From Agelas oroides (taxonomy: Eukaryota; Porifera; Demospongiae; Agelasida; Agelasidae), in the NCBI GenBank assembly GCA_949130485.1, contig OX422189.1, positions 6,977,620 through 7,041,619 of the forward strand: a stretch of DNA of 64,000 bases, given 5' to 3'. Below are positions 1-64,000 of the stretch, piece by piece. Within the stretch, counting starts at the first letter, position 1. Every line of letters starts with the position of its first letter. The notes below the pieces were generated by a model, which was not told the origin of the DNA, did no database searches, and worked only from the letters and a program-made list of their open reading frames with translations. Both the position numbers and the translations under genes were made by a program.

Positions 1-2135
1 ATAGAGTATTTGTACGAAGTGAATAGAAGAAAAACGGTCGTACATATTTTCATACCACCTTCAAATAGCTTGCTACGGCCCTGTCACGAGCTGCACTACG
101 TAATACACAAATGTGCTGCTTTATCAATGTTGTCACATGTTGCCTCAGGTGTTTAACTTAGGAATGGAAGCACATTGCATATAGGCATTGCAGCTTGTGA
201 ACAGGTAAAAGCATCATACAGTGATACTACCTATAGATATAGAACCAGCTACATATTAAACGTGAACAACGACATTCTCTAAGGTGGGAACTAGATAGAA
301 ATGAAGATGCATCGTTTCAGTATAGGAGGCAAGGTAGCTGTGAATGTCATAAATTCAGACAGGAGCTAGGTAGGTGTGAAGGTGATCAATAATTGAAGGA
401 TCCAGGTAGCTGTGAAAGTTAATCGTTTTCTCTTAGCAGAAAATATTTAGCTGTGAGGCATGTAATTCTTAATAGTCTTTCTCAACAGGGAGACCACTAG
501 CTACGAAGTAAGTATAACCACTAATCATGATCAGATGACAACTTGTTTGCAACTTGGTTCTGATCGTACTGTCCTAAATACCCGACTGACTTCTAAATCG
601 TTTATATCACAATGTATAACTTGATGCATTCATGAACATGTGCAGGAGTCAGTGCATATCCAACATCAGCTATACACAAAGTGAGGTCATATTAAATTTA
701 GTCCCATGCAGTGTGAACTGCCTACTTGCATTACATCTACTAATTTTGTAATAGCCATCCGAGACAACTAATGAGATTGCTCAAATGGAACCTGCTACAT
801 GAGAGTAAACTTTTAATTTGATTAGTCAGTGTGGATACTAGTATACTAATAATGTTCAGTTGTAAACCACAGCACAGTTTATAGTACAATCTAGCCTTGT
901 TCCCAGGCCCATCTGATTTTTCGAATGGGCCTGGGAACGAAGCTAAGTGCAATCATACACATGTATAGATTACACTGTACACAAATACAGTGTATATTAC
1001 GCATTAGAATGTAGTATACCGCAATTTGGTGTGAAAATTGGGATAAATACATGTACAGCATTTGTAATGCACACTAGGCTTTGCCTTGTTTATTTAAGAC
1101 ATCATTTGTGCTATTCCAAGTACCATAGTAAACTGTGCTATTGCCTACATGATTATATGATGTAACATGATGTAGATATAGATCTCAGTGCATTTAGAGA
1201 AGGGAACTGAAACATGATTTGTTATAAGTGACATAATACGATTTAGAATGGACAAACAAACTCTTGGATTCTGATGTGGAGCTGGCGTTTTGCCATCAGA
1301 GAACGAAATCTTATTCATCCATTGTGTATTCTTGTCACAGAATTCAATTCCAGCATCCAGAACATGACACTAGTTTGACAGGTCAGGCTTGGACTGAGAA
1401 ATGTTCTGCTGTTTTGCTTCCACAAAAATACATACTCAAGAACAGTGAATCTCCTGTTGTTCAGAATAAGCTTCAACACAAACTGCAAAATTAGTGGTTT
1501 TATCAGGAGGACCATGGAGAGCTTGCTTGTCTTGAGGATACTTTCAAGCTTTTCACACTTTCTGTTCATACCCACTTACTTCTAAAGGTGATGTAGAGCT
1601 GGCATATTGGGGAACATTTAAGTCACTTGTCAGTTGTTCAAAGGGAAGGGGTAGTCCAAAAAGCATGAATACAATTAAAAACTTTGAACAAGCAGAAACT
1701 GCTGCATAATTTTTGGATTTTAGACGAAATGGGACACGTGCCCATTTTTTAGACGAAATGAGATTAGATAAGATGAAATGGGCTGACACTATTACACATG
1801 GGACAAGTGAGGGACAGGTGACTTATATGTTCCCAATGTGTTACACGTGGGACAGGTGACAAATAAATGCTCCCCATGTACATGGGAAATTTTGCTATTT
1901 TAAGTATCCTATAGTACCAAGAAAAACGCGTGTAAGTTTTCGACGCTAAGCACTGTAAAACACTTGGGTTACTTCAACCACACTCTTAGGCTGTCTCAGT
2001 TGCATTGGTGTGACCAAGGAATGCTACCAAATAGGTTTTCTTGAAAGTTCATTGAGGAGCTTCTTTTTATTAGCTGGTCTTCCTTTTTTCAGAAGACCTA
2101 TTTGGCTACATTCCTGGCATTTCTACCACAACCAA
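1..2135. other. Intergenic, no gene recognised
   Basis: AT-rich sequence with only short, unconvincing reading frames (under 90 codons, no recognisable domain, no clear splice-flanked coding block). The only structured item is the small palindrome at 892-945, listed separately. Confidence 0.6.
892..945. repeat. Palindromic mini-element (TAGCCTYGTTCCCAGGC family)
   Basis: The arms TAGCCTTGTTCCCAGGCCC and its near-perfect reverse complement GGGCCTGGGAACGAAGCTA face each other across a short AT-rich loop. The same terminal sequence recurs around 5882, 8446, 19102, 26268, 42207, 48723, 51034, 55581 and 58363, so this is a dispersed family of small foldback elements rather than a terminator. Confidence 0.75.
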
Positions 2136-2390
2136 AAAATTCTCCAGGGGCAGATGTATAAGATCAAAAAACAACAAAAAACAACAAACCTCACCAGAAA
2201 TGCTGATTTATAGGCTTTCTGAAAGGAGATACTAATTTAATAAAAGAGGGAAGCTTCTCAACTACACTATGGTTCAAAGTTTAAGCACTCCTTGAACTTT
2301 ACATGCCACACACACAAAAGGAATGCAATTGAGGTGACCAAAATATGGTTAAAGTAACCCAAACCTTTTTACAGTGAGGAAACTGATCAG
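2136..2390. repeat. Dispersed repeat, third copy of the 23-24 kb unit
   Basis: This stretch (AGAAATGCTGATTTATAGGC, then a block ending TTTTTACAGTGA) is recognisably the same sequence as 22990-23165 and 24110-24295. The three copies have diverged by small indels. No coding potential was seen. Confidence 0.65.
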
Positions 2391-2520
2391 CAGGCCCATA
2401 GGCGTTGGGGGGGGGGGGGGGGGGGGGGTTGGCTCGAACCCCCATTTTGGCCTCCAAAAGATTTCATACACTGCCTAGCCCTACCATTCATTATTATTAT
2501 AATTATTATTATTATTATGA
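2391..2520. mobile_element. Fragment of hAT-type element, 5' end
   Basis: It begins CAGGCCCATAGGCG, matching the left end of the complete hAT element at 32739 (CAGGCCCGTAGGCAGG). It continues with a long G run, then CTCGAACCCCCATTTTGG and a block equivalent to the subterminal part of the complete element. The resemblance fades into an ATT-rich microsatellite near 2490-2520. No matching right end was found nearby, so it looks like a truncated or non-autonomous copy. Confidence 0.65.
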
Positions 2521-3075
2521 GCTTTACAGCCAAGATTGATAGTGAAAAACATAATGGTGACGAAACAAATGACAGGATGTTGACTGACAGACTACTCTTG
2601 TAGTTCAAGAGTAGCTGGGAAGTACACAGAAATAAATAAAGAGTAGCAGACTAACGTAACAACAAAAACTGGTCAGAAAAGAGAGTACCAACACAGGCAA
2701 TAGAACATAAATGACAGAACTCAATCACAATACAAGTATTAAAACATGGAGTTAGTAAGCAATGTGGATCTACCGGTGGCATGGCAGTTGCTACAAGGAC
2801 AGACCAAATGATAAGTACAAGTGTCTAGTGGATTGAAGTGGCTTATGAAATGAGACCATAGGAAGTTTATAAGTTTATACCTAATGACTTTGAAAGATTG
2901 ATTTAGGTTTATTGCTGGTTGAACTGAGTTCCAAAGTAAGACAATACGATTGAAGTAGAAGTGTCTTGCAGCTGAGGTCCTAGTGTAGTTTGGGGCGAGT
3001 TGGCTTGGTTTGAAAGTGACAATCTCAGATGAGTAAGAACATCGTCTACAGAGCTGTTATCACGAGAGGAATTCA

Positions 3076-3250
3076 ATACCGTAACCTCCCAGAAATACGC
3101 CCCACTTCTTGCACACTACTTTGAGGCAAAAGTGGAGAGGGGGCGTTTTGCCAAATATTCAATTACCGTATTCTCCCGGGCAAGCGCCTATCTCCGCACA
3201 AGCGCCCAGCCCAACCCCTCGATTTTGACAGTCCTGTGGTTTTTCAAGGT
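3076..3250. repeat. GC-rich repeat with recurring TACCGTA-type ends
   Basis: Two similar starts, TACCGTAACCTCCCAG near 3079 and TACCGTATTCTCCCGGGC near 3172, are followed by 'cgcccc'- and 'gcgcc'-rich sequence. This looks like two overlapping ends of a small dispersed element. The surrounding 3.06-3.83 kb is GC- and CpG-rich but no credible protein is seen in it. Confidence 0.4.
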
Positions 3251-4169
3251 CCTCCGTGTAACCGCCCGCCATGCACGCAAAATTCTTGCGTGGTGACTCG
3301 AAAGGTCACAGTTTGAGCTCACATAGACTGTAGCTGCGAGGTTTGCACACACTGGTTGTAGCCTCGTGCGCAGCGTTCTTAGCTTACAGTACGAAATTCA
3401 CGTACTACAAGCGACGAACGCTGCGAAGACCTGGCAACGACACTTCGCGTTGGTCCGTTTTTTAGCAGGATACAGCTCTCTCTACTGCCGCGCTGGCCTC
3501 GTTTGGCTAAAAAACGAAGGACGGGCGAAGCTACGACGCGGGTCAATTCAAGCACCTCCTCCGTGTAACCACCCATCCCGAGTTTGTGGTACTTGAGCTG
3601 CTAGCGCCCATGGGACACTACGGAAGTCTTGTGCATACGCCCCCCATCCCTCGCGATGTTACGCATAAGGTCGACAATCGCGACGACTGCAGCGAAGAAC
3701 GGCAGCTTAGAGCACTGCGGCGCTTTTTAGCGCGTATTTCACAAAAAAAAACGTTCTGTTACGGTCATGTCCACTGCCCCAGGATGTCCCAAAACAAAGG
3801 CTAAACTCCAATTCCGGTGAACACAGGCCGAGTTTTACAGAGTTACGCACTTAGCCGCTCTTGAGAAAGAACCGCCTCTTGTGTACAGTAATCCAGCCTC
3901 CTTGCTGCAATGTAAATGCAGGCGCACCTGTGGCTTCCAGTAAGTGGTGTGCACGTGAGGTCATCAAAACAATTTTATGACAACAGTTTTTTTGCATACT
4001 TTTGGATCCTCATGCATGGTTGTTAGTTCGACCACCCTTAATGTTAATGATCTCATGTTTCACTATGCTCCATCTGCTGGAAACAAGAACCCCCCCCCCC
4101 CCCCCCATTCCAATATCAGTGTACATGCCTGTGGCCACCTGACACAAAAGATGCATAAATGAGGCATGC

Positions 4170-4790
4170 TGTAAAATGATGGGACATCCTGACTAGCACA
4201 AGAAGCCAATTACACACAAAATTTATAGTCATACACATGCACTATGGAATAGTAAATGTCATTTTAACCAGCCTATTCGCTGTCCTGAGTTTCAGGTGGG
4301 TGGACATATTACATTCATGGACAGTTACTCCTGTGAACTGAGTGGTTAGGAAACCAAAAGCACATTACACCAATTACCTTTTCCTCCATGCCTGACATTT
4401 CCTCATCTAAGCAATTAGTGTGACATTTCTGAAACAGATAACTTATTTTGGCATTCTTGACTGGCTACATATACATATTGCAATATTATTTTGTGATACA
4501 CATGCAGTTGAGTAAGTAAATGGATGGTAAAATACCATGACAGGATTGCTCAGCTGTAATGATTTTAGCATTCTTAATGGATCTAATTAACTGCCATATA
4601 TCTGTAATGGGCCACCTGAGGAAAGATGGGATGTCTCATCCTTTGGCTGCTGCCAAAGGATGAGACATCCTAACTAGCACAAAGACCCAATTTCACACAA
4701 AATGTACAGTCACACACACATGGGATATCCTGACTAGCACAAAGAACCAACACAAAGACAAAGACCCAAGTAATTCTGGAACAGTTTCAG
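4170..4790. repeat. Local repeat with a perfect 19-bp hairpin
   Basis: The phrase CATCCTGACTAGCACAA (with one-base variants) occurs near 4188, 4666 and 4727, each followed by related text ending in ACACACAAAAT or similar. Within it, 4629-4647 and 4652-4670 are perfect reverse complements (GGATGTCTCATCCTTTGGC) separated by only 4 bases. No gene is seen. Confidence 0.6.
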
Positions 4791-6195
4791 CTAGAGAGAG
4801 GACGTACGAGTAAAGACTCGCCACAAGGCATGTGGATGATGTTTGATTGTATATAATTTTCAGTTCTAAACGTCATAATTATAGATCATGTTTGTGCATT
4901 ATTCATTAAATCCACACAAACTATACTCTAAATGACATCCACTTCCATAACCATCAATAACCAAATACTTACATTCTCCACTTCACCATTGTTTCTGCGG
5001 TTAAAGAGGGGTACGTATTATTTACCATATACTGACAGGCAGTGGCAGTTCTAGACCCAGGCAAGCCCAGGTAAAATTCTGGTCAATTGTGGTTATTGCT
5101 TACCGAAACTCGGCTATGACATAGCAGCTCTGCCATGCATGTCGCCTGCCCGGGTAACCTGGCAGCTCTGAAAACGCCAATGCTGACAGGAAGTTGTAGA
5201 TTCTATCACAAGAAGTTGTAAAATGATGTTTCCTATAAGCTACCTCATTTACAGTGAACCTATATGTTTGCTAATAAAATGACTTGTACGTTTGCAGTAA
5301 AATCTACCATGTATGTTTACTAACAACAACAAGCCAATCAGGGTAGAGAATATACCGTAGAATCGGGTTATTAGGCGCATGCGCTATGGGATATGCGCTA
5401 CATAACAAAGGGGAGGCTGTCTTTTCACCCAATCCCATGCGGATCACGTGAGTACACATAGGCGTAGGAAGCAAATGTGAAGTGTAGAGGCCATGCTGTG
5501 CCGCGCGAAGCGCTGCTAAAATAAATGGAAAATAATTTCGCCGCGCGTAGCGCGGCGGCGAATTTTTTCACAGTGTGCACCTTTAGACTGCAAAATAAAG
5601 CCTTTTTTCAACGGTGTATAATATTCTAGCTCAGACCTTACCAACCCTCCAGTACAAGATTCAATTTATGTGGAAAACAGATTATACTGACTTCGTCGTC
5701 GTTCCCAGGAGACCGCCCGGCTAGCTTTCGTCGCTTGTAGTAGTCTCTTTGAAAATCTGCATTAACTTCGTACCGAGCCATCTCACTGCCAAGATTTCGA
5801 TCACCTTACAGTGTATACTTTAATCGGAAATGTACGCATGTAACTGCATATGAGACTGATGCAACGAAGACGCTGCTTGACTTTAGCCTCGCTCCCAGAC
5901 AACGAGGCTAGCTTGAGCTAACTTAGCAGGTTATGAATATTAATTTACGGCCTAAAAAGTGTAGCGGCCAAAGCCGCTACGGCCGCTACGGTTCCTACGC
6001 CACTGGTACATAGCTTTTGATAATGACATAATGCATACAAGAGAGTGAGCGTACTCGAGCGTACTACCAGTCGATGGTGATAACGGTGTCACTACACCTT
6101 GGAATGATCACGGGAGGCAAGAGCTGTGTGCCCTTTTCCGCAGGTAAAATGCTTTTGTAGTGATAATTACTGTAACAAAGTTCAATATGACTGTG
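4791..6195. other. Intergenic, no gene recognised
   Basis: Non-coding by inspection. It holds a GC-rich patch (5350-5560) that begins with a TACCGTAGAATCGGG-like repeat end, and a small TAGCCTCG...CGAGGCTA palindrome at 5886-5912. No domain-bearing frame is present. Confidence 0.5.
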
Positions 6196-6215
6196 GACGG
6201 TGAACGGGAGTGTAG

Positions 6216-6583
6216 TCCCGGAACCAGACCCTCGAAAAAAAGGAGGGTCTGGTAAACGGGGCGGGGTGGAAGTGTACACTGCGCCCGGTATGCAGGCGCA
6301 CTTCCGATTGGCTTTTGATTAGCATTCTGATGTACGTTTATTAGAAATGCTAACCGCACGAGCGTCTTTGCGTTTAGCTCCGTTTCAGAAATCTGTAAAC
6401 ACCATGCAGGCGGGAAAGATTAGAACACTTTTGCGAGTGTCTGGTTCAGCAGAAAGCTCGAACAGGCTACGGAAGGTTCGGCAATTAATAAAATTTCCTA
6501 ACATTCCGCACTGTGTACACTTCCACCCCGCCCCGTTTACCAGACCCTCCTTTTCGATTTTTCGAGGGTCTGGTTGCGAGACT
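6216..6583. mobile_element. MITE-like element with long inverted repeats and flanking 13-bp direct repeat
   Basis: The left end (AACCAGACCCTCG, then an inner GAGGGTCTGGTAAACGGGGC) is repeated in reverse at the right end (GCCCCGTTTACCAGACCCTC ... CGAGGGTCTGGTTGCGAGAC), giving arms of roughly 80 bp. Each arm itself folds (CCAGACCCTC...GAGGGTCTGG). The 13-mer AACGGGAGTGTAG lies immediately outside on both sides, at 6203-6215 and 6584-6596, as expected for a target duplication. No transposase is encoded. Confidence 0.75.
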
Positions 6584-6670
6584 AACGGGAGTGTAGCTTG
6601 AAGACTCATAGCAGGGATGTTCATGTTGTCGTAGTTCTTAGGTGTCGCCTTTTTCTCCCACCATACTATG

Positions 6671-6947
6671 CTAGACGGATTTGGAGAGCAAACCAGGGAC
6701 TGTTACATTGAAACAGTCACTGACAGCCTGGAGCTCTACTTGAGTACCCCAGCTTCCCAACAAGAGCAACTCTTTGGAGATGTTCATTAAATGTGGTCTT
6801 TCCCCATGGTGTATCTTCGATCCAGTAAGGCTGGTAAATGATTTTGTTGCTTTCAATCACTTCCAGCAGCATACTTCGCACATGAACATGATGTTGATCA
6901 CTGCCATAAAGCTGATGGGAAAGTGCACGAAACATGCAGTTACCATC
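6671..6947 (-). pseudogene. OTU-family cysteine protease fragment, frameshifted
   Basis: Reading leftward from 6947, the frame gives DGNCMFRALSHQLYG, the OTU catalytic motif with its Asp and nucleophile Cys. It is followed by an H-x-VR segment and a stretch up to about residue 60. The reading then jumps by one base near 6735-6745 into WGTQVELQAVSDCFNV, the typical central OTU motif. OTU proteins are deubiquitinases, and OTU domains are also carried by some transposable elements. No catalytic His region was found downstream, and two stops stand just before the Asp block, although an AG acceptor (tgccag) directly precedes it. With the frameshift and missing ends, this is best read as a relic. 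Confidence 0.7.
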
Positions 6948-7315
6948 TGGCAGACGTCATCATTGCCAGAAATTTGAATAGTGCGGCGGTCACGACGTTA
7001 TTTCCGTAGCGTACGGAGTTATAAGTAAAACGCGGAAGTTTACGTTGTACCGTATTTGCAATTATCCATAATTGTATATGCTAGCGTACATTTTTGTACC
7101 TATTTTGTACCGATTTGGCAAATTCTGTGAACAAAATCTGCAAAAACTTTACGGCCAGTCGGGCAGAGGACATCAAAAATAAGTATTAACCAATCAAAAA
7201 TGAACTGCAAAAGTGTATATTTTTATTTCAGAAAATTTGAATTGCCTATTTTTTCACACTTCAATGTGTGAAAATATGGTAGAAATACTATCACGAATGG
7301 CAAATTCTGTGACCT

Positions 7316-7651
7316 TCAAGTGCCGGTACTGTAGCTATCTGTGGCTAGTAGAGAGAAAGCAGAAGGTGAATATATCGTTAACAACACATTTACTGACAAG
7401 GTAAGCTCGTTACTTACGTTAGAGTTCGAACCGCCATATAGGCTCCCGTAGTAAAACATGAAGTACGTGTAACGGAAATGTAACGGACGTTTCCGAAGAG
7501 TGCGAAGTTGCATTTCTGGCAATGCAAGGCGACATTGACTCATCAAGAAGCTTTCAACATCAGTAAGTGTAGATGAGGGAGCAGATATTGGAACAAGTGA
7601 TCTGGGCACTGTGACGCCTGGTGGGAGTATAAAATTAGGGGTTGCCATCGC
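7316..7651 (-). CDS. Possible C-terminal exon of the MULE/SWIM/CXXC gene
   Basis: An acceptor-like cgcag precedes 7651. The frame that follows (MATPNFILPPGVTVPRSLVP onward, about 110 residues) is open and lies on the same strand just downstream of the CXXC exon. It has a Pro/Ser-rich start and a basic LRTLRKRPLHFRY segment, but no recognised domain. Membership in the upstream gene is inferred from order and strand only. Confidence 0.35.
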   Translation of the reverse strand, partial: AMATPNFILPPGVTVPRSLVPISAPSSTLTDVESFLMSQCRLALPEMQLRTLRKRPLHFRYTYFMFYYGSLYGGSNSNVSNELTLSVNVLLTIYSPSAFSLLATDSYSTGT

Positions 7652-7996
7652 CTGCGAGTGTATAAAAAATCAAGTTACATCATACAATCATGATAGGAGT
7701 TATCTGAATCTTCACTTATCCAAATCCTCAAATAGTTATACTGAACATTCAGTTATCCAATGGCCCTCTCCTCCCAATGTGTTCTGATAAGTGACCTTTT
7801 ATTGTATAGTCCTTTTTTGCAAAAGTATGTGATGCTGTAGGTTACCTTTAGCAGTTCATCTCTGGAGAAAGCCTTGCCTTCTGAGAAACAGTCACTACAG
7901 GGTGTGCCTGGAGTCAAAAGGTATATGTACATGTAGGTACATCTCACTTGTGTTGTAGGTGTGTAAATACAGTGATACTTTGTAGCACATTCTTAC

Positions 7997-8239
7997 CAGA
8001 TCCATATGCAAGAGAAGAGAGCTTTGATATTGTTGTTGCAACGTTTTGTGTGTGGATAGCTGCTGTGGCATGTGCTGCACTGAGACCTGTGCACTTTCTG
8101 CTCCGACATGCTTTCTTTTTTGTTCCAGGCCCACCAAAGCATTTCATGTCAAGGCATTCTGCGCATGTGCCACAGTTTGGCTGCTGACATCCGGTACATT
8201 CCCCACAGCGACCTCTGGAACGTTTTCGACTCACCCTCA
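7997..8239 (-). CDS. CXXC-type zinc-finger exon
   Basis: The exon is bounded by an acceptor (catgacag before 8239) and a donor (GTAAGA after 7997). It encodes RKRSRGRCGECTGCQQPNC followed by GTCAECLDMKCFGGPG and TKKKACRSRKC. This is the full CXXC finger pattern: CGxCxxC, a second CGxCxxC-like cluster, the KFGG-like CFGGPG loop and the terminal Cys pair. CXXC fingers bind unmethylated CpG DNA through two zinc ions in proteins such as DNMT1, KMT2A and TET-associated factors. It lies on the same strand and about 0.5 kb downstream of the coiled-coil exon of a MULE transposase-like gene. It is probably the C-terminal DNA-binding module of that gene, although transcript evidence is needed to join them. 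Confidence 0.75.
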
Positions 8240-8445
8240 CTGTCATGAAACAAATTGAGATGTGCAAGTTACTGGAGAAATTTCTTTGTGAGGGAAAATG
8301 TGTCTGTGCTCTAGACTGAGTGTATCAATCTGTAAACATACATGTGAGTAGCTGATCCTCTTGTGGTTTTCCAATGTGGGAGGGGCTGCTTGCTGGTGGG
8401 CACTTCAGATCCTGTTGTAAAATGTTAAAAGATAATTATACACAT

Positions 8446-8674
8446 TAGCCTTGTTCTCTAACTGCCACCCAGGCCTGCTAAACTTGAAAGCCACACAGCT
8501 ATGACTACACATTTCAGTAGTGATTTATACCACTGCCTTTGTGCCTATTAGGTGTTCTCACACACAAAGTCATAGAACTTTTTGTGGTACAAAATACTGA
8601 CTTGCTAGGACTCTCAGTGGTTGCTTTCCAGTATTGTTCGTATCATGCATGGGGATAGCTTGGGAACAAGGCTA
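8446..8674. mobile_element. Small inverted-repeat element, TAGCCTTGTTC ends
   Basis: It starts TAGCCTTGTTCTC and ends in the reverse complement form GGGAACAAGGCTA. It lies in a presumed intron between the coiled-coil exon and the CXXC exon. It encodes nothing and belongs to the same foldback family as 892-945. Confidence 0.5.
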
Positions 8675-8702
8675 CTTGCACATACTGGTATATACTCTCT
8701 AC

Positions 8703-9056
8703 CTTGCGCTTGTTGGTAGCTTTTCGTCCCACTCTGTTACGGTAGGAAGCATCTAGTCGAGGTCTCCCTCCCTGTTTTGTTGGTAGTGATTTGTACTGAG
8801 ATATCTGCTGACTCAATCATTTGTACTTTCGCTTTAGTTGAAGAGCTCTTTCGGCACTGCTGGTAGCTTTGGGACGAAGGACTAGACCCTGATATTTTGA
8901 AACACATTCACAATACTTCCGTTGGAGTGATTGTAAATCTTCCGCTAGGTTTTGTAAGTTTCCAATCACTTCCATGTTGAAGGAGAGTGATTCAATCTCC
9001 TTCAGTGCAATTCGGATTGCTTGTCTTTGTCTCCTCAGATCTTGAGTGTATGAGAG
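8703..9056 (-). pseudogene. Coiled-coil and basic exon of the MULE/SWIM gene, with one in-frame stop
   Basis: An acceptor (tatacag) precedes 9056 and a GTAGAG donor follows 8703. The first part reads as an amphipathic helix (RRQRQAIRIALKEIESLSF, then LQNLAEDLQSLQRKYCECV). The last part is basic (RPRLDASYRNRVGRKATNKR), suggesting DNA contact or nuclear localisation. Between them a TGA at 8817-8819 interrupts an otherwise continuous frame. A CGA-to-TGA change would explain it. Position and frame fit the segment following the SWIM finger in transposase-derived proteins. No named domain was recognised. Confidence 0.5.
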
Positions 9057-9140
9057 CTGTATATAAAGAATCGTGTGTCATGAAAGTGTTGATAGAAGTC
9101 TAATGCACACCGTGAACATGTCCTACTAGCAATATCTTAC

Positions 9141-9796
9141 CTTTCTTGTAGGTAATATACTCGTAGTGGGCTTTTGACATCATCGTTGCTACTGGAGCCT
9201 AGCTCTGTAACACCTTCACTGGAAAGGGATTGTGACAAGCTGTGCTGCTTTGATAGAGCTGTAGAATCCGCACTCAGATAAGCACTTCTCTTATTCCACC
9301 CCCAACCCTCCACCAAACAGAAGATGCCAAAGAAGTGCTTGCAGGGAATGTGCCATTGTACCCAGTCAGGGCAGGTACATGAAGGCTCACCAGTACCAAC
9401 ACCAAAATCGATTGTGTACACTTTGCCTGACCCCTGAAGAGTAAACTTTCCTGTTGTCACATCTTTCGTGAGAATGTCATCTTCAGTATACTTTTTACTA
9501 CTGCTCTTTCTCTCCAGGCAGTGAATGATGACTTGACGGGGACGCTCATGAAGGTAATCTGGAACAAAGTCATTGTACCGTCTGTAAGTCTCTGACATCT
9601 GGTAGTTGAGGTATAAGTATTTATGGTGCGTTTCTGGAACAAACTCCTCATAGAGTACTGTGGCCAGGTGGGAGAGTGTTATGTTCTTCCTTCTTGGCAA
9701 ATAGCTATACTTGAGCAGCTTGTTCTGAGATTCAACCCCATTTGTAGTGTTAATTGCTGCATGGTATGTCTGATCACGGTAGGCTCGTGCCCACAG
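9141..9796 (-). CDS. MULE transposase C-terminal part with SWIM zinc finger
   Basis: The exon is bounded by an acceptor (atacag before 9796) and the donor GTAAGA after 9141. Early in it TTNGVESQNKLLK carries the Glu expected as the third DDE residue of MULE-type transposases. Further on, CTCPDWVQWHIPCKHFFGIF is a clean SWIM finger (CxCx-n-CxH). SWIM fingers follow the catalytic core in many MULE/FAR1-like transposases and contribute to DNA or protein binding. The remainder is acidic/Ser-rich. The frame is open throughout. The catalytic core itself is the next exon upstream (10296-11655), across a 499-bp intron. Confidence 0.75.
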
Positions 9797-9819
9797 CTGT
9801 ATATGTAGGAAACAAAATC

Positions 9820-9940
9820 GATAAATGCCACACCCATTTAAGCCATAAATGCCCCACCCATTTAAGCCATAAATGCCCCACCCATTTAAGCCATAAAATG
9901 CCCCATCCATTTAAGCCATAAATGCCCCATCCCCATCTCC
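9820..9940. repeat. Short tandem repeat in intron (about 24-bp unit)
   Basis: The unit CCACCCATTTAAGCCATAAATG is repeated about five times with small changes. The flanking text, including GAACATCGATGTGCCAGC near 9985, is shared with 22546 and 23639, so the array is part of a dispersed repeat. Confidence 0.75.
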
Positions 9941-10295
9941 CTTTATGTTTTAACTTCACACTTTATGTATGTGTGAAATTTTGAACATCGATGTGCCAGC
10001 GGTGTTGGTGCTCCCCCACTCGACACACAACTACCACTTGAAAAAATGGTCCTAAGCAATCAAAAAGTGGATGGTGGGAAAGCCTGGGTGTACTTCCTGA
10101 TCTATATTAATTGATACATGTACATGCTTCTTGTCAACATTGCAGTGGAGATGAATTAGTCTTGGAGATTTCTGTTAGCCTAATTTCTGTTGCTATGTTA
10201 CCTGCTTAGCTACTTGTAAAAAAGGTGTTAATTAATCAGTTGCAAGGTTTCCACACTTAGTCTATGTCTATAGTGTACTATGTAGTATTGTTTAC

Positions 10296-11655
10296 CCTGG
10301 GACAGCACAACCACGTGTTTGTGAGCCACTGCTGAACATTCTGATTTCTCTGCCACACGTCTGCAGCCTTTAGTTGAACCACAGCATGTAGATAGTGGTG
10401 ATCAGATGGCTCCTCAGGAAGATTGTAGTTGGGAGGTGCATTTGCGCAATCTCGTAACAAATCAAGAAGAGTTGCAGCCTGGAGATCTGACAAGCCATGT
10501 TTTTTCTCCTTCACCCATCTTTCCCAAGCTTGTTCCCTGTGAAATTCACAGAGGTAGACCTGGGTTTTGGGAAACAGCTTGTTGACGGCCGCTATTTCAA
10601 AATCAGAGTAGTCTGTGATGTAAAATTGAGGCTCCCATTTTGGGTTCCATGACTTCAAAATGGATAAAGCCTCATATATACAATCGGCAGTCTCTGATTG
10701 AATAATAAACTCAGCCACTACCGAGTAGGAGACATTGGTCTTCACGCACACAAAAAAACAAGGGAATGCTGTACTTTGTCGTCTTGTAGGTGGCATCCAT
10801 TAAAGTGACTGTGTTGCCATAACGGGTTAACAGCTCTTTCTGCCAGTCTTCCTGCTGAAATTATAACAGTGTTTCTTCCACTGTCTGTTCGCTACAGGTT
10901 TTGATATCAGCTGTTTGCTCTGTTTGTGAGGTGCTGCGAAATGGCCGGAAGAAGAAAGATGACTGGGGGTTTTCTTTTTTCCACTCTTCGATTTTCAGGC
11001 GTAAGTTTTCTTGGTCATACTTTGACAGCTCCAGTGCTCTTTTGGCCTTGCTGACATGATTGCGTATGTCCTCACTAAGTGGATAAAATGCTCTGTCTCC
11101 TAAATGTGGCTTCCTCCCCAGTTCTTTACTGAGGTACTTGTCAACATAATGTTTCAAAGAATGCTTAATTTCTGATGTGTCAGTGACTCCAGCTTCAACC
11201 ATGTCCACAATCTTTTGAGAAATGGTGGGATGTAATTTCTGTGCATAGACTCCAGCCTGACCTGTTGGGTGGCCAGAATGTGCTTCTTCTTGTGGCAGGG
11301 ATATGAAATATTTCATTGTTATTTTGACTGGCCTCTTTGCTTCAAGTTCTGTCTTAATCATTTTGATTTTTTCCTCTTGCAGGCACCTGAGCTTCCATTT
11401 GGACAAGCTCTCCCTTTCTCCTTGGCTAATTGCAAATTCCGCATACAGAGTGAAAGTTTTCACCTCCACATGAGCATTGCACCCAATTTTGTGGGTGTTT
11501 TGCAACCAGAGGCGTTTCCCCTGCACTGGTTTTTGCTTGAAATACTTTGGCCCGAACTGGCAGTCAAGGAGTTTTTCTTCAGCTACTGAGAATGGAATGT
11601 TGTTGAACTCAATAGTCTTGCAGCCCTCCTTCTTTTGCCAGTAGATCCTTATTTT
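10296..11655 (-). pseudogene. MULE-type transposase core, two lesions
   Basis: This segment would encode an N-terminal region (KIRIYWQKKEGCKTIEFN, then a Cys/His-containing LQNTHKIGCNAHVEVK block like the zinc-binding front of FAR1/MULE proteins). It is followed by the catalytic core: LMDATYKTTKYSIP with the first Asp, YITDYSDFEIAAVNKLFP with the second, and YLCEFHREQAWERWVK, a hallmark MULE motif. Two lesions break the frame: a TAA at 10861-10863, and a one-base shift at the T7 run (A7 on + strand, 10752-10758) directly after the first Asp block. MULE transposases cut and paste DNA with a DDE active site, and this copy cannot make a full protein as written. A short open segment at 11724-11982 may be a further 5' exon, but its frame is undecided. 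Confidence 0.75.
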
Positions 11656-12038
11656 CTAGGAATTCAGACACAAAGATTTCATAACCGAATGACAATAAAA
11701 TTACATCCCACTATACGAGTGTATTATATGTTAATACTTAGCTCAGATGTTTGTATGGTATTTCCAGCCTCATTCTCTTTTTCTTGATCTGTTCCAACTG
11801 AAGCATTTGACATGGACTTTCTCACTCCATACGTTGTTACAGTGGCCATGGCAGTGCTGTGATAGCACTGCCTTGTAGTCATCCACAAAACCCTGGTAGT
11901 ACTGGCCACATACTTCGAGGTTATGATCACTAGCCCAATTGGGCTTCTCCATGGAGTGTAAACGGGAAGAGCGCTGAAACAATTAAGCAGGTACTAATGC
12001 CTATTCTGCACAGGAGTTGACAACTATGAGAAACGTAC

Positions 12039-12152
12039 TGCAGTTCCTCTCATCACTTCCATCAGAGCAGGTCCTAAACCCATTGCATCGAAAGGAGTTA
12101 GAGATACAAAACCCACTTGTACATTGAAACTGGCTGGAGCTGCAACTTGAAC
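12039..12152 (-). CDS. Isolated LDL-receptor class A exon
   Basis: The exon is flanked by an acceptor (acttgtag) and the donor GTACGT. It encodes [20 protein letters not shown] followed by [15 protein letters not shown], a complete six-cysteine LDLa module with the acidic SDGSDE calcium-binding motif. Both boundaries are phase 1, so the exon is symmetric and easily shuffled. It closely resembles the LDLa exons at 38601-38711 and 39361-39471. No signal peptide, membrane helix or other partner exon was identified nearby, so it is a stray duplicate or part of an incompletely visible gene. Confidence 0.7.
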
Positions 12153-12999
12153 CTACAAGTATAACAATGTGTGGAGCAAAACTGAACAAACAGTATGCAA
12201 GTAGATATGTAGTGAGATAGACATTCTACTATCCCATTCATGTCACCATATGCCCTTACTGGAAATGCTGAACGTATAATGTTAGCTACATGTGGGTGAA
12301 TACACACAAGATGCAACGAATGCTTACATTTAGCTGAAGAGATCACAACTAAAAAGCAACCCTTAATGTGTGAAGCCATAGAGATACTCTCAATCACGTG
12401 ATGACATCTTAACTGCTGTACAAGTGCTTGTTATCCACTCCCACACAATTTACACTGCACAGTATATTTTCCCCAAACATCAAAAAAGGTCGATTCAACA
12501 ATACATGTTTCTTGCTCATGCCTTTCCTGGCGATGTTTCACATTGAATGTACATAAGTGATGCCCGATAGAAGCAGCAAGGTTACATAACTGAAGAGAAT
12601 AATAATGAGCTGAAGGGTCCACACATTATGTACTGGCATGGGACTATGCACATGTATTCCATTGGATTGTTGCCAGCAATGTCTATGTTTTCTCCACATG
12701 TACTTACGCATCCACTATGACTGTTCTACTGAAAATCTCAATACTATCTACTCACAAAATATACATCAATCTAAGTATTATGACAGGCATACTCAGACTG
12801 CCGTTATTTATTTGGTGTTTCTAAGCCTACTATTGATGTTGTATAGCCTCATTACTATTTAGCAACATAAAGGTGAAGCCTATAAACATAGCATACACAG
12901 AATATTAATGTCATTGTACTATTGTTGCCGACAGACGTGGAAATGAACAAAGAATCCTCCTATGAGGTATTTTAGCTCTTGAGTAGCCTCGCTTTTGAC

Positions 13000-13270
13000 A
13001 TCAAGAGTTTATTACTAATGAAGTAACTACATCAACAAAAATGGTCATACAAAACATCCAATTTAGGAAGATACACTACAATCCAAAAATGGATTGTACG
13101 AAACATCCACTTTTGGATGGCTTACATGCAAGCATGTTCATAACCAATCCTAAAATGGATTGTACAAAGCATGCACTTTCAGATGACTTACAGGCATGTT
13201 CATAACCATCCTAAAATGGATTCTACGAAGCATCCACTTTTGGATGGCTTACATGCATGCATGTTCCGAA
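13000..13270. repeat. Tandem repeat of about 65-70 bp, left part
   Basis: Units contain AAAATGGATTGTACGAA, then CATCCACTTTTGGATG and TTACATGCA. About three diverged copies are visible. Each unit contains short inverted ATCCA/TGGAT motifs. The same motif family resumes at 14240-14385 on the other side of an inserted element. Confidence 0.65.
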
Positions 13271-13279
13271 TCACCTTAA

Positions 13280-14227
13280 GGTAGGACAACCTTGAATCAC
13301 AAATCTCCGAGTCATGTGGACGGATGGATGGGTAATGTCTAAGTGTACACACAAGATTCACAAAAAGTTTGTACCAAACTGCTTTCTCTACCTGATAAGG
13401 CCAAAAAAACTCAATTTTTAGTCCCTCAGCTAAAATATAAAATTTGCACCCTCTCCAAAGCTCCACCCCCAGTCTGACCACATCATCAACACACACACAA
13501 AACAAGTAAAAACTTTACGTATGGATTTGTCCTGGGACCACTTCAATTCCAGTCTACAGGCCAAAACACACATTTGACCTCAAAAAGTCATTTTGGCTAT
13601 GCTGGCTTTCAAGAAAAATTCGACACACCCCGACTCAAACCAGCCAAAACTGAGCCCAGTTTCAGAAAGCTCAACTCACCCCCTACAAAAGTACGTATGC
13701 TTTTTCCCGCTCACCTCCAGGCCAGGGAATTATGCCCACAAACCTACTTCCTGTCATTGCCCCTAGAATGGAGCCAAGTTACACACATTCCCACTAGCAT
13801 AAAATCGGGCAGGGCCTACAAACCCAAAATGTCAGCTTTCTACAGTACCTTGGCCAGACAACTGTGTGATGACACCCGTCTTTCAGGATGGCTCTCTGCC
13901 TTTCCACCACACTCACAAACATTCAAGCCCACTCTGGCAAGCTTTGCACACACAAATAGCCAACCATCACATTCAACGAGCTAGAAAATCTTTTCTTTTT
14001 TTGAAGTGTTGGAGGATTTCTTCAAAGTTCAGCCCAGCCACATGAAAGTGCCGCCAGACCACTACAAAGAGCCGCAGGCTACATCAAAGGGACACGCCCC
14101 CTTGTTGATTCTGGTTGCCGCCATGGGAAAGTGTAAACAAGCCAATGAATTTCAATTGTGCCATTCACCTGTCATTAATTATTCATGAGCAGAATCGGCC
14201 CGATTCGCGATCCAAGGTTGTCCTACC
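13280..14227. mobile_element. TTAA-flanked inverted-repeat element, non-autonomous
   Basis: TTAA at 13276-13279 and 14228-14231 brackets terminal repeats GGTAGGACAACCTTG and CAAGGTTGTCCTACC. TTAA target duplication is typical of piggyBac and Kolobok superfamilies, and no transposase was recognised inside. A diverged copy of its right half lies at about 28880-29346. The element interrupts the tandem repeat present at both 13000-13270 and 14240-14385. Open frames inside it (such as the 136-codon one from 13574) are not supported as genes. Confidence 0.75.
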
Positions 14228-14239
14228 TTAAAACAGAAA

Positions 14240-14385
14240 AACACATTCAGTATCATCCAGATTTGCATTGTACAAAACTTTTGGATGACTTACAGAATCA
14301 TCCAAATTCAGATGGTACAAATCATCCACTTTTCAGTTCTATATAAGAGAAGACAGGTTTGTATCATCCAAATTTGGATGATATT
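14240..14385. repeat. Tandem repeat, right part
   Basis: ATCATCCAGATTTG, AACTTTTGGATGACTTACAG and related blocks continue the 13000-13270 repeat after the TTAA element. Confidence 0.55.
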
Positions 14386-16411
14386 TCACAACATTGGCTA
14401 GTTTATCCCAAGTTAATAAACCATTATTGGAGTCCGACCTTGCCTGGTATAGAAACCATATGGGAGCTGCACACTCTTCCTGCAATAAACTATCCATTCT
14501 CATCCTTGCTAAGCATCTCTCATATCACGAGGAGGAAGGGATACATTCACTACACACTGAAACTAAAAGTTCTCTACAACCTACATGTGTAGCAAGACTA
14601 AATGAGAAGGTAAGTATGAAAGTATACAGATATCCACAGCATGAATATAATTCCGCATCACGAATGTATACCTTATTGTATGCAAGCTCAGACAGTTCCC
14701 TTGACTCTGACTATTACCAGTATAGTTAGCTTTCTAAAGTAACAGGTGTGTGGCATGACTGTGTAGCATTTCAACAACTGATCTTTCAAGGCTAATGTCG
14801 AGGATTGTAACTGTTACTTTGGTCTTCAGGCACACTCAGACTAGCCATACTGTGTGAGTCAACTTCCACTTAGTATCTGCACTATATCATCACCACAGTA
14901 TAAAATTGTATTCTCACCACAGTATAAAATTGTATTCTCCCTGAGTAAATGCCTCCTATCAGTTAAACCTTGATTCCCATCACCGTGTTCAAAGTAGTTA
15001 TTGCATGGGTCATTGCCTCATCAAAATGGTCTATCATCACAGAAGTCCACATAATTATATATGTTCAAATAAGTTTTAGCAAGCAGCATTTAAAATATCC
15101 ACATTTGTTGTATATATTGCAAATCAAATTGGATAGGAAATTACGCAGCAGTTTATCTCATCACTTCAATCTCAATCTCATCGCATTGAAAGGAGAAGGG
15201 AGTGCACTGCATGGCAATTGGTACACTGAAACCAATCGAAACTATACTGACCTGTATACTGCATACAACTGCATCTCATTATTTATCCTGTGATTATTGT
15301 ACATACAAAGAAATGACCAAGTAGTTAGCCTGCATACACATGTGTGAAGCAGAGTTGTGTGTCAGTCAGTCAGCACTCATGCAGTTGAGCAATCTAGACA
15401 TGCAAATTCAATTACACTATATAGTATAACTAATATGTGCACAGATCAGTTAGTTGGCATGAATGTTATAAAATAATATTAACAACAAAACTCTGATTCT
15501 CAGCAATCCGTTTCACTGTTGCATGAATTGTTTGCTATCATGGCCATGTTCAACAAAATGTACCACATTGATAGTCTGATACGTAAAACAAATTGGACCC
15601 ACATCCGTCTGAGTCCCTAAAAGGTGCACATAGCTATGTACTATGACAAATGTGCTAGCCACTGATTCTCATAAAGCAGTCCATTACGCTGTCCCTATAG
15701 CTATACAGCCACTATGCTCTAAAAGGAGTTTAATTTGTACAATCTACAGTATACAAACTCACATAATTACTGATGACTACAGGCAACAGGTTGTTAATGG
15801 CAATGTTCGACTTAATTTACATATCTAGCTAGCAAGTAGTGAATGTCCTACACACTGAGCATTGAGTGTATGAACAAGGTCACCCACTACCTTTGCTACC
15901 TTTTGAGTCTTCGAATACACACACTTTAATCTTTGCTGTCTCAATAATGACTACTTCAATTCTTTTCCCCAAATGTTGCTTGGGTCCTTCTCTCCAAGTT
16001 GTATAAATGGTTTTGAGACGGCCATGGGATTTGGAGATATATGACAGAATGTATATTATGTAATTATGAAGCAATCCTCTTCTTATCTGATGCTTTTATA
16101 CCTGATGGTGCATGGTTCATTTCAATTAGTATGGTGGTGAATACCTTTACAAACATGGCACAAACAAAATATCCACGATTCCATATGGCTGGTATGTCAG
16201 ATGTACAGGTCTTTCAATATTTGTACAACTAGTGTACATATAAACAAGCAATCATACTAAAAGGTGTTTAATTTGTACAATCTACATCATGCGGCAGTAG
16301 CATAATCACTGATGACTACAGTATACAAACTCGCATAATTACTGATGACTACTTATGAATCTACAGTGTACAAACTCACACTATTATGAAAAAACTAACC
16401 GAGTTTCAGCA
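14386..16411. other. Intergenic, no gene recognised
   Basis: AT-rich sequence without convincing coding exons. Two local direct repeats share AATTTGTACAATCTACA and CATAATTACTGATGACTAC (around 15728-15785 and 16267-16352), so a short block has been duplicated about 0.55 kb apart. Confidence 0.5.
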
Positions 16412-17677
16412 CTAGGAGATAAATCGATCACAAGTTCTAGTTACATACGACAGTCGCAATTTTGGAGTTGACGTATCCGAGTTGAGGCTCGGTTTCTGAC
16501 CGCGCAGATCAAACGCGAGACTCACACCAGGCTGAAATATCAGACAGTGCGTCAAACCACCAAAATGGAACATCCCTATCTGTTCCCCTTTTTTGATACG
16601 CTGCCCTTCGTAGACTGTGATCTCGCAGGTCGATACCTCGGCCATGCCAACAGCCAGAAAACACATCAGTCTGATTTGGGGATTGTCTGCTTCGATGTAG
16701 ATCATGGCTCTGGCTGCGACTTCGGTAATACACCCTTGCGATTCGTTTGGTCCGGCCGGGTCAAAGCCTTCTGCTAAGGTCTCCGAATAATAGCTCCCGT
16801 CTTGAACATGGGTTTTGATGACCTTGCCGCTCACGGGGCTGTGCCAGCGGTGATAGCTCAATGCGCTGAGAAAGGCCTGGTAGATGGTGCCCCCAACAAA
16901 TTTCTCGTAAAGAGGGTCGTTCGCAAGCATGAACTGCAAAGAGTATGGCTGCGATTTGATCCAAAATTTGTCGCGTCGTTTAACGTCTGTTGCGAGTCGG
17001 TAGGGGGCCGATTCACAGGCATTAACGATCACTGCGTCGTCATTGGGAGCTTCGATGGGACGCACACCATCGCGAAATTCCCGTGTGAAAAAGTCGTCCC
17101 AGGATGTAAAACCGTAGTGCGGCTTCTTTGGGTCGCATTTGAATTCTTTATCAAAATGCTTCATCTCCTTCATGGCTTCGTCACAGAACCATCCGTTGGG
17201 TGACTTACTATTCAAGACGTAGCACGAGTCTTTCGACTTTAGAAACACTGCCCACTCATTCAGGATCTTTTTGAACTGATGGTTGACTTTGTCATTTAAA
17301 AAGGCTGCAAATCCGCCGATTGTTCCCATTGACCAATTCAAGATGGCATTGATGGGGAAGCCGACGAGTGCACTATCGCTATACTCAGGTGCCTTTGTCA
17401 TGATGGCATTGATTAGCCGAAGCATCTGATGGTAATTCTTGACCTGTCGTTTGCCATTGGGATCCTTATTGAACGGAACTTGATCAAACATTTGATGAAA
17501 AAACATGTTTATTTCGGCATCGTTCTCAATAAGGTCCTTGAGCTCCCGAATTACGGGATGCAAAGGCTTCGCACGACGATAAGCGACTTCGACGTCCTCG
17601 ACGACATCGACGCCATCGACTTCTTCAATAAGTGCTTTCAACCAGTTGTCCAAAATTTTTGGTCCGAAGGGAGCCAT
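16412..17677 (-). CDS. Phosphatidylserine decarboxylase-family protein lacking the pyruvoyl Ser
   Basis: This intronless frame encodes 421 residues from the Met at 17677 (MAPFGPKILDNWLKALIEEV). An upstream in-frame Met at 17764 would add 29 residues, but the second copy at 32.2 kb aligns only from the later start region. The N-terminal third resembles the domain that precedes the catalytic part in fungal-type PSD-like proteins and tryptophan decarboxylase PsiD. The catalytic part shows DDFFTREFRDGVRP, an NACESAPY block, YHRWHSPVSGKV (catalytic His) and a C-terminal FHFGGLTHCLIF. In the family, GGST/LGST self-cleaves and its Ser becomes the pyruvoyl cofactor. Here that position is Leu (TTG, 16553-16555), one transition from TCG. 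It should therefore be unable to mature into an active decarboxylase. The substrate is unknown. It may be a pseudoenzyme, a recent inactivation or a base error. Confidence 0.8.
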   Translation of the reverse strand: MAPFGPKILDNWLKALIEEVDGVDVVEDVEVAYRRAKPLHPVIRELKDLIENDAEINMFFHQMFDQVPFNKDPNGKRQVKNYHQMLRLINAIMTKAPEYSDSALVGFPINAILNWSMGTIGGFAAFLNDKVNHQFKKILNEWAVFLKSKDSCYVLNSKSPNGWFCDEAMKEMKHFDKEFKCDPKKPHYGFTSWDDFFTREFRDGVRPIEAPNDDAVIVNACESAPYRLATDVKRRDKFWIKSQPYSLQFMLANDPLYEKFVGGTIYQAFLSALSYHRWHSPVSGKVIKTHVQDGSYYSETLAEGFDPAGPNESQGCITEVAARAMIYIEADNPQIRLMCFLAVGMAEVSTCEITVYEGQRIKKGEQIGMFHFGGLTHCLIFQPGVSLAFDLRGQKPSLNSDTSTPKLRLSYVTRTCDRFIS

Positions 17678-17976
17678 CGACCAACGCGATACGGAACAGT
17701 TTCGCACATTGTGTTCGGAAATGCCGTAAACTCGTATATCGGAGTTGCCGCAAAGGTAGACCACGAGAGCGCAATTTATATAAAAGCTTTGAGATGGGGC
17801 GGGGCAATTTTGATCTCAAAGTATTCCAATTACTGTGTGCAGTATAGAATTAATTAAAGACGTCTGTACAGTGAAGAAAATTTACAAAATTAATGTAATA
17901 GATCTAACACCTTCAAGATCCATTACATATCAAAAACGCTTTTCTGTTAACTAATGTATGCCAGATCTCGTACACA

Positions 17977-18711
17977 TTAGCTATTCTTGAATTCCAAAGC
18001 GGATGGCAGAGCAAATTTGGCAGACCTGACGACCGCAAGACTAGTATTGTTGGATAAACAAGGTGTTTCATCGAAAACTTTGTATAACTTTTGTGCATGG
18101 CGACCAACCTTGTACAGATAAAACGCCAGTTTCTCGCCTTCATGCGATCGAAACGTTATCGACGCTAATGCTAGTTTACCACTTTTCTTGATAAAACCCA
18201 CAAGTGTTAGCGCGAGTCGCTCTGCCACGCAGTTCTTTGTGTACATCTGAAATTGTACATGAAACTATCTCCGTTTTGTCTGCTAAGAATTCCACATAAT
18301 TACAAAAATTGTATTGGCATTATGCACCTAAATATGGCCTCAAAAGCAATTATATTTAGCCTCTTTTCCAGGCGCTAAGAATATGGACCTGATATATACT
18401 GCTCGCGCATGCGCAAAATATTAAAGTAACCTACATACTACGTAGTAAAACAAACACACAGCTTACTGATGTTTGCCAGCTGAAAGGCCACATTGCAGGT
18501 TTAGGCCCCCTATAAGAGAGAAGTGTTGACGTTATAGCAACGAGTTGCGCTGTGTTTTTCAAGACGATCGCTGTGCCAAAGAGTATTGTTCACGTTCCGT
18601 AGTATTTACCTGAAATGGGCGAACGGATAAATCATATTTGCGAGCAAGGAGCTGCATGAGCACTTTCATCTCATCCGCTTCAACAGAGAATGGTATGTGC
18701 ATGGCTGACAT
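17977..18711 (-). CDS. Two-exon gene of unknown function, 123 residues
   Basis: Exon 1 (18610-18711) starts MSAMHIPFSVEADEMKVLMQ and ends at CAG|GTAAATACT. Exon 2 (17977-18246) follows an acceptor atttcag and encodes 89 residues to a TAA, both in phase 0 with a 363-bp intron. The product is soluble, basic and without signal peptide or membrane helix. It contains LVGFIKKSGKLALASITF and KLAFYLYKVGRHAQKLYK. I do not recognise the family. It lies about 0.3 kb upstream of the intronless decarboxylase on the same strand. The clean splice junctions and an ATG after a short leader make a real gene likely. Confidence 0.55.
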
Positions 18712-19744
18712 CTTTTAGATGGAGAAATCCACTGACAGTGGTTGGTGTAGTGTGGTAGGAAGTTTCTAAGTTTCCCAGAAAAACTTGAAAAGCTGCATGT
18801 GCATGCGAAAACAGTATAAAGTAGGCGATTATCAAGTTTGAGTACAGTGACGGCGAACGAGGCTAATTCATTTGAGCATAGATAGTCACGCTACTATCTA
18901 TGATATGAGCTAGGTTTCTCTAAATTTCGTACTGACTCACACGTTCAGTTGAAGGGCTCAGAACCAAAATAGAATAGTTACGTACTGAGATTTAAAAAGC
19001 CGGGAAATAGTTACAGTGAACTCTTGACTTGGAGTCACTCAAGCATTTTGCACTGTTTGTAGCGAATTCCACTCGCCTTTCTATGATTTCTGCAGCACGT
19101 GTAGCCTTGTTTCCAGGCTCCTTCCCAACTCTTGGACCGCATAACGCACGATTTGTGAAAGCTGAGAAGAAGCAAACAAAAAAGAACGAAAGAATGAAGA
19201 AATTGGCACTTTCCCTACCGCACACTCGTGTTGAACTTTTTTCGTAGGCTTATCACGTACTTGTAGGCGAGTTTTTAGAGTTTTACTTAAGTATTACATA
19301 ATTATGATGCGTATTTATATACCGCCATGCAAGGTGCGGATACGCATCATATGTATTACCTGTGTGTGCTGCTCGCTAAGGCTCGCCCAGCGTGCCTACT
19401 GCAGTGGCATCGTTGGGTTACGGCAGTATAGGCATCGCTGTATGGGCAGCCTGAGCGAGCAGCACAGATATCATGCATTTTTCGTCAAGGCACACAGCGC
19501 CAGTTCAGCTACACAGACATGAACTAAGCGGCTTTACACTCAAATCTCTGCTGTGTTTTAGCCTCGTTTACGAATGCATGATTCTTTATACCTGAAGTGA
19601 CCTCAACAAATGTGCATAACTTCTGTGACTAAGCACCCTACCATCACCGTCTGTCATGGTATCATTCATGCATAGCTCAGTTACAGAAACGAGATGCGTG
19701 CTTCAATTTGAGTTGTCTTCACTTCCGGTTCATTATTTTACGGA
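18712..19744. other. Intergenic, no gene recognised
   Basis: Likely contains the promoter of the small gene ending at 18711, without a recognisable TATA-like element. Includes a TAGCCTTGTTTCCAGGC foldback end near 19102 and a TGCTCGCTAAGGCTCGCC motif near 19369, part of a recurring GGGGCGAGCCTGAGC family. Confidence 0.45.
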
Positions 19745-19754
19745 ACGTACCGGA

Positions 19755-21115
19755 ACGGAACGGAACAGTTCCGTCACATTATTTCACGAAACGGAGCCGG
19801 TTAATTTCTACCGATTGCTTGCACAACTGGCATGCACGTAGTACTGCCTATTGCTCTAGCTGCTGGACGTGGTACTTGTTTCGATGGTAAGTAAGCGTTT
19901 ATGTACTCTGAGTTAAGTAAGTGCTGACAATACGGTAACGGGTTATATATATGTATGTAAGTACTTTGTCTCGGTCCCAGACCCAAAACCAACCCCAGCG
20001 CGGATCGCTTTCAGTATCGCGCGCGGGGAAGGAAGGGTCTGGTAGATATAGTGTACATTCCTAAGGACGCATTACCGTTAATTCAGACTTGCTGAAATTA
20101 TCAAAATTTCTCACGTGGTCAAGAGAAGAGGGTGCTAAGTGCCAACACGGCCAGACTAGTGTGGGGAAGATGGAACCCGTGGGGAAGATGGAACCCGTGT
20201 GGAAGTGCTCTTTTTGCAGCAGTTCTGTGTGCAATTCCCGCAATCGACGGCGCCTGAATACTTCACGATGTTGGATGCTCGAGTCAGCGAGCATTTTCAA
20301 AGTGTTGGATGCAGCAGAGGAGTGTCTACCTTCTAACAGCGTGTGTAAGGCATACGTCCAGAAGGTAGAGAAGCTGCTGATGTTGGAGAGTAGCGTTAGT
20401 AGTACATTCAGCACGCTGAAGGCTCGCATCCAAGCGTTGGCACTGACAACAACGACGCCGGCAAGCGCCGTCTGCTCAGCGAGCGAAAAGAGCAAGCACG
20501 GCCAGTCCACATTCTCGTCCGCCTTCAAAGCGTCCAGCGTTGGAAGATAGCCGTCTGACGCCTTCCGCTGTGTCAGCGAAGACGACATCGAGCCATGAAA
20601 CGCTTTTCGAGTAGCCACTTCAACGTCGCTGCTTGTATCCGCCATCACAGTTTTCACAACACTTTAGAATTATCACGCGATTGCGAAACCGCACTTCCGC
20701 GTTCTCAGCACTAATTTTATTTGCGTCATTGAGATTATCTGTTGAACAATTTGATTGGATCCGCCAAATATTTGGCGGAGTTTAAGAAATGCAGGCTATA
20801 TCTACCAGACCGTTTTCCCGCGCGTTATACTGGAAGCGATATACGCGCCGGATGTGGTCTGGGGACGAGACTAGTAAGTATTCGGTACTTTCATCATGCA
20901 GCATGTTAAATTAGAATTGTTGGCCGAGTGCAGCAACTGTACTAAACGAACTTGAGGCTCGACAAAAATTGGCCGTATAATTGGTCAACGCGCGACACTT
21001 GAAAAACCTTTGCTTACTGTCCAAACAGTATCACGGCCCGTAACTAGAACATTTTAGCACATAGATGTATGTGCTATTCCGTTCCGTAAAATAATGTGAC
21101 GGAACTGTTCCGGTC
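19755..21115. mobile_element. Nested inverted repeats around a coding-like core
   Basis: Outer arms: ACGGAACAGTTCCGTCACATT near 19760 pairs with AATGTGACGGAACTGTTCCG near 21092. Inner arms: 19972-20047 (GTCTCGGTCCCAGACC ... GGGTCTGGTAGATATA) pair with 20800-20871 (TATATCTACCAGACC ... GGTCTGGGGACGAGAC), each about 75 bp. The inner pair encloses about 750 bp with long reading frames on both strands. The ends match the family seen at 57411 and 59340. This may be a foldback or MITE-bounded segment that captured or carries a short gene. Confidence 0.5.
20089..20550 (+). CDS. Coding-like frame with Cys-rich start, strand uncertain
   Basis: On the plus strand a 153-residue frame reads MLKLSKFLTWSREEG, then WKCSFCSSSVCNSRNRRRLN and CLPSNSVCKAYVQKVEKLLM followed by a helical, coiled-coil-like tail. 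The C-x2-C start and Cys-containing helix resemble the short treble-clef-like fingers found at the front of some invertebrate zinc-finger or transposon proteins. I cannot name the family. On the opposite strand 20061-20657 is open for 198 residues (MADTSSDVEVATRKAFHGSM onward) with a good initiation context. Only one of the two is likely real. An 18-bp direct duplication (GGGGAAGATGGAACCCGT) lies near the plus-strand start. Confidence 0.35.
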   Translation: MLKLSKFLTWSREEGAKCQHGQTSVGKMEPVGKMEPVWKCSFCSSSVCNSRNRRRLNTSRCWMLESASIFKVLDAAEECLPSNSVCKAYVQKVEKLLMLESSVSSTFSTLKARIQALALTTTTPASAVCSASEKSKHGQSTFSSAFKASSVGR

Positions 21116-21935
21116 CGGTCCTATACATGGACTGCAGGAAGTTGCATGCCCTCTCGCTGCTATCGGGGGCTCGGTGCGCTCTTGATATTGGTTTGGAATT
21201 ATGGTTTACAATAATCACTCTTGACGATTTATCCAAGGCCATGCGTTAGGTAATCATATAATCCGAGAAAGATAGCATGTAAAACTATACTTTCATGTAT
21301 TAAAAAAAGATTCTTGCACTTCATTTATCTGCCTCATAACAGTTTTTGAAACTCTATCGTACATCTACAGCAAACATAATTAACTTGTTGCTTCCTGTCT
21401 TCATGCAGCCAGACTGCGTTTATTGGTTCCATCCCTATTTTTTATAAGCACACAATTGATGGGTGAGGTTTTGGTGGCAATCCACCGATTGTCAACTGTA
21501 TTTATGGTTCTTGAAAAGCTATGAACAAAAATGGAACAAAGATTGGCAGAAGGGAGTATTCTAGGCCCGAGTATAGTGAAACGTACCATGATAGTTTATT
21601 AGTACTGTTTATAGCAATGATGACCGTACTCGCTAGAATCACTAATTCAGTATAATTCAGTATGGGTACCAAGGTGGAAATTTTTTATACTAATAGTCGA
21701 TCGCCCACATGGTTATTCAGTTCTCTTTTTTTTTGTCCTTTCAGACTGTGGAAGGAAACAATAATATTAAGTTCTAGCCTAACCCTCTGATTTGTTACTG
21801 GTGTCAGTGCTAGCTCTTTGAAGCTTGATGGAATTGTGTGTGGGTTGAAGGATAGTAGTTTGGAATTTCTTTGATCATCTGCTTATTGAACCATGGTTTT
21901 TATAGTAAATACATTTGCAAAATATGAGCAATATA
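21116..21935. other. Intergenic, repeat-derived
   Basis: No gene seen. The right part (AGCTCTTTGAAGCTTGATGG near 21811) is the start of the repeat that recurs at 22618 and 23796 and, reversed, near 25250. Confidence 0.45.
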
Positions 21936-22434
21936 TTCTTGAAGGAGGCACGTCATAATACCTTGAAGTAGGCACACCATATACCTTGAAGTAGGCACAC
22001 CATGGTACCTTGAAGTAGGCACATCATAGTACCTTGAAGTAGGCACACCATGGTACCTTGAAGCAGGTACACCATGGTACCTTGAAGTAGGCACATCATG
22101 GTACCTTGAAGTAGGCACACCATGGTACCTTGAAGCAGGTACACCATGGTACCTTGAAGTAGGCACATCATAGTACCTTGAAGTAGGCACACCATGGTAC
22201 CTTGAAGTAGGCACACCATGGTACCTTGAAGTAGGCACATCATGGTACCTTGAAGTAGGCACACCATGGTACCTTGAAGTAGGCACACCATGGTACCTTG
22301 AAGTAGGCACACCATGGTACCTTGAAGTAGGCACATCATAGTACCTTGAAGTAGGCACACCACGGTACCTTGAAGTAGGCACATCATAGTACCTTGAAGT
22401 AGGCACACCATATACCTTGAAGTAGGCACACCGT
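21936..22434. repeat. 24-bp minisatellite, about 20 copies
   Basis: Unit ACCTTGAAGTAGGCACACCA plus four bases, tandemly repeated with recurring variants (CACATCATAG, CAGGTACACC) that themselves form higher-order groups of several units. Because 24 is divisible by three, all frames stay open and produce repetitive false proteins on the minus strand. A single unit stands at the same place in the sister repeats at 22750 and 23900. Confidence 0.92.
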
Positions 22435-22540
22435 ACCTCTGATTGGTCACTCCAGTTTTAGAGTTCACTGAACTGGTGGCTATACTATGAAGAAATTTCA
22501 CATACATAGTTACCATCTGTCATCACCCTCACATTTCAAA

Positions 22541-23485
22541 TAATGAACATCGATGTGCCAGCCGGTGTTTGTGCTCCCCCTTGCACTCGACACACAAACT
22601 CCCTCACATTTCAATAATTAGCTCTTTGAAGCTTGATGGAAATGTGTAGTTGTTGATGGATGGTAATTTTGAATTCCTTCAATCATAGCGGTCATTCAGT
22701 GAACCGTAGTTTTTGTAGTAAATTCAATTGCACAAAATGAGCACTTTGTTCTTTGAAGTAGGCACACCATAGTACTATAGCAAATCTTGCATGCACAGTA
22801 TCCTGTTACAAGTAAAGAGGTATATGCAACTTGAGAACTGGGTTATGCAATAAAGTCCTTAGATCAGGTTCCACAACCCTAGCAACCAAAAGCTGGATAC
22901 AGTACAGTCCGTGAGCCATGTGTTTTGCTCCTGCTTCAACATTTCTGACATTTATACCATATACATAGCCGTGGACCAAACAACTTCTGCAGGGGCATAC
23001 GTGTAAGATCAAAGAAATACTAACTCTCACTAGAAATGCTGATTTATAGGCTATCTGCATGAAAGGAGATGCTAATCTAGCAAAAAGGGGAAGCTTCTTG
23101 ACTATTGTCAAATTGGAAGCACCTCTTCAGCTTCATGAAGTAGCCCAAATGTTTTTACAGTGATATATTTGAAACGGCTTTTCAGGCCATTTTGAAGTAG
23201 GAGCAGAGTACATGGCTCACAGAGTATATTGAATCCAGTTTTGGACTGTATCTTAGCTTGTTAAGCCTGAGTTTGCATGCAGTTACACCCATGATGCATG
23301 GTGAAACAGTATATGCAGAGCATTCTCAGCATGTCAGAACTGGATTCTGTTACTGCACATTGTGTATTCTGGTTTAGCTTTTGGATTCAGGACCAACTGG
23401 TTTGTCCACCTGCATTTAAGTCACCATTTTCTTTCCACTCAGGGTGCTGTTAGCCTTGTAAATTATTTTATAACACAATCTATTC
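22541..23485. repeat. Segmental duplication, copy A
   Basis: Aligns block by block with 23633-24990: shared starts GAACATCGATGTGCCAGCCG, TTAGCTCTTTGAAGCTTGAT, ATCCTGTTACAAGTAAAGAG, GAAATGCTGATTTATAGGC and ACTGGTTTGTCCACCTGCA appear in the same order. Copy A lacks a roughly 110-bp block and the mobile element present in copy B. No coding content was seen. Confidence 0.8.
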
Positions 23486-23632
23486 ACCTGAAGACCAGTG
23501 CATATCTCCCTAAAAACAATAACTCACTTTGCCATAAGTGCTCCACCCATTTAAGCCCATCCATTCAAGCCATAAATGCCCCATCCCCATATCCCAATTT
23601 GTTTTAACTTCACACTTCATGTATGCATGGAA

Positions 23633-24546
23633 ATAATGAACATCGATGTGCCAGCCGGTGTTGGTGCTCCCCCACTTGACACACAACTCCCTCACATTTC
23701 AAGAACTAGCAAATGGCTACCACAGACACTTGTCTGCTATAGCTAATTTAATTGAAATGGTTCACACGCCTAGCAGATAAGTGTCTGGGCTAATTAGCTC
23801 TTTGAAGCTTGATGGAAATGTAGTTGTTGATGGATGGTAATTTTGAATTCCGAACCCTAGTTTTTGTAGTAAATACAATTGCACAAAATGGGCAATTTGT
23901 TCTTTGAAGTAGGCGCACCATAGTACTATAGCAAATCTTTGCATGCACAGGTTGAAATGTATCCTGTTACAAGTAAAGAGGCATATGCAACTTGAGAACT
24001 GGGTTATGCAATATAGTCCTTAGATCAGGTTCCACAACCCTAGCAACCAAAAGCTGGATGCAGTACAGTCCATGAGCCATGTGTACCATATACATAGCCA
24101 TGGACCAAAGAACTTGTGCAAGGGCATATGTCTACGATCAAATAAATACCAGCTCTCACTAGAAATGCTGATTTATAGGCTATCTGCATGAAAAGAGATG
24201 CTAATTTAGCAAAACGGGGAAGTTTCTCGACTATACACTTTTTGGAAACACCTCTTCAGCTTCATGAAATAGCCCAAATGCTTTTACAGTGATATTTGAA
24301 ATGGTTTTTCAGGCCATTTTGAAGTAGGAGCAGAGCACATGGCTCACAGAGTATTGAATCCAGTTTTTGACTGTACCTTAGCTATGCATGAACATTTGTT
24401 AAGCCTGAGTTTGCATGCATACAGTATACACCCATGATGGTGAAACAGTATATGCAGAGCCAGGGGCGGAGATATGGGGGGGGGGGGGGGGGGGGGGGGG
24501 ACAGGGGGGCTTAGGCCCTCCCACTTTTCAGATTGGGGGGGCTCAG

Positions 24547-24582
<36 letters not shown>

Positions 24583-24990
24583 TGTTCTACTAGTTGTACA
24601 GAGAAATACAATATCATCTCGTTTCCACACCCCCACAGCTTAACATTTAGAACATGAGCCCCCCCCCCCCCCCCCCCCCCACTTCTTGGTAGCTGTCTCC
24701 GCCTCTGAGAGCATTCTCAAAGCAAGTTATTTGACACAACAAAACCATATTATACATCTCCATGTATTTTCCTGATAGAAGTAGCATTTATCTGGCTCCT
24801 CCTTTGTGGGTGAAGCTGTATTTATTATAGCATTGTGGAAAAAGCTTTTTAGAAAAGTAACTGACTGTACACTGTGTAATGGTTTAGCTTATTGATTCAG
24901 GACAAACTGGTTTGTCCACCTGCAGTTAAGTCTTCCACTCAGGGTGCTGTTAGCTTTGTAAATTTTTCTTTTTTATGCACATTCTACGCA
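23633..24990. repeat. Segmental duplication, copy B
   Basis: Tandem partner of 22541-23485 in direct orientation. It contains an extra block at about 23700-23795 and the insertion at 24461-24707, which together with small indels account for most of the length difference. Confidence 0.8.
24461..24707. mobile_element. hAT-like MITE with 5-bp target duplication
   Basis: The left end CAGGGGCGGAGATATGG and right end (read inward) CAGAGGCGGAGACAGC are inverted repeats. AGAGC occurs on both sides (24456-24460 and 24708-24712). Copy A of the duplication has the uninterrupted site ATATGCAGAGCATTCTCA at 23311, showing the empty target. Long G and C runs lie inside. The ends resemble those of the hAT element at 32739. 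Confidence 0.85.
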
Positions 24991-25189
24991 ATTAATGACC
25001 ACTGCATGTGCTTAGTGGTTGATAGGGTTGTAGAAATTGATCTATGAACTTGAGTATCACACCATCCTGCTTCTCAAGTTTCAAACCTTTTACTTGGAAC
25101 CGGATACATTTGAACCTTCTAGCAAGTATATAAAACTTTGGGTGGCCAAATGTTTGCAATTGTGTTTACTACAAGAACTACAGTTCACT

Positions 25190-25290
25190 AAGCAAGTGAC
25201 TACTATTAAAGAAATTCCAAACTACCATCATTCAACACCCCCACAATTCCATCAAGCTTCAAAGAGCTAGAACTTCATATGCACCATCTG
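25190..25290. repeat. Inverted copy of the 21.8 kb repeat
   Basis: AATTCCATCAAGCTTCAAAG and its left flank are the reverse complement of 21811-21880. A further reversed segment (GAGGGTGATGACAGATGGTA, 25416-25435) corresponds to 22511-22530, and partial copies recur near 26205 and 26455. The region 25-26.6 kb is thus built of inverted pieces of the same family. Confidence 0.6.
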
Positions 25291-25475
25291 CTGGCTCCAT
25301 CATCAGGTTCTAGACTGGATAATAGCAAGCAGATGATGCTTAACTAACTGCATTGCAAATTGATTTAGATAGCAGACAAGTGTCTGTGCTAGCCATTTAC
25401 TTGTTATTGAAATGTGAGGGTGATGACAGATGGTAACTATACGTCATTTCTTGATAGTATACTGCAAAAACAAAT

Positions 25476-25920
25476 TGGTTAATTGTTTTAACAACAGAGA
25501 GGTTACCCTGGTTGCAGACAAGCTGAAGAGACAGTGGTTATGTGTCATATATTTTGCTGATTGCACAAGACAACTGGAAGGAAGCTTCTCAGACTATCTT
25601 ACAACCAGATCTTGCAGTTAGTAACCACTGAATATCTGCATGTGAAAGATCACACCTGCTTGTATCAAAGAGCATGCAATAACAACCACAATCTTGCAGA
25701 TATAGTAACCACTGAACATCTGTGAGTAAGTCACCAACTTCTATCAAAAGCATCATATTGTGCAGAATTAGTGACACCCTCAAGGATGATCTGAGGGTTG
25801 TCAGCTGATTTGGGCTCAGGTTGCTTACGCAATTAACCTCCAATACCAAAGTAAACTCCTCATAACCACTGTCTCCTCAGCTTGTCTGCAACCAGGTTAA
25901 CCGGTTAAAACAATCAATCC
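25476..25920. mobile_element. Inverted-repeat element with about 60-bp arms
   Basis: Left arm contains CTGGTTGCAGACAAGCTGA and GACAGTGGTTATG. The right arm is its reverse complement, CATAACCACTGTCTCC ... CAGCTTGTCTGCAACCAG, ending in a GGTTAAAACAATC block that matches the left GATTG/GGTTAATTGTTTTA start. The 300-bp interior has no recognised gene. Confidence 0.7.
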
Positions 25921-26108
25921 CTTTATTGCAGTGAATTGAGTTAGTTCAGTCACCCTAGAGTAACCAATCAGATGTTAGGCCAGGACTTATTTTTGTCTCC
26001 CTTCCCCATGCTGAAGGATCAAAGAAACAGGACCAAAGAACTGTGTAGGTGAGTGACTTTTATTATACAATAGAAAGATAGATGGGTCAATAAATAAATA
26101 AGAAAATA

Positions 26109-26159
26109 AATAAACAAACAAACAAACAAACAAACAAACAAACAAACAAACAAACAAAC
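26109..26159. repeat. AAAC microsatellite
   Basis: Uninterrupted (AAAC)n tract of about 12 units following an AAAT-rich stretch. Confidence 0.95.
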
Positions 26160-26598
26160 CATCCTGGTACCCTATTATGCGTAGTAAATTACTACTATGA
26201 ATTCAAAATTACCATCCTTCAACCCTGACACCAATCCAGCTTCAAAGAAATTGCACAGACACTTGTCGCCTTGTTCCCAGGTTGTCAGGATTCGGGAACC
26301 AGGCTACTTGTCTGCTAACCAATCTATACTACTTCATACGCATCTAGGTTCTGGACCAGATAACAGCAGCAGATGAATGCACAACTATAACTTCATTGCA
26401 AATAATTTAGCTAGCAGAAAAAGTGGCTGTGCTAGCTCTTTGCTTGTTAATGAAACATGAGGGTGATGACAGATAGTAACTGTGTATGTGAATTTTTTAC
26501 AAGAAAATAAAAAACATTGAAGACGTAGGAATGGCACACCAAAAACTACGCGAACAAGGTAGGGATGATACAAAAGTGAGGGTATATAATATAATAGT

Positions 26599-26667
26599 CC
26601 CATTCCTGCATCTTTGGACACCATTGTGTCCATTGTGTCCATTGTGTCAAAAAGATGCAGGAATGGG
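26599..26667. repeat. Hairpin with 17-bp perfect stem
   Basis: CCCATTCCTGCATCTTT at 26599-26615 and AAAGATGCAGGAATGGG at 26651-26667 flank a loop made of three CATTGTGTC units. The minus strand is open through it with a hydrophobic leader further up (26780-26860), but a secreted gene is not convincing. Confidence 0.7.
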
Positions 26668-26929
26668 GCTGTTGATTGTCAGTCTTCTGATTGTGATCGT
26701 GCTGATCATCATCCTCCTGAATATCAGTCTGTGTTAGATGATCATCTTGCTTCTTGTCTTTTCCATCCCTCTTAACAACTGCAATAACATTCAAACACAG
26801 AATGGATAAAACTACTAGCAAACAAAAACTGCAACAGTTCAAACTCCATTGACAACAACAAAATTGCAATCTCAGGCTCGAATGTACCTAGGAGATGCTG
26901 TGCGTGGTCAGCCAGGATGCTTCTTTTGA

Positions 26930-27165
26930 TCACTATACACTGTGACCCTCAACTGTTTTCTCTTCGAACAACAGCTTTGTCGGTGAGTTTGCATCCAAGA
27001 AATGTTGGGTGCAACGCTCACCACATTTCAGCTCCTTTATTAGTTTGCTGCGGAGATCATCCACCTTGTAGTTGGATCCAAGTTTCTGAACGACAAGATC
27101 AAGGCGGATGGCCAAACAGTGGGGAGAAAGGAGAAAGGCTGTCCCGCCGGCATCTCAGGATGACA
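26930..27165 (-). CDS. Possible exon of an unidentified gene
   Basis: A minus-strand block after an acceptor-like tcctgag reads to a stop at 26930 and contains CLAIRLDLVVQKLGSNYKVD and IKELKCGERCTQHFLDANSP, which looks like a helical, charged protein segment. The region beyond (27.3-28.1 kb) is CpG-rich and could hold a promoter. No family was recognised and no partner exon was confirmed. Confidence 0.3.
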
Positions 27166-27299
27166 TTCTGTAGAAACTGCATGTGATATAAGCAAAGTCA
27201 GGTACTGTACATACAAAGTATGTAAAGAAACTTATACAAAATGCTTTGTCACATGGGAAGCCACAACATGAAGCCATACCACCCTCGTAGGCGGTCCTA

Positions 27300-28640
27300 G
27301 ACAAATTATACATGCAGTTCGCCAAAGTCCAGCTAGAAGTTGGTTAATCGTGGCAGCGGCCATATCCTCTCAACGAGCTTCGCTGACAAACGCAGGTAGC
27401 CACTTGTTCAAAAGTGATATCGTCGGGTTCTCAAGCAAGTGATCTGGCCGGGACACTTCTCGTGTCTATTTTGATTCGTCTGCTTTCTCCAAGCGTCGAA
27501 CACGCGTAACGCCCACTGGGTACTTCGCTCGCGCGGTATTTTTCGGCGTATAATTATCCCTTACACGCAGTCTCCAGTTCGCTCCCACTGCACGTACTGA
27601 AACGGCGTTCCGCGGTAACTTTCTCCTTCCCTTTACCAAGCGTTAGCTTCAGCTTCTTTTGCGGCGGTACGGTGGGTTCTTGAAGTCAGCGTCGTCGTTT
27701 GCCTGCGCCGCCGGTACACAGCACTGCCATTCGGAGCACCACGGTTCTCTTGGAGACAGCTTGGATTATCGTAGAATCCCGATCTTAGCGGCTCACGCGT
27801 TCCTGCCATCGCCAGGCTCTTCACAACTAGTCGCAACTGGTTTGAATCGCAGTTTGAATTGGTTGCTATGGAAGCCTTTCATCTTATGGCTTCCCATAGT
27901 GACAAGCCAATCAACACGCAGTATATAGTGTCTGCGATATAGGTTACACCGTTCGCAGTTTTGATAGCGCCCTCGCGGCTTCGCCCCTCGGGGGCTATCA
28001 AAACTGCTTTGGGTATAACCCACATCGATCGCAGACACTACTGTGTGTTAACTAATACAAACCACGTGACATAGTAGGCATACTAGGAGTACGCATGAGC
28101 ATGATGCCTCGCGCCGCGCCGTGCCAGTGCGTATGTGCGCATTGCGCATGCGGATGGGCCAAGTGGAGCAGGTGTCACAAATAATTTAGTCCGAAGGACT
28201 ACGGTTGAATCGAACATGAAAGTGAGCATAATTTATACCTGGCTTGTGAAGACTCTCCACAACGTGCTTTCTTCCTTTGCACTTTCTCTTGTTCTCTTCT
28301 TGCTCTCTTGGCTTTTTTGTACATCGACTTCGTTGCTTCTCTTTCTCAGTGTCGCCAACCGTCGGCTGCGTTCAGCACTCGACTCCGCAAAACATGCACG
28401 TACGTTGCGGAGGACAAGCCGCGCTGTCCTCCCCGTCCTCCATTGTCAAGAAGCGCCGTTCTTCCCTGTCCTCGACCTCCATCGTCAGTGCACGTGACGC
28501 ATGAGTTCCTGAGCTTGAGCGTGCACGTGAGTGCAAATGATTGCAAATTGACATTCGATATTCCTGAGCGTGACCGACACGTACGTACGTACGCACGTAC
28601 ATACGCACGTACATTGCGAGAATAGATCCCTCATTCAAAG
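27300..28640. other. CpG-rich region, promoter-like, no gene recognised
   Basis: Base composition is markedly richer in G+C and CpG than the surroundings. Several open frames occur on both strands but none shows a known domain or splice-supported structure. Contains the hairpin at 27926-28040 and an ACGTACGT-rich tract at 28580-28615. Confidence 0.4.
27926..28040. repeat. Long-armed foldback element
   Basis: TAGTGTCTGCGAT begins and ATCGCAGACACTA ends this 115-bp unit. Inside, CAGTTTTGATAGC pairs with GCTATCAAAACTG. The arms are about 48 bp with a few mismatches around a GC-rich loop. It is a typical MITE-sized hairpin. Confidence 0.8.
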
Positions 28641-28879
28641 CCTCGCGCTAATGCGCTCGGCAATTACCTTGTGCACTTCCTGGCACCTGTACGTGGATGC
28701 CACATCCCTGAAAAAGGGGTCTAGAGCACTCTTGCTCTCCCCTTGCCAGGTCATTACTGACGGCACCGTCCTTTGGCTAAAAGCAAGCCAGACAGTGTCT
28801 CTGGGAAGCTTTACCAAGTCAGCCAGCTGGATGGAGACAAAGTGTATAAATGCCAGCAAGGAAATTAGTATTACCCCTA

Positions 28880-29346
28880 AACCACAAACTTTTGATGTAC
28901 ACAACAGCGCACATGCCCAAAAAGTCACATTTCTACAGTACCTTTGCCAGACAACTGTGTGATGACATCCATTTTCCATAGATGGCTCTTAGCCTTTCCA
29001 GCACACTCACAAACATTCAAGCCCACTCCAGCAAGCGTTACACACACAAATAGTCAAATATCACATTCAATGAGTTAGAAAATCTTTTAGTGTTTTTTTT
29101 TTTCGCTTTAAGTGTTGGAGGATTTCTTCAAAATTCTGCCCAGTCACATGAAAGTGCCGCCAGGCCACTACAAAGGGCCACACGCTACATCAAAGGGACA
29201 CCCCCCCTTGTTGATTCCATGCAGTTGCCGCCATGGAAAAATGTAAACAATGTAAACAAGCCAGTCATTTTCAGTGGTGCCTCATGGTCACCCAACCTCA
29301 TTAACTATTCATGAGTCGGGCAATTCAAGGTTATCCTACCTTATCT
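28880..29346. repeat. Diverged right half of the 13.3-14.2 kb TTAA element
   Basis: TTGCCAGACAACTGTGTGAT near 28945, AGTGTTGGAGGATTTCTTCA near 29110 and CATCAAAGGGACAC near 29190 follow the same order as 13850-14100, and the end AAGGTTATCCTACCTTA resembles the terminal repeat. The left half is missing. Confidence 0.75.
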
Positions 29347-29350
29347 TTAA

Positions 29351-29606
29351 GGTGGCACGGTACCCTGTATTTTCAAGGTCAACAAACCTGGAATCCAAGT
29401 TGATAGTCTTCTTTGTCTTGTTAAAATTTTAGCGCACATTCCGTTTTGGGAGTCTCAAACCGTTCACGGTCCGTAAAATTGGGGATTTTCCCCATTTCCT
29501 GTCGGCATTGCCATCCAATAATCAGTTTATAATTAAGTTAGTTAAGATGTGGCCTGGCGGCACCCTTCATGTGGTGCTCGGAACTTTGAAGATAAGCTTA
29601 GATCGA

Positions 29607-29645
<39 letters not shown>

Positions 29646-30371
29646 GGAGTTTAGTAGAGTGCTGTAGTGTCAGTAGCTGTGAGTAGTGCGTGATGCCTGC
29701 TTGTGAAAGCAAGCTTGTGTCTAGAAGCAGCAGAAAGGCCACAGTGGCCAAGACTGTATTTGTTGAGTAGGCCCAGGTCTCGCGGCCGTATGCCTAGTCT
29801 AGTTGGTGACCGTGGCCAGGTGCTTCGAGTGCTGGGCTGGGCTTTAACTAGAATACGCAATTTATCGTTTGTGCTACAGTCTGACAGACAAGGGAGCTGA
29901 ACGGTGGCTGTGTGTGGAACAGAGCCGTGAGTTGTTTAGCGACATAAGGGGGAGAGGTGGGGCTAGTAATGCTTGCTTCCACTCGTGAATGAGCCCCTCC
30001 CGTAGACAAGCTGTGAATTTTTCGAAATGTGCATTCATTTTGGTGCAGTCAAAGTTGTCCATTCCAAGAGTAGTGACAAACATGAGTCTAGCCTGACTTT
30101 GAGAGTAGCTTTGAACAAAAGCTGGCATAGATTGATTTGAGATACATTGGTGGTTGGGACGCTACCTACAGTGAGCGTGTAGATGCGTCCATCGAGTGGC
30201 AATTTTGGGTTCATGAATATATTAATGAGCTACTAAAACCCTTTTTAAAATTAGGCAAAGCAAGATTGCCCTAAACCAAACTCTAACCATGAAACTAGGA
30301 GTAACCCTGGTCCTGACTGTAACCCAAGTTTATGTTTTCGTTAACCTCCGCCGAGGGACGACCGTGCCACC
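29351..30371. mobile_element. TTAA-flanked element with GGTGGCACGGT ends
   Basis: TTAA at 29347-29350 and 30372-30375 brackets the inverted ends GGTGGCACGGT and ACCGTGCCACC. Interior: an A-tract at 29611-29640 and short frames without a recognised domain. It is inserted directly next to the end of a different TTAA-type element (28880-29346). Confidence 0.75.
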
Positions 30372-30487
30372 TTAAGCACCCAGCCTTTCTCTTTAAGTGT
30401 TTTATGATCAGCAAGACTTGTACAGTTGGCCAAAAGCGTCACGGAAAACAGCCAAACATGCAAGTGTGTGGTAGCAAAAGTGCAATT

Positions 30488-30493
30488 TTTCTC

Positions 30494-30536
<43 letters not shown>

Positions 30537-30540
30537 TCCC
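30488..30540. repeat. CTTT microsatellite
   Basis: About 12 CTTT/TTTC units in a row. Confidence 0.95.
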
Positions 30541-30596
30541 TCTTACGTACTTTCTTTGTAGTGTTGCAGTGATGTGTTTTCCCTGGTTGTGAGTGC

Positions 30597-30968
30597 CTAA
30601 TTCAGTTGGAGAATGAGCAAGTTGCAGTAGTTCTTTAACTGGGTCAGGAAATCAATGGTAAAGGTTTGAGTGGGTGTGTCCTTGATCCATTCCAGACCTA
30701 GCATGACCTCAGTGAAACGTAGCAGGTCAGTTTCCAGGTCAGGAAGGTGTGGTGCTATTGCTGCAGGGACGTTGCTCAGGAGACAGGATCGGACAGGTGA
30801 GAGTGCTGGGCACTTGGCAGTGAAGTGGAAGTGGTCTTTGGGCTCAGAGTGGCAGAGCTTGCAGATGGGGTTGTTTGGTTGGGAATGGTTATTTCTAAAT
30901 TGGAAATGGCTGGCATCTGCCTCCAGCCCATCACACCCTGCTAAGAGGCAGATTCGGAAGTTGTTTTA
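30597..30968 (-). mobile_element. C-terminal tail of a non-LTR retrotransposon ORF2
   Basis: On the minus strand the frame is open to a TAG at 30597 and reads FRICLLAGCDGLEADASHFQ, then NPICKLCHSEPKDHFHFTAK and CPALSPVRSCLL. The C-x2-C...H...C arrangement after an 'LLTG'-like block is the usual zinc-knuckle tail found downstream of reverse transcriptase in Jockey/RTE/CR1-type LINEs. A stop lies just upstream and no reverse transcriptase motif was found within reach, so only a 5'-truncated remnant is present. Confidence 0.65.
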
Positions 30969-31079
30969 GCAGGTTGCTTAGGCATACTGGAGGGTGTGAT
31001 TTTCAAGTGTGGGGCCAGTCTTCCAATCAGGAGGGCACAGTCAACTGGGGGTAGTTCTCGCATTGATGTTGCATGGTGA

Positions 31080-32227
31080 TGTATGCTTCGATATCAAGGA
31101 GACACTTAATTGAGCATTTTCAGGATTCCTTGTTGTGTGGTGTTTTGAGTAGCTGTTGGATGGAGGGGAGGCATGCAACAAGGTCTTTCATGCAGGTAGC
31201 AGTCATTCCCTTTGCATTGGGGTTTGTGATTCTCACTTCAAATATTTGCTTGGGAAGATCAACAGCTTGCATGTTGATAATAGAATTTATGAAGGCCAGC
31301 TGTCTCGACAGCTGTGTGGTGCCGAAATCTGCCGTCTGCTCTTTCGTTGGCGATAACTCAGATTACAGATATCACTGGAAGACGTATAACGTACGAATAC
31401 AAAATCCGTATACTTACACTTGGATCGCTTCCCTACACAAAGCTACATCTGGAGACGTTGGATCTCGATATTGGACGCATTGATCTTAACTTCCTGTTTT
31501 TCAATTATTCCCCGTAGATCTTCTTTGGTATTTGTCCATAGGCGTGCACAGTAGTAGAGGGTTGGGGGGGAGAAGCATGCACAAAATTTATGATGGCGGC
31601 ACCACCATGCACTCAGAGTAGAACCTGAACGTCCACTTGACGAAGGGACTGAGTGGGTTGTTGGTCGTTCGACTGAATCAATGGACTCCTGCTCCTTCGA
31701 CTGAATCAGTGGACTTTATATGCGTTACAAAGTATATCCGATTTACGTACGGCACGCTACCTGCTAGCTAGCTGGGGGCCATGTAGATCACGTGAGCATA
31801 GCATGGCGCCCGGCCCGGGCGCTTTGGGGCCGGGGGGCATACGCCCTCCTCCGCCCCCCCCCCCCCCGCCCCCCCCCCCCCCCCCCGTAGTACCGCCACT
31901 GTATTTGTCACTGGCGGAACGACTGTCTGGTGTTCAGTTCTCAGGCTCGAGTTTGTGGTGATGGGTCACCGACTCGAGTTTTGTGAGTGATAACTGATGC
32001 GAGTGCATTTGCTTTGCTTTGAGAATCTGGTTTTAGTAATGCACTTTCAGTCTACTATCTAGCTATGTTCACTTTTATCTATAGACTTGCTGACAGTGCA
32101 ACACGTTCAAGTTACGCGAGAAAGACCAGACCTCTCTCCTACTTTTTGTGTGGGAGTCTGCCTCCGCGAGAGTAAGGGTAGCTAACCACTGTGTGGTTAA
32201 AACATCCGACTTGTTAACATTTTTGCA
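31080..32227. other. Intergenic with G/C homopolymers, upstream of decarboxylase copy 2
   Basis: No convincing gene. A C-rich tract at 31852-31886 is followed by GTAGTACCGCCACTG, which resembles a CAGTGGCGGTACTAC-type element end. 31540-31575 has a similar GGGTTGGGGGGGAG start, so the interval may be a degraded hAT-like element. The last 200 bases would form the 5' region of the decarboxylase copy. Confidence 0.4.
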
Positions 32228-32738
32228 GTGAGAATGTGTGAAACTGTGCTGGAAAAATGGTTGAAAGCCCTAATCGAAGAAGTCGATGGCATTGATGGAG
32301 TCGAGAAAGTCGAGGCGAAGCCTTTGCATTCTGTTCTTCAGGAGTTCAAGGACCTAATAGAGAACGATGCTGAAATTAATATGTTTTTCCATCAAATGTT
32401 TGATGAAGTTCCGATAAGGCGACCATACAATAAGAGCCCAAATGCCAAACCACAGGTCAGAAATTACCATCAGATGCTTCAGCTAATCAATGCCATCATG
32501 ACAAGGGCACCTGAGTTTAGTGCTGATGGAATCATCACTTTTCCAATCTATTCCATCTTACAATGGTCAATGGGAACAGTCGGCGGATACGCAGCCTTTT
32601 CGAACGCCAAAGTCAACCTCCAGCCAAAAAAAAAAGATCCTGAATGACTGGCGAGTGTTTCTAAAGTGAAAAGACTCATGTTACATCTTAAATAGCCACC
32701 CACACAAAGGATGGTTCGGTGAAGATGCCAGGAAGATG
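32228..32738 (+). pseudogene. Decarboxylase copy 2, N-terminal half, broken
   Basis: Reads MRMCETVLEKWLKALIEEVD and closely follows the gene at 16412-17677 through the N-terminal domain (MFFHQMFDEVP, LINAIMTRAPEFS, WSMGTVGGYAAF). It then fails: an A10 run (32626-32635) carries one base more than the frame needs, and after correction a TGA at 32667-32669 sits where the paralogue has Ser. Homology continues (KDSCYILNS, GWFGEDARKM) to 32738, where a hAT transposon is inserted. Confidence 0.85.
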
Positions 32739-35700
32739 CAGGCCCGTAGGCAGGGGGGGTTCGAGGGGGTTCGTACGAACCCCCCTTTTGGTCTCCAGTA
32801 TAGTTTTATACACTAGCTAGCTCCATATTCTAACGCTATACTGATTATAACTAGTCCACATACCTGAAGAATCACGGAACACTGGTGCGGGCACACACTC
32901 GAACTCGTGCGCGCTACCCGGAATGCGCGTGCGCAAGTACGCGTGTACAAATTATGTGAAATTAATTGCGCTTGAGAACGAAATCTTCTACAAAATGAAA
33001 CGGCAACATCCTAAAGACATTCGATTCTTTTTCACAAAGAAAAACAAAACTCATGGAGACTTGGAGTGTGGTAGGTGCACATGCATGCTATACCATTTTC
33101 TGCCAAATTAGTTTTCCTATGATGCCTTTCCTTCTGATATGATTTCAGAATGCTCTGATGATACAACTGCATCCTCTCAGTCAACTGAAGAATTGTGTGA
33201 GAATCCATCTGGCACTAGTGAAGAATCATGTGACAATCTGTCAGCAGATACGCATACAACAGCAACGACAAAATTATTGGCATCTCCAGAGTCTTCAACT
33301 CCTCCTGAACCATGCCTTGACATTGGTACAATAATAACACCAACAAAATCCATCAGTGATATTTGTCACACAGTGGGTAATCTTTCAAATGCTGAAAAGA
33401 TTTCCTTTCTACTTCAACATGTGCCCCCACCTGCTGTTCTGCCAACTACCTTCTCACATGGCTGTAACCGAAAGTTCAATATTAGCTGGCTTACCAAATA
33501 TCCATGGCTAAGATACAGCCCAAAACTTGATGCGGTACTCTGTGGGCCATGTGCTCTGCTCCTTCGAGACGTGAGCCGAAAGGACAAAGGTTGGCTTGTG
33601 AACAGGCCATTTTCTAACTGGGTGAAACTCAGTGAGGTTCTACAGAATCACTCCAAGCTTACATATCATCGTGATGCTGTGCAGTCAGCTGATGTATTGA
33701 AAATCAGCATTGAAAACCCAGCCTCCAGAATTGATGTGCAAATGAGCAGCTCCCTACAGTCTCAGATGGCTGAAAATAAGCACATTCTTCGCCAAATTGT
33801 ACGAGCTGTTATGTTTTTGGCAAAGCAGGGTTTGGCATTTCGAGGTGACAAAGAAGATATTCATTCCCAGAAGAATCCTGGAAATTTTTTGGCCTTGCTA
33901 AACACTTTTGCTGAAACTGATAGTGTGTTACATGCCCACCTGCACAAACCCCGAGCAAAAAATGCCACGTACTTATCTCCAACTACCCAAAATGACATAA
34001 TCAATGTCATTGGTTATGATGTGATTCGTGCTGGAATTACCACTGAAGTCAGGAAAGCAAGATTCTTCTCTGTTCTTGCTGATGAAGTCTCCAGCCATAA
34101 CGTAGAGCATTTAGCCTTATGCCTTCGCTTTGTTGATGAGAAGTGCGATATTCGAGAGGAGTTTGTCACATTTGTGAAACTAGAAAGGGTCAGAGCAAGT
34201 GATATCACCACCGCCATTGTCAATACCTTGGAAGGACTTGGATTGTCTCTGAATGAGCTGCGAGGTCAAGGGTATGATGGAGCAGCCACTATGAGTGGAC
34301 ACAAGTCAGGTGTGCAAAAGCAAATAAGAGATAGACAGCCAAAGGCTGTTTACACTCACTGTGCTGGGCACTCTCTCAACCTTGTGATAGTGAGTTCATG
34401 TTCTGTTCCACCTGTGCAGAACTGTATAGACCAGATAAAGTCTTTGACTCTCTGGATCAAGTCCTCTCCAAAGCGAGAAGGACTTCTGAAGGCTGTTTAT
34501 CAGCGTGGTGTTCAGAGTGGCTCAACTTCAACTCGAGCTCCAATTCTGAATGTGTGTATCACACGTTGGGTTGAGAATATCGATGGTTGGGAACGGTTTT
34601 CTTTGAGTCATCCTTTTCTAGTTCAAATGTGCGAAGTCATCATTTATGGGAATAGTGAATTTGAAGCATACAATGATGCTTGGTCACCAGAGGACAAGAG
34701 AAATGCATTGGCCTACTTGAAAGCACTTGAGTCTTTTGAGTTTGTATATGTTCTCATTTCCTTGCAGCGATCTCTCCTGTACTTAAAAGAAGCTACAGTC
34801 AAATTACAAGGCCAGAGCCAGGACATCGCTTATGGCATTACCACAATTCAGCGATGCTGTACAGAATTGAAAACACTGAGAGCAGATGTAGATAGTTACT
34901 CACATCGCATCTATGAGCACAGTTGTAGGGTTGCTGAGCGATCAGGGATCACTGTCACAATGCCACGTGTGACTCAGCGACAACAGCATCGTCCAAATCC
35001 AGAATCGAACACTGTTGAGGACTACTTTAAGTACACAGTGACAATTCCTTTTCTTGATCATCTCATCAGTGACTTATCATCCAGATTTGATTTACATACA
35101 AAGCGAGCAGCATCACTTCAGGGGTTGTTACCAACAAGAATAACTCCAGACTCCTCTGTGCAAGATATTCAAGAAGCAGCCACCTTTTATGCAGATGATT
35201 TGCCCAATGCAAGTATCATAGATGAGGAGTTTCACCTTTGGAAGTCCAGGTGGCTTTCTGTTCCTCAGAAGGATAGACCACAGACACTAAGTGAATCTTT
35301 GAGACAGTGCTGTCCACACAGCCTTCCAAACATCTTTGTGCTACTCAAGTTATTTGCCACTCTACCTTTAAGCTCTTGCTCATGTGAGAGGTCAGCATCT
35401 GCTCTCAGACGACTCAATAATTACCTGAGGTGTACACAAACCGAAGAAAGGCTGAGTGCTCTAGCACTAATACACAGTAACTATGAGGCACAAATTGATG
35501 TTGACCAAGTCTGCAACCTATTTCTAGAAAAGTTTCCCCGTCGAATTGAGCGTGCAAGTCTATTGTTTATGTAAACTTATCCCCGGTATTTAGAATATAT
35601 ACTACTCAACTAGTAAGTACTGTAATTGGATTTCTGTCTGAAATACTTGAGGTACGTACTATTGCTCGATGGAACAAAAATTTATCGCCCTACCGGCCCC

Positions 35701-36011
35701 TCACTCATATTGAAAATATGGAATTGGGAACGCATGTTACAATTTCGTACACTGTGACAGCTGTTAAATGCGTTCCCAGACTTTAGATGTAGCAGAATTC
35801 CTCCTTACCTTACATCTTACCGACCTTCTGTAGCCTTTTCGTACTTTGCCTCAGAATGGCCTGAGATGCGATCTCAGAGCATCTAAATATGAAAAATTTT
35901 CTGGGGGGGGCATGCCCCCAGACCCCCCTAGTATTGCGTGCTTACGCACGCACACGTACGCTTCGCGCGCTGAAAATAACCCCCCTTCTGAAAATCCTGG
36001 CTACGGGCCTG
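32739..36011 (+). mobile_element. Complete hAT transposon, 3273 bp
   Basis: Inverted ends CAGGCCCGTAGGCAGG (left) and CAGGCCCGTAGCCAGG (right, read inward) enclose an intact transposase gene. The 5-mer AGATG is duplicated at 32734-32738 and 36012-36016. Removing the element restores continuity with the paralogous decarboxylase, so the boundaries are firm. Most hAT elements duplicate 8 bp, but a subset makes 5-bp duplications, and this one fits that subset. It is inserted in a decarboxylase reading frame. Confidence 0.92.
32995..35574 (+). CDS. hAT transposase, DUF4371/ZMYM1-like, apparently intact
   Basis: Exon 1 (32995-33070) encodes MKRQHPKDIRFFFTKKNKTH and ends at a GTAGGT donor. Exon 2 (33149-35574) follows gatttcag, and together they give 833 residues in one frame. 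After a Ser/Thr-rich leader come a TTF-type zinc-binding block (WLTKYPWLRYSPKLDAVLCG with CxxC), the DUF4371 region, FFSVLADEVSSHNVEHLALC (first catalytic Asp), GQGYDGAATMSGHKSG (second) and YTHCAGHSLNLVI. The C-terminal dimerisation region reads LPLSSCSCERSASALRRLNN (catalytic Glu) and TQTEERLSALALIHSN. No stop or frameshift was seen. Such proteins cut and paste their own element, and the intact gene with matching ends suggests a recent and possibly active copy. Confidence 0.92.
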
Positions 36012-36718
36012 AGATGATGCCACATTTTGATAAAGAATTCAAGTGCGATCCAACAAAGCCGCACCATGGATTCACGTCATGGGACGACTTTTTCACTAGG
36101 GAATTTCGCAATGGTGTTCGTCCCACTGAAGCTCCCAATGATGACACAGTGGTCGTCAATGCCTGTGAAGCGGCCCCTTACAAATTGGCAACAGACGTTA
36201 AGCGACGCGACAAATTTTGGATTAAATCACAGCCATATTCTCTAGAGCACATGCTTGCAAATGATCCTCTAGTTGACAAGTTTGTTGGGGGTACTATCTA
36301 CCAGGCCTACCTCAGCACATATAGCTATCACCGCTGGCACAGCCCTGTGAGTGGTAAGGTCATCAAGATCCAACTTCAAGATGGAAGCTATTACTCAGAC
36401 ACTTTAGCAGAAGGCCTTGACCCTACTGGAACATGGGGATCGCAAGCGTATCTTACTGAAGTCGCAACCAGAGCCATGGTCTTCATCGAAGCGGATAATC
36501 CCCATATTGGGCTGATGTGTTTCTTGGCTGTTGGCATGAGCGAAGTATCAACCTACGAGATTACCGTCTACGAAGGACAACGTATCGAAAAAGGCCAACA
36601 GACGGGGATGTTCCATTTTGGTGGTTCAACACCCACTGTGGCTTGGTACATTAAACACCATTTGTATACAGCTGCATCCAAGCAATGGCAAACTGAGAGC
36701 AGTGCTGCACTACATTGA
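36012..36718 (+). pseudogene. Decarboxylase copy 2, C-terminal half, retains GGST
   Basis: Directly after the transposon, homology to the paralogue resumes: HFDKEFKCDPTKPHHGF, DDFFTREFRNGVRPTEAP, NACEAAPYKLATDVKRRDKF, YHRWHSPVSGKVIK and GMFHFGGST. Unlike the copy at 16.4 kb, the pyruvoyl-forming Ser is present (TCA, 36626-36628). Immediately after GGST a two-base shift and loss of similarity replace the conserved HCLIFxPG tail with an unrelated 33-residue end. An open frame that starts further left, within the transposon, is an artefact of the insertion. Confidence 0.85.
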
Positions 36719-37602
36719 GACCTTACCCTCAGTGCATGGCATATACCCTCTTGGAAAGAGGAAATGAGCCTGAATACAAGGGTATAGTGGCAGGTGAGAT
36801 ATAATCACCAAAAAAAATTGGACTGCAATAGTGTCACTGTGAACTGCAGCCAACTATGCATGATGTAACAGAGTGATGGCCAGTTACATTCCCAGACATT
36901 GTGTTCTACCTTCTACTGATTGGGAAATACACCAGAGAAAAAAAGCGTACAAGAGCCTAGACGCCTACTATCTGTTTCATTGATGAATTAAGTCAGTCCA
37001 ACTTTATGTATAAGGCAGTGTACATTATGCTGGCATATGCATAATTTGAGTGTAGTAGAGGCAGTTGAGCATAGTAGATTATCCTGGTACATTATGGGCA
37101 TAAAAGGGACCCAGCTGCACTATAACAGACAATATAACAGTATAACTGTCATCTTACATGGCTTTCTGTGGTGGTAGGTCACCACAGATGCCATGCAGTT
37201 GTGAGTGGTTGAGATTCCATAAGAATGATATCCGCAGCTGCACTAAAAAGGGATGGGGTTATTTTTGGGAGATTAATTGACCCCAAATCTCAAACCATGA
37301 TCATTTTTGTTGGTCCTGTATACCTAAAATTAATCATGCTAACATTCAGTAATATAAATACTGGATCCACAGCCTGTAGCTCCCAAGATGTAGTACACGT
37401 GTACTTAAAGAGGACATACTTAAAATAATATTCATGCCAACATTTAGAAAATGGATCCACAGCCTGTTGCTCCTAAGATCTAGCTACATGTAGTATGCAT
37501 GTATTTATGCACCCACAGTGACTGCATGCATGATGTTCCAGTGAGAATCATTATATCCAATATTAATGCTTATATTACAAAATATATTGTCGTGGGCTGT
37601 TC
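36719..37602. other. Intergenic, no gene recognised
   Basis: AT-rich, no credible exon. A repeated phrase GGATCCACAGCCTGT with flanks occurs near 37364 and 37452. Confidence 0.5.
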
Positions 37603-40600
37603 CTAAGCAGGGTAAGGGTATGGTGGGGGAGGGTATGCCTCTTGAGGTGGATAAGTGTAGGGTGGAGGAGGGTAGGTAGACATCTCATAATATGCAGGAG
37701 CATCTGTCCCAGCAGCTGGATAGGCCTGGAAGTCACCTTGCTGAGAACTTGTTGTGACAACAGTTGCAGTGGAGGCAGGAGGTGGTGTGACAGTTGTAAC
37801 AGTTGTGCGTGGGTGGCTGGACGAAGCTTGTGCTATGCAGCAGCCAATGACAACACAAATGACGATGGGGATGACTATAAGGAGCACAATTGATCCAACT
37901 GTCGCTCCCACAATAATCCCAACAACATTGGCTAGAGAAAGATATAAAAAAGCACTCTTTAAAACTGACCAAATAACATAATTTACTTTGAATTGAGGTT
38001 TTAGTGGATCGTGTGTCGAAAATGTTTTGATGTAATACTTTCTATCAGGATACCATTGTATGGTATACTCAGTTGGGAGCCTATACAGTTGTAAACTGTA
38101 CATAATCAAACATACATGAACAACATTCCCTGACTGAGTCTTTTGCTAGAGACATATAGCAACAAGCACCAAAACCAATTTCACTGGCAGATCGTAAATG
38201 TACAGGTATATATCCTCCTGCCAGTGATTGTAATTCTCCTGCACGAGTAGCCTGGTTGTTTTCATTGCCAGAGTTTGATTGCAGTATAGGAAGTGTGCAT
38301 CAAAGAATTACTTGAGCTACATGTAGTAGCTAGTGGCATGCAAACATTTAAGGTTCTCCCAGACAATTTGGGAAACATCTCCCGACACAAGCTTACTGGT
38401 AGTTGTACCCCGACATCCAGTCTCATCACTTCCATCAGTGCAATCTTGTCTCCCATCACAGCGGCGAGTGGAGCGGATGCACTGACGGTTGCTGCATCGA
38501 AATGCTCCACTTCTACAGGAAACTGTACAAATTGTAACCAAAAATACAGATGGTTACAAACAGCTAATAGCTATACAGTTACACAAATTTGGTCACTTAC
38601 GGCAGTTCCTCTCATCACTTCCATTGGAGCATGTTCTAAACCCATTGCATCTTAAGGTGGAGGAGATACAGCGGCCATTGTCACACTGAAACTGGCTGAA
38701 ACTACACGGACCTGTATGAGATTATTTTCACAAAGCTATGAGATGGCAATATCATTCATTTACACACACCATAAGCCATTATAAATGCTTAGAACATTTT
38801 TGCTCAGCTGTAAAATAAAGATTTTATGAGCCTACAGTTGTATACTGCATGTACATAATCAAACATTCATAAACAACTTTTCATTCCCTGACTGGGTCTT
38901 TTGCTACGGGACAGATATAGCTAGTAACAAGCACCAAAACCAATTTTGCGGACAGATCATAAATGTACAGGTATATCCTCCTGCCAGTGATTGTAGTTCT
39001 CCTACATGAGTACCCTGACATGCCCAGGTTGTTTTTATTGCCAGACTTTGATTGCAGCATAGGAAGTGTGCATCAAAGCTACATGTAGTAGTTCATGGCA
39101 TGCAAACATTTCAGATTCTCCCAAACATTGGGAAACATCTCCCAACATAAGCTTACTGGTTGTTGTGCCCGGACATCCAGTCTCATCACTTCCATCAGTG
39201 CAATCTCGTCCCCCATCACAGCGGCGAGAAGACAGAATGCACTGACGATTGCTGCATCGAAATGCTCCACTTCTACAGAAAACTGTACAAATTGTAACCA
39301 AAAATTCCAATAGTTGCAAACAGATATTAGTTATCCAGTTACACAAATTTGGTCACTTACGGCAGTTCCTCTCATCACTTCCATCGGAGCATCCCCTAAA
39401 CCCATTGCATGTTAAGGTGGAGGAGATACAGCGGCCATTGTCACACCGAAACTGGCTGAAACTACACTGACCTGTATGAGGTTATTTTCACAGAGCTATG
39501 AGATGGCAATATCGATCATTTACATACACCATAGGCTCATTAGCTATAATTGTTGCTGTAAAATAAAGATGTTATGAGGTTAATAGGTGTCCTGGTTTTG
39601 AGTCCCAGCAACTGCTGGCTTCCCTATTTTAACTTTTTAACATTAAAAAGGCGTTACCTCATTATTCCTGACATGCAAGACTTAGTAACAGTATAGCCTG
39701 GAGTAGGACAATTGGCCTCACTCATTCCAGAAACTCCGTAAGAAAGGATAAAGGAGGCCAGGTCTGGTGAATATATTATACTACAAGCAGCATCACACCA
39801 TAGACTAGCTAGCTGTTGATCATTGAAGTTGCTTGAAAGTGTGCTAAGTAGGTCAGTGAAAATGTGAAGAATAAAGCCAAGTACTTGCATGTGGTGAAGC
39901 CCAGTGTAGCTTTTCCCCAATTACATTCTATAACCTCTGAATTCTGAGGTGTTCAACACTATCTTCAGCACACTTGGAGCTTTGTGTACTGAGGGTCTGG
40001 GAACAACATCCTTGTTCTATGTATTCTGCAACCTGAGTGTCGCCCTATCCAAGTCTTCTGTATGCATACAATATTATTGATACTGAGGAAGCACTTCTAC
40101 TCTTTCTGTCACATGAATGTTTGTCTGCCACCCCCCCCCCTTACCATATTTTATTAACCTGCATGGGAATGAGAAGTATGAATACATGAACTTATGCATC
40201 ACCTAGTGTTGAACCCAAGCTTTCTGTTCAGATTTTGTCTCGCAGCTTTGGAGAAGATAAAATCTGGAATGGAAAGCCTGGGTTCAAGGCTATGCATCAA
40301 CTCTGAGATTCACTTTCAGATTATCCCAAGTAGCTATGTATAATTGCCTGGCCAGAGGAGGCAAAGTACTAGCACATCCAATCTAAACACTCAAGTTCAA
40401 CAATGCCAAGGGGCAGCTATACCCAAAAATAAGTCTTCATTACACATACCCGTGTGATCAACAGTGAGTGTGGGAAAGAGGTGCTATATATGGGCCAAAC
40501 TTGAACCATTAACATGGTTGCTTCCAAGACTTAGGTAACAGTACTCAACAAGTCAAAGGAAATACAAAACTTAAAGTAAACTTAAAATATGATTTGAAGA

Positions 40601-41269
40601 AAGGGAAGAAAAATCCACAGGGATTCAGCTAGGAATCAAGCACTGATTACTATATATAGCTATGTAAGTAAACTGTTAGCTAATGCCTTGCACAATCCAG
40701 AGGTCAGTATGATACACAACTAAGTTGCATATCTCTGAACTGTAGTATGAGCTCTTAGCTCACTGAGTATATCTTCGGGTGCAATTTATATAAGACGTAA
40801 GACGTACACTAGACGGCTTGATGGATGTTATAAGATGGCTTGAGATAATTCATTATCAATCAATGTAGCTAGCAATGAAATCTGAGTACATACATGTTGC
40901 TATAATGCACCTGCCACAAGAAGTAAACTCTTATTCATCCAAAACACTTAACAGGTTTGTACAACTCTCCAAACTAAGAGTATTACTCAATAAAGGTCAC
41001 TAAATAGCTACTTTGTCACACAATCCTGAGTCCATCACTGCAATGCAAGTAGCTAGCTGCATAGCCTTGAAACATGTACAAAAGTTGCACTTGCATCTTC
41101 AGATATAATTTAGACTGAAGTAGCTAAGTTGAAGCTACCTGTAGTCTAAGCCGCATTTTCCCAAGAATAGTTTTGCTATTTATTACATGTAGTGCATACC
41201 ACTAGTTCCGTGTATCACTGTTGTGACCACCAAGATCACCAAAAGACCAACAGCCACCAAAGATCTCAT
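37603..41269 (-). CDS. LDLa-repeat single-pass membrane protein with PPxY tail, 290 residues
   Basis: Six exons join in phase: 41200-41269 (signal peptide [20 protein letters not shown]), 39361-39471, 39157-39282, 38601-38711, 38397-38522 (one LDLa module each) and 37603-37931 (membrane helix and tail). All junctions are phase 1 with GT-AG ends, summing to 873 bases. Each LDLa has six Cys and the SDGSDE or TDGSDE calcium motif ([28 protein letters not shown]). After the helix [20 protein letters not shown] and a Cys pair comes a Thr/Ser/Pro-rich tail with [10 protein letters not shown] and [10 protein letters not shown]. These are PPxY motifs that would bind WW domains, as in Nedd4-type ubiquitin ligases. 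Modules 1+2 and 3+4 are a tandem 760-bp duplication. It is probably a surface receptor or endocytic adaptor. The ligand is unknown. Confidence 0.88.
39658..39883 (-). CDS. Candidate cassette exon inside intron 1 of the LDLa gene
   Basis: Acceptor-like catgcaag and donor GAG|GTAACG bound a frame reading [20 protein letters not shown] ... [14 protein letters not shown] and [14 protein letters not shown], protein-like with several Cys. The entry phase fits the signal-peptide exon, but its 226-base length leaves the exit phase off by one for the next LDLa exon. It may be an alternative exon with an indel, or a relic. Confidence 0.3.
39884..41199. other. Intron 1 remainder of the LDLa gene
   Basis: No further exon, RNA gene or mobile element was recognised. 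Composition is AT-rich with a C10 run near 40131. Confidence 0.5.
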
Positions 41270-41614
41270 TCTTGGGTTGATATATTAAAGACCAGACAAC
41301 CAAGCAGCTATGATACTAGGTACAGCTATGATACTACACTGAGCTAGTCGGCACTAAACATATATAAGCTAAGCTCATGATTTTGGGAGTTTTAATCTTG
41401 ACCAGAGAGGATCTGATTTACACGGATGTTGATAGTAAATATTGTAGCTACAGCAATGGAGAGAGAATCCTAACAAAAGCCATAAAAATACTCGACAATA
41501 AGTCACGTCATGGTTACGTAATGAATCGGGTCTGGGATATGGATCCGGGAAAGAGACTAAAGATATTGGCGTACCGTTTGTTCTTTTTAAAGCTCACCGA
41601 CTCTGATTCTGAGC
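41270..41614. promoter_or_regulatory. Shared upstream region between two divergent genes
   Basis: Only 345 bases separate the start codon of the LDLa membrane protein (minus) from that of the ER mannosidase (plus). Both are well defined, so the interval should contain both promoters. No TATA box at a convincing distance was identified. Confidence 0.6.
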
Positions 41615-44600
41615 ATGGGTCACGGTACGAGTGCAAGTGGTGGGGGAAAGAAGGGCGGCCCCAGAGTGAGTAATTTGCTTGGTAGACAGATGCAAATGTT
41701 ACTTGTCCTTGTTGTAACTAAATTTATTGAATGAGCTCTTATCAGCTGACTGGTGCAGCCCTCGAGATGAGTGTTGTGTGTGTGAAAGTGTAAGGCAGGG
41801 ATTTCTGGGGGTATGCAACCCCGGAGAAATCGATGCTTGGAGATTGCTTTCAAGACCATTCTTTGTCCCCAAATGTTGCCGCAGCCAATAACATGAAGAA
41901 AATTGAAACAATCAAACCAAGCTACCTGGAATTACTTTCTTACAGGCATGGGACTCGAGATCCGTTTTTGTTCCCATTCTGCATTAGTGTTGTGCCCAGT
42001 CTCAAAATGTAATATTGATGCAGCTATTTGGTGAAAGCCAACTCAGTTCTCTTGATGTGGCTTAAAACCTCAAGGAAGACCCTTGGGATAGCTTTGTCAA
42101 AACTTTGGATGAAGAGCTGTTCTTTGCATGCAATTTACTCATCACCAATTTTTCTCTTCCACAAACCCAAAGTTGAACAGTCCAATTGCTTCCAGTCACC
42201 GGTTAGTCTTGTTCCCAGACGGCATTTTCCCATTCAGCATAAAGTAGTTTGGGCATGAGACGAGTCCCTAATAAGCTCGGCTTATCTCATACGCTGCATA
42301 GCTCACATTACCTTGTTTGTATTATTTCAGAAGCTCATACGGTCTGTTTGTTTGTGTGCAGGCAACTTCAAAGCGAAAAAAAAAGTCTACTCAATCTTCC
42401 ATATTCAAGTCCCAGACAGCAGTAGTGTTAACGGTGGCAGCCATTGTGGTACTCCTTGCTGTGGCAGCACCTTGGTTATACCAGATATACAATAGTAGCA
42501 CTGAAAGTTTGAACAACACAATTTCAGCACATGAGCGACCTCGTGAGATTGGAGGTATGCCCCGAGGTCCTCCTCTGCAATCAGAGCACACTAAACGACA
42601 AGAAGAGGTCATTGGTGCTTTTAAACATGCCTGGAAGGGATACAAGATGTATGCCTGGGGGAAGGATGAACTTAAACCAATCTCTAAAAAGAGTAACGAG
42701 TGGTTTAATCTTGGCCTGACGTTGGTGGATGCCCTTGACACAATGTGGCTCATGGGTCTTACAGAAGAGTTTAGTGAAGCTCGGGAGTGGGTGGAGAAGG
42801 AGATGGTGATTGCACAAGACAAGGATGTGAATTTGTTTGAGACAACCATACGCGTCTTGGGAGGTCTACTGAGTGCGTTCCACTTGACTAATGACACACT
42901 CTTCTTGGATCGTGCGGTGAGTTCTTGTGTGTCTTATTGCCATTGAAGAATTACCATAGATCAGGAAATTTTCACGGTAAAAATAATTCGCGTTTTTAAT
43001 TTTCGAGTTCAAAATATTTCGTCGCTTGCCGGTTCCGCAGTGTAGCGTGTATATGTATATTTTATTTTCGTGCGTTTAATTTTCGTCGCTCCTGCACACC
43101 AACGAAAATATTTTAACGGCGAAAATTTCCCGATCTACAGTACCGGTAACATGCAAGTGCTAGGTGACTCATGACTCAGGTGTTTAGTTATGACCCATCT
43201 TGCTCTTCTCTTCCTCTCCTTCCACTCTTCTCCCTCCCTCCCCTCTCCTTTCTTTCCTTCCTTTCCTCCCCACTCCCTGCCCTCGTCCACCTTTCTCTTT
43301 CCTCCCCACTCCCTCCCTTATGCATTCTTCCTCCTTTCCTCTCTCAATTGCTCCCCCCACCCCCCCCCCCCCTCCCCAATCTCCCGCCTCCGCTTCTCCC
43401 TCCCACATCTACAGACAGAGCTGGGTGATCGTCTTCTTCCTTGTTTCAGAAGTACCTCTGGCATTCCCTTCTCAGACGTTAACCTGCTGACAGGCCACGC
43501 CCATGCTCCTGAGTGGGGTCCAGACAGTTCTGTGTCTGAAGTTAGTACCATTCAGATGGAGTTCAGGGACCTCACACAACTCACCAATGATCACAAGTAT
43601 CAGGTAATGCCATATGGTGAACTCGAGATGTAAGAATAGTACGTTATGTTGTTCACTCTGTTCTCCTGTAAGTTTGCCCTAGAGGACTGTTACCAGTAGC
43701 AATAATATATACTCATTGTCCTCTCCTTCATCTTTCCTCCTTCCTCCTCCTCTCCTACTTCTCCCTCCACTTCATCTCCCCTCCTCACCAATCATCCTCC
43801 CTCATTTCCCCTCTTCTGCCTCCTCCCCCTCCACCTTCTTCTCCCAACTCCTCCTTTTCTATCTCCTCCCTCCTTCCTCCTCCCTGGGCTCCCTCCCTCC
43901 TACCTCCTCCCTCCTACCTCCTCCCTCCTACCTCCTCCCTCCTACCTCCTCCCTCCTACCTCCTCCCTCCCTCCCTCCTTCCTCCTCCCTCCTTCCTCCT
44001 CCCTCCTTCCTCCTCCCTCCTTCCTCCTCCCTCCTTCCTCCCACCTCTTCCTCTTCCCTCCTCCCTCCTTCCTCCTCCCTGGGCTCCCTCCTTCCTCCTC
44101 CCTGGGCTCCCTCCCTCCTACCTCCTCCCTCCTACCTCCTTCCTCCTCCCTCCTCCCTCCTTCCTCCTCCCTCCTCCCTCCTCCCTCCTTCCTCCTTCCT
44201 CCTCCCTCCTCCCTCCTTCCTCCTCCCTCCTCCCTCCTCCCTCCTCCCTCCTCCCTCCTACCTCCTCCCTTATACCTCTTCCTCTTCCCTATTCCTCCTT
44301 CGACTCCTTTTCCATCTCCCATCCTCCTCTTCCTCCCTCCTTTCTCCTTTCCACTCCTTCCCACTCCTTCCCACTCCACACAGGATGCAGTAGACAGTGT
44401 ATTGGAGAAGCTTCAGGGATTGAAGAAGCTGGATGGCCTGGTTCCCCTCTTTATCAATGCGGAAACAGGACAGCTGCGCCCAGGGACGCTAACTCTGGGG
44501 GCACGGGCTGACACCTATTATGAGTACTTGCTGAAACAGTGGCTGCAGAGTGGAAAGAAAGAGAAAAAGTACGATAAAGTAGTAGCATGAGTAACAGAGT

Positions 44601-44904
44601 TCAGTTGACCTCTTATGTGTGCAGTTTAGATCACATGTGGTTCGTTGATTGTTCATGCACGGATAAGCTCCTGGCCCATGTGACAGCATCTTGCTGGAGC
44701 TTGTAATTAAAGTTGTTGGTAAAACATTTGTGTGCTAGGCCTCCTCCACTCGCCTCTTCCTTCTCCTCATTTTCCTCTTCCCCTTCCTTTCTCTCCTCTT
44801 CCTCCTCTTCCTCCTCTTCTTCCTCTTCCTCCTCTTCCTCCTCTTGCTCCTCTTCCTCCTCCTCTTCCTCTTCCTCCTCTTCCTCCTCCTCTCCCTCCTC
44901 CTCT

Positions 44905-44943
<39 letters not shown>

Positions 44944-44992
44944 CCCTCCTCCTCCTCTCCCTCCTCTTCATCTTCCTCCTCCTCTTCCTCTC

Positions 44993-45024
<32 letters not shown>

Positions 45025-48000
45025 CCCTCCTCCTCCTCTCCCTCCTCTTCATCTTCCTCCTCCTCTTCCTCTCCCTCCTCCTCCTCTCCCTCCTCTTTAT
45101 CTTCCTTCTCCTCCCTCTTCCTTTCCTCCTTCTACCTTCTCTAAATATCCAAATATCTTTTGATAGGGAGGGAAGAGGGGGTATGAGCAGGTGACTAGGT
45201 GCATGCTCTTTGCTGAGATGAGTGTGTAAGAGAACTCTTGTGTCTGTCTTCTCCGCAGGTTCCGCAAGTGGTTTGTGACCTCCATGGATGGGGTCAGGAA
45301 ACACCTACTCAGAAAGGCACAGCCTGAACGTCTTGTGTTTATAGGAGAGGAGAGAGAGACAGGTGAATTCTACCCCAAGATGGTGAGCAAACCCCAGCTT
45401 GTTTTACTTTTCTGATGTGGCGTCAAGACTCCATGTACTGATATTTATATGACATTGCCTCACTTTTGTATTCCTATACCCACTTAGTCTAATTACCGTA
45501 GATCAGGAAAATTTCACTGTCAAAATATTTCACAGTCAAGACCAACTGCGGAAATTTAACATGTGAAAATGAACTATTTTATAGACATCACCTCTCTTTT
45601 TATTCCTACACCCCACTTAGTCTAATTAGTTCTCACTGTACTAAATTAATTCCCATACCGCTGCACTCCCATACCGCTGCACTCCCATACCGCTGCATTC
45701 CCATACCGCTGCACTCCCATACCGCTGCATTCCCATACCGCTGCATTCCCATACCGCTGCACTCCCATACCGCTGCATTCCCATACCGCTTCACTCCCAT
45801 ACCGCTGCACTCCCATACCGCTGCACTCCCATTTTAGGGAGCAAAAGCTTGGCGTTTTGGGAAGAACTATGAGGTTTCTATTTAACCTACAGTGTCACAC
45901 ACTAGCACATGTGGCTGTCCTGGGTAGAAATTAAACATTATTCATATGTGTGCTTTGGTGTGTTCGAAGCACCATAGAACTTCTGTTAAAGGCAGGGCTC
46001 ATATGTGCTACACAAGTGGGTGAATATGCGACATATCTACATAGCACATTGAAGCCCCACCCTTAGTGGAGGCTCTACAGTATACAGTGAAATCCCGCTT
46101 AATGGACACCCCTCAACAGCGGACACCCACGATGTAATGGACAATTCTGAAAGTCCCGACTGTCCTTCCATTCACTTCAATACTTAAGTAACCCCTGAAC
46201 AGCAGACACCCCGCTACTCCGTATAACGGACACTTTTTGCAGTCCCAATTGTATGTGAGCAATACTTGACCCGGATTTAGCGGACACTTGCCGACCTTTT
46301 CAGCAAGATTGTCAACCATCGCTCCTGTAGTTAACAACTTGACATTAGACTACAGTGCTCTATAACGGACACCATTGGGAACCAAAATTTTGTCCGTTAT
46401 AGCGAGGTGTCCCTAACTCAGGGGTTTCCGGTTTATTTCTGGTATATAGGCGCGGGCTGTTGAGCACAACATGGCTGCGATTTCAGAGCTTTCCTTTGCT
46501 GTTCGCTGGCAGGGAATGCTACGCAGAGGCTTGTACTACGAGTAACAGCACTAATCTAATGGCAAGTTGTTAACTACTGCAGCGATGGTGGACAATCTTG
46601 CGGAAAAGGTCAACAAGTGTCCACTAAATCGGGGTCGTAAAGTATTGTTTGCGTACAATTGGGACCTCGAAAGCTGTCCGTTATACGGAGTAGCGAGGTG
46701 GCCGCGAAACAGGGGTTTCTTAAGTACTATTCTGAATGGCGATGCAGTCGGGACCAAGGTGAGTGTCCGCCATAGACAGAGTGGCTGATCAGAGGTGGTC
46801 GTTAAGAGGGGTTCCACTGTAGTACTGTTACTCGTAGTACCAGCCTCTGCTTAGCCTTCCCTGCCAGCATACAGCAAAGGAAAGCCCTGAAAACGCAGCT
46901 ATGTTGTGCTCAACAGCCCAATTACGCAGTACCATGCATACCGGAAATATACCGGAACCCCCTGGGTTAGGGAAACCTCGCTATAAGGGACAAAGTGTTG
47001 GTTCCCAATGGTGTCTGTTATAGAGGGATTCCACTGTAGCACAACCAAAGTGAACGATGTTTGATTTCTACCCTAGACTGCCACACATGGGTGGACTAAT
47101 GTGTACCCACGTGCACACACACAGGACCATCTAGTGTGCTACCTTCCTGGTACCTTAGCTCTTGGGTTTCGCAATGGTCTTCCTCAAGGCTACATGACCA
47201 TTGCCAAGAAGCTGATCTACACCTGCTACCAGATGTACAAGCAGATGCCAACTGGACTGAGCCCTGAGATTGTCCACTTTAACATGAGCAGAAAGTCAAA
47301 GAGAGATATCTATGTAAAGGTAAGAGTTGACTGTCCACGCAAATTTGAAACAGTTTATAAGCATGTGCAAGATTACCAGGTAGTTTTATGTGTTGATTAT
47401 GAAGTTAAACCCTTAAAACCCTAAATTTTTTCACTTGAAACTATTTTTAGCAAATGCATGCCTTTAACACACCATATCTTTATTTCTGTCTGAGCTCTGA
47501 CTCCAAAACTGAACCCAAGTGCACTTTCACCCTCAATAAGCAGACTCATGACCTTAACCATGCCCACTCATTAACGAATATGCATTCTCGGTTGGCAAAT
47601 ACCTTGGGAATTGGCCCACGTGCTGCCAACCATGGCTCTTTTACAGCCAAGCCTAGCAGCTGTCATGTACATAGCATCTTGTGGGTGACCCCACCCACCT
47701 CCCCCTGTCCCACCATTTCTGCTGACGCAGAACCTGTGCGCCAGCATGACATTATCAAAAGTGTACTATAGGGTTTAAAGGGTTAAGGATATGTTGGTTA
47801 CAAATAGAAGAGTGCCAGCCAACTCCTAAAGCAGTTTCAACTTAGCTGGTTGGTTCAGAATGATATGCTACTGTGTATCTTTCATCATCCCATTCACAAT
47901 GGGAAGGGATGCATACATGAAGTGATTTGATTAATTTGCACAGACAATGTGAAAACCGCTGTATTAAGTCAATGTTTCATCCTTGTTAACCATGTGGAAA

Positions 48001-48597
48001 TGTGGAAGCACTTTCAATTTGGCCTTGTTCGCATCAGTCCCTTCTCAGTCCAGTTCCAGGTCCTAATAACTAGTGAGATGATTATCATCATGGGGCGAGC
48101 CTGAGCAAGCAGCAAACTGCTGATTTACTACTTTGTCATAGCACACAGCAGGATGTGTCACTGTCGACTGCTTAAGCCAAATTTGGTAACGCATAAGTAA
48201 CTAGTAAGTCCTCACTAAGTATATATCACATACGACAGCCATTTCTCCAGCCAGGGCAGCTAACGTGGCTACACAATAACACATGCATGGACTAAGCTTT
48301 ACACCGGAATCCGGCGTTTATGAGTACAATTTATGCATGGCCCTACCTGAAGCGACCCGGCGGCAGTCAACTACCGTCCATATTTTTGTACCGCCTGTGA
48401 GCGGCCTGGCGTCGTCGGTACAAGCACAAATCAGAATTGAGTTGCCACGCGCGCTTCAACTTCACTCGTCTTTGCTCCGGGTCGCCGACGCTGCACTCTG
48501 ACAGTCAGGCCTCCACTGGCCTTCACATGCTTCACGATATCAATCTTCGTGAAATATTTGAATGCGCTCATTTAAAATTTACGGTAAGTGGTCGGTC

Positions 48598-48628
<31 letters not shown>

Positions 48629-49224
48629 ACAAACATACACATTACACACGCACGTGCGCAATGCAGTCACGCTAGTGTGGGGCTCGCCCCAATAAAGACA
48701 TTTTGGTGCCACTTCATGTTAGCCTCTTCCCCAGTCTCCTTCCTAGCTAGCTTTTGTTGCACACTGTATGTAACAGGAGCTAGAAAGGAGCCAGGGATTC
48801 CTAAGAAACAAGGCTATATTATGCTGTACCTTACTGTTCTCCCTCGAAAATTATGTCCAAGTTTTCTCTTCTCCAGCCACTTGATCGTCACAATCTCCTT
48901 CGCCCGGAGACAGTGGAGTCACTGTTCTACATGTACCGTATCACCAAAGATAAAATGTACCAGGATTGGGGCTATGAGATCTTCCAATCGTTTCAGCAAC
49001 ACACTCGGCTCAAGGATGGTGGTTACTCATCCATCAACAATGTCATGGACCCTGCAAACCCAGAATTTAGAGACAAAATGGAGAGCTTCTTTCTCGGAGA
49101 GACGCTCAAGTATTTATTTTTGCTGTTTTCTGATGATGATAGTATGCTAAACGTTGACAAGTGGGTGATAAACACAGAGGCCCACCCACTGCCTATCTGG
49201 CCAGGATACTACACCAGAAATTAG
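41615..49224 (+). CDS. MAN1B1: ER mannosyl-oligosaccharide 1,2-alpha-mannosidase (GH47), MAN1B1-like
   Basis: Seven exons (41615-41665, 42362-42916, 43415-43603, 44384-44568, 45259-45382, 47125-47319, 48877-49224) splice in frame to 548 residues ending at TAG. The product is a type II membrane protein: short cytosolic tail [17 protein letters not shown] with a Lys/Arg cluster, helix [20 protein letters not shown], a stem, then the GH47 barrel. The catalytic regions are present: [49 protein letters not shown] and the calcium-binding [11 protein letters not shown]. The enzyme trims Man9 to Man8 (isomer B) in the ER/early Golgi and times glycoprotein degradation. It is shorter than the human protein (699 residues), mainly in the N-terminal stem. 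Introns hold long polypyrimidine runs and inverted repeats. Orthology is strongly supported by the motif order. Confidence 0.95.
42949..43147. mobile_element. Intronic inverted-repeat element (ACCATAGATC ends)
   Basis: ACCATAGATCAGGAAATTTTC at the left is mirrored by GAAAATTTCCCGATCTACAG at the right, with further GAAAATATTT-type pairing inside. A partial related copy lies near 45495 (ACCGTAGATCAGGAAAATTTC). Confidence 0.65.
43700..44383. repeat. Polypyrimidine low-complexity intron tract
   Basis: Nearly pure CTCC/CTTCCTCC repeats up to the exon 4 acceptor. Similar tracts are at 43190-43410 and 44745-45135 (TCC/TCTTCC repeats). Open frames here on both strands are low-complexity artefacts. 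Confidence 0.9.
44745..45135. repeat. TCC-rich low-complexity tract
   Basis: Strand-asymmetric (TCC)n with TCTTCC variants in intron 4 of the mannosidase gene. Confidence 0.92.
45651..45834. repeat. 16-bp minisatellite in intron 5
   Basis: Unit CCCATACCGCTGCACT repeated about 11-12 times with a C/T change inside the unit (GCACTC or GCATTC). Confidence 0.92.
46085..46819. mobile_element. Intronic TA-flanked inverted-repeat element with palindromic core
   Basis: Ends CAGTGAAATCCCGCTTAATG and, read inward from the right, CAGTGGAACCCCTCTTAACG, each next to TA. Inside, the minus-strand frame 46113-46337 and plus-strand frame 46567-46788 encode similar peptides ([15 protein letters not shown] and [15 protein letters not shown]), reflecting inverted arms. 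A second inverted pairing links 46355-46550 with 46820-47035. No transposase was seen. Confidence 0.65.
48599..48630. repeat. CAAG microsatellite
   Basis: About seven CAAG units grading into CAAA, in the last intron of the mannosidase gene. Confidence 0.9.
48720..48817. mobile_element. Small foldback element, TAGCCTC...AAGGCTA
   Basis: TAGCCTCTTCCCCAGTCTCC at the left pairs imperfectly with GGAGCCAGGGATTCC ... AAGGCTA at the right. It belongs to the family of 892-945. Confidence 0.5.
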
Positions 49225-49571
49225 TACACTTTTGAAATGATAGCTATTTGTTCAGTAATAATATTTGATTCAAGTGTTAGTGGGACGTGTGTTTTGCTGT
49301 CAAGGAGTTGGGAGGAGAGGGGGATAGAAAGTTTTGCTGTTATGGAAGAGCTGCAGTAGCCCCCTGCTTTAATTTTTTTATTACAAGTGACTTAAGAGGT
49401 ATCCAGGCATGCCAAGGGCAGCTTGTGCATGATTCAAAAGTAAAGGGAAGAAAGCTTGAAACATGAGTATTGGATTAGTACACCAATAAAGCATACTACT
49501 GTTGATAAATTAATGTGTATATAATAATATTACGCATGCATTTCTTCATTGTAACCATGACCATGTACTTG
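49225..49571. other. 3' region between convergent units
   Basis: Contains AATAAT/CAATAAAGC (near 49485), a plausible polyadenylation signal for the mannosidase transcript. Nothing else recognised. Confidence 0.45.
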
Positions 49572-50149
49572 TTACTGATCAACGTGATTGGAAGTAAGCA
49601 GCTGAAAAAGTTTCTCGAATGTTGCTCACTGCTTTGAGTTGTGTGCCCAGCATTCCAGCATGATTTTATATACTTTGAGTGGGCACATGTTTGGTTTTGC
49701 CAATGGTGTGCAATTCTTACCTCTGAGTGCATCCTCAACAATCTGCTTATCTGACAAGTCATTGTATGGTTGTACTTTTGCAAGAGTGAAGATTTCCCAC
49801 ATGGTAACACCGAATGCCCACACATCAGATTTCTGGGAGAATTTACCGTAAAAGCCATATGACATCCAACGAACTGGAAGGACAAAGTGCCCTTGAATGC
49901 GGTAATAGTGAGATTCATATAGACTCCTACTCATGCCAAAATCTGATACCTTCACCAGGTAGTTTGGCCCAACCAGGCAGTTTCGTGTTGCCAGGTCTCT
50001 GTGGACAAAGTTGTGTGATGCAAGGTACTTCATAGCGCTAGCAATCTGTGTGGTCATATGAACCAAGGTCCTGGCTGTAATCTGACCTTGTGGTTCTGAA
50101 TCAGTTGTGCTCAGTATTTTGAACTTTTGAAGGTACTGGTTGAGTGTAC
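49572..50149 (-). pseudogene. Receptor-type tyrosine kinase C-lobe, DDR-like, with nonsense codon
   Basis: After an acceptor (ttaactcag) the frame reads TLNQYLQKFKIL, HNFVHRDLATRNCLVGPNYL (catalytic loop with Asp and Asn), VSDFGMSRSLYESHYYRIQG (DFG and activation-loop tyrosines), VLPVRWMSYGFYGKFSQKSD and VWAFGVTMWEIFTL. Wording is closest to discoidin-domain receptors. Two faults: the Glu of the APE-equivalent motif (usually RWMxWE) is Gly, and a TGA at 49626-49628 replaces the invariant subdomain XI Arg. In-frame similarity continues past the stop (TFEKLFQLLTSNHVDQ). No N-lobe (Gly loop, VAIK Lys) was found upstream. CGA-to-TGA fits loss by a CpG transition. It is probably a non-functional fragment. 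Confidence 0.75.
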
Positions 50150-51310
50150 CTGAGTTAATGGTATTGCCTCTTTGTCAGACAACTTCCAGATTTGTAAATA
50201 AATTATGCAACATAAAATCTGGGAGTGGCATGAGAGCGACACTACAGAGTTAGGTAACAAGTCCATTTGTATACTTTTGTTGGTGCACTTGCTAGTCACC
50301 ATATGCAGTTGTATTGTGACTGGTTCAAGTAACTATCCCGGCTGGAATGGAAAAAAATCTACCTATAGTATAAACCTTCGGTGTACTCATGAATGCTTTG
50401 TATACTTTATCTAGAGTTCATGTGTCTTGTGTTCCTCAGGCTCTTTGTTCCCAGGCTCTTATGTTGCAAGTGAATATTGTCCACACAGAGCATATGGTTG
50501 GAAGCAGGTTGCCTCGAACCCAGGCCTAACTCAAGGTGAACCAAGCCAAGTGTTATTTTTCATCTTGCAGAGCAGAGTGCTTGTACTTGTGGTAAATTTC
50601 TCCAAACGACAACCGATTGATGGAAGTAACTTTTTAAAATCCTGCTAGGAGGACTAGATGTGCAGACAGTGTGTACCAGGATCTCTTTTTCTCCGTCCAC
50701 ACAAGAGCCTGGGATATATTAACACCATAACCTAGCGAGGGATATATTACATCATAGCTGGGGATGGTATGGTAGTAGAATGCATTCGCTTCCAAGTCCT
50801 GGCTGTGGAGATGCAAACTTTGTCAGTGTCACTAACCCAACCCTTATATAAAGAATACTATTTTATTCTGAAAAATCACATTCTCTCAAGCAATTGTATA
50901 CAAGTCACTTTTATCCTAATGTTATCTGTACAATTTTTCAACTTCTGCTGGGACCTAGCACTGCATGGAAACTTGAGCCAAGGGTACTTTCAGTCATAAT
51001 AGTGTCATGGAACTTAAGCAAGGCATTTGGGCCTAGCCTCGTTCTCCCAGTCCTCCACCACGGCTATCGTCGCTTGCAGTACGTATCATATCGTTCCCAG
51101 TCCTCCACCACAGCTATCGTCGCTTGCTGCATATAAACGAGCATGCCAGGAGCCCGGTCAACCGGAGGTTCAAAGGTCATGCACCCTGTTGGTGGGTGCG
51201 GCTCCACTTTGAGGGCGTACAAGAAATCGAGCATATATAGTGGGCTACTTACAAACTTCTTTCCCGCCTGCAGCAAGCATTCTGTGAGTTGATTGACGAC
51301 TTTTCATCAG
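50150..51310. other. Intergenic; kinase N-lobe not found
   Basis: No coding block with kinase or receptor character. A direct duplication of TCCTCCACCACGGCTATCGT (near 51052 and, with one change, 51101) lies within a TAGCCTCGTTCTCCCAG foldback-type repeat. Confidence 0.45.
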
Positions 51311-54300
51311 TTGGTGACCATGGTCTATGACAGTGGGAGCATCAGCGGTACAGTATCACTTCTGGGAAGACTACTGCAGTATGAAGTCAAGAGAACAATC
51401 AGGGGGATGAGATACAATGTTCAAAGGGTATGAGGGGACTTAGAGTTCTTGTTTCGGTAACTGGATGTATATTTATGGGTAATAGGCCTATCAGTTTGCA
51501 GTTGATTGGACTATTATAGTCCAAGATAATATCTAATAAACTGATGGTTTAGCTGCACTCACGTATGCTATTTAATCAAGGCTAATTATGCTGAATATGA
51601 AACAAAAGTGGTGGATATTGTCACTGGCATCACAGCCAAAGCTACACACCGAAATAACTGGTCTATATCTCTGAAGGATGCACTGAAGAATGTTGTTGAA
51701 CAACTGAATGAGAGAGGTGATAATAGTTGACGCCTGTGTGATTAAGGTAATACTGTATTAACATGACTCAACTAAATGTTCAGGTTATCTGCGTGGCTTA
51801 GACCTGGAAATGCTTGCAACAGCATTTGTTAATTGTGTTGAGGAGCCCTCAACATGTGTACAGAATGGACCTACACCAGTGGTTGCTTCTGATCCAAGTG
51901 GTAAGAGAGATTTACTCTTTCTGAATCTGATCATTTACTACTATTATGGTACTGTTATACATTGTAACCATCCACGTATTTCTCTGTGCAGCATTTCTTA
52001 CAGCTAGTACTCATCCCACAAGCACATTCCAACCGTCTCCTGAGAACGTTCTCATAGAGAATATGAGTTCATACATCCTCTCTGCTGTACTTGGCATTGG
52101 CATCTTCATTTTCATTCTGTCCATAATATCCTGCTGGTACAAACGAAGGAAAGCCTCTCTACATGGGTTGCAGCCAGAAGAAATCATTGGTAGGTTTTAT
52201 TGGTGGAAGCAACTGGTGTTGACTGCCTTACATAGTATGCACCCTTACATTTAGATCCTCAATTCAACCACCACACATTAACTGGAGGGATATGTTTCCT
52301 GGGAGATCCATGGCAAGAGACTGTCACTTCAGCAGGCAAGGAGATCTCCTGGGCTGACATTGGGATTAAGCTGAACATACCACCTGGGGCTATTCCTGAA
52401 GGCAAACCGATTACAGTCACTGTACGACCATGCCTGAGTGGACCATTTGAACTGCCAGAGGATTATGAATTAGCCAGTCCAATATATACAATCTCACCAG
52501 GATTTGAATTCAGCAAAGATATCTTTTTATGGCCCACTTTGCAGACCTGCAGAGTGAAGACGATTGCAAGAACATGACTTTTCTGACAACACAGAGATCA
52601 TCCCTCCCAAAGGCTTCACATCTATGCAGGCTTTTAGTTCAAGAGAATGGAGTTTTTCACAGAGGCTCACGGGAGGGGCAAATCTCTATGAGGCATTTCT
52701 GTAAGAAAGCCATTGGAAGGAAACGCAAGCAAGATGGAAAACAAGAGCAAAAAAATGCTAAACGGAGCAAAAGTAATTAAGTTGCAATATACCTTGTTGC
52801 TATGAAAACAGCAATGAATCTGTATTTTGCATTAGCCATGTTGTGATACACATTGTCTGTTCTAATTTTGCGTATATAACATGCAATGCATACAGTCAAG
52901 AAACAGGAACCTAAACTCGGCAGTAAAGACCAGCAAAGAAGTGCTGAGGAAAGCAAAGGTAATAAACACCATTCGCATGACATACTCAATGTAATTCCAA
53001 ATTTACAGCACATCTATTTTGTTCCAGATACAGTGACTAGAAAGGCCCAAAACTTATACCTGGTACAACTTTATCAGAATACAGGGGATTATCTTTATGA
53101 CAATGTTGCTGCTGTCACCGTTAGCCTCCACCACCCACTGTATGCAATGGTGAGTGAACTTTCTCCCAGTTTCAAGCGAGCGTTGAGGAAGCTGTAGTGA
53201 AATAAGCTATGGACAGTCTTCAGGTCATAAATGAGCCACTTTTGGGAATGGGGCCCTTAGTGTGAATAAATGTGTGAAGTGAAAAGAGTGGGAGTATAGC
53301 GATTTTGATTTCTAGTATTCATAAAGGTTGCTTGCTCCATAAGGTATTACTTAACAAGTCTTCCCACTATTCTGTGTGTTGCTGTGAACTATAGCCAATC
53401 CAAGGAATGATGTATGCATTATAGCATGTGAAGGATGATTGGACAACCTAGAAATTCATATAGATGCATTTGATGATATTGTGCCAAGGTCTAATTTTTC
53501 CTCCTATACTGTCTTCCTCTACAGTGACTATTTATGCCCAAGGGCAACACAATTTTAAATTTAAGGGAAAACAGGTGGGGGTTAGGCTCCTTTTCAATTA
53601 AGGGTGGGCTTATAAGGAAACTAGTACAAACGACATAGGAAGTGGATGCCCATACAAATTGTTAGTCAATTTGCTGAGGATGAGATGTCGGATTATGACT
53701 GACTGAACACTCTATTAAGTTGTGGGATACTTGGACTAGAGAGTGAAATGGGGCAACACAGTAAGATTACTCCTTCGGCTTGGTAGGACATACAAGATGC
53801 TCAATGATGGCAACTATAGTCTTGTCTCAGGCATTCATTGCCACAACAGTGAAGTGGGTAGTGCATTCCAGTGGATGTCCACATCCAGCATGATTTAATT
53901 GACTGTAAAAACAAAGTAGTAGTTTTACTACATGTTGTTACTACAGTTACAGCATGCTCGAGCAAGGGCACATTGAGTTGCTGATGCTGCATTATTTGGC
54001 TTTGATGTGTATACCTATAAGTTACTGTATAGGGGGAAACGTTCGAGGGAGAAAACTTTCGCAAATTGGTGGAAAGTAAGATTTTCGCGGAGAAAACTTT
54101 TGTGGATTGTTAGCTGGGGTCGCCGCCAAAAGATGCCATGCCCCCCAATTTAGCGGAAAAAACTTTCATGAATAGCTACAAAACCTTGACATTCGCGAAA
54201 GTTTTCTCCCTCAAAAGTTTCCTGCTATACAGTAGGACTTCAGTACACAAACTCTCTAAATTCCATAAAGTGTATACACTATGCACAAAGTGGCTCCATG

Positions 54301-57085
54301 ATGTTTATGTTGAGTAGAATTGAAGGCCCTCCAGAATTCAACAATTTTAGTAACCACAACATACCCAAGTTGATTATAAATCAATGCACAAACTTAACTG
54401 ACGGTCACCTTATAGACCCTTTACCTCCCATATGACTTAATCTTACATCCATCAATTTGCAGAATTTCAAGAAATGCTTAGAGGAGTGGTACCCTCCTCC
54501 TTACCGTTTCTTGCCATCTGGGAAGGCTGTTCACTTTTCTAGACGTAAAGCAACTGTAGAAGTTCCCACTGATATTGTAGAAGGATGGAAGATTGTACCG
54601 GACATACAGCCATGTGAGGTATGGAGTTGATACAGAATACTTAGTACAAGGTTGCCAAGAGTATATAGTTCCTGGATGACTTATTGAGTTGTTGTATATC
54701 ACTGTAAATAATTGGAGGTTGATCTAACCCAAGAAATGTCATCTCAGTTGCAGTCTGGATTCATCTAGTTCCAGGCGGTTACCCACCTCCTTTTGCCATG
54801 GTGTAGGGTTACATCCCTTGTCCAGTGAAGGTTTCTAGTAAACAATGAACTAGGTTGCAAATGAAATTCATTTTGTAATTGCATATTTCTGCCAAAAGGG
54901 GGTGAACTCAGGCTGTTATTGGATGACCTCTAAAAAGATATATGGGCTAATGTTTGGCCAGTGATTATTTACTTCTACACACGTATTCATGTCTTATTGG
55001 AACTTTGAGTACCAAAGGCTGTAACCCTACACTGTGGGAGGCAGTTTAGGCCAAGGTCCTGCAATGGAGATAACCCATCTTGGGTTAAATCAACCTCCAG
55101 TTTTTTTCCAGTGAAGCAGCGAGAGCAGGGCATGTAACTCAAAAATGTAAGCATCAAATGTTGTTACTGTTATAATTGTCATAAAAATGTGAGAGTGAGG
55201 ACCCCAGGTCCCCATTTTACTTTCTAATTGGGTTGGGCTCATGCAGCTATTCTGCAACATAGCTTTACCATGAGCAACCTGTAAAACCACATCACGTCTC
55301 TAGGGGACTGAATTAGGCCTTGATGGATTATTCTTTTTTCTTTTTTTTTTAACCTATTATTCTACTCTTGTATTCTCAAAATTCTTACCTATTATTCTTC
55401 TCATACTACCTAATATTCTTTTCATCACGCCTATTATTCCCAGTCTAAATACAATACATCGTGCACCAAATAGAGTCTTGTTATATAGATAGCCCCACTC
55501 AATAACAAAAACTAAATACTCATTTGAAATAATGCCTACTACATTACTACACGTGATTGGAGTGGAAATGCGCATGCACACTAGCCTCATCCCCAGGCTT
55601 CAATGTTTCATTGGCGGCAGCTGCCAAATGATGCCTGTAGACAAGGCTACATGTTTACACCTAGACTCAACGCCAATTGCTGTTAGGTGTAGCCTACAAA
55701 ACTAGGACCTATTATTCTTTTTTATTAGAAGTTTTTACCTATTATTCTCAAATAATTCTCGATTCTTTTTGCTACCTATTATTCTCAAAATTATGCTAGC
55801 ATAATCCATCAAGGCCTAGACTGAATGAAAAATCAAATACCTAATAATCAAGGAGTGTATTGGAACCCCAAAACAAAGTGACCTATACTGTCAGCAAGTT
55901 GTTCTGTACTTAGATTCTAGATTTCAGCATCTTTATCATGGCACTAGATAGTTTTATGTATTATGTCAGCAAACAGCAGGCAGGCTGAACAACTGTACGG
56001 TAATGTCCCCATTCATCCTACATGCTGCCAGAATTTTATGCAGGCAACATTTGCATTGTAAATGGACCATCTCCACCAAATGATGAAATTCATTTGAGTC
56101 TTCTGGTAGCAGCAACTAAGTTTTGATACACTGTCAGATTTAGTACACAGCGCATGTTTTCAGTATGGCTGTGGCAATGACTAGCAAAACTAAGGATAAT
56201 CACTAGCATGTGGCAAAGTGCGCAAAGTTAGAAACAATTTGAATTTTGCCATTTATGGAGTTACATGCCCTCTTCCCTTTTGTGGTCAATGCATAATTGA
56301 TGGCCATAAATTTACTTTCAGATACCCAGAGAGGAAGTGGACCTTCCCGTTTTAACTCCAACTCTAGATTACACCATTGCTTGCACTTATCCACCAATAA
56401 TCTTGCTGACAATCTCACCTCCACCAGCTGAAGTGGGTGTTTCTCATTCTAGCCATTGCAAACTTAAAATCAGTGGATTTGTTGAGAAAGTACGATTTAC
56501 ACTGCGACTGAGGCCACCCCCACATGTGCAGGTTATGATGGCACCACTTAGTCAGGTGAATCGTCGTGGATTGCTGCCTTCACAGCCTGACTTTGAGACT
56601 GTGCATTCGTCCATGGGTAAGTTGAACAAAGTTCACGATAGCTATGCAATGACTTGTATGAAAGCTTAGCCTATTGTAATAGTATAAGAATACTCTTCTC
56701 ATTATTGTATGAGTAGCTGCTTGTATTCTCTTTTTCTACTATAGCAGACTATCTACAACCCACAATGCAGGATCTTATAGCATTTCCTGCAATCGGTGGT
56801 ACTTTAAATATCCCAGAGCGAATTAGCACAAAATACAAACAATTTGGTGTTATATTATTAGAAGATAGTGAAGGGACTATAGTTGATGGCATTGCCCACA
56901 AGAACTTTAACAATCCTGAGGAAATCAACATTGACATTCTGACACAGTGGCTCCGTGGAAAAGGAAGGAAACCTGTGACCTGGAGGACTATGATTAACAC
57001 CCTTGAGGAGATAGGATTAAAGACAATGGCAGAAGATATAGGATTGGCATTAGCATCAAAGAAAAATGGCAGAAACACTATATGA
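51311..57085 (+). CDS. Transmembrane receptor with ZU5 and death domains (5' incomplete)
   Basis: Ten exons are seen: 51311-51427 (doubtful), 51581-51716, 51784-51900, 51992-52190, 52255-52772, 52896-52958, 53028-53149, 54463-54618, 56322-56616 and 56745-57085, with GT-AG ends and compatible phases. The ectodomain part (VVDIVTGITAKATHRNNWSI) is unrecognised. A helix SYILSAVLGIGIFIFILSII and KRRK stop-transfer follow. The ZU5 domain reads IKLNIPPGAIPEGKPITVTV, YELASPIYTISPG and ends REGQISMRHFC. A linker domain of possible UPA type comes next, then a C-terminal death domain (LTQWLRGKGRKPVTWRTMIN, LEEIG). The order resembles UNC5 receptors, which signal to apoptosis, and ZU5/death proteins are abundant in sponges. 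The ZU5 exon is one base short at a T5 run (52524-52528), and splice phase also requires one more base. The first exon and signal peptide are not identified. Confidence 0.8.
54023..54234. mobile_element. TA-flanked MITE with 40-bp inverted ends
   Basis: CTGTATAGGGGGAAAC at the left matches CTGTATAGCAGGAAAC read inward from the right, continuing with GAGGGAGAAAACTTTCGC in both. TA stands at each outer edge, as in Tc1/mariner-type elements. It is intronic. Confidence 0.8.
54619..56321. other. Long intron of the ZU5/death receptor
   Basis: Contains several ACCTATTATTCT repeats (55350-55435 and 55706-55790) and a foldback element near 55581-55650 (TAGCCTCATCCCCAGGC ... ACAAGGCTA). No additional exon was recognised. 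Confidence 0.5.
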
Positions 57086-58362
57086 GTATCGTCACTTGTT
57101 CACTTCTGTATTAAACTTACATGCAAAATTCAATCTCTATGTTACTTGATAGTGTTTACAAATTGTGTTGACTGTCAAGCTATAAACGAATAACTAAAAA
57201 CAGTAGAGTTAGCATGATTAAAGTTCAGTGACCTCTGGTATATCATACAAGTTCAACACAGACTTGCTATACTAATTTGCTATGACGTGGATGCACCATA
57301 ACAGCTAGTTCACATGCTGCAGTGAATAGTAGTTTGTGAATTTCCAGTGCACATGGTTGACACACATCACATCTCTGCCAGAAGAACAATGATCACCTGT
57401 AATATATAGTCTTGTTCCCAGACCGCATTTTTCACGCCCGCCAGAAAAAAGGGTCTGGTGAACTGCCTATTCCATTTTCGTTCAAGTGCGCCGGAATGCT
57501 GGTACATTGTAATTTAACGCTTGACGTCATCGAAGATTGCATTCCACATTGCGTGCCAACCATTTACCAGACGTTGATCGGGCAACCCTCGCTGCCGCGT
57601 ATAGACTAGGCTACTAGATGAATGCAGGGCATTGTGGGGCGAGCCTGAGCAAGCAGTATGCCAAGGACTACAATTGCGCATGCGCAGTTCGTACACACGC
57701 GCGCGTACCCTTTCGCACTTGTCGAGGTGTCGAAGTTGGCGTGGTGTTTAGTAAGAAGTAAAGTTGCTGTTTGCTTACTGTGCCTCATCCAAGTGTAGAA
57801 ATGACAAAGGCAGCGTTGTACATTATTCACACAGGAATGACCTCGTAATTGAAAGTCTTCAATTCTTGGCCAACCCACATCTAGTTTTCTGCTTAGGGGT
57901 GAGAAACAATGAATTGGTTTGGAAGAGGCTAACATGCAATTTTTTGTGTACACAATCACCATTATGGTTTATCAATTTTTGTTGTAAACAACATGACATT
58001 ACACTAATAATGATGTAAAAGTGATGACATAATATTTCCTGTTTGCATGAGAGCTTACATTGGAGTTTCTATCGACCAAATGAGCTTCAAATGGTAGTTT
58101 TTTACACATTGCCAGTGAGTTAGTGGATGTTGGTTCAGTTTTTCCATTAGGGCTGTGTCATTGCTATCTCAACACCATTGTTGGTAGCCACAAAAGTTTT
58201 CCATTTTTTCTATGACATTTTCTCTGAGAGTTTCTACTCCAGGTTGCTGAACGTCGTGCTGGCTAGAAGAGTCTATATTTTGCATCATCATTGTCTCTGG
58301 CAGATTGTGTAGTGGAGACAATTGTGGCAAATGCTTCCCATTCTTGCTTACCTGGGTAGCCT
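57086..58362. other. Intergenic, repeat-derived
   Basis: Includes the element start TAGTCTTGTTCCCAGACCGC at 57409 with GGGTCTGGTGAAC, and GGGGCGAGCCTGAGCAAGCA at 57636. No gene seen. Confidence 0.45.
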
Positions 58363-58434
58363 CGTTCCCAGGCTCTCCCCACTAAGAAGGGCCCTCCCCC
58401 CTCTTAGTTGGGAGAGCCTGGGAACGAGGCTACA
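58363..58434. mobile_element. Foldback element with probable 7-bp target duplication
   Basis: TAGCCTCGTTCCCAGGCTCT and AGAGCCTGGGAACGAGGCTA are perfect inverted arms around a GGGCCCTCCC loop. ACCTGGG occurs directly left and just right of the unit, consistent with insertion. It is the clearest member of the family seen at 892-945. Confidence 0.8.
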
Positions 58435-58532
58435 CCTGGGTACAGTTCACTGAAATCACACAGCTATTGCTTGAATTCTTTGTTGTTAAAGATCACCTGA
58501 CGGATGGTGTCCTTTTCCTCCTTGACGTCGGC

Positions 58533-58703
58533 TTCTTCTCTTGCGGTCACGGAAGCCATGTACGCTAATGCGCTATTGGAAGCCCTACATACTTCATGCG
58601 ACCAAGCGCGGCGCGCGGGTGATTCTCTTGCGGTCACGGAAGCCATGTACGCGAATGCGAAGCCCTACATACTTCGTGCGACCAAGCGCGGCGCGCGGGT
58701 GAC
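58533..58703. repeat. Tandem duplication of an 85-bp GC-rich unit
   Basis: TCTTGCGGTCACGGAAGCCA to GCGGCGCGCGGGTGA occurs twice in direct order with few differences (a 9-base indel and scattered changes). Confidence 0.9.
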
Positions 58704-59196
58704 GGTCGTACGATAATGATAATAATAATAATAATAATACATATATGAAATCTCCCAGCTGTACCGTCTATGTGGGGCTCGCTCAGGCTCGCCCCAATTA
58801 TATCTTTCGAAAGGAGTACAAGTAGGCTGTCTTGGAGTTCGCTGTTTACTAGAGGGTTTTTGAATTCACATGGTGGTTTCAAAATATTGGAACCAAAACG
58901 GTATAGGCAGTTCACCAGACTATTTACCCGCTCGGCGAAAAGTAGTCTGGGCACGAGACTATGTAATATATAGGCCTACCACTAGGGTTGGGCGGATTGT
59001 GCTCCATTTGTTACCCATTATGCTATTCCAATATGCTCAAAATTGTACCAATTATGCCTAAAATTATGCCCAAAATTTGCCTATTATGCTCAAACTATGC
59101 CCATTATTTCTGGAAGGAGCAAACTTGTATGTTCGAATAATTATTTAACACTGTACAGAAAAAGGAAATTGAGGATGGCAGTTCATCGACCATTGT

Positions 59197-59392
59197 AGTC
59201 TCGCGTGCCCACACCCCGTTCCGCAAGAGTGGGTGTGGCCACGCTAACATCGTGGAAAGTTCAATGTAGATCACCAGACTGCGATTGTTCATTGCTCCCT
59301 CACTTCGCCGCTTACCAACAGGGCATGGGACGAGATACTTCACCGTCTGGGACTGGGACACGGTCTGAGGACGAGACTGCCAGTCTACCACA
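59197..59392. mobile_element. Inverted-end repeat, AGTCTCG family
   Basis: Begins AGTCTCGCGTGCCCACACCC, with an inner GGGTGTGG pairing, and ends GGTCTGAGGACGAGACT. The ends are like those at 19972 and 63680. No gene inside. Confidence 0.5.
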
Positions 59393-59616
59393 GATATATT
59401 ATGCTCAAAATGTACCTATTATTCCCGCATAATGCTCAATGCTTTCTGGTACCTATTATTCCCGAAATTATGCCAGCATAATCCACCCAACCCTACCTAC
59501 CACTAACCATGCGAACACCAACTGCAAAATAATACTCAGTTCCAACTTCTTATGTATATGTGCATGACAGTGCTAGCTAGCATGCATCCAAAAGACTGAT
59601 AAAACTTCCCTCAATT

Positions 59617-60850
59617 GGGGCGAGCCGAGCCTGAGCGAGCCCCACACCAGCGGGACTGCATTGCGCGAGTGTGTGTGTATACGCATAGATAATAGAGACT
59701 CGTAACCGGGATTGGAAACGCGGCGCGGAAGTCGCATGTAACACAATACATTAACACACGGGCACTGGTGATTGGGAGTTGAGTGTGGAATGGGCATGAA
59801 TTTTGCTCTTTGTGTACCTATATTTCCCCTTGAGTAAGTCTTTCTTGGTGTTTGAGCCTTCCCTTAGATTAGTCTGAGTGTGGGCTTTGTGATGATGCCA
59901 AGTTTGTGAGCATTCTGCTCCTCTAAGTTATACTATGCTCAAAGAAAGTGTGAATCTCTGATGTACTGTGGCTCTAGTTTTCCCTCAACTTTCTGTACCT
60001 CTCATGGGGCTGTTTAATGCCTTAATGGAAAGAATTTGGTGTTTGCATGATCTTCCACCTTTCTGTTATGGACTCAGACCATTGTGATATTTGGGGACAC
60101 TTGTGATCCTGTGATATATTGGAAAGTTTATGATAATATATTATGTTTCCACGGACTCAATGTATTTGGTTTGCAATCGTACAGGATGGGAAGAAAGTTC
60201 AGGCTTCACCACAAGAAGAAGCATTATGACCCAAGTTCTCTTGTAGTATCTATTCCCCTGAGTGCTAGAGAAATTCTTTGGCCTACAGCGACAGCGAGGA
60301 AGAGTGAACGAGAACCCTAACGTGCAGGAGTTCTGTAAGAACACTCAGGCTCTCAGGGTCATAAACTGTTCATGCCTGGGCCCTGTCAAAGGCAACTGCA
60401 GGGGAAGCAACAAGAAGGAGATGACTGCAGCTGACTTGGAGAAGGAGAACCAGCCTCTCAGGAAGAGAAAAGCCACTAGGCCTACAAAGGGAAAACAGTC
60501 ACTGACAATAATTCTGTACATGTATTATTATTAACCAGTGCACTTTGATGACAACAACCATACAAGTCATGAGAACTATAGCCATTACATGTTGTCTTGT
60601 GTAGTTAGTTTCCGTCTGAGGGACTTGGATTTACCAGAGTCATCGCGCTGTCGTGCTTGAACCGCCATCTACCTTCCAGATCAGCTTCACAACCAACAAC
60701 AGATATCCTTGTTCAAGTTTATTTACGCTAAATTAGAAAGGCATTCACTTCCGGAGCGCAACGCGGAGTGTAGTGCGAAATATCAGCGTTTCCAATCCTG
60801 GTTACGAGTCTCTATTATCTATGGTATACGTGCTTGTTTGCGGCCATATA
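59617..60850. mobile_element. Inverted-repeat element carrying a broken transposase-like frame
   Basis: CATAGATAATAGAGACTCGT with AACCGGGATTGGAAACGC (59684 onward) pairs with GCGTTTCCAATCCTGGTTAC and GAGTCTCTATTATCTATG (60783 onward). Outside the left arm stands GGGGCGAGCCGAGCCTGAGC. The 1-kb interior includes a plus-strand coding-like region at 60187-60530 in two frames (FRLHHKKKHYDPSSLVVSIP, then VQEFCKNTQALRVINCSCLG and GPVKGNCRGSNKKE). It looks like the C-terminal part of a transposase but the superfamily was not identified. A frameshift separates the two pieces. Confidence 0.6.
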
Positions 60851-61467
60851 CCGTAAATTTCAAATGCGCATTTAAATTTTATTTCCCGAAAATTTAACGC
60901 ACGTAGTAGGTAGGTGGGGATAGTCACCCGGTAGGTGAAGGGCAAATTATGCAGGGCAAATTATGCAGGGCTACTGCCAGAGTGCAGCGTCGGCTACCCG
61001 GAGCGAAGACGGCTCAAGTTAAAGCACGCACGGAAACTTACTTCTTGTTAGTCTCGGCAGCTACGGACCGATCATCAACGGCAGGCTGCTCGCAGACCGT
61101 ACAAATTATGGCGCCGCCGGGGTTGAGGGCCGACCATACAAAGGCACTCATAAACGCCAGAGATCCAGCATGATTTCACCGTGAAGCTTAGTCTATCCAT
61201 GTGTAGCCATAGTAGCTGCCTTGGCTGGAGACTGAATGTCACTACATGCAATTTGTGATACCTACCATTGGTAGTGCATTATCAAGTTTGGCTTATAACC
61301 ACAAACAGTAGACAGTGACAATCCTGCTGTGTGCCCATGACAAAATAGAACATCAGCCATGTGCTGCTTGCTCAGGCTCGCCCCACGATGATAAATCATC
61401 TGACTAGTTACTATGCAGAGTAGTGAGTAAAATATAAGTCCTCTATGGTAGCTATGTACAGCCATAC
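60851..61467. other. Intergenic or 3' intron of the next gene, no exon recognised
   Basis: A GCAGGGCAAATTATGCAGGG direct repeat lies near 60950. TGCTTGCTCAGGCTCGCCCC at 61366 is another copy of the GGGGCGAGCCTGAGC motif. No ZU5 or death-domain continuation of the minus-strand gene was found here. Confidence 0.4.
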
Positions 61468-63084
61468 CTGGTGGGAAGATGCAGTTGAAGTTTGGTGCTT
61501 GTTTTAGCCATGCGAAATGTCTAAGTGTACACAGAGGGAGATCCCCTTTTTGTATTTTAGTCCCATCTGCAACAATAGCAAACCATGAGAACTTCGATAA
61601 TAGAACCTTTGCATCTGTTCCAGTAATGATGCCCTTTTTGATGAGGTGAAATCGATATGGTGGGCTGAAAGAAGAGTCAGCATATACAATGTGGATGAAA
61701 GAATACTGAGATGCATCTTTAACGTCAACACTGTGTTTGAGTTGAAGTACATATGCACTCTGTACATTGTGAGATGACTGGATGTGGTATATTCCACTGA
61801 CAGGCACTGTGTCATCAGGAAAGATAAAGGGAGAATGTTTTCCAGCTAAACAGCATTTAACTTTGATTTTACACTTCCTCATTCCAGGAGGGAGAGGATT
61901 TGTAAGGAAATGAAGGCGGAATCCTAGGCCTGATGTGTAGTCAATGGTGTAATTGCTGTTGGTGATGTCTTCAGTGACATTAGTTCCAGGAAATTTCAGT
62001 TGTCCTACGGTATAAGAAGAATAAGACTAGTATATCTGCTGCTGCTGTCTACAATGATTGTAAATCTTATGCATAAATATTTTTTACCTCCTTTTAAGTG
62101 GAATTCCATCACAATCCTCAGAGCACCAATGCCCGCACACACCAATGTGGAAATCAGTATCACTTGACTGTCCTTCACTTGCATTGCATCTTCTAAAACT
62201 TGCACTACTACCACTGTTGCAGCACCATACACACCATAAACTAGATCTCTTCTTGTTGCCTTCCAAATCAGTGCCACACAGAACACCCCTAACACATGCA
62301 GTATCGTGGCATCACAAAATCCCCCACTTAGAGCCTGGCTACATGCTTCTGTCGATTGCACTGCTAAACATGTGCTTACCATTCCACCAACAATTGCAGA
62401 ATGAATCTTGGAATGTGAATGTACCAGCTTTCCAGTTTGAATCTTATGTAGTCCATGCTGAAGATGCACAAGTTCAGATAGAATCGATAAAACCACTGTT
62501 TCATATCCACATTCTACACAAAGCACTCCCATCATTGCACCAGCACTAGCTCCAAGCATGCCACCCAGTAAAATGTCATACAGCACACGTTCATCTATAA
62601 AGGCTACAAAGTTTTTTACAAAATTACCTGAATATAAATACTGTCGGACATGCTTTCCTGCAGTCAGCGAACATATCATTCTTTCCAGAATTGTAAGGTA
62701 GTAAACAATATCCCTCAACCATCTCAGCAGCTCTAATATTAGATCTATAGCCAACACAAAACCAGTATGTAGGTCATAACTCTTGTATCCCATTCTAAGC
62801 TTCCCATCACTTGAAGGACTTTTAGGCCCAAATAAGAGCTGAAGAAGACTCAAAACAACTCTAGCAGTTAGTATAACAGTAATCAGCACAAAACAAGTCA
62901 CTGTACAGAGTGCACTAGCCGGAAGTAGACATACTGCAAAAACCAACATCGTATTTAGAAGTAGGCGCGGCACAGCAATAATCACAGCCAGTACACTTAG
63001 ACACAACACAGTAATCAGCTGATGTACGGCGCCTCTCGCGACTTCAACTCCCTCACCTGCCACAGTCCTTATTCTCCCACCCAT
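61468..63084 (-). CDS. Multi-pass membrane protein joined to a ZU5-like domain (3' incomplete)
   Basis: Exon 1 (62088-63084) starts MGGRIRTVAGEGVEVARGAV. A Met 24 codons further up is open, but lies in repeat-like sequence. Several hydrophobic segments follow: LITVLCLSVLAVIIAVP, LLLNTMLVFAVCLLPASALC, CFVLITVILTARVVLSLLQL, a Gly/Ala-rich GGMLGASAGAMMGVL and two or three near the end (GVFCVALIW, ISTLVCAGIGALRIV). The donor GTAAAA leads to exon 2 (61468-62004, acceptor taccgtag, donor GTATGG). It encodes GFRLHFLTNPLPPGMRKCKI, then PDDTVPVSGIYHI and LLSKFSWFAIVADG, resembling ZU5 plus the following region in sponge ZU5/death proteins. No death domain or stop exon was found downstream. The pairing of a polytopic membrane part with ZU5 is unusual. 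The gene points towards the receptor at 51-57 kb. Confidence 0.65.
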
Positions 63085-63260
63085 AATTTTCGTCTTGCCA
63101 AATCGCTGGCCGATTTTTCGGGCGGGGCCTGGGGCCGGGACGAGGCGTTTCCGCAATATAATATCCGGCTGGTCACGAGACTAATCCCGTGTAACAAACC
63201 CCGAGACCAAATTTTTCGCACGCGCCCTGCGGACTCGTCGAAAAATAGGTCTGGACACTT
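63085..63260. repeat. GC-rich repeat at the 5' end of the membrane/ZU5 gene
   Basis: CGGGCGGGGCCTGGGGCCGG followed by GGTCACGAGACTAATCCCG and AATAGGTCTGGAC resembles the AGTCTCG/GGTCTGG element ends found elsewhere. It overlaps the longer, less likely start of the neighbouring gene. Confidence 0.45.
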
Positions 63261-63482
63261 TCACTACGAAAACTGGGGCAAGTTTACATACGTCAGTAAA
63301 TTGGGTAATTGTAGGTGTTAATTACATTATCAGCTACCGGCAATGACGCATTACGCAATTTACTTTACCTGAGCAATCTGATTGGTGCGACAACATGCCG
63401 GTACGCCCGTATGATCTGATTATGCCCCAGTTGTACCAGTGAACGTGTCCAAACCCTATTTTTCGACGGTATAGAATAATTG

Positions 63483-63535
63483 TCGAGTTCGAGTTCGAGT
63501 TCGAGTTCGAGTTCGAGTTCGAGTTCGGAGTTCGA
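63483..63535. repeat. GAGTTC hexanucleotide repeat
   Basis: About eight units of TCGAGT/GAGTTC with one irregularity near 63527. It creates alternating Glu-Leu, Arg-Thr and Asn-Ser frames that are not genes. Confidence 0.93.
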
Positions 63536-63679
63536 GATGGCAATCACTTCGTACATGCGCTATAGCTACGTGCGCCGTGCGCCTGCGTTGCACCAGTAAG
63601 GCGTGAGTTAGGTTTTTTGTAAGCCCAAGGAGAGAGGAGCGGACCATGGTACCGATGTCTGTGCCAGGGAACAAACCAT

Positions 63680-63731
63680 AGTCTCGCAAGCCACACCCTT
63701 CGCAGTGAGGGTGTGGCAGGCTTGTAAGACT
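63680..63731. repeat. Foldback element, AGTCTCGCAAGCC family
   Basis: AGTCTCGCAAGCCACACCCT pairs with AGGGTGTGGCAGGCTTGTAAGACT read in reverse, with a short loop. The design matches 59197 onward (GCCCACACCC...GGGTGTGG). Confidence 0.7.
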
Positions 63732-64000
63732 GGGTAAGTGGTCTCTGAGCAGGTGAGAAGATAGCTACACAACCTAAGGGCAGAATCTCAGTGAGGCTTA
63801 CCTGCTGGAATCGAAGATGGCTTACCAATAGGCTTTCCTATTTGGCGGCTTTAATGGAGAGAGGCATTTTGTGCTCATTGACAAATTGGTGCTTGCCTTC
63901 ATGAACTTGACAAGTGGAGTAAATTAGTGGGGAGAGTGAGGCAGTTGGAAAGGCAGACAGTGTACTGAGGAGAGCAGAAGGTCCTGGGGCTGTGGTATTT
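63732..64000. other. Window end, nothing recognised
   Basis: No domain-bearing frame, RNA gene or element boundary was seen. Confidence 0.5.

Follow-up and report, generated by a model that had tools for sequence, protein, structure and literature searches.

Decarboxylase Copies in the Studied Window

The 64,000-nucleotide stretch of the Agelas oroides genome analyzed in this study (referred to as the window) harbors two decarboxylase paralogues, which an earlier note had described as being inactivated in a complementary manner. This raises the question of whether the sponge lineage has just lost the corresponding activity, whether the Leu-containing form is kept as a pseudoenzyme, or whether a third, active copy exists. 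The two copies are indeed located on opposite strands, approximately 15 kb apart. Both are very probably ordinary pseudogenes belonging to a small, apparently single-exon family of PsiD-like pyruvoyl-dependent decarboxylases with three intact loci, the family being most likely of bacterial origin. The following features were identified in the window:

16412..17709, minus strand: decaying PsiD-like decarboxylase copy (Leu copy); start codon at 17707-17709 in common with the intact copy L002
16553..16555, minus strand: TTG (Leu) at the position of the self-cleavage Ser; TCG in L002 and L001
17656..17660, minus strand: A run, one base shorter than that of L002, disrupting the frame from the common start codon
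16475..16476, minus strand: site of a 7-nt gap compared to L002 and L001; C-terminal residues out of frame
10230..27346, minus strand: inverted segmental duplication, portion inside the window; partner at C7:6903924-6923498 (L002 locus)
32234..32738, plus strand: second decarboxylase copy, 5' portion with PF12588; 14 codons missing, net +4 nt, TGA
32739..36011, plus strand: DNA transposon, putatively of the hAT type, within the second copy; 811-aa frame at 33139-35574 (DUF4371)
36017..36632, plus strand: second decarboxylase copy, 3' portion with PF02666; open frame extending through GGST, unrecognizable tail thereafter

The loss of the self-cleavage Ser in the Leu copy was confirmed, the motif GGS(T/S) being replaced by GGLT through a C-to-T change at a CpG site. 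Ser was found in the corresponding column in all 28 aligned bacterial rows, as well as in L001, L002, and L003. However, the frame, previously regarded as unbroken, is open (16412-17677) only from an internal ATG at 17677. This frame comprises 421 aa, and the copy still matches PF12588 and PF02666 above the cut-offs. The start codon at 17709 is retained, but the frame beginning there ends at a stop after 23 residues, because the A run comprises five instead of the six A residues of L002; the 7-nt gap represents the second frame disruption. Since the A-run lesion affects a homopolymer, an assembly error is possible at this particular site.

For the second copy, all of the features listed in the earlier note, namely the GGST motif (Ser codon TCA at 36626-36628), the frame shift, the TGA, the transposon, and the lost tail, were recovered. 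The frame shift (net +4 nt) is located at an A run (32626-32635) and the TGA at 32667-32669, where L002 and L003 feature a Ser codon; comparison of the translations additionally revealed that 14 codons are missing in frame directly after the start. The copy matches PF12588 and PF02666 in two pieces, separated by an insert of approximately 3.3 kb with terminal inverted repeats (CAGGCCCGTAG). An 8-bp target-site duplication is typical of hAT elements; at this insert, no such duplication was found, the exact duplication at both edges being 5 bp long (AGATG). The frame encoded by the insert matched DUF4371, a domain occurring in hAT transposases, above the cut-off (82.9 bits), whereas Dimer_Tnp_hAT (18.9 bits) remained below its cut-off of 21.4 bits. 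Thus, Ser is lost in one copy and GGST is kept in the other, but since both are broken in frame, the complementary pattern is weaker than claimed.

Intact Family Members and Their Enzyme Class

Profile searches of the genome, performed with PF12588 and with PF02666, revealed five loci of the PsiD-like type, three of them being intact:

C7:6910938-6912218: intact copy L002, full-length frame, GGST
C7:7061564-7062967: intact copy, full-length frame, GGST
C13:6504904-6506427: intact copy, full-length frame, GGST

The window lies between two of the intact copies on its own contig, and the third resides on C13, the contigs being 10.5 Mb and 9.2 Mb in length. The order PF12588 followed by PF02666, with both domains above the cut-offs, was observed for L001, L002, L003, and the Leu copy, and the GGST motif is common to the three intact copies and the second copy in the window. 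The motifs YHRWHSPV and SWDDFFTREF are likewise kept in all three intact copies. Furthermore, dN/dS values of 0.13-0.19 between L002 and L003 indicate that these genes evolved under constraint.

The best matches among PDB entries were the PsiD-like 9jer and the PsiD entries 8zia and 8x4q (E-values of 1e-70 to 1e-81), the latter two representing Psilocybe PsiD. PsiD (L-tryptophan decarboxylase) and 9jer have the domains PF12588 and PF02666 and the GGS cleavage motif in common with the sponge copies, and the motif YHRWH.PV is also present in 8zia. Differences concern the cleavage motif, being GGST in the sponge copies and GGSS in PsiD as reported in PMC6121855, and the overall similarity, since the sponge proteins are much closer to bacterial proteins than to the PsiD chains.

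An alternative, considered unlikely, is that the intact members have a lipid substrate and function as phosphatidylserine decarboxylases. Canonical PISD/PSD enzymes also rely on pyruvoyl chemistry, feature an LGSS/LGST motif, and share the PF02666 domain with the sponge copies. However, LGSS/LGST is absent from the intact copies (GGST), whereas LGSS is found in a separate PS_Dcarbxylase gene on C19, which consists of several exons and was missed by the PF12588 search. Moreover, the cut-offs of all six NCBIfam PSD/archaetidylserine decarboxylase equivalogs matched by L002 were missed by far (L002 versus cut-off: 97.3/371, 73.5/307, and 50.6/111.75 bits, as well as three lower ones), L003 and the Leu copy likewise being below these cut-offs; PF12588 is present, and the proteins resemble PsiD far more than they do the PSD chains of solved structure. 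The assignment to lipid enzymes has a precedent in the literature, since Conaco et al. (2016; PMC4784904) named three genes of bacterial origin in Amphimedon queenslandica, with a homologue in Haliclona tubifera, PSD and, in section 12, assigned them to lipid metabolism. According to the description given there, these genes are likewise of bacterial type and present in several copies; dead copies are not described in that section.

A further reading, somewhat less probable than not, is that the intact copies do not act on lipid but were acquired horizontally as pyruvoyl-dependent enzymes decarboxylating free amino acids, which would produce a basic or aromatic amine for signalling or alkaloids, within a family that duplicates and sheds copies on one chromosome arm. 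If true, the sponge would possess an amine route unlike the PLP enzymes normally used by animals. In the main explanation, the intact copies are expected to work like other PsiD-type enzymes: self-cleavage of the chain would occur within GGST, between Gly and Ser, the Ser would be converted to a pyruvoyl group, and the latter would form a Schiff base with a free amino acid, from which the carboxyl group would be removed. As a bacterial origin of PSD genes in a sponge is already published in the section of PMC4784904 cited above, the new aspect may be the interpretation of such genes as encoding amino-acid decarboxylases rather than phospholipid enzymes, and the published genes may be of the PsiD type as well. 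Titles and abstract beginnings covered by a literature search contained nothing on PsiD-type enzymes in sponges.

Relatives and Origin of the Family

The sponge proteins showed 60-71% identity to six bacterial proteins over nearly the full length; by eye, the genes of these relatives stand among ORFs of bacterial appearance. Bacterial members annotated as "phosphatidylserine decarboxylase family protein" (Methylococcaceae, Bacteroidales, Erwinia, Edwardsiella, Pantoea, and Enterobacter) are 59-71% identical to the sponge proteins, collinear with them over nearly the full length, and feature the same motifs. In 5 out of 15 places sampled, the bacterial gene comes after a basic amino acid/polyamine antiporter gene; no such neighbor was seen at L029, L030, and L031, the three places whose genes are nearest to that of the sponge. 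The titles and abstract beginnings searched held nothing on this gene pair. In two Bacteroidales MAGs, the N-terminus of the bacterial protein resembles a signal peptide, as judged by eye. One scan of viral contigs yielded no viral relatives, and eight of 36 plasmid records were sampled for relatives.

For trees and conservation analysis, 28 of 36 bacterial lines were used; the eight dropped lines were L045, L053, and L061 (repeats of the same place), L056 and L060 (near-copies), both L057 frames, and the second L035 ORF. L051, L052, and L064, with weak or short PF12588 matches, contributed no line, and the trees do not include the second copy, which is broken by the transposon. The sponge rows formed one clade among the bacterial rows (support 97/96 and 99/97), suggesting that the sponge lineage probably took the family from bacteria. 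The eukaryotic comparison comprised the PsiD-type chains of the PDB alone, and a tree grouping the sponge rows with these chains was not rejected (p-AU 0.297 for both, 0.418 for 8zia alone).

Duplication and Probable Decay of the Leu Copy

The Leu copy is located approximately 82 kb from L002, in inverted orientation on the same 10.5-Mb contig, within a duplication that is homologous in blocks rather than throughout. Its six blocks, found on both sides of the gene, differ by 1.1-3.6% substitutions each and are approximately 98% identical per aligned base; the inverted duplication is young. The Leu copy would have been born when the L002 locus was duplicated, unless L002 itself is the derived copy, and would then have decayed. 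The second copy would represent a paralogue of greater age, disrupted by several changes and the putative hAT-type transposon.

Whether the Leu copy is instead kept as an uncleaved, pyruvoyl-free pseudoenzyme, translated from the ATG at 17677 and regulating active paralogues or binding substrate, was evaluated from its substitutions. Seven synonymous and seven replacement changes were assigned to its branch, the same counts as for L002, and dN/dS between the two was 0.26-0.34 in one estimate and 0.29-0.51 in another. Seven or fewer replacements among 14 changes would have a probability of approximately 0.04 under free drift, assuming a replacement share of 0.75. Since replacements are fewer than expected, it is possible that the Leu copy served a purpose during part of its life; this deficit, the open 421-aa frame, and its two domains speak for a retained function. 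However, differences of L002 cluster at codons 91-113, which hints at gene conversion and would blur these counts. Against retention stand the frame shifts near both ends and the changes G347R and S386L, at positions invariant in 28/28 bacterial rows, and Y327C, at a position occupied by only Y or F in 28/28 rows, whereas none of the seven L002 changes (0/7) affects such a position. In addition, coding divergence (29/1270; 2.28%) is not below that of the flanks (225/12490; 1.80%; p = 0.23). A pseudoenzyme, as considered in the earlier note, is accordingly little supported and highly improbable, although branch counts, conservation, and divergence are weak signals in both directions.

Similarly improbable is an assembly artefact, i.e., a consensus error or a misplaced L002 allele. 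The high identity to L002 and the single-base difference in the A run would fit such an origin, but the 7-nt gap and the CpG change are not typical of consensus errors, and the flanks differ by approximately 2% substitutions and 41 indel events. A misplaced allele was judged unlikely from the geometry of the duplication, namely the inverted position on one contig and the homology extending several kb on both sides.

Decarboxylase Activity at the Genome Level

A recent loss of the activity, with all copies inactive, would agree with both window copies being broken, but is contradicted at the sequence level by the three intact GGST copies with their conserved motifs and by the low dN/dS between L002 and L003, leaving it hardly any probability. 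Since three unbroken siblings exist elsewhere in the genome, the sponge has probably retained the activity, and the third active copy proposed as one explanation fits best, being represented by three candidate loci with full-length frames and both Pfam domains. The duplicate carrying the Ser-to-Leu change is redundant and decaying, and the change provides no evidence of pathway loss.

No biosynthetic gene cluster was detected around the copies; ten other ORFs of the window were scanned, seven having no match and three matching SWIM, MULE/ZSWIM, or ALS2CR8 families. The mitochondrial genome marks the host as a sponge: its contig carries a gene for ATP synthase subunit c as well as a cox1 that is split and accompanied by a LAGLIDADG gene.

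Intact Members of the Decarboxylase Family

The two decarboxylase copies in the window proved to be real yet ordinary duplicates, dead or decaying, whose family retains three intact members. These were found by the genome-wide search for further copies proposed in the earlier note, and all three carry the GGST motif:

L002, C7:6910938-6912218, 426 aa in one long frame, about 65 kb left of the window; near-identical sister of the Leu copy
L001, C7:7061564-7062967, 467 aa in one long frame, about 20 kb right of the window, with a run of GVD repeats
L003, C13:6504904-6506427, 507 aa in one long frame

Among the options of lost activity, a surviving pseudoenzyme or a third active copy, the last therefore fits best, with the intact loci as putatively active copies. 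The inactivated pair is of little interest in itself, and the gene family is of moderate interest.

In total, PF02666 matches were detected in at least eight places of the genome, at least five of them loci of this PsiD-like type; the counts are lower bounds, since only the best candidates were scored in this and the PF12588 search. The other three places are pieces on contig C19 with an LGSS motif, which look like exons of one ordinary phosphatidylserine decarboxylase (PSD) gene. The six PF12588 matches represent the same five loci, the second copy giving two, with none further among the matches listed. L003 features an additional N-terminal stretch of approximately 80 residues resembling a coiled coil, and introns may exist beyond the long frames of all three genes. 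The identity of L003 to L002 (73%) equals that of the Methylococcaceae protein (73%), making the two equally distant. L002 and L003 have evolved under constraint, as deduced from their dN/dS of 0.13-0.19.

The family combines the domains PSDC (PF12588) and PS_Dcarbxylase (PF02666). The best solved structures were the PsiD-like 9jer (E 2.8e-81), followed by the L-tryptophan decarboxylase PsiD (8zia and 8x4q, ~1e-70), with PSD chains far behind (~4e-8); the NCBIfam PSD equivalogs matched with scores far below their cut-offs. For PsiD, passages of PMC12603985 describe that the prosthetic group for Schiff-base formation arises by self-cleavage; for the sponge family, the same sequence of self-cleavage, prosthetic group and Schiff base would apply by analogy.

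Lesions of the Inactivated Copies

The features of both copies are as follows:

16412-17709, minus strand, Leu copy
16553-16555, minus strand, TTG (Leu) of the Leu copy, within the peptide GMFHFGGLTHC
32234-36632, plus strand, second copy
32626-32635, net +4-nt change in the second copy
32667-32669, TGA in the second copy; Ser codons in L002 and L003
32739-36011, insert within the second copy
36626-36628, Ser codon of the retained GGST in the second copy

The proposed replacement of the self-cleaving Ser by Leu was confirmed, the aligned column being Ser in 28 of 28 bacterial relatives as well as in L001, L002 and L003. The TTG, compared to TCG in L002 and L001, represents a C-to-T change at a CpG, the window being CpG-poor (observed/expected 0.53). 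By established chemistry, the acyl shift at the cut site depends on a hydroxyl group, which Leu lacks, and the protein of this copy should therefore stay uncut. The frame, previously taken as unbroken, is interrupted. The Leu copy keeps the ATG of L002 (N-terminus MCETVPYRVGRWLPSDQKILDNW) at 17709, and the frame from there ends after 23 residues; an A run comprises five A versus six in L002, the open frame described earlier starts at an internal ATG (17677), and a 7-nt gap at the 3' end puts the final residues out of frame. Taken alone, the A-run difference could be an assembly error, which is less likely for the 7-nt gap and the TTG.

The second copy agreed with its earlier description: GGST retained, frame changed, a TGA, an insert, and a 3' tail beyond recognisable match. 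Furthermore, 14 codons directly after the start are absent in frame in the translations. The insert, an apparent hAT-type element, has inverted ends (CAGGCCCGTAG), whose exact 11-bp sequences occur once each within the 180 kb examined, and an 811-aa open frame with DUF4371 and a hAT dimerisation match below threshold. AGATG is duplicated at its edges, i.e., 5 bp rather than the 8 bp typical of hAT target-site duplications. To the right of this copy, a tandem pair of ~750 bp with 84.5% identity was observed (window 38077-39578); numerous fragments related to it are scattered over the arm.

Duplication History of the Leu Copy

Window positions 10230-27346 are an inverted duplicate, in blocks, of C7:6903924-6923498, which contains L002. 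Over six blocks, substitutions amounted to 29 of 1270 aligned coding bases (2.28%) and 225 of 12490 flanking bases (1.80%), with no difference between the two (p = 0.23); 41 indel events fell in the flanks and two in the coding part. Polarisation with L001 (421 of 426 codons) assigned seven synonymous and seven replacement changes to each of the Leu and L002 branches, and pairwise dN/dS was 0.26-0.34, or 0.29-0.51 with another cut. Because seven or fewer replacements among 14 have a probability of ~0.04 under free drift (assumed replacement share 75%), some constraint after duplication is possible, which speaks against a copy dead from birth. Two of the seven Leu-branch replacements affect residues invariant in 28/28 bacterial rows (G347R and S386L), and a third, Y327C, falls at a position restricted to Y or F there; none of the seven L002 replacements hits a position of this kind. 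A cluster of differences at codons 91-113 hints at gene conversion, the Leu copy there matching L001 while L002 partly matches the second copy, and the branch counts should therefore not be pressed.

Recent duplications are abundant in this C7 arm. A second, direct one lies beside L002 (C7:6896000-6903736 and 6929436-6937156; L012, L014 and L015; 7.7 kb, 98.7% identity) and contains an array of ~53-bp repeats. At the left edge of the inverted duplication, three ORFs matching SWIM, MULE/ZSWIM and ALS2CR8 (window 9137-11526, minus strand) are perhaps fragments of a MULE-type transposase.

Bacterial Relatives and Probable Origin

L002 was 60-71% identical to six bacterial proteins over almost the whole length (best segments):

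Methylococcaceae MAG, 71%
Bacteroidales MAGs, 67% and 64%
Erwinia, Edwardsiella and Pantoea, 60-61%
Omnitrophota MAG, a seventh protein, 45% over residues 50-393

The surrounding ORFs appear bacterial by eye. The gene is patchy in bacteria: of 301, 395 and 398 genomes sampled, 7 (9 at E ≤ 0.001), 8 and 5, respectively, carried it above the cut-off, each sample including its centre genome, picked for having the gene. Trees of 34 and 31 rows both placed the four sponge rows (L001, L002, L003 and the Leu copy) in one clade among bacterial rows (97/96 and 99/97), and neither tree resolved a nearest donor. A tree joining them with two PDB PsiD-type rows was not rejected (p-AU 0.297; 8zia alone 0.418), these rows being very long branches and the sole non-sponge eukaryotic sequences compared. 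The simplest reading of the sequences is therefore a putative transfer from bacteria.

According to PMC4784904, the sponge Amphimedon queenslandica has three phosphatidylserine decarboxylase genes that were putatively acquired horizontally; a homologue occurs in Haliclona tubifera, and the genes are assigned to lipid metabolism. They probably belong to the same family. No report of a PsiD-type enzyme in sponges was found among the open-licence papers searched.

Possible Function

In 5 of 15 bacterial places fetched (Erwinia, Edwardsiella, Pantoea, Enterobacter and Photobacterium), a basic amino acid/polyamine antiporter gene is followed by the decarboxylase gene. The Enterobacter antiporter passes TIGR00905 (496 vs 409 bits), with sub-cut-off matches to arginine-ornithine and histidine-histamine antiporters. 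Amino-acid decarboxylase systems typically show this arrangement, which argues by analogy for a free amino acid, perhaps a basic one, as substrate. The absence of this neighbour at L029, L030 and L031, the bacterial relatives closest to the sponge gene (L031 with short flanks), counts against it.

PLP-type decarboxylases encoded in the same genome could be a further source of amines: seven of 14 PF00282 matches lie on C11 (G000:C11:3344691-3656673), five of these in open frames of 555-565 aa, another expanded decarboxylase family that is apparently single-exon. According to passages of PMC10244343, the monoamine-synthesis enzymes TPH and TH are confined to Bilateria, bar one Amphimedon sequence judged rogue.

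Probable Organelle and Possible Symbiont Contigs

The assembly comprises 259.3 Mb in 141 contigs, the window corresponding to C7:6977620-7041619. C141 (22.4 kb) looks like its mitochondrial genome, with 22 tRNA genes (ARAGORN, 20 kb read), a cox1 that contains in-frame TGA codons and is interrupted by an intron carrying a LAGLIDADG gene, and a gene for ATP synthase subunit c, whose presence in the mitochondrion of an animal indicates a sponge. A second COX1 gene, whose frame can be read with no TGA codon, was found at G000:C107:16176-16808 (L026); this 16.8-kb contig is bacterial-looking by eye and perhaps represents a symbiont contig within the assembly.
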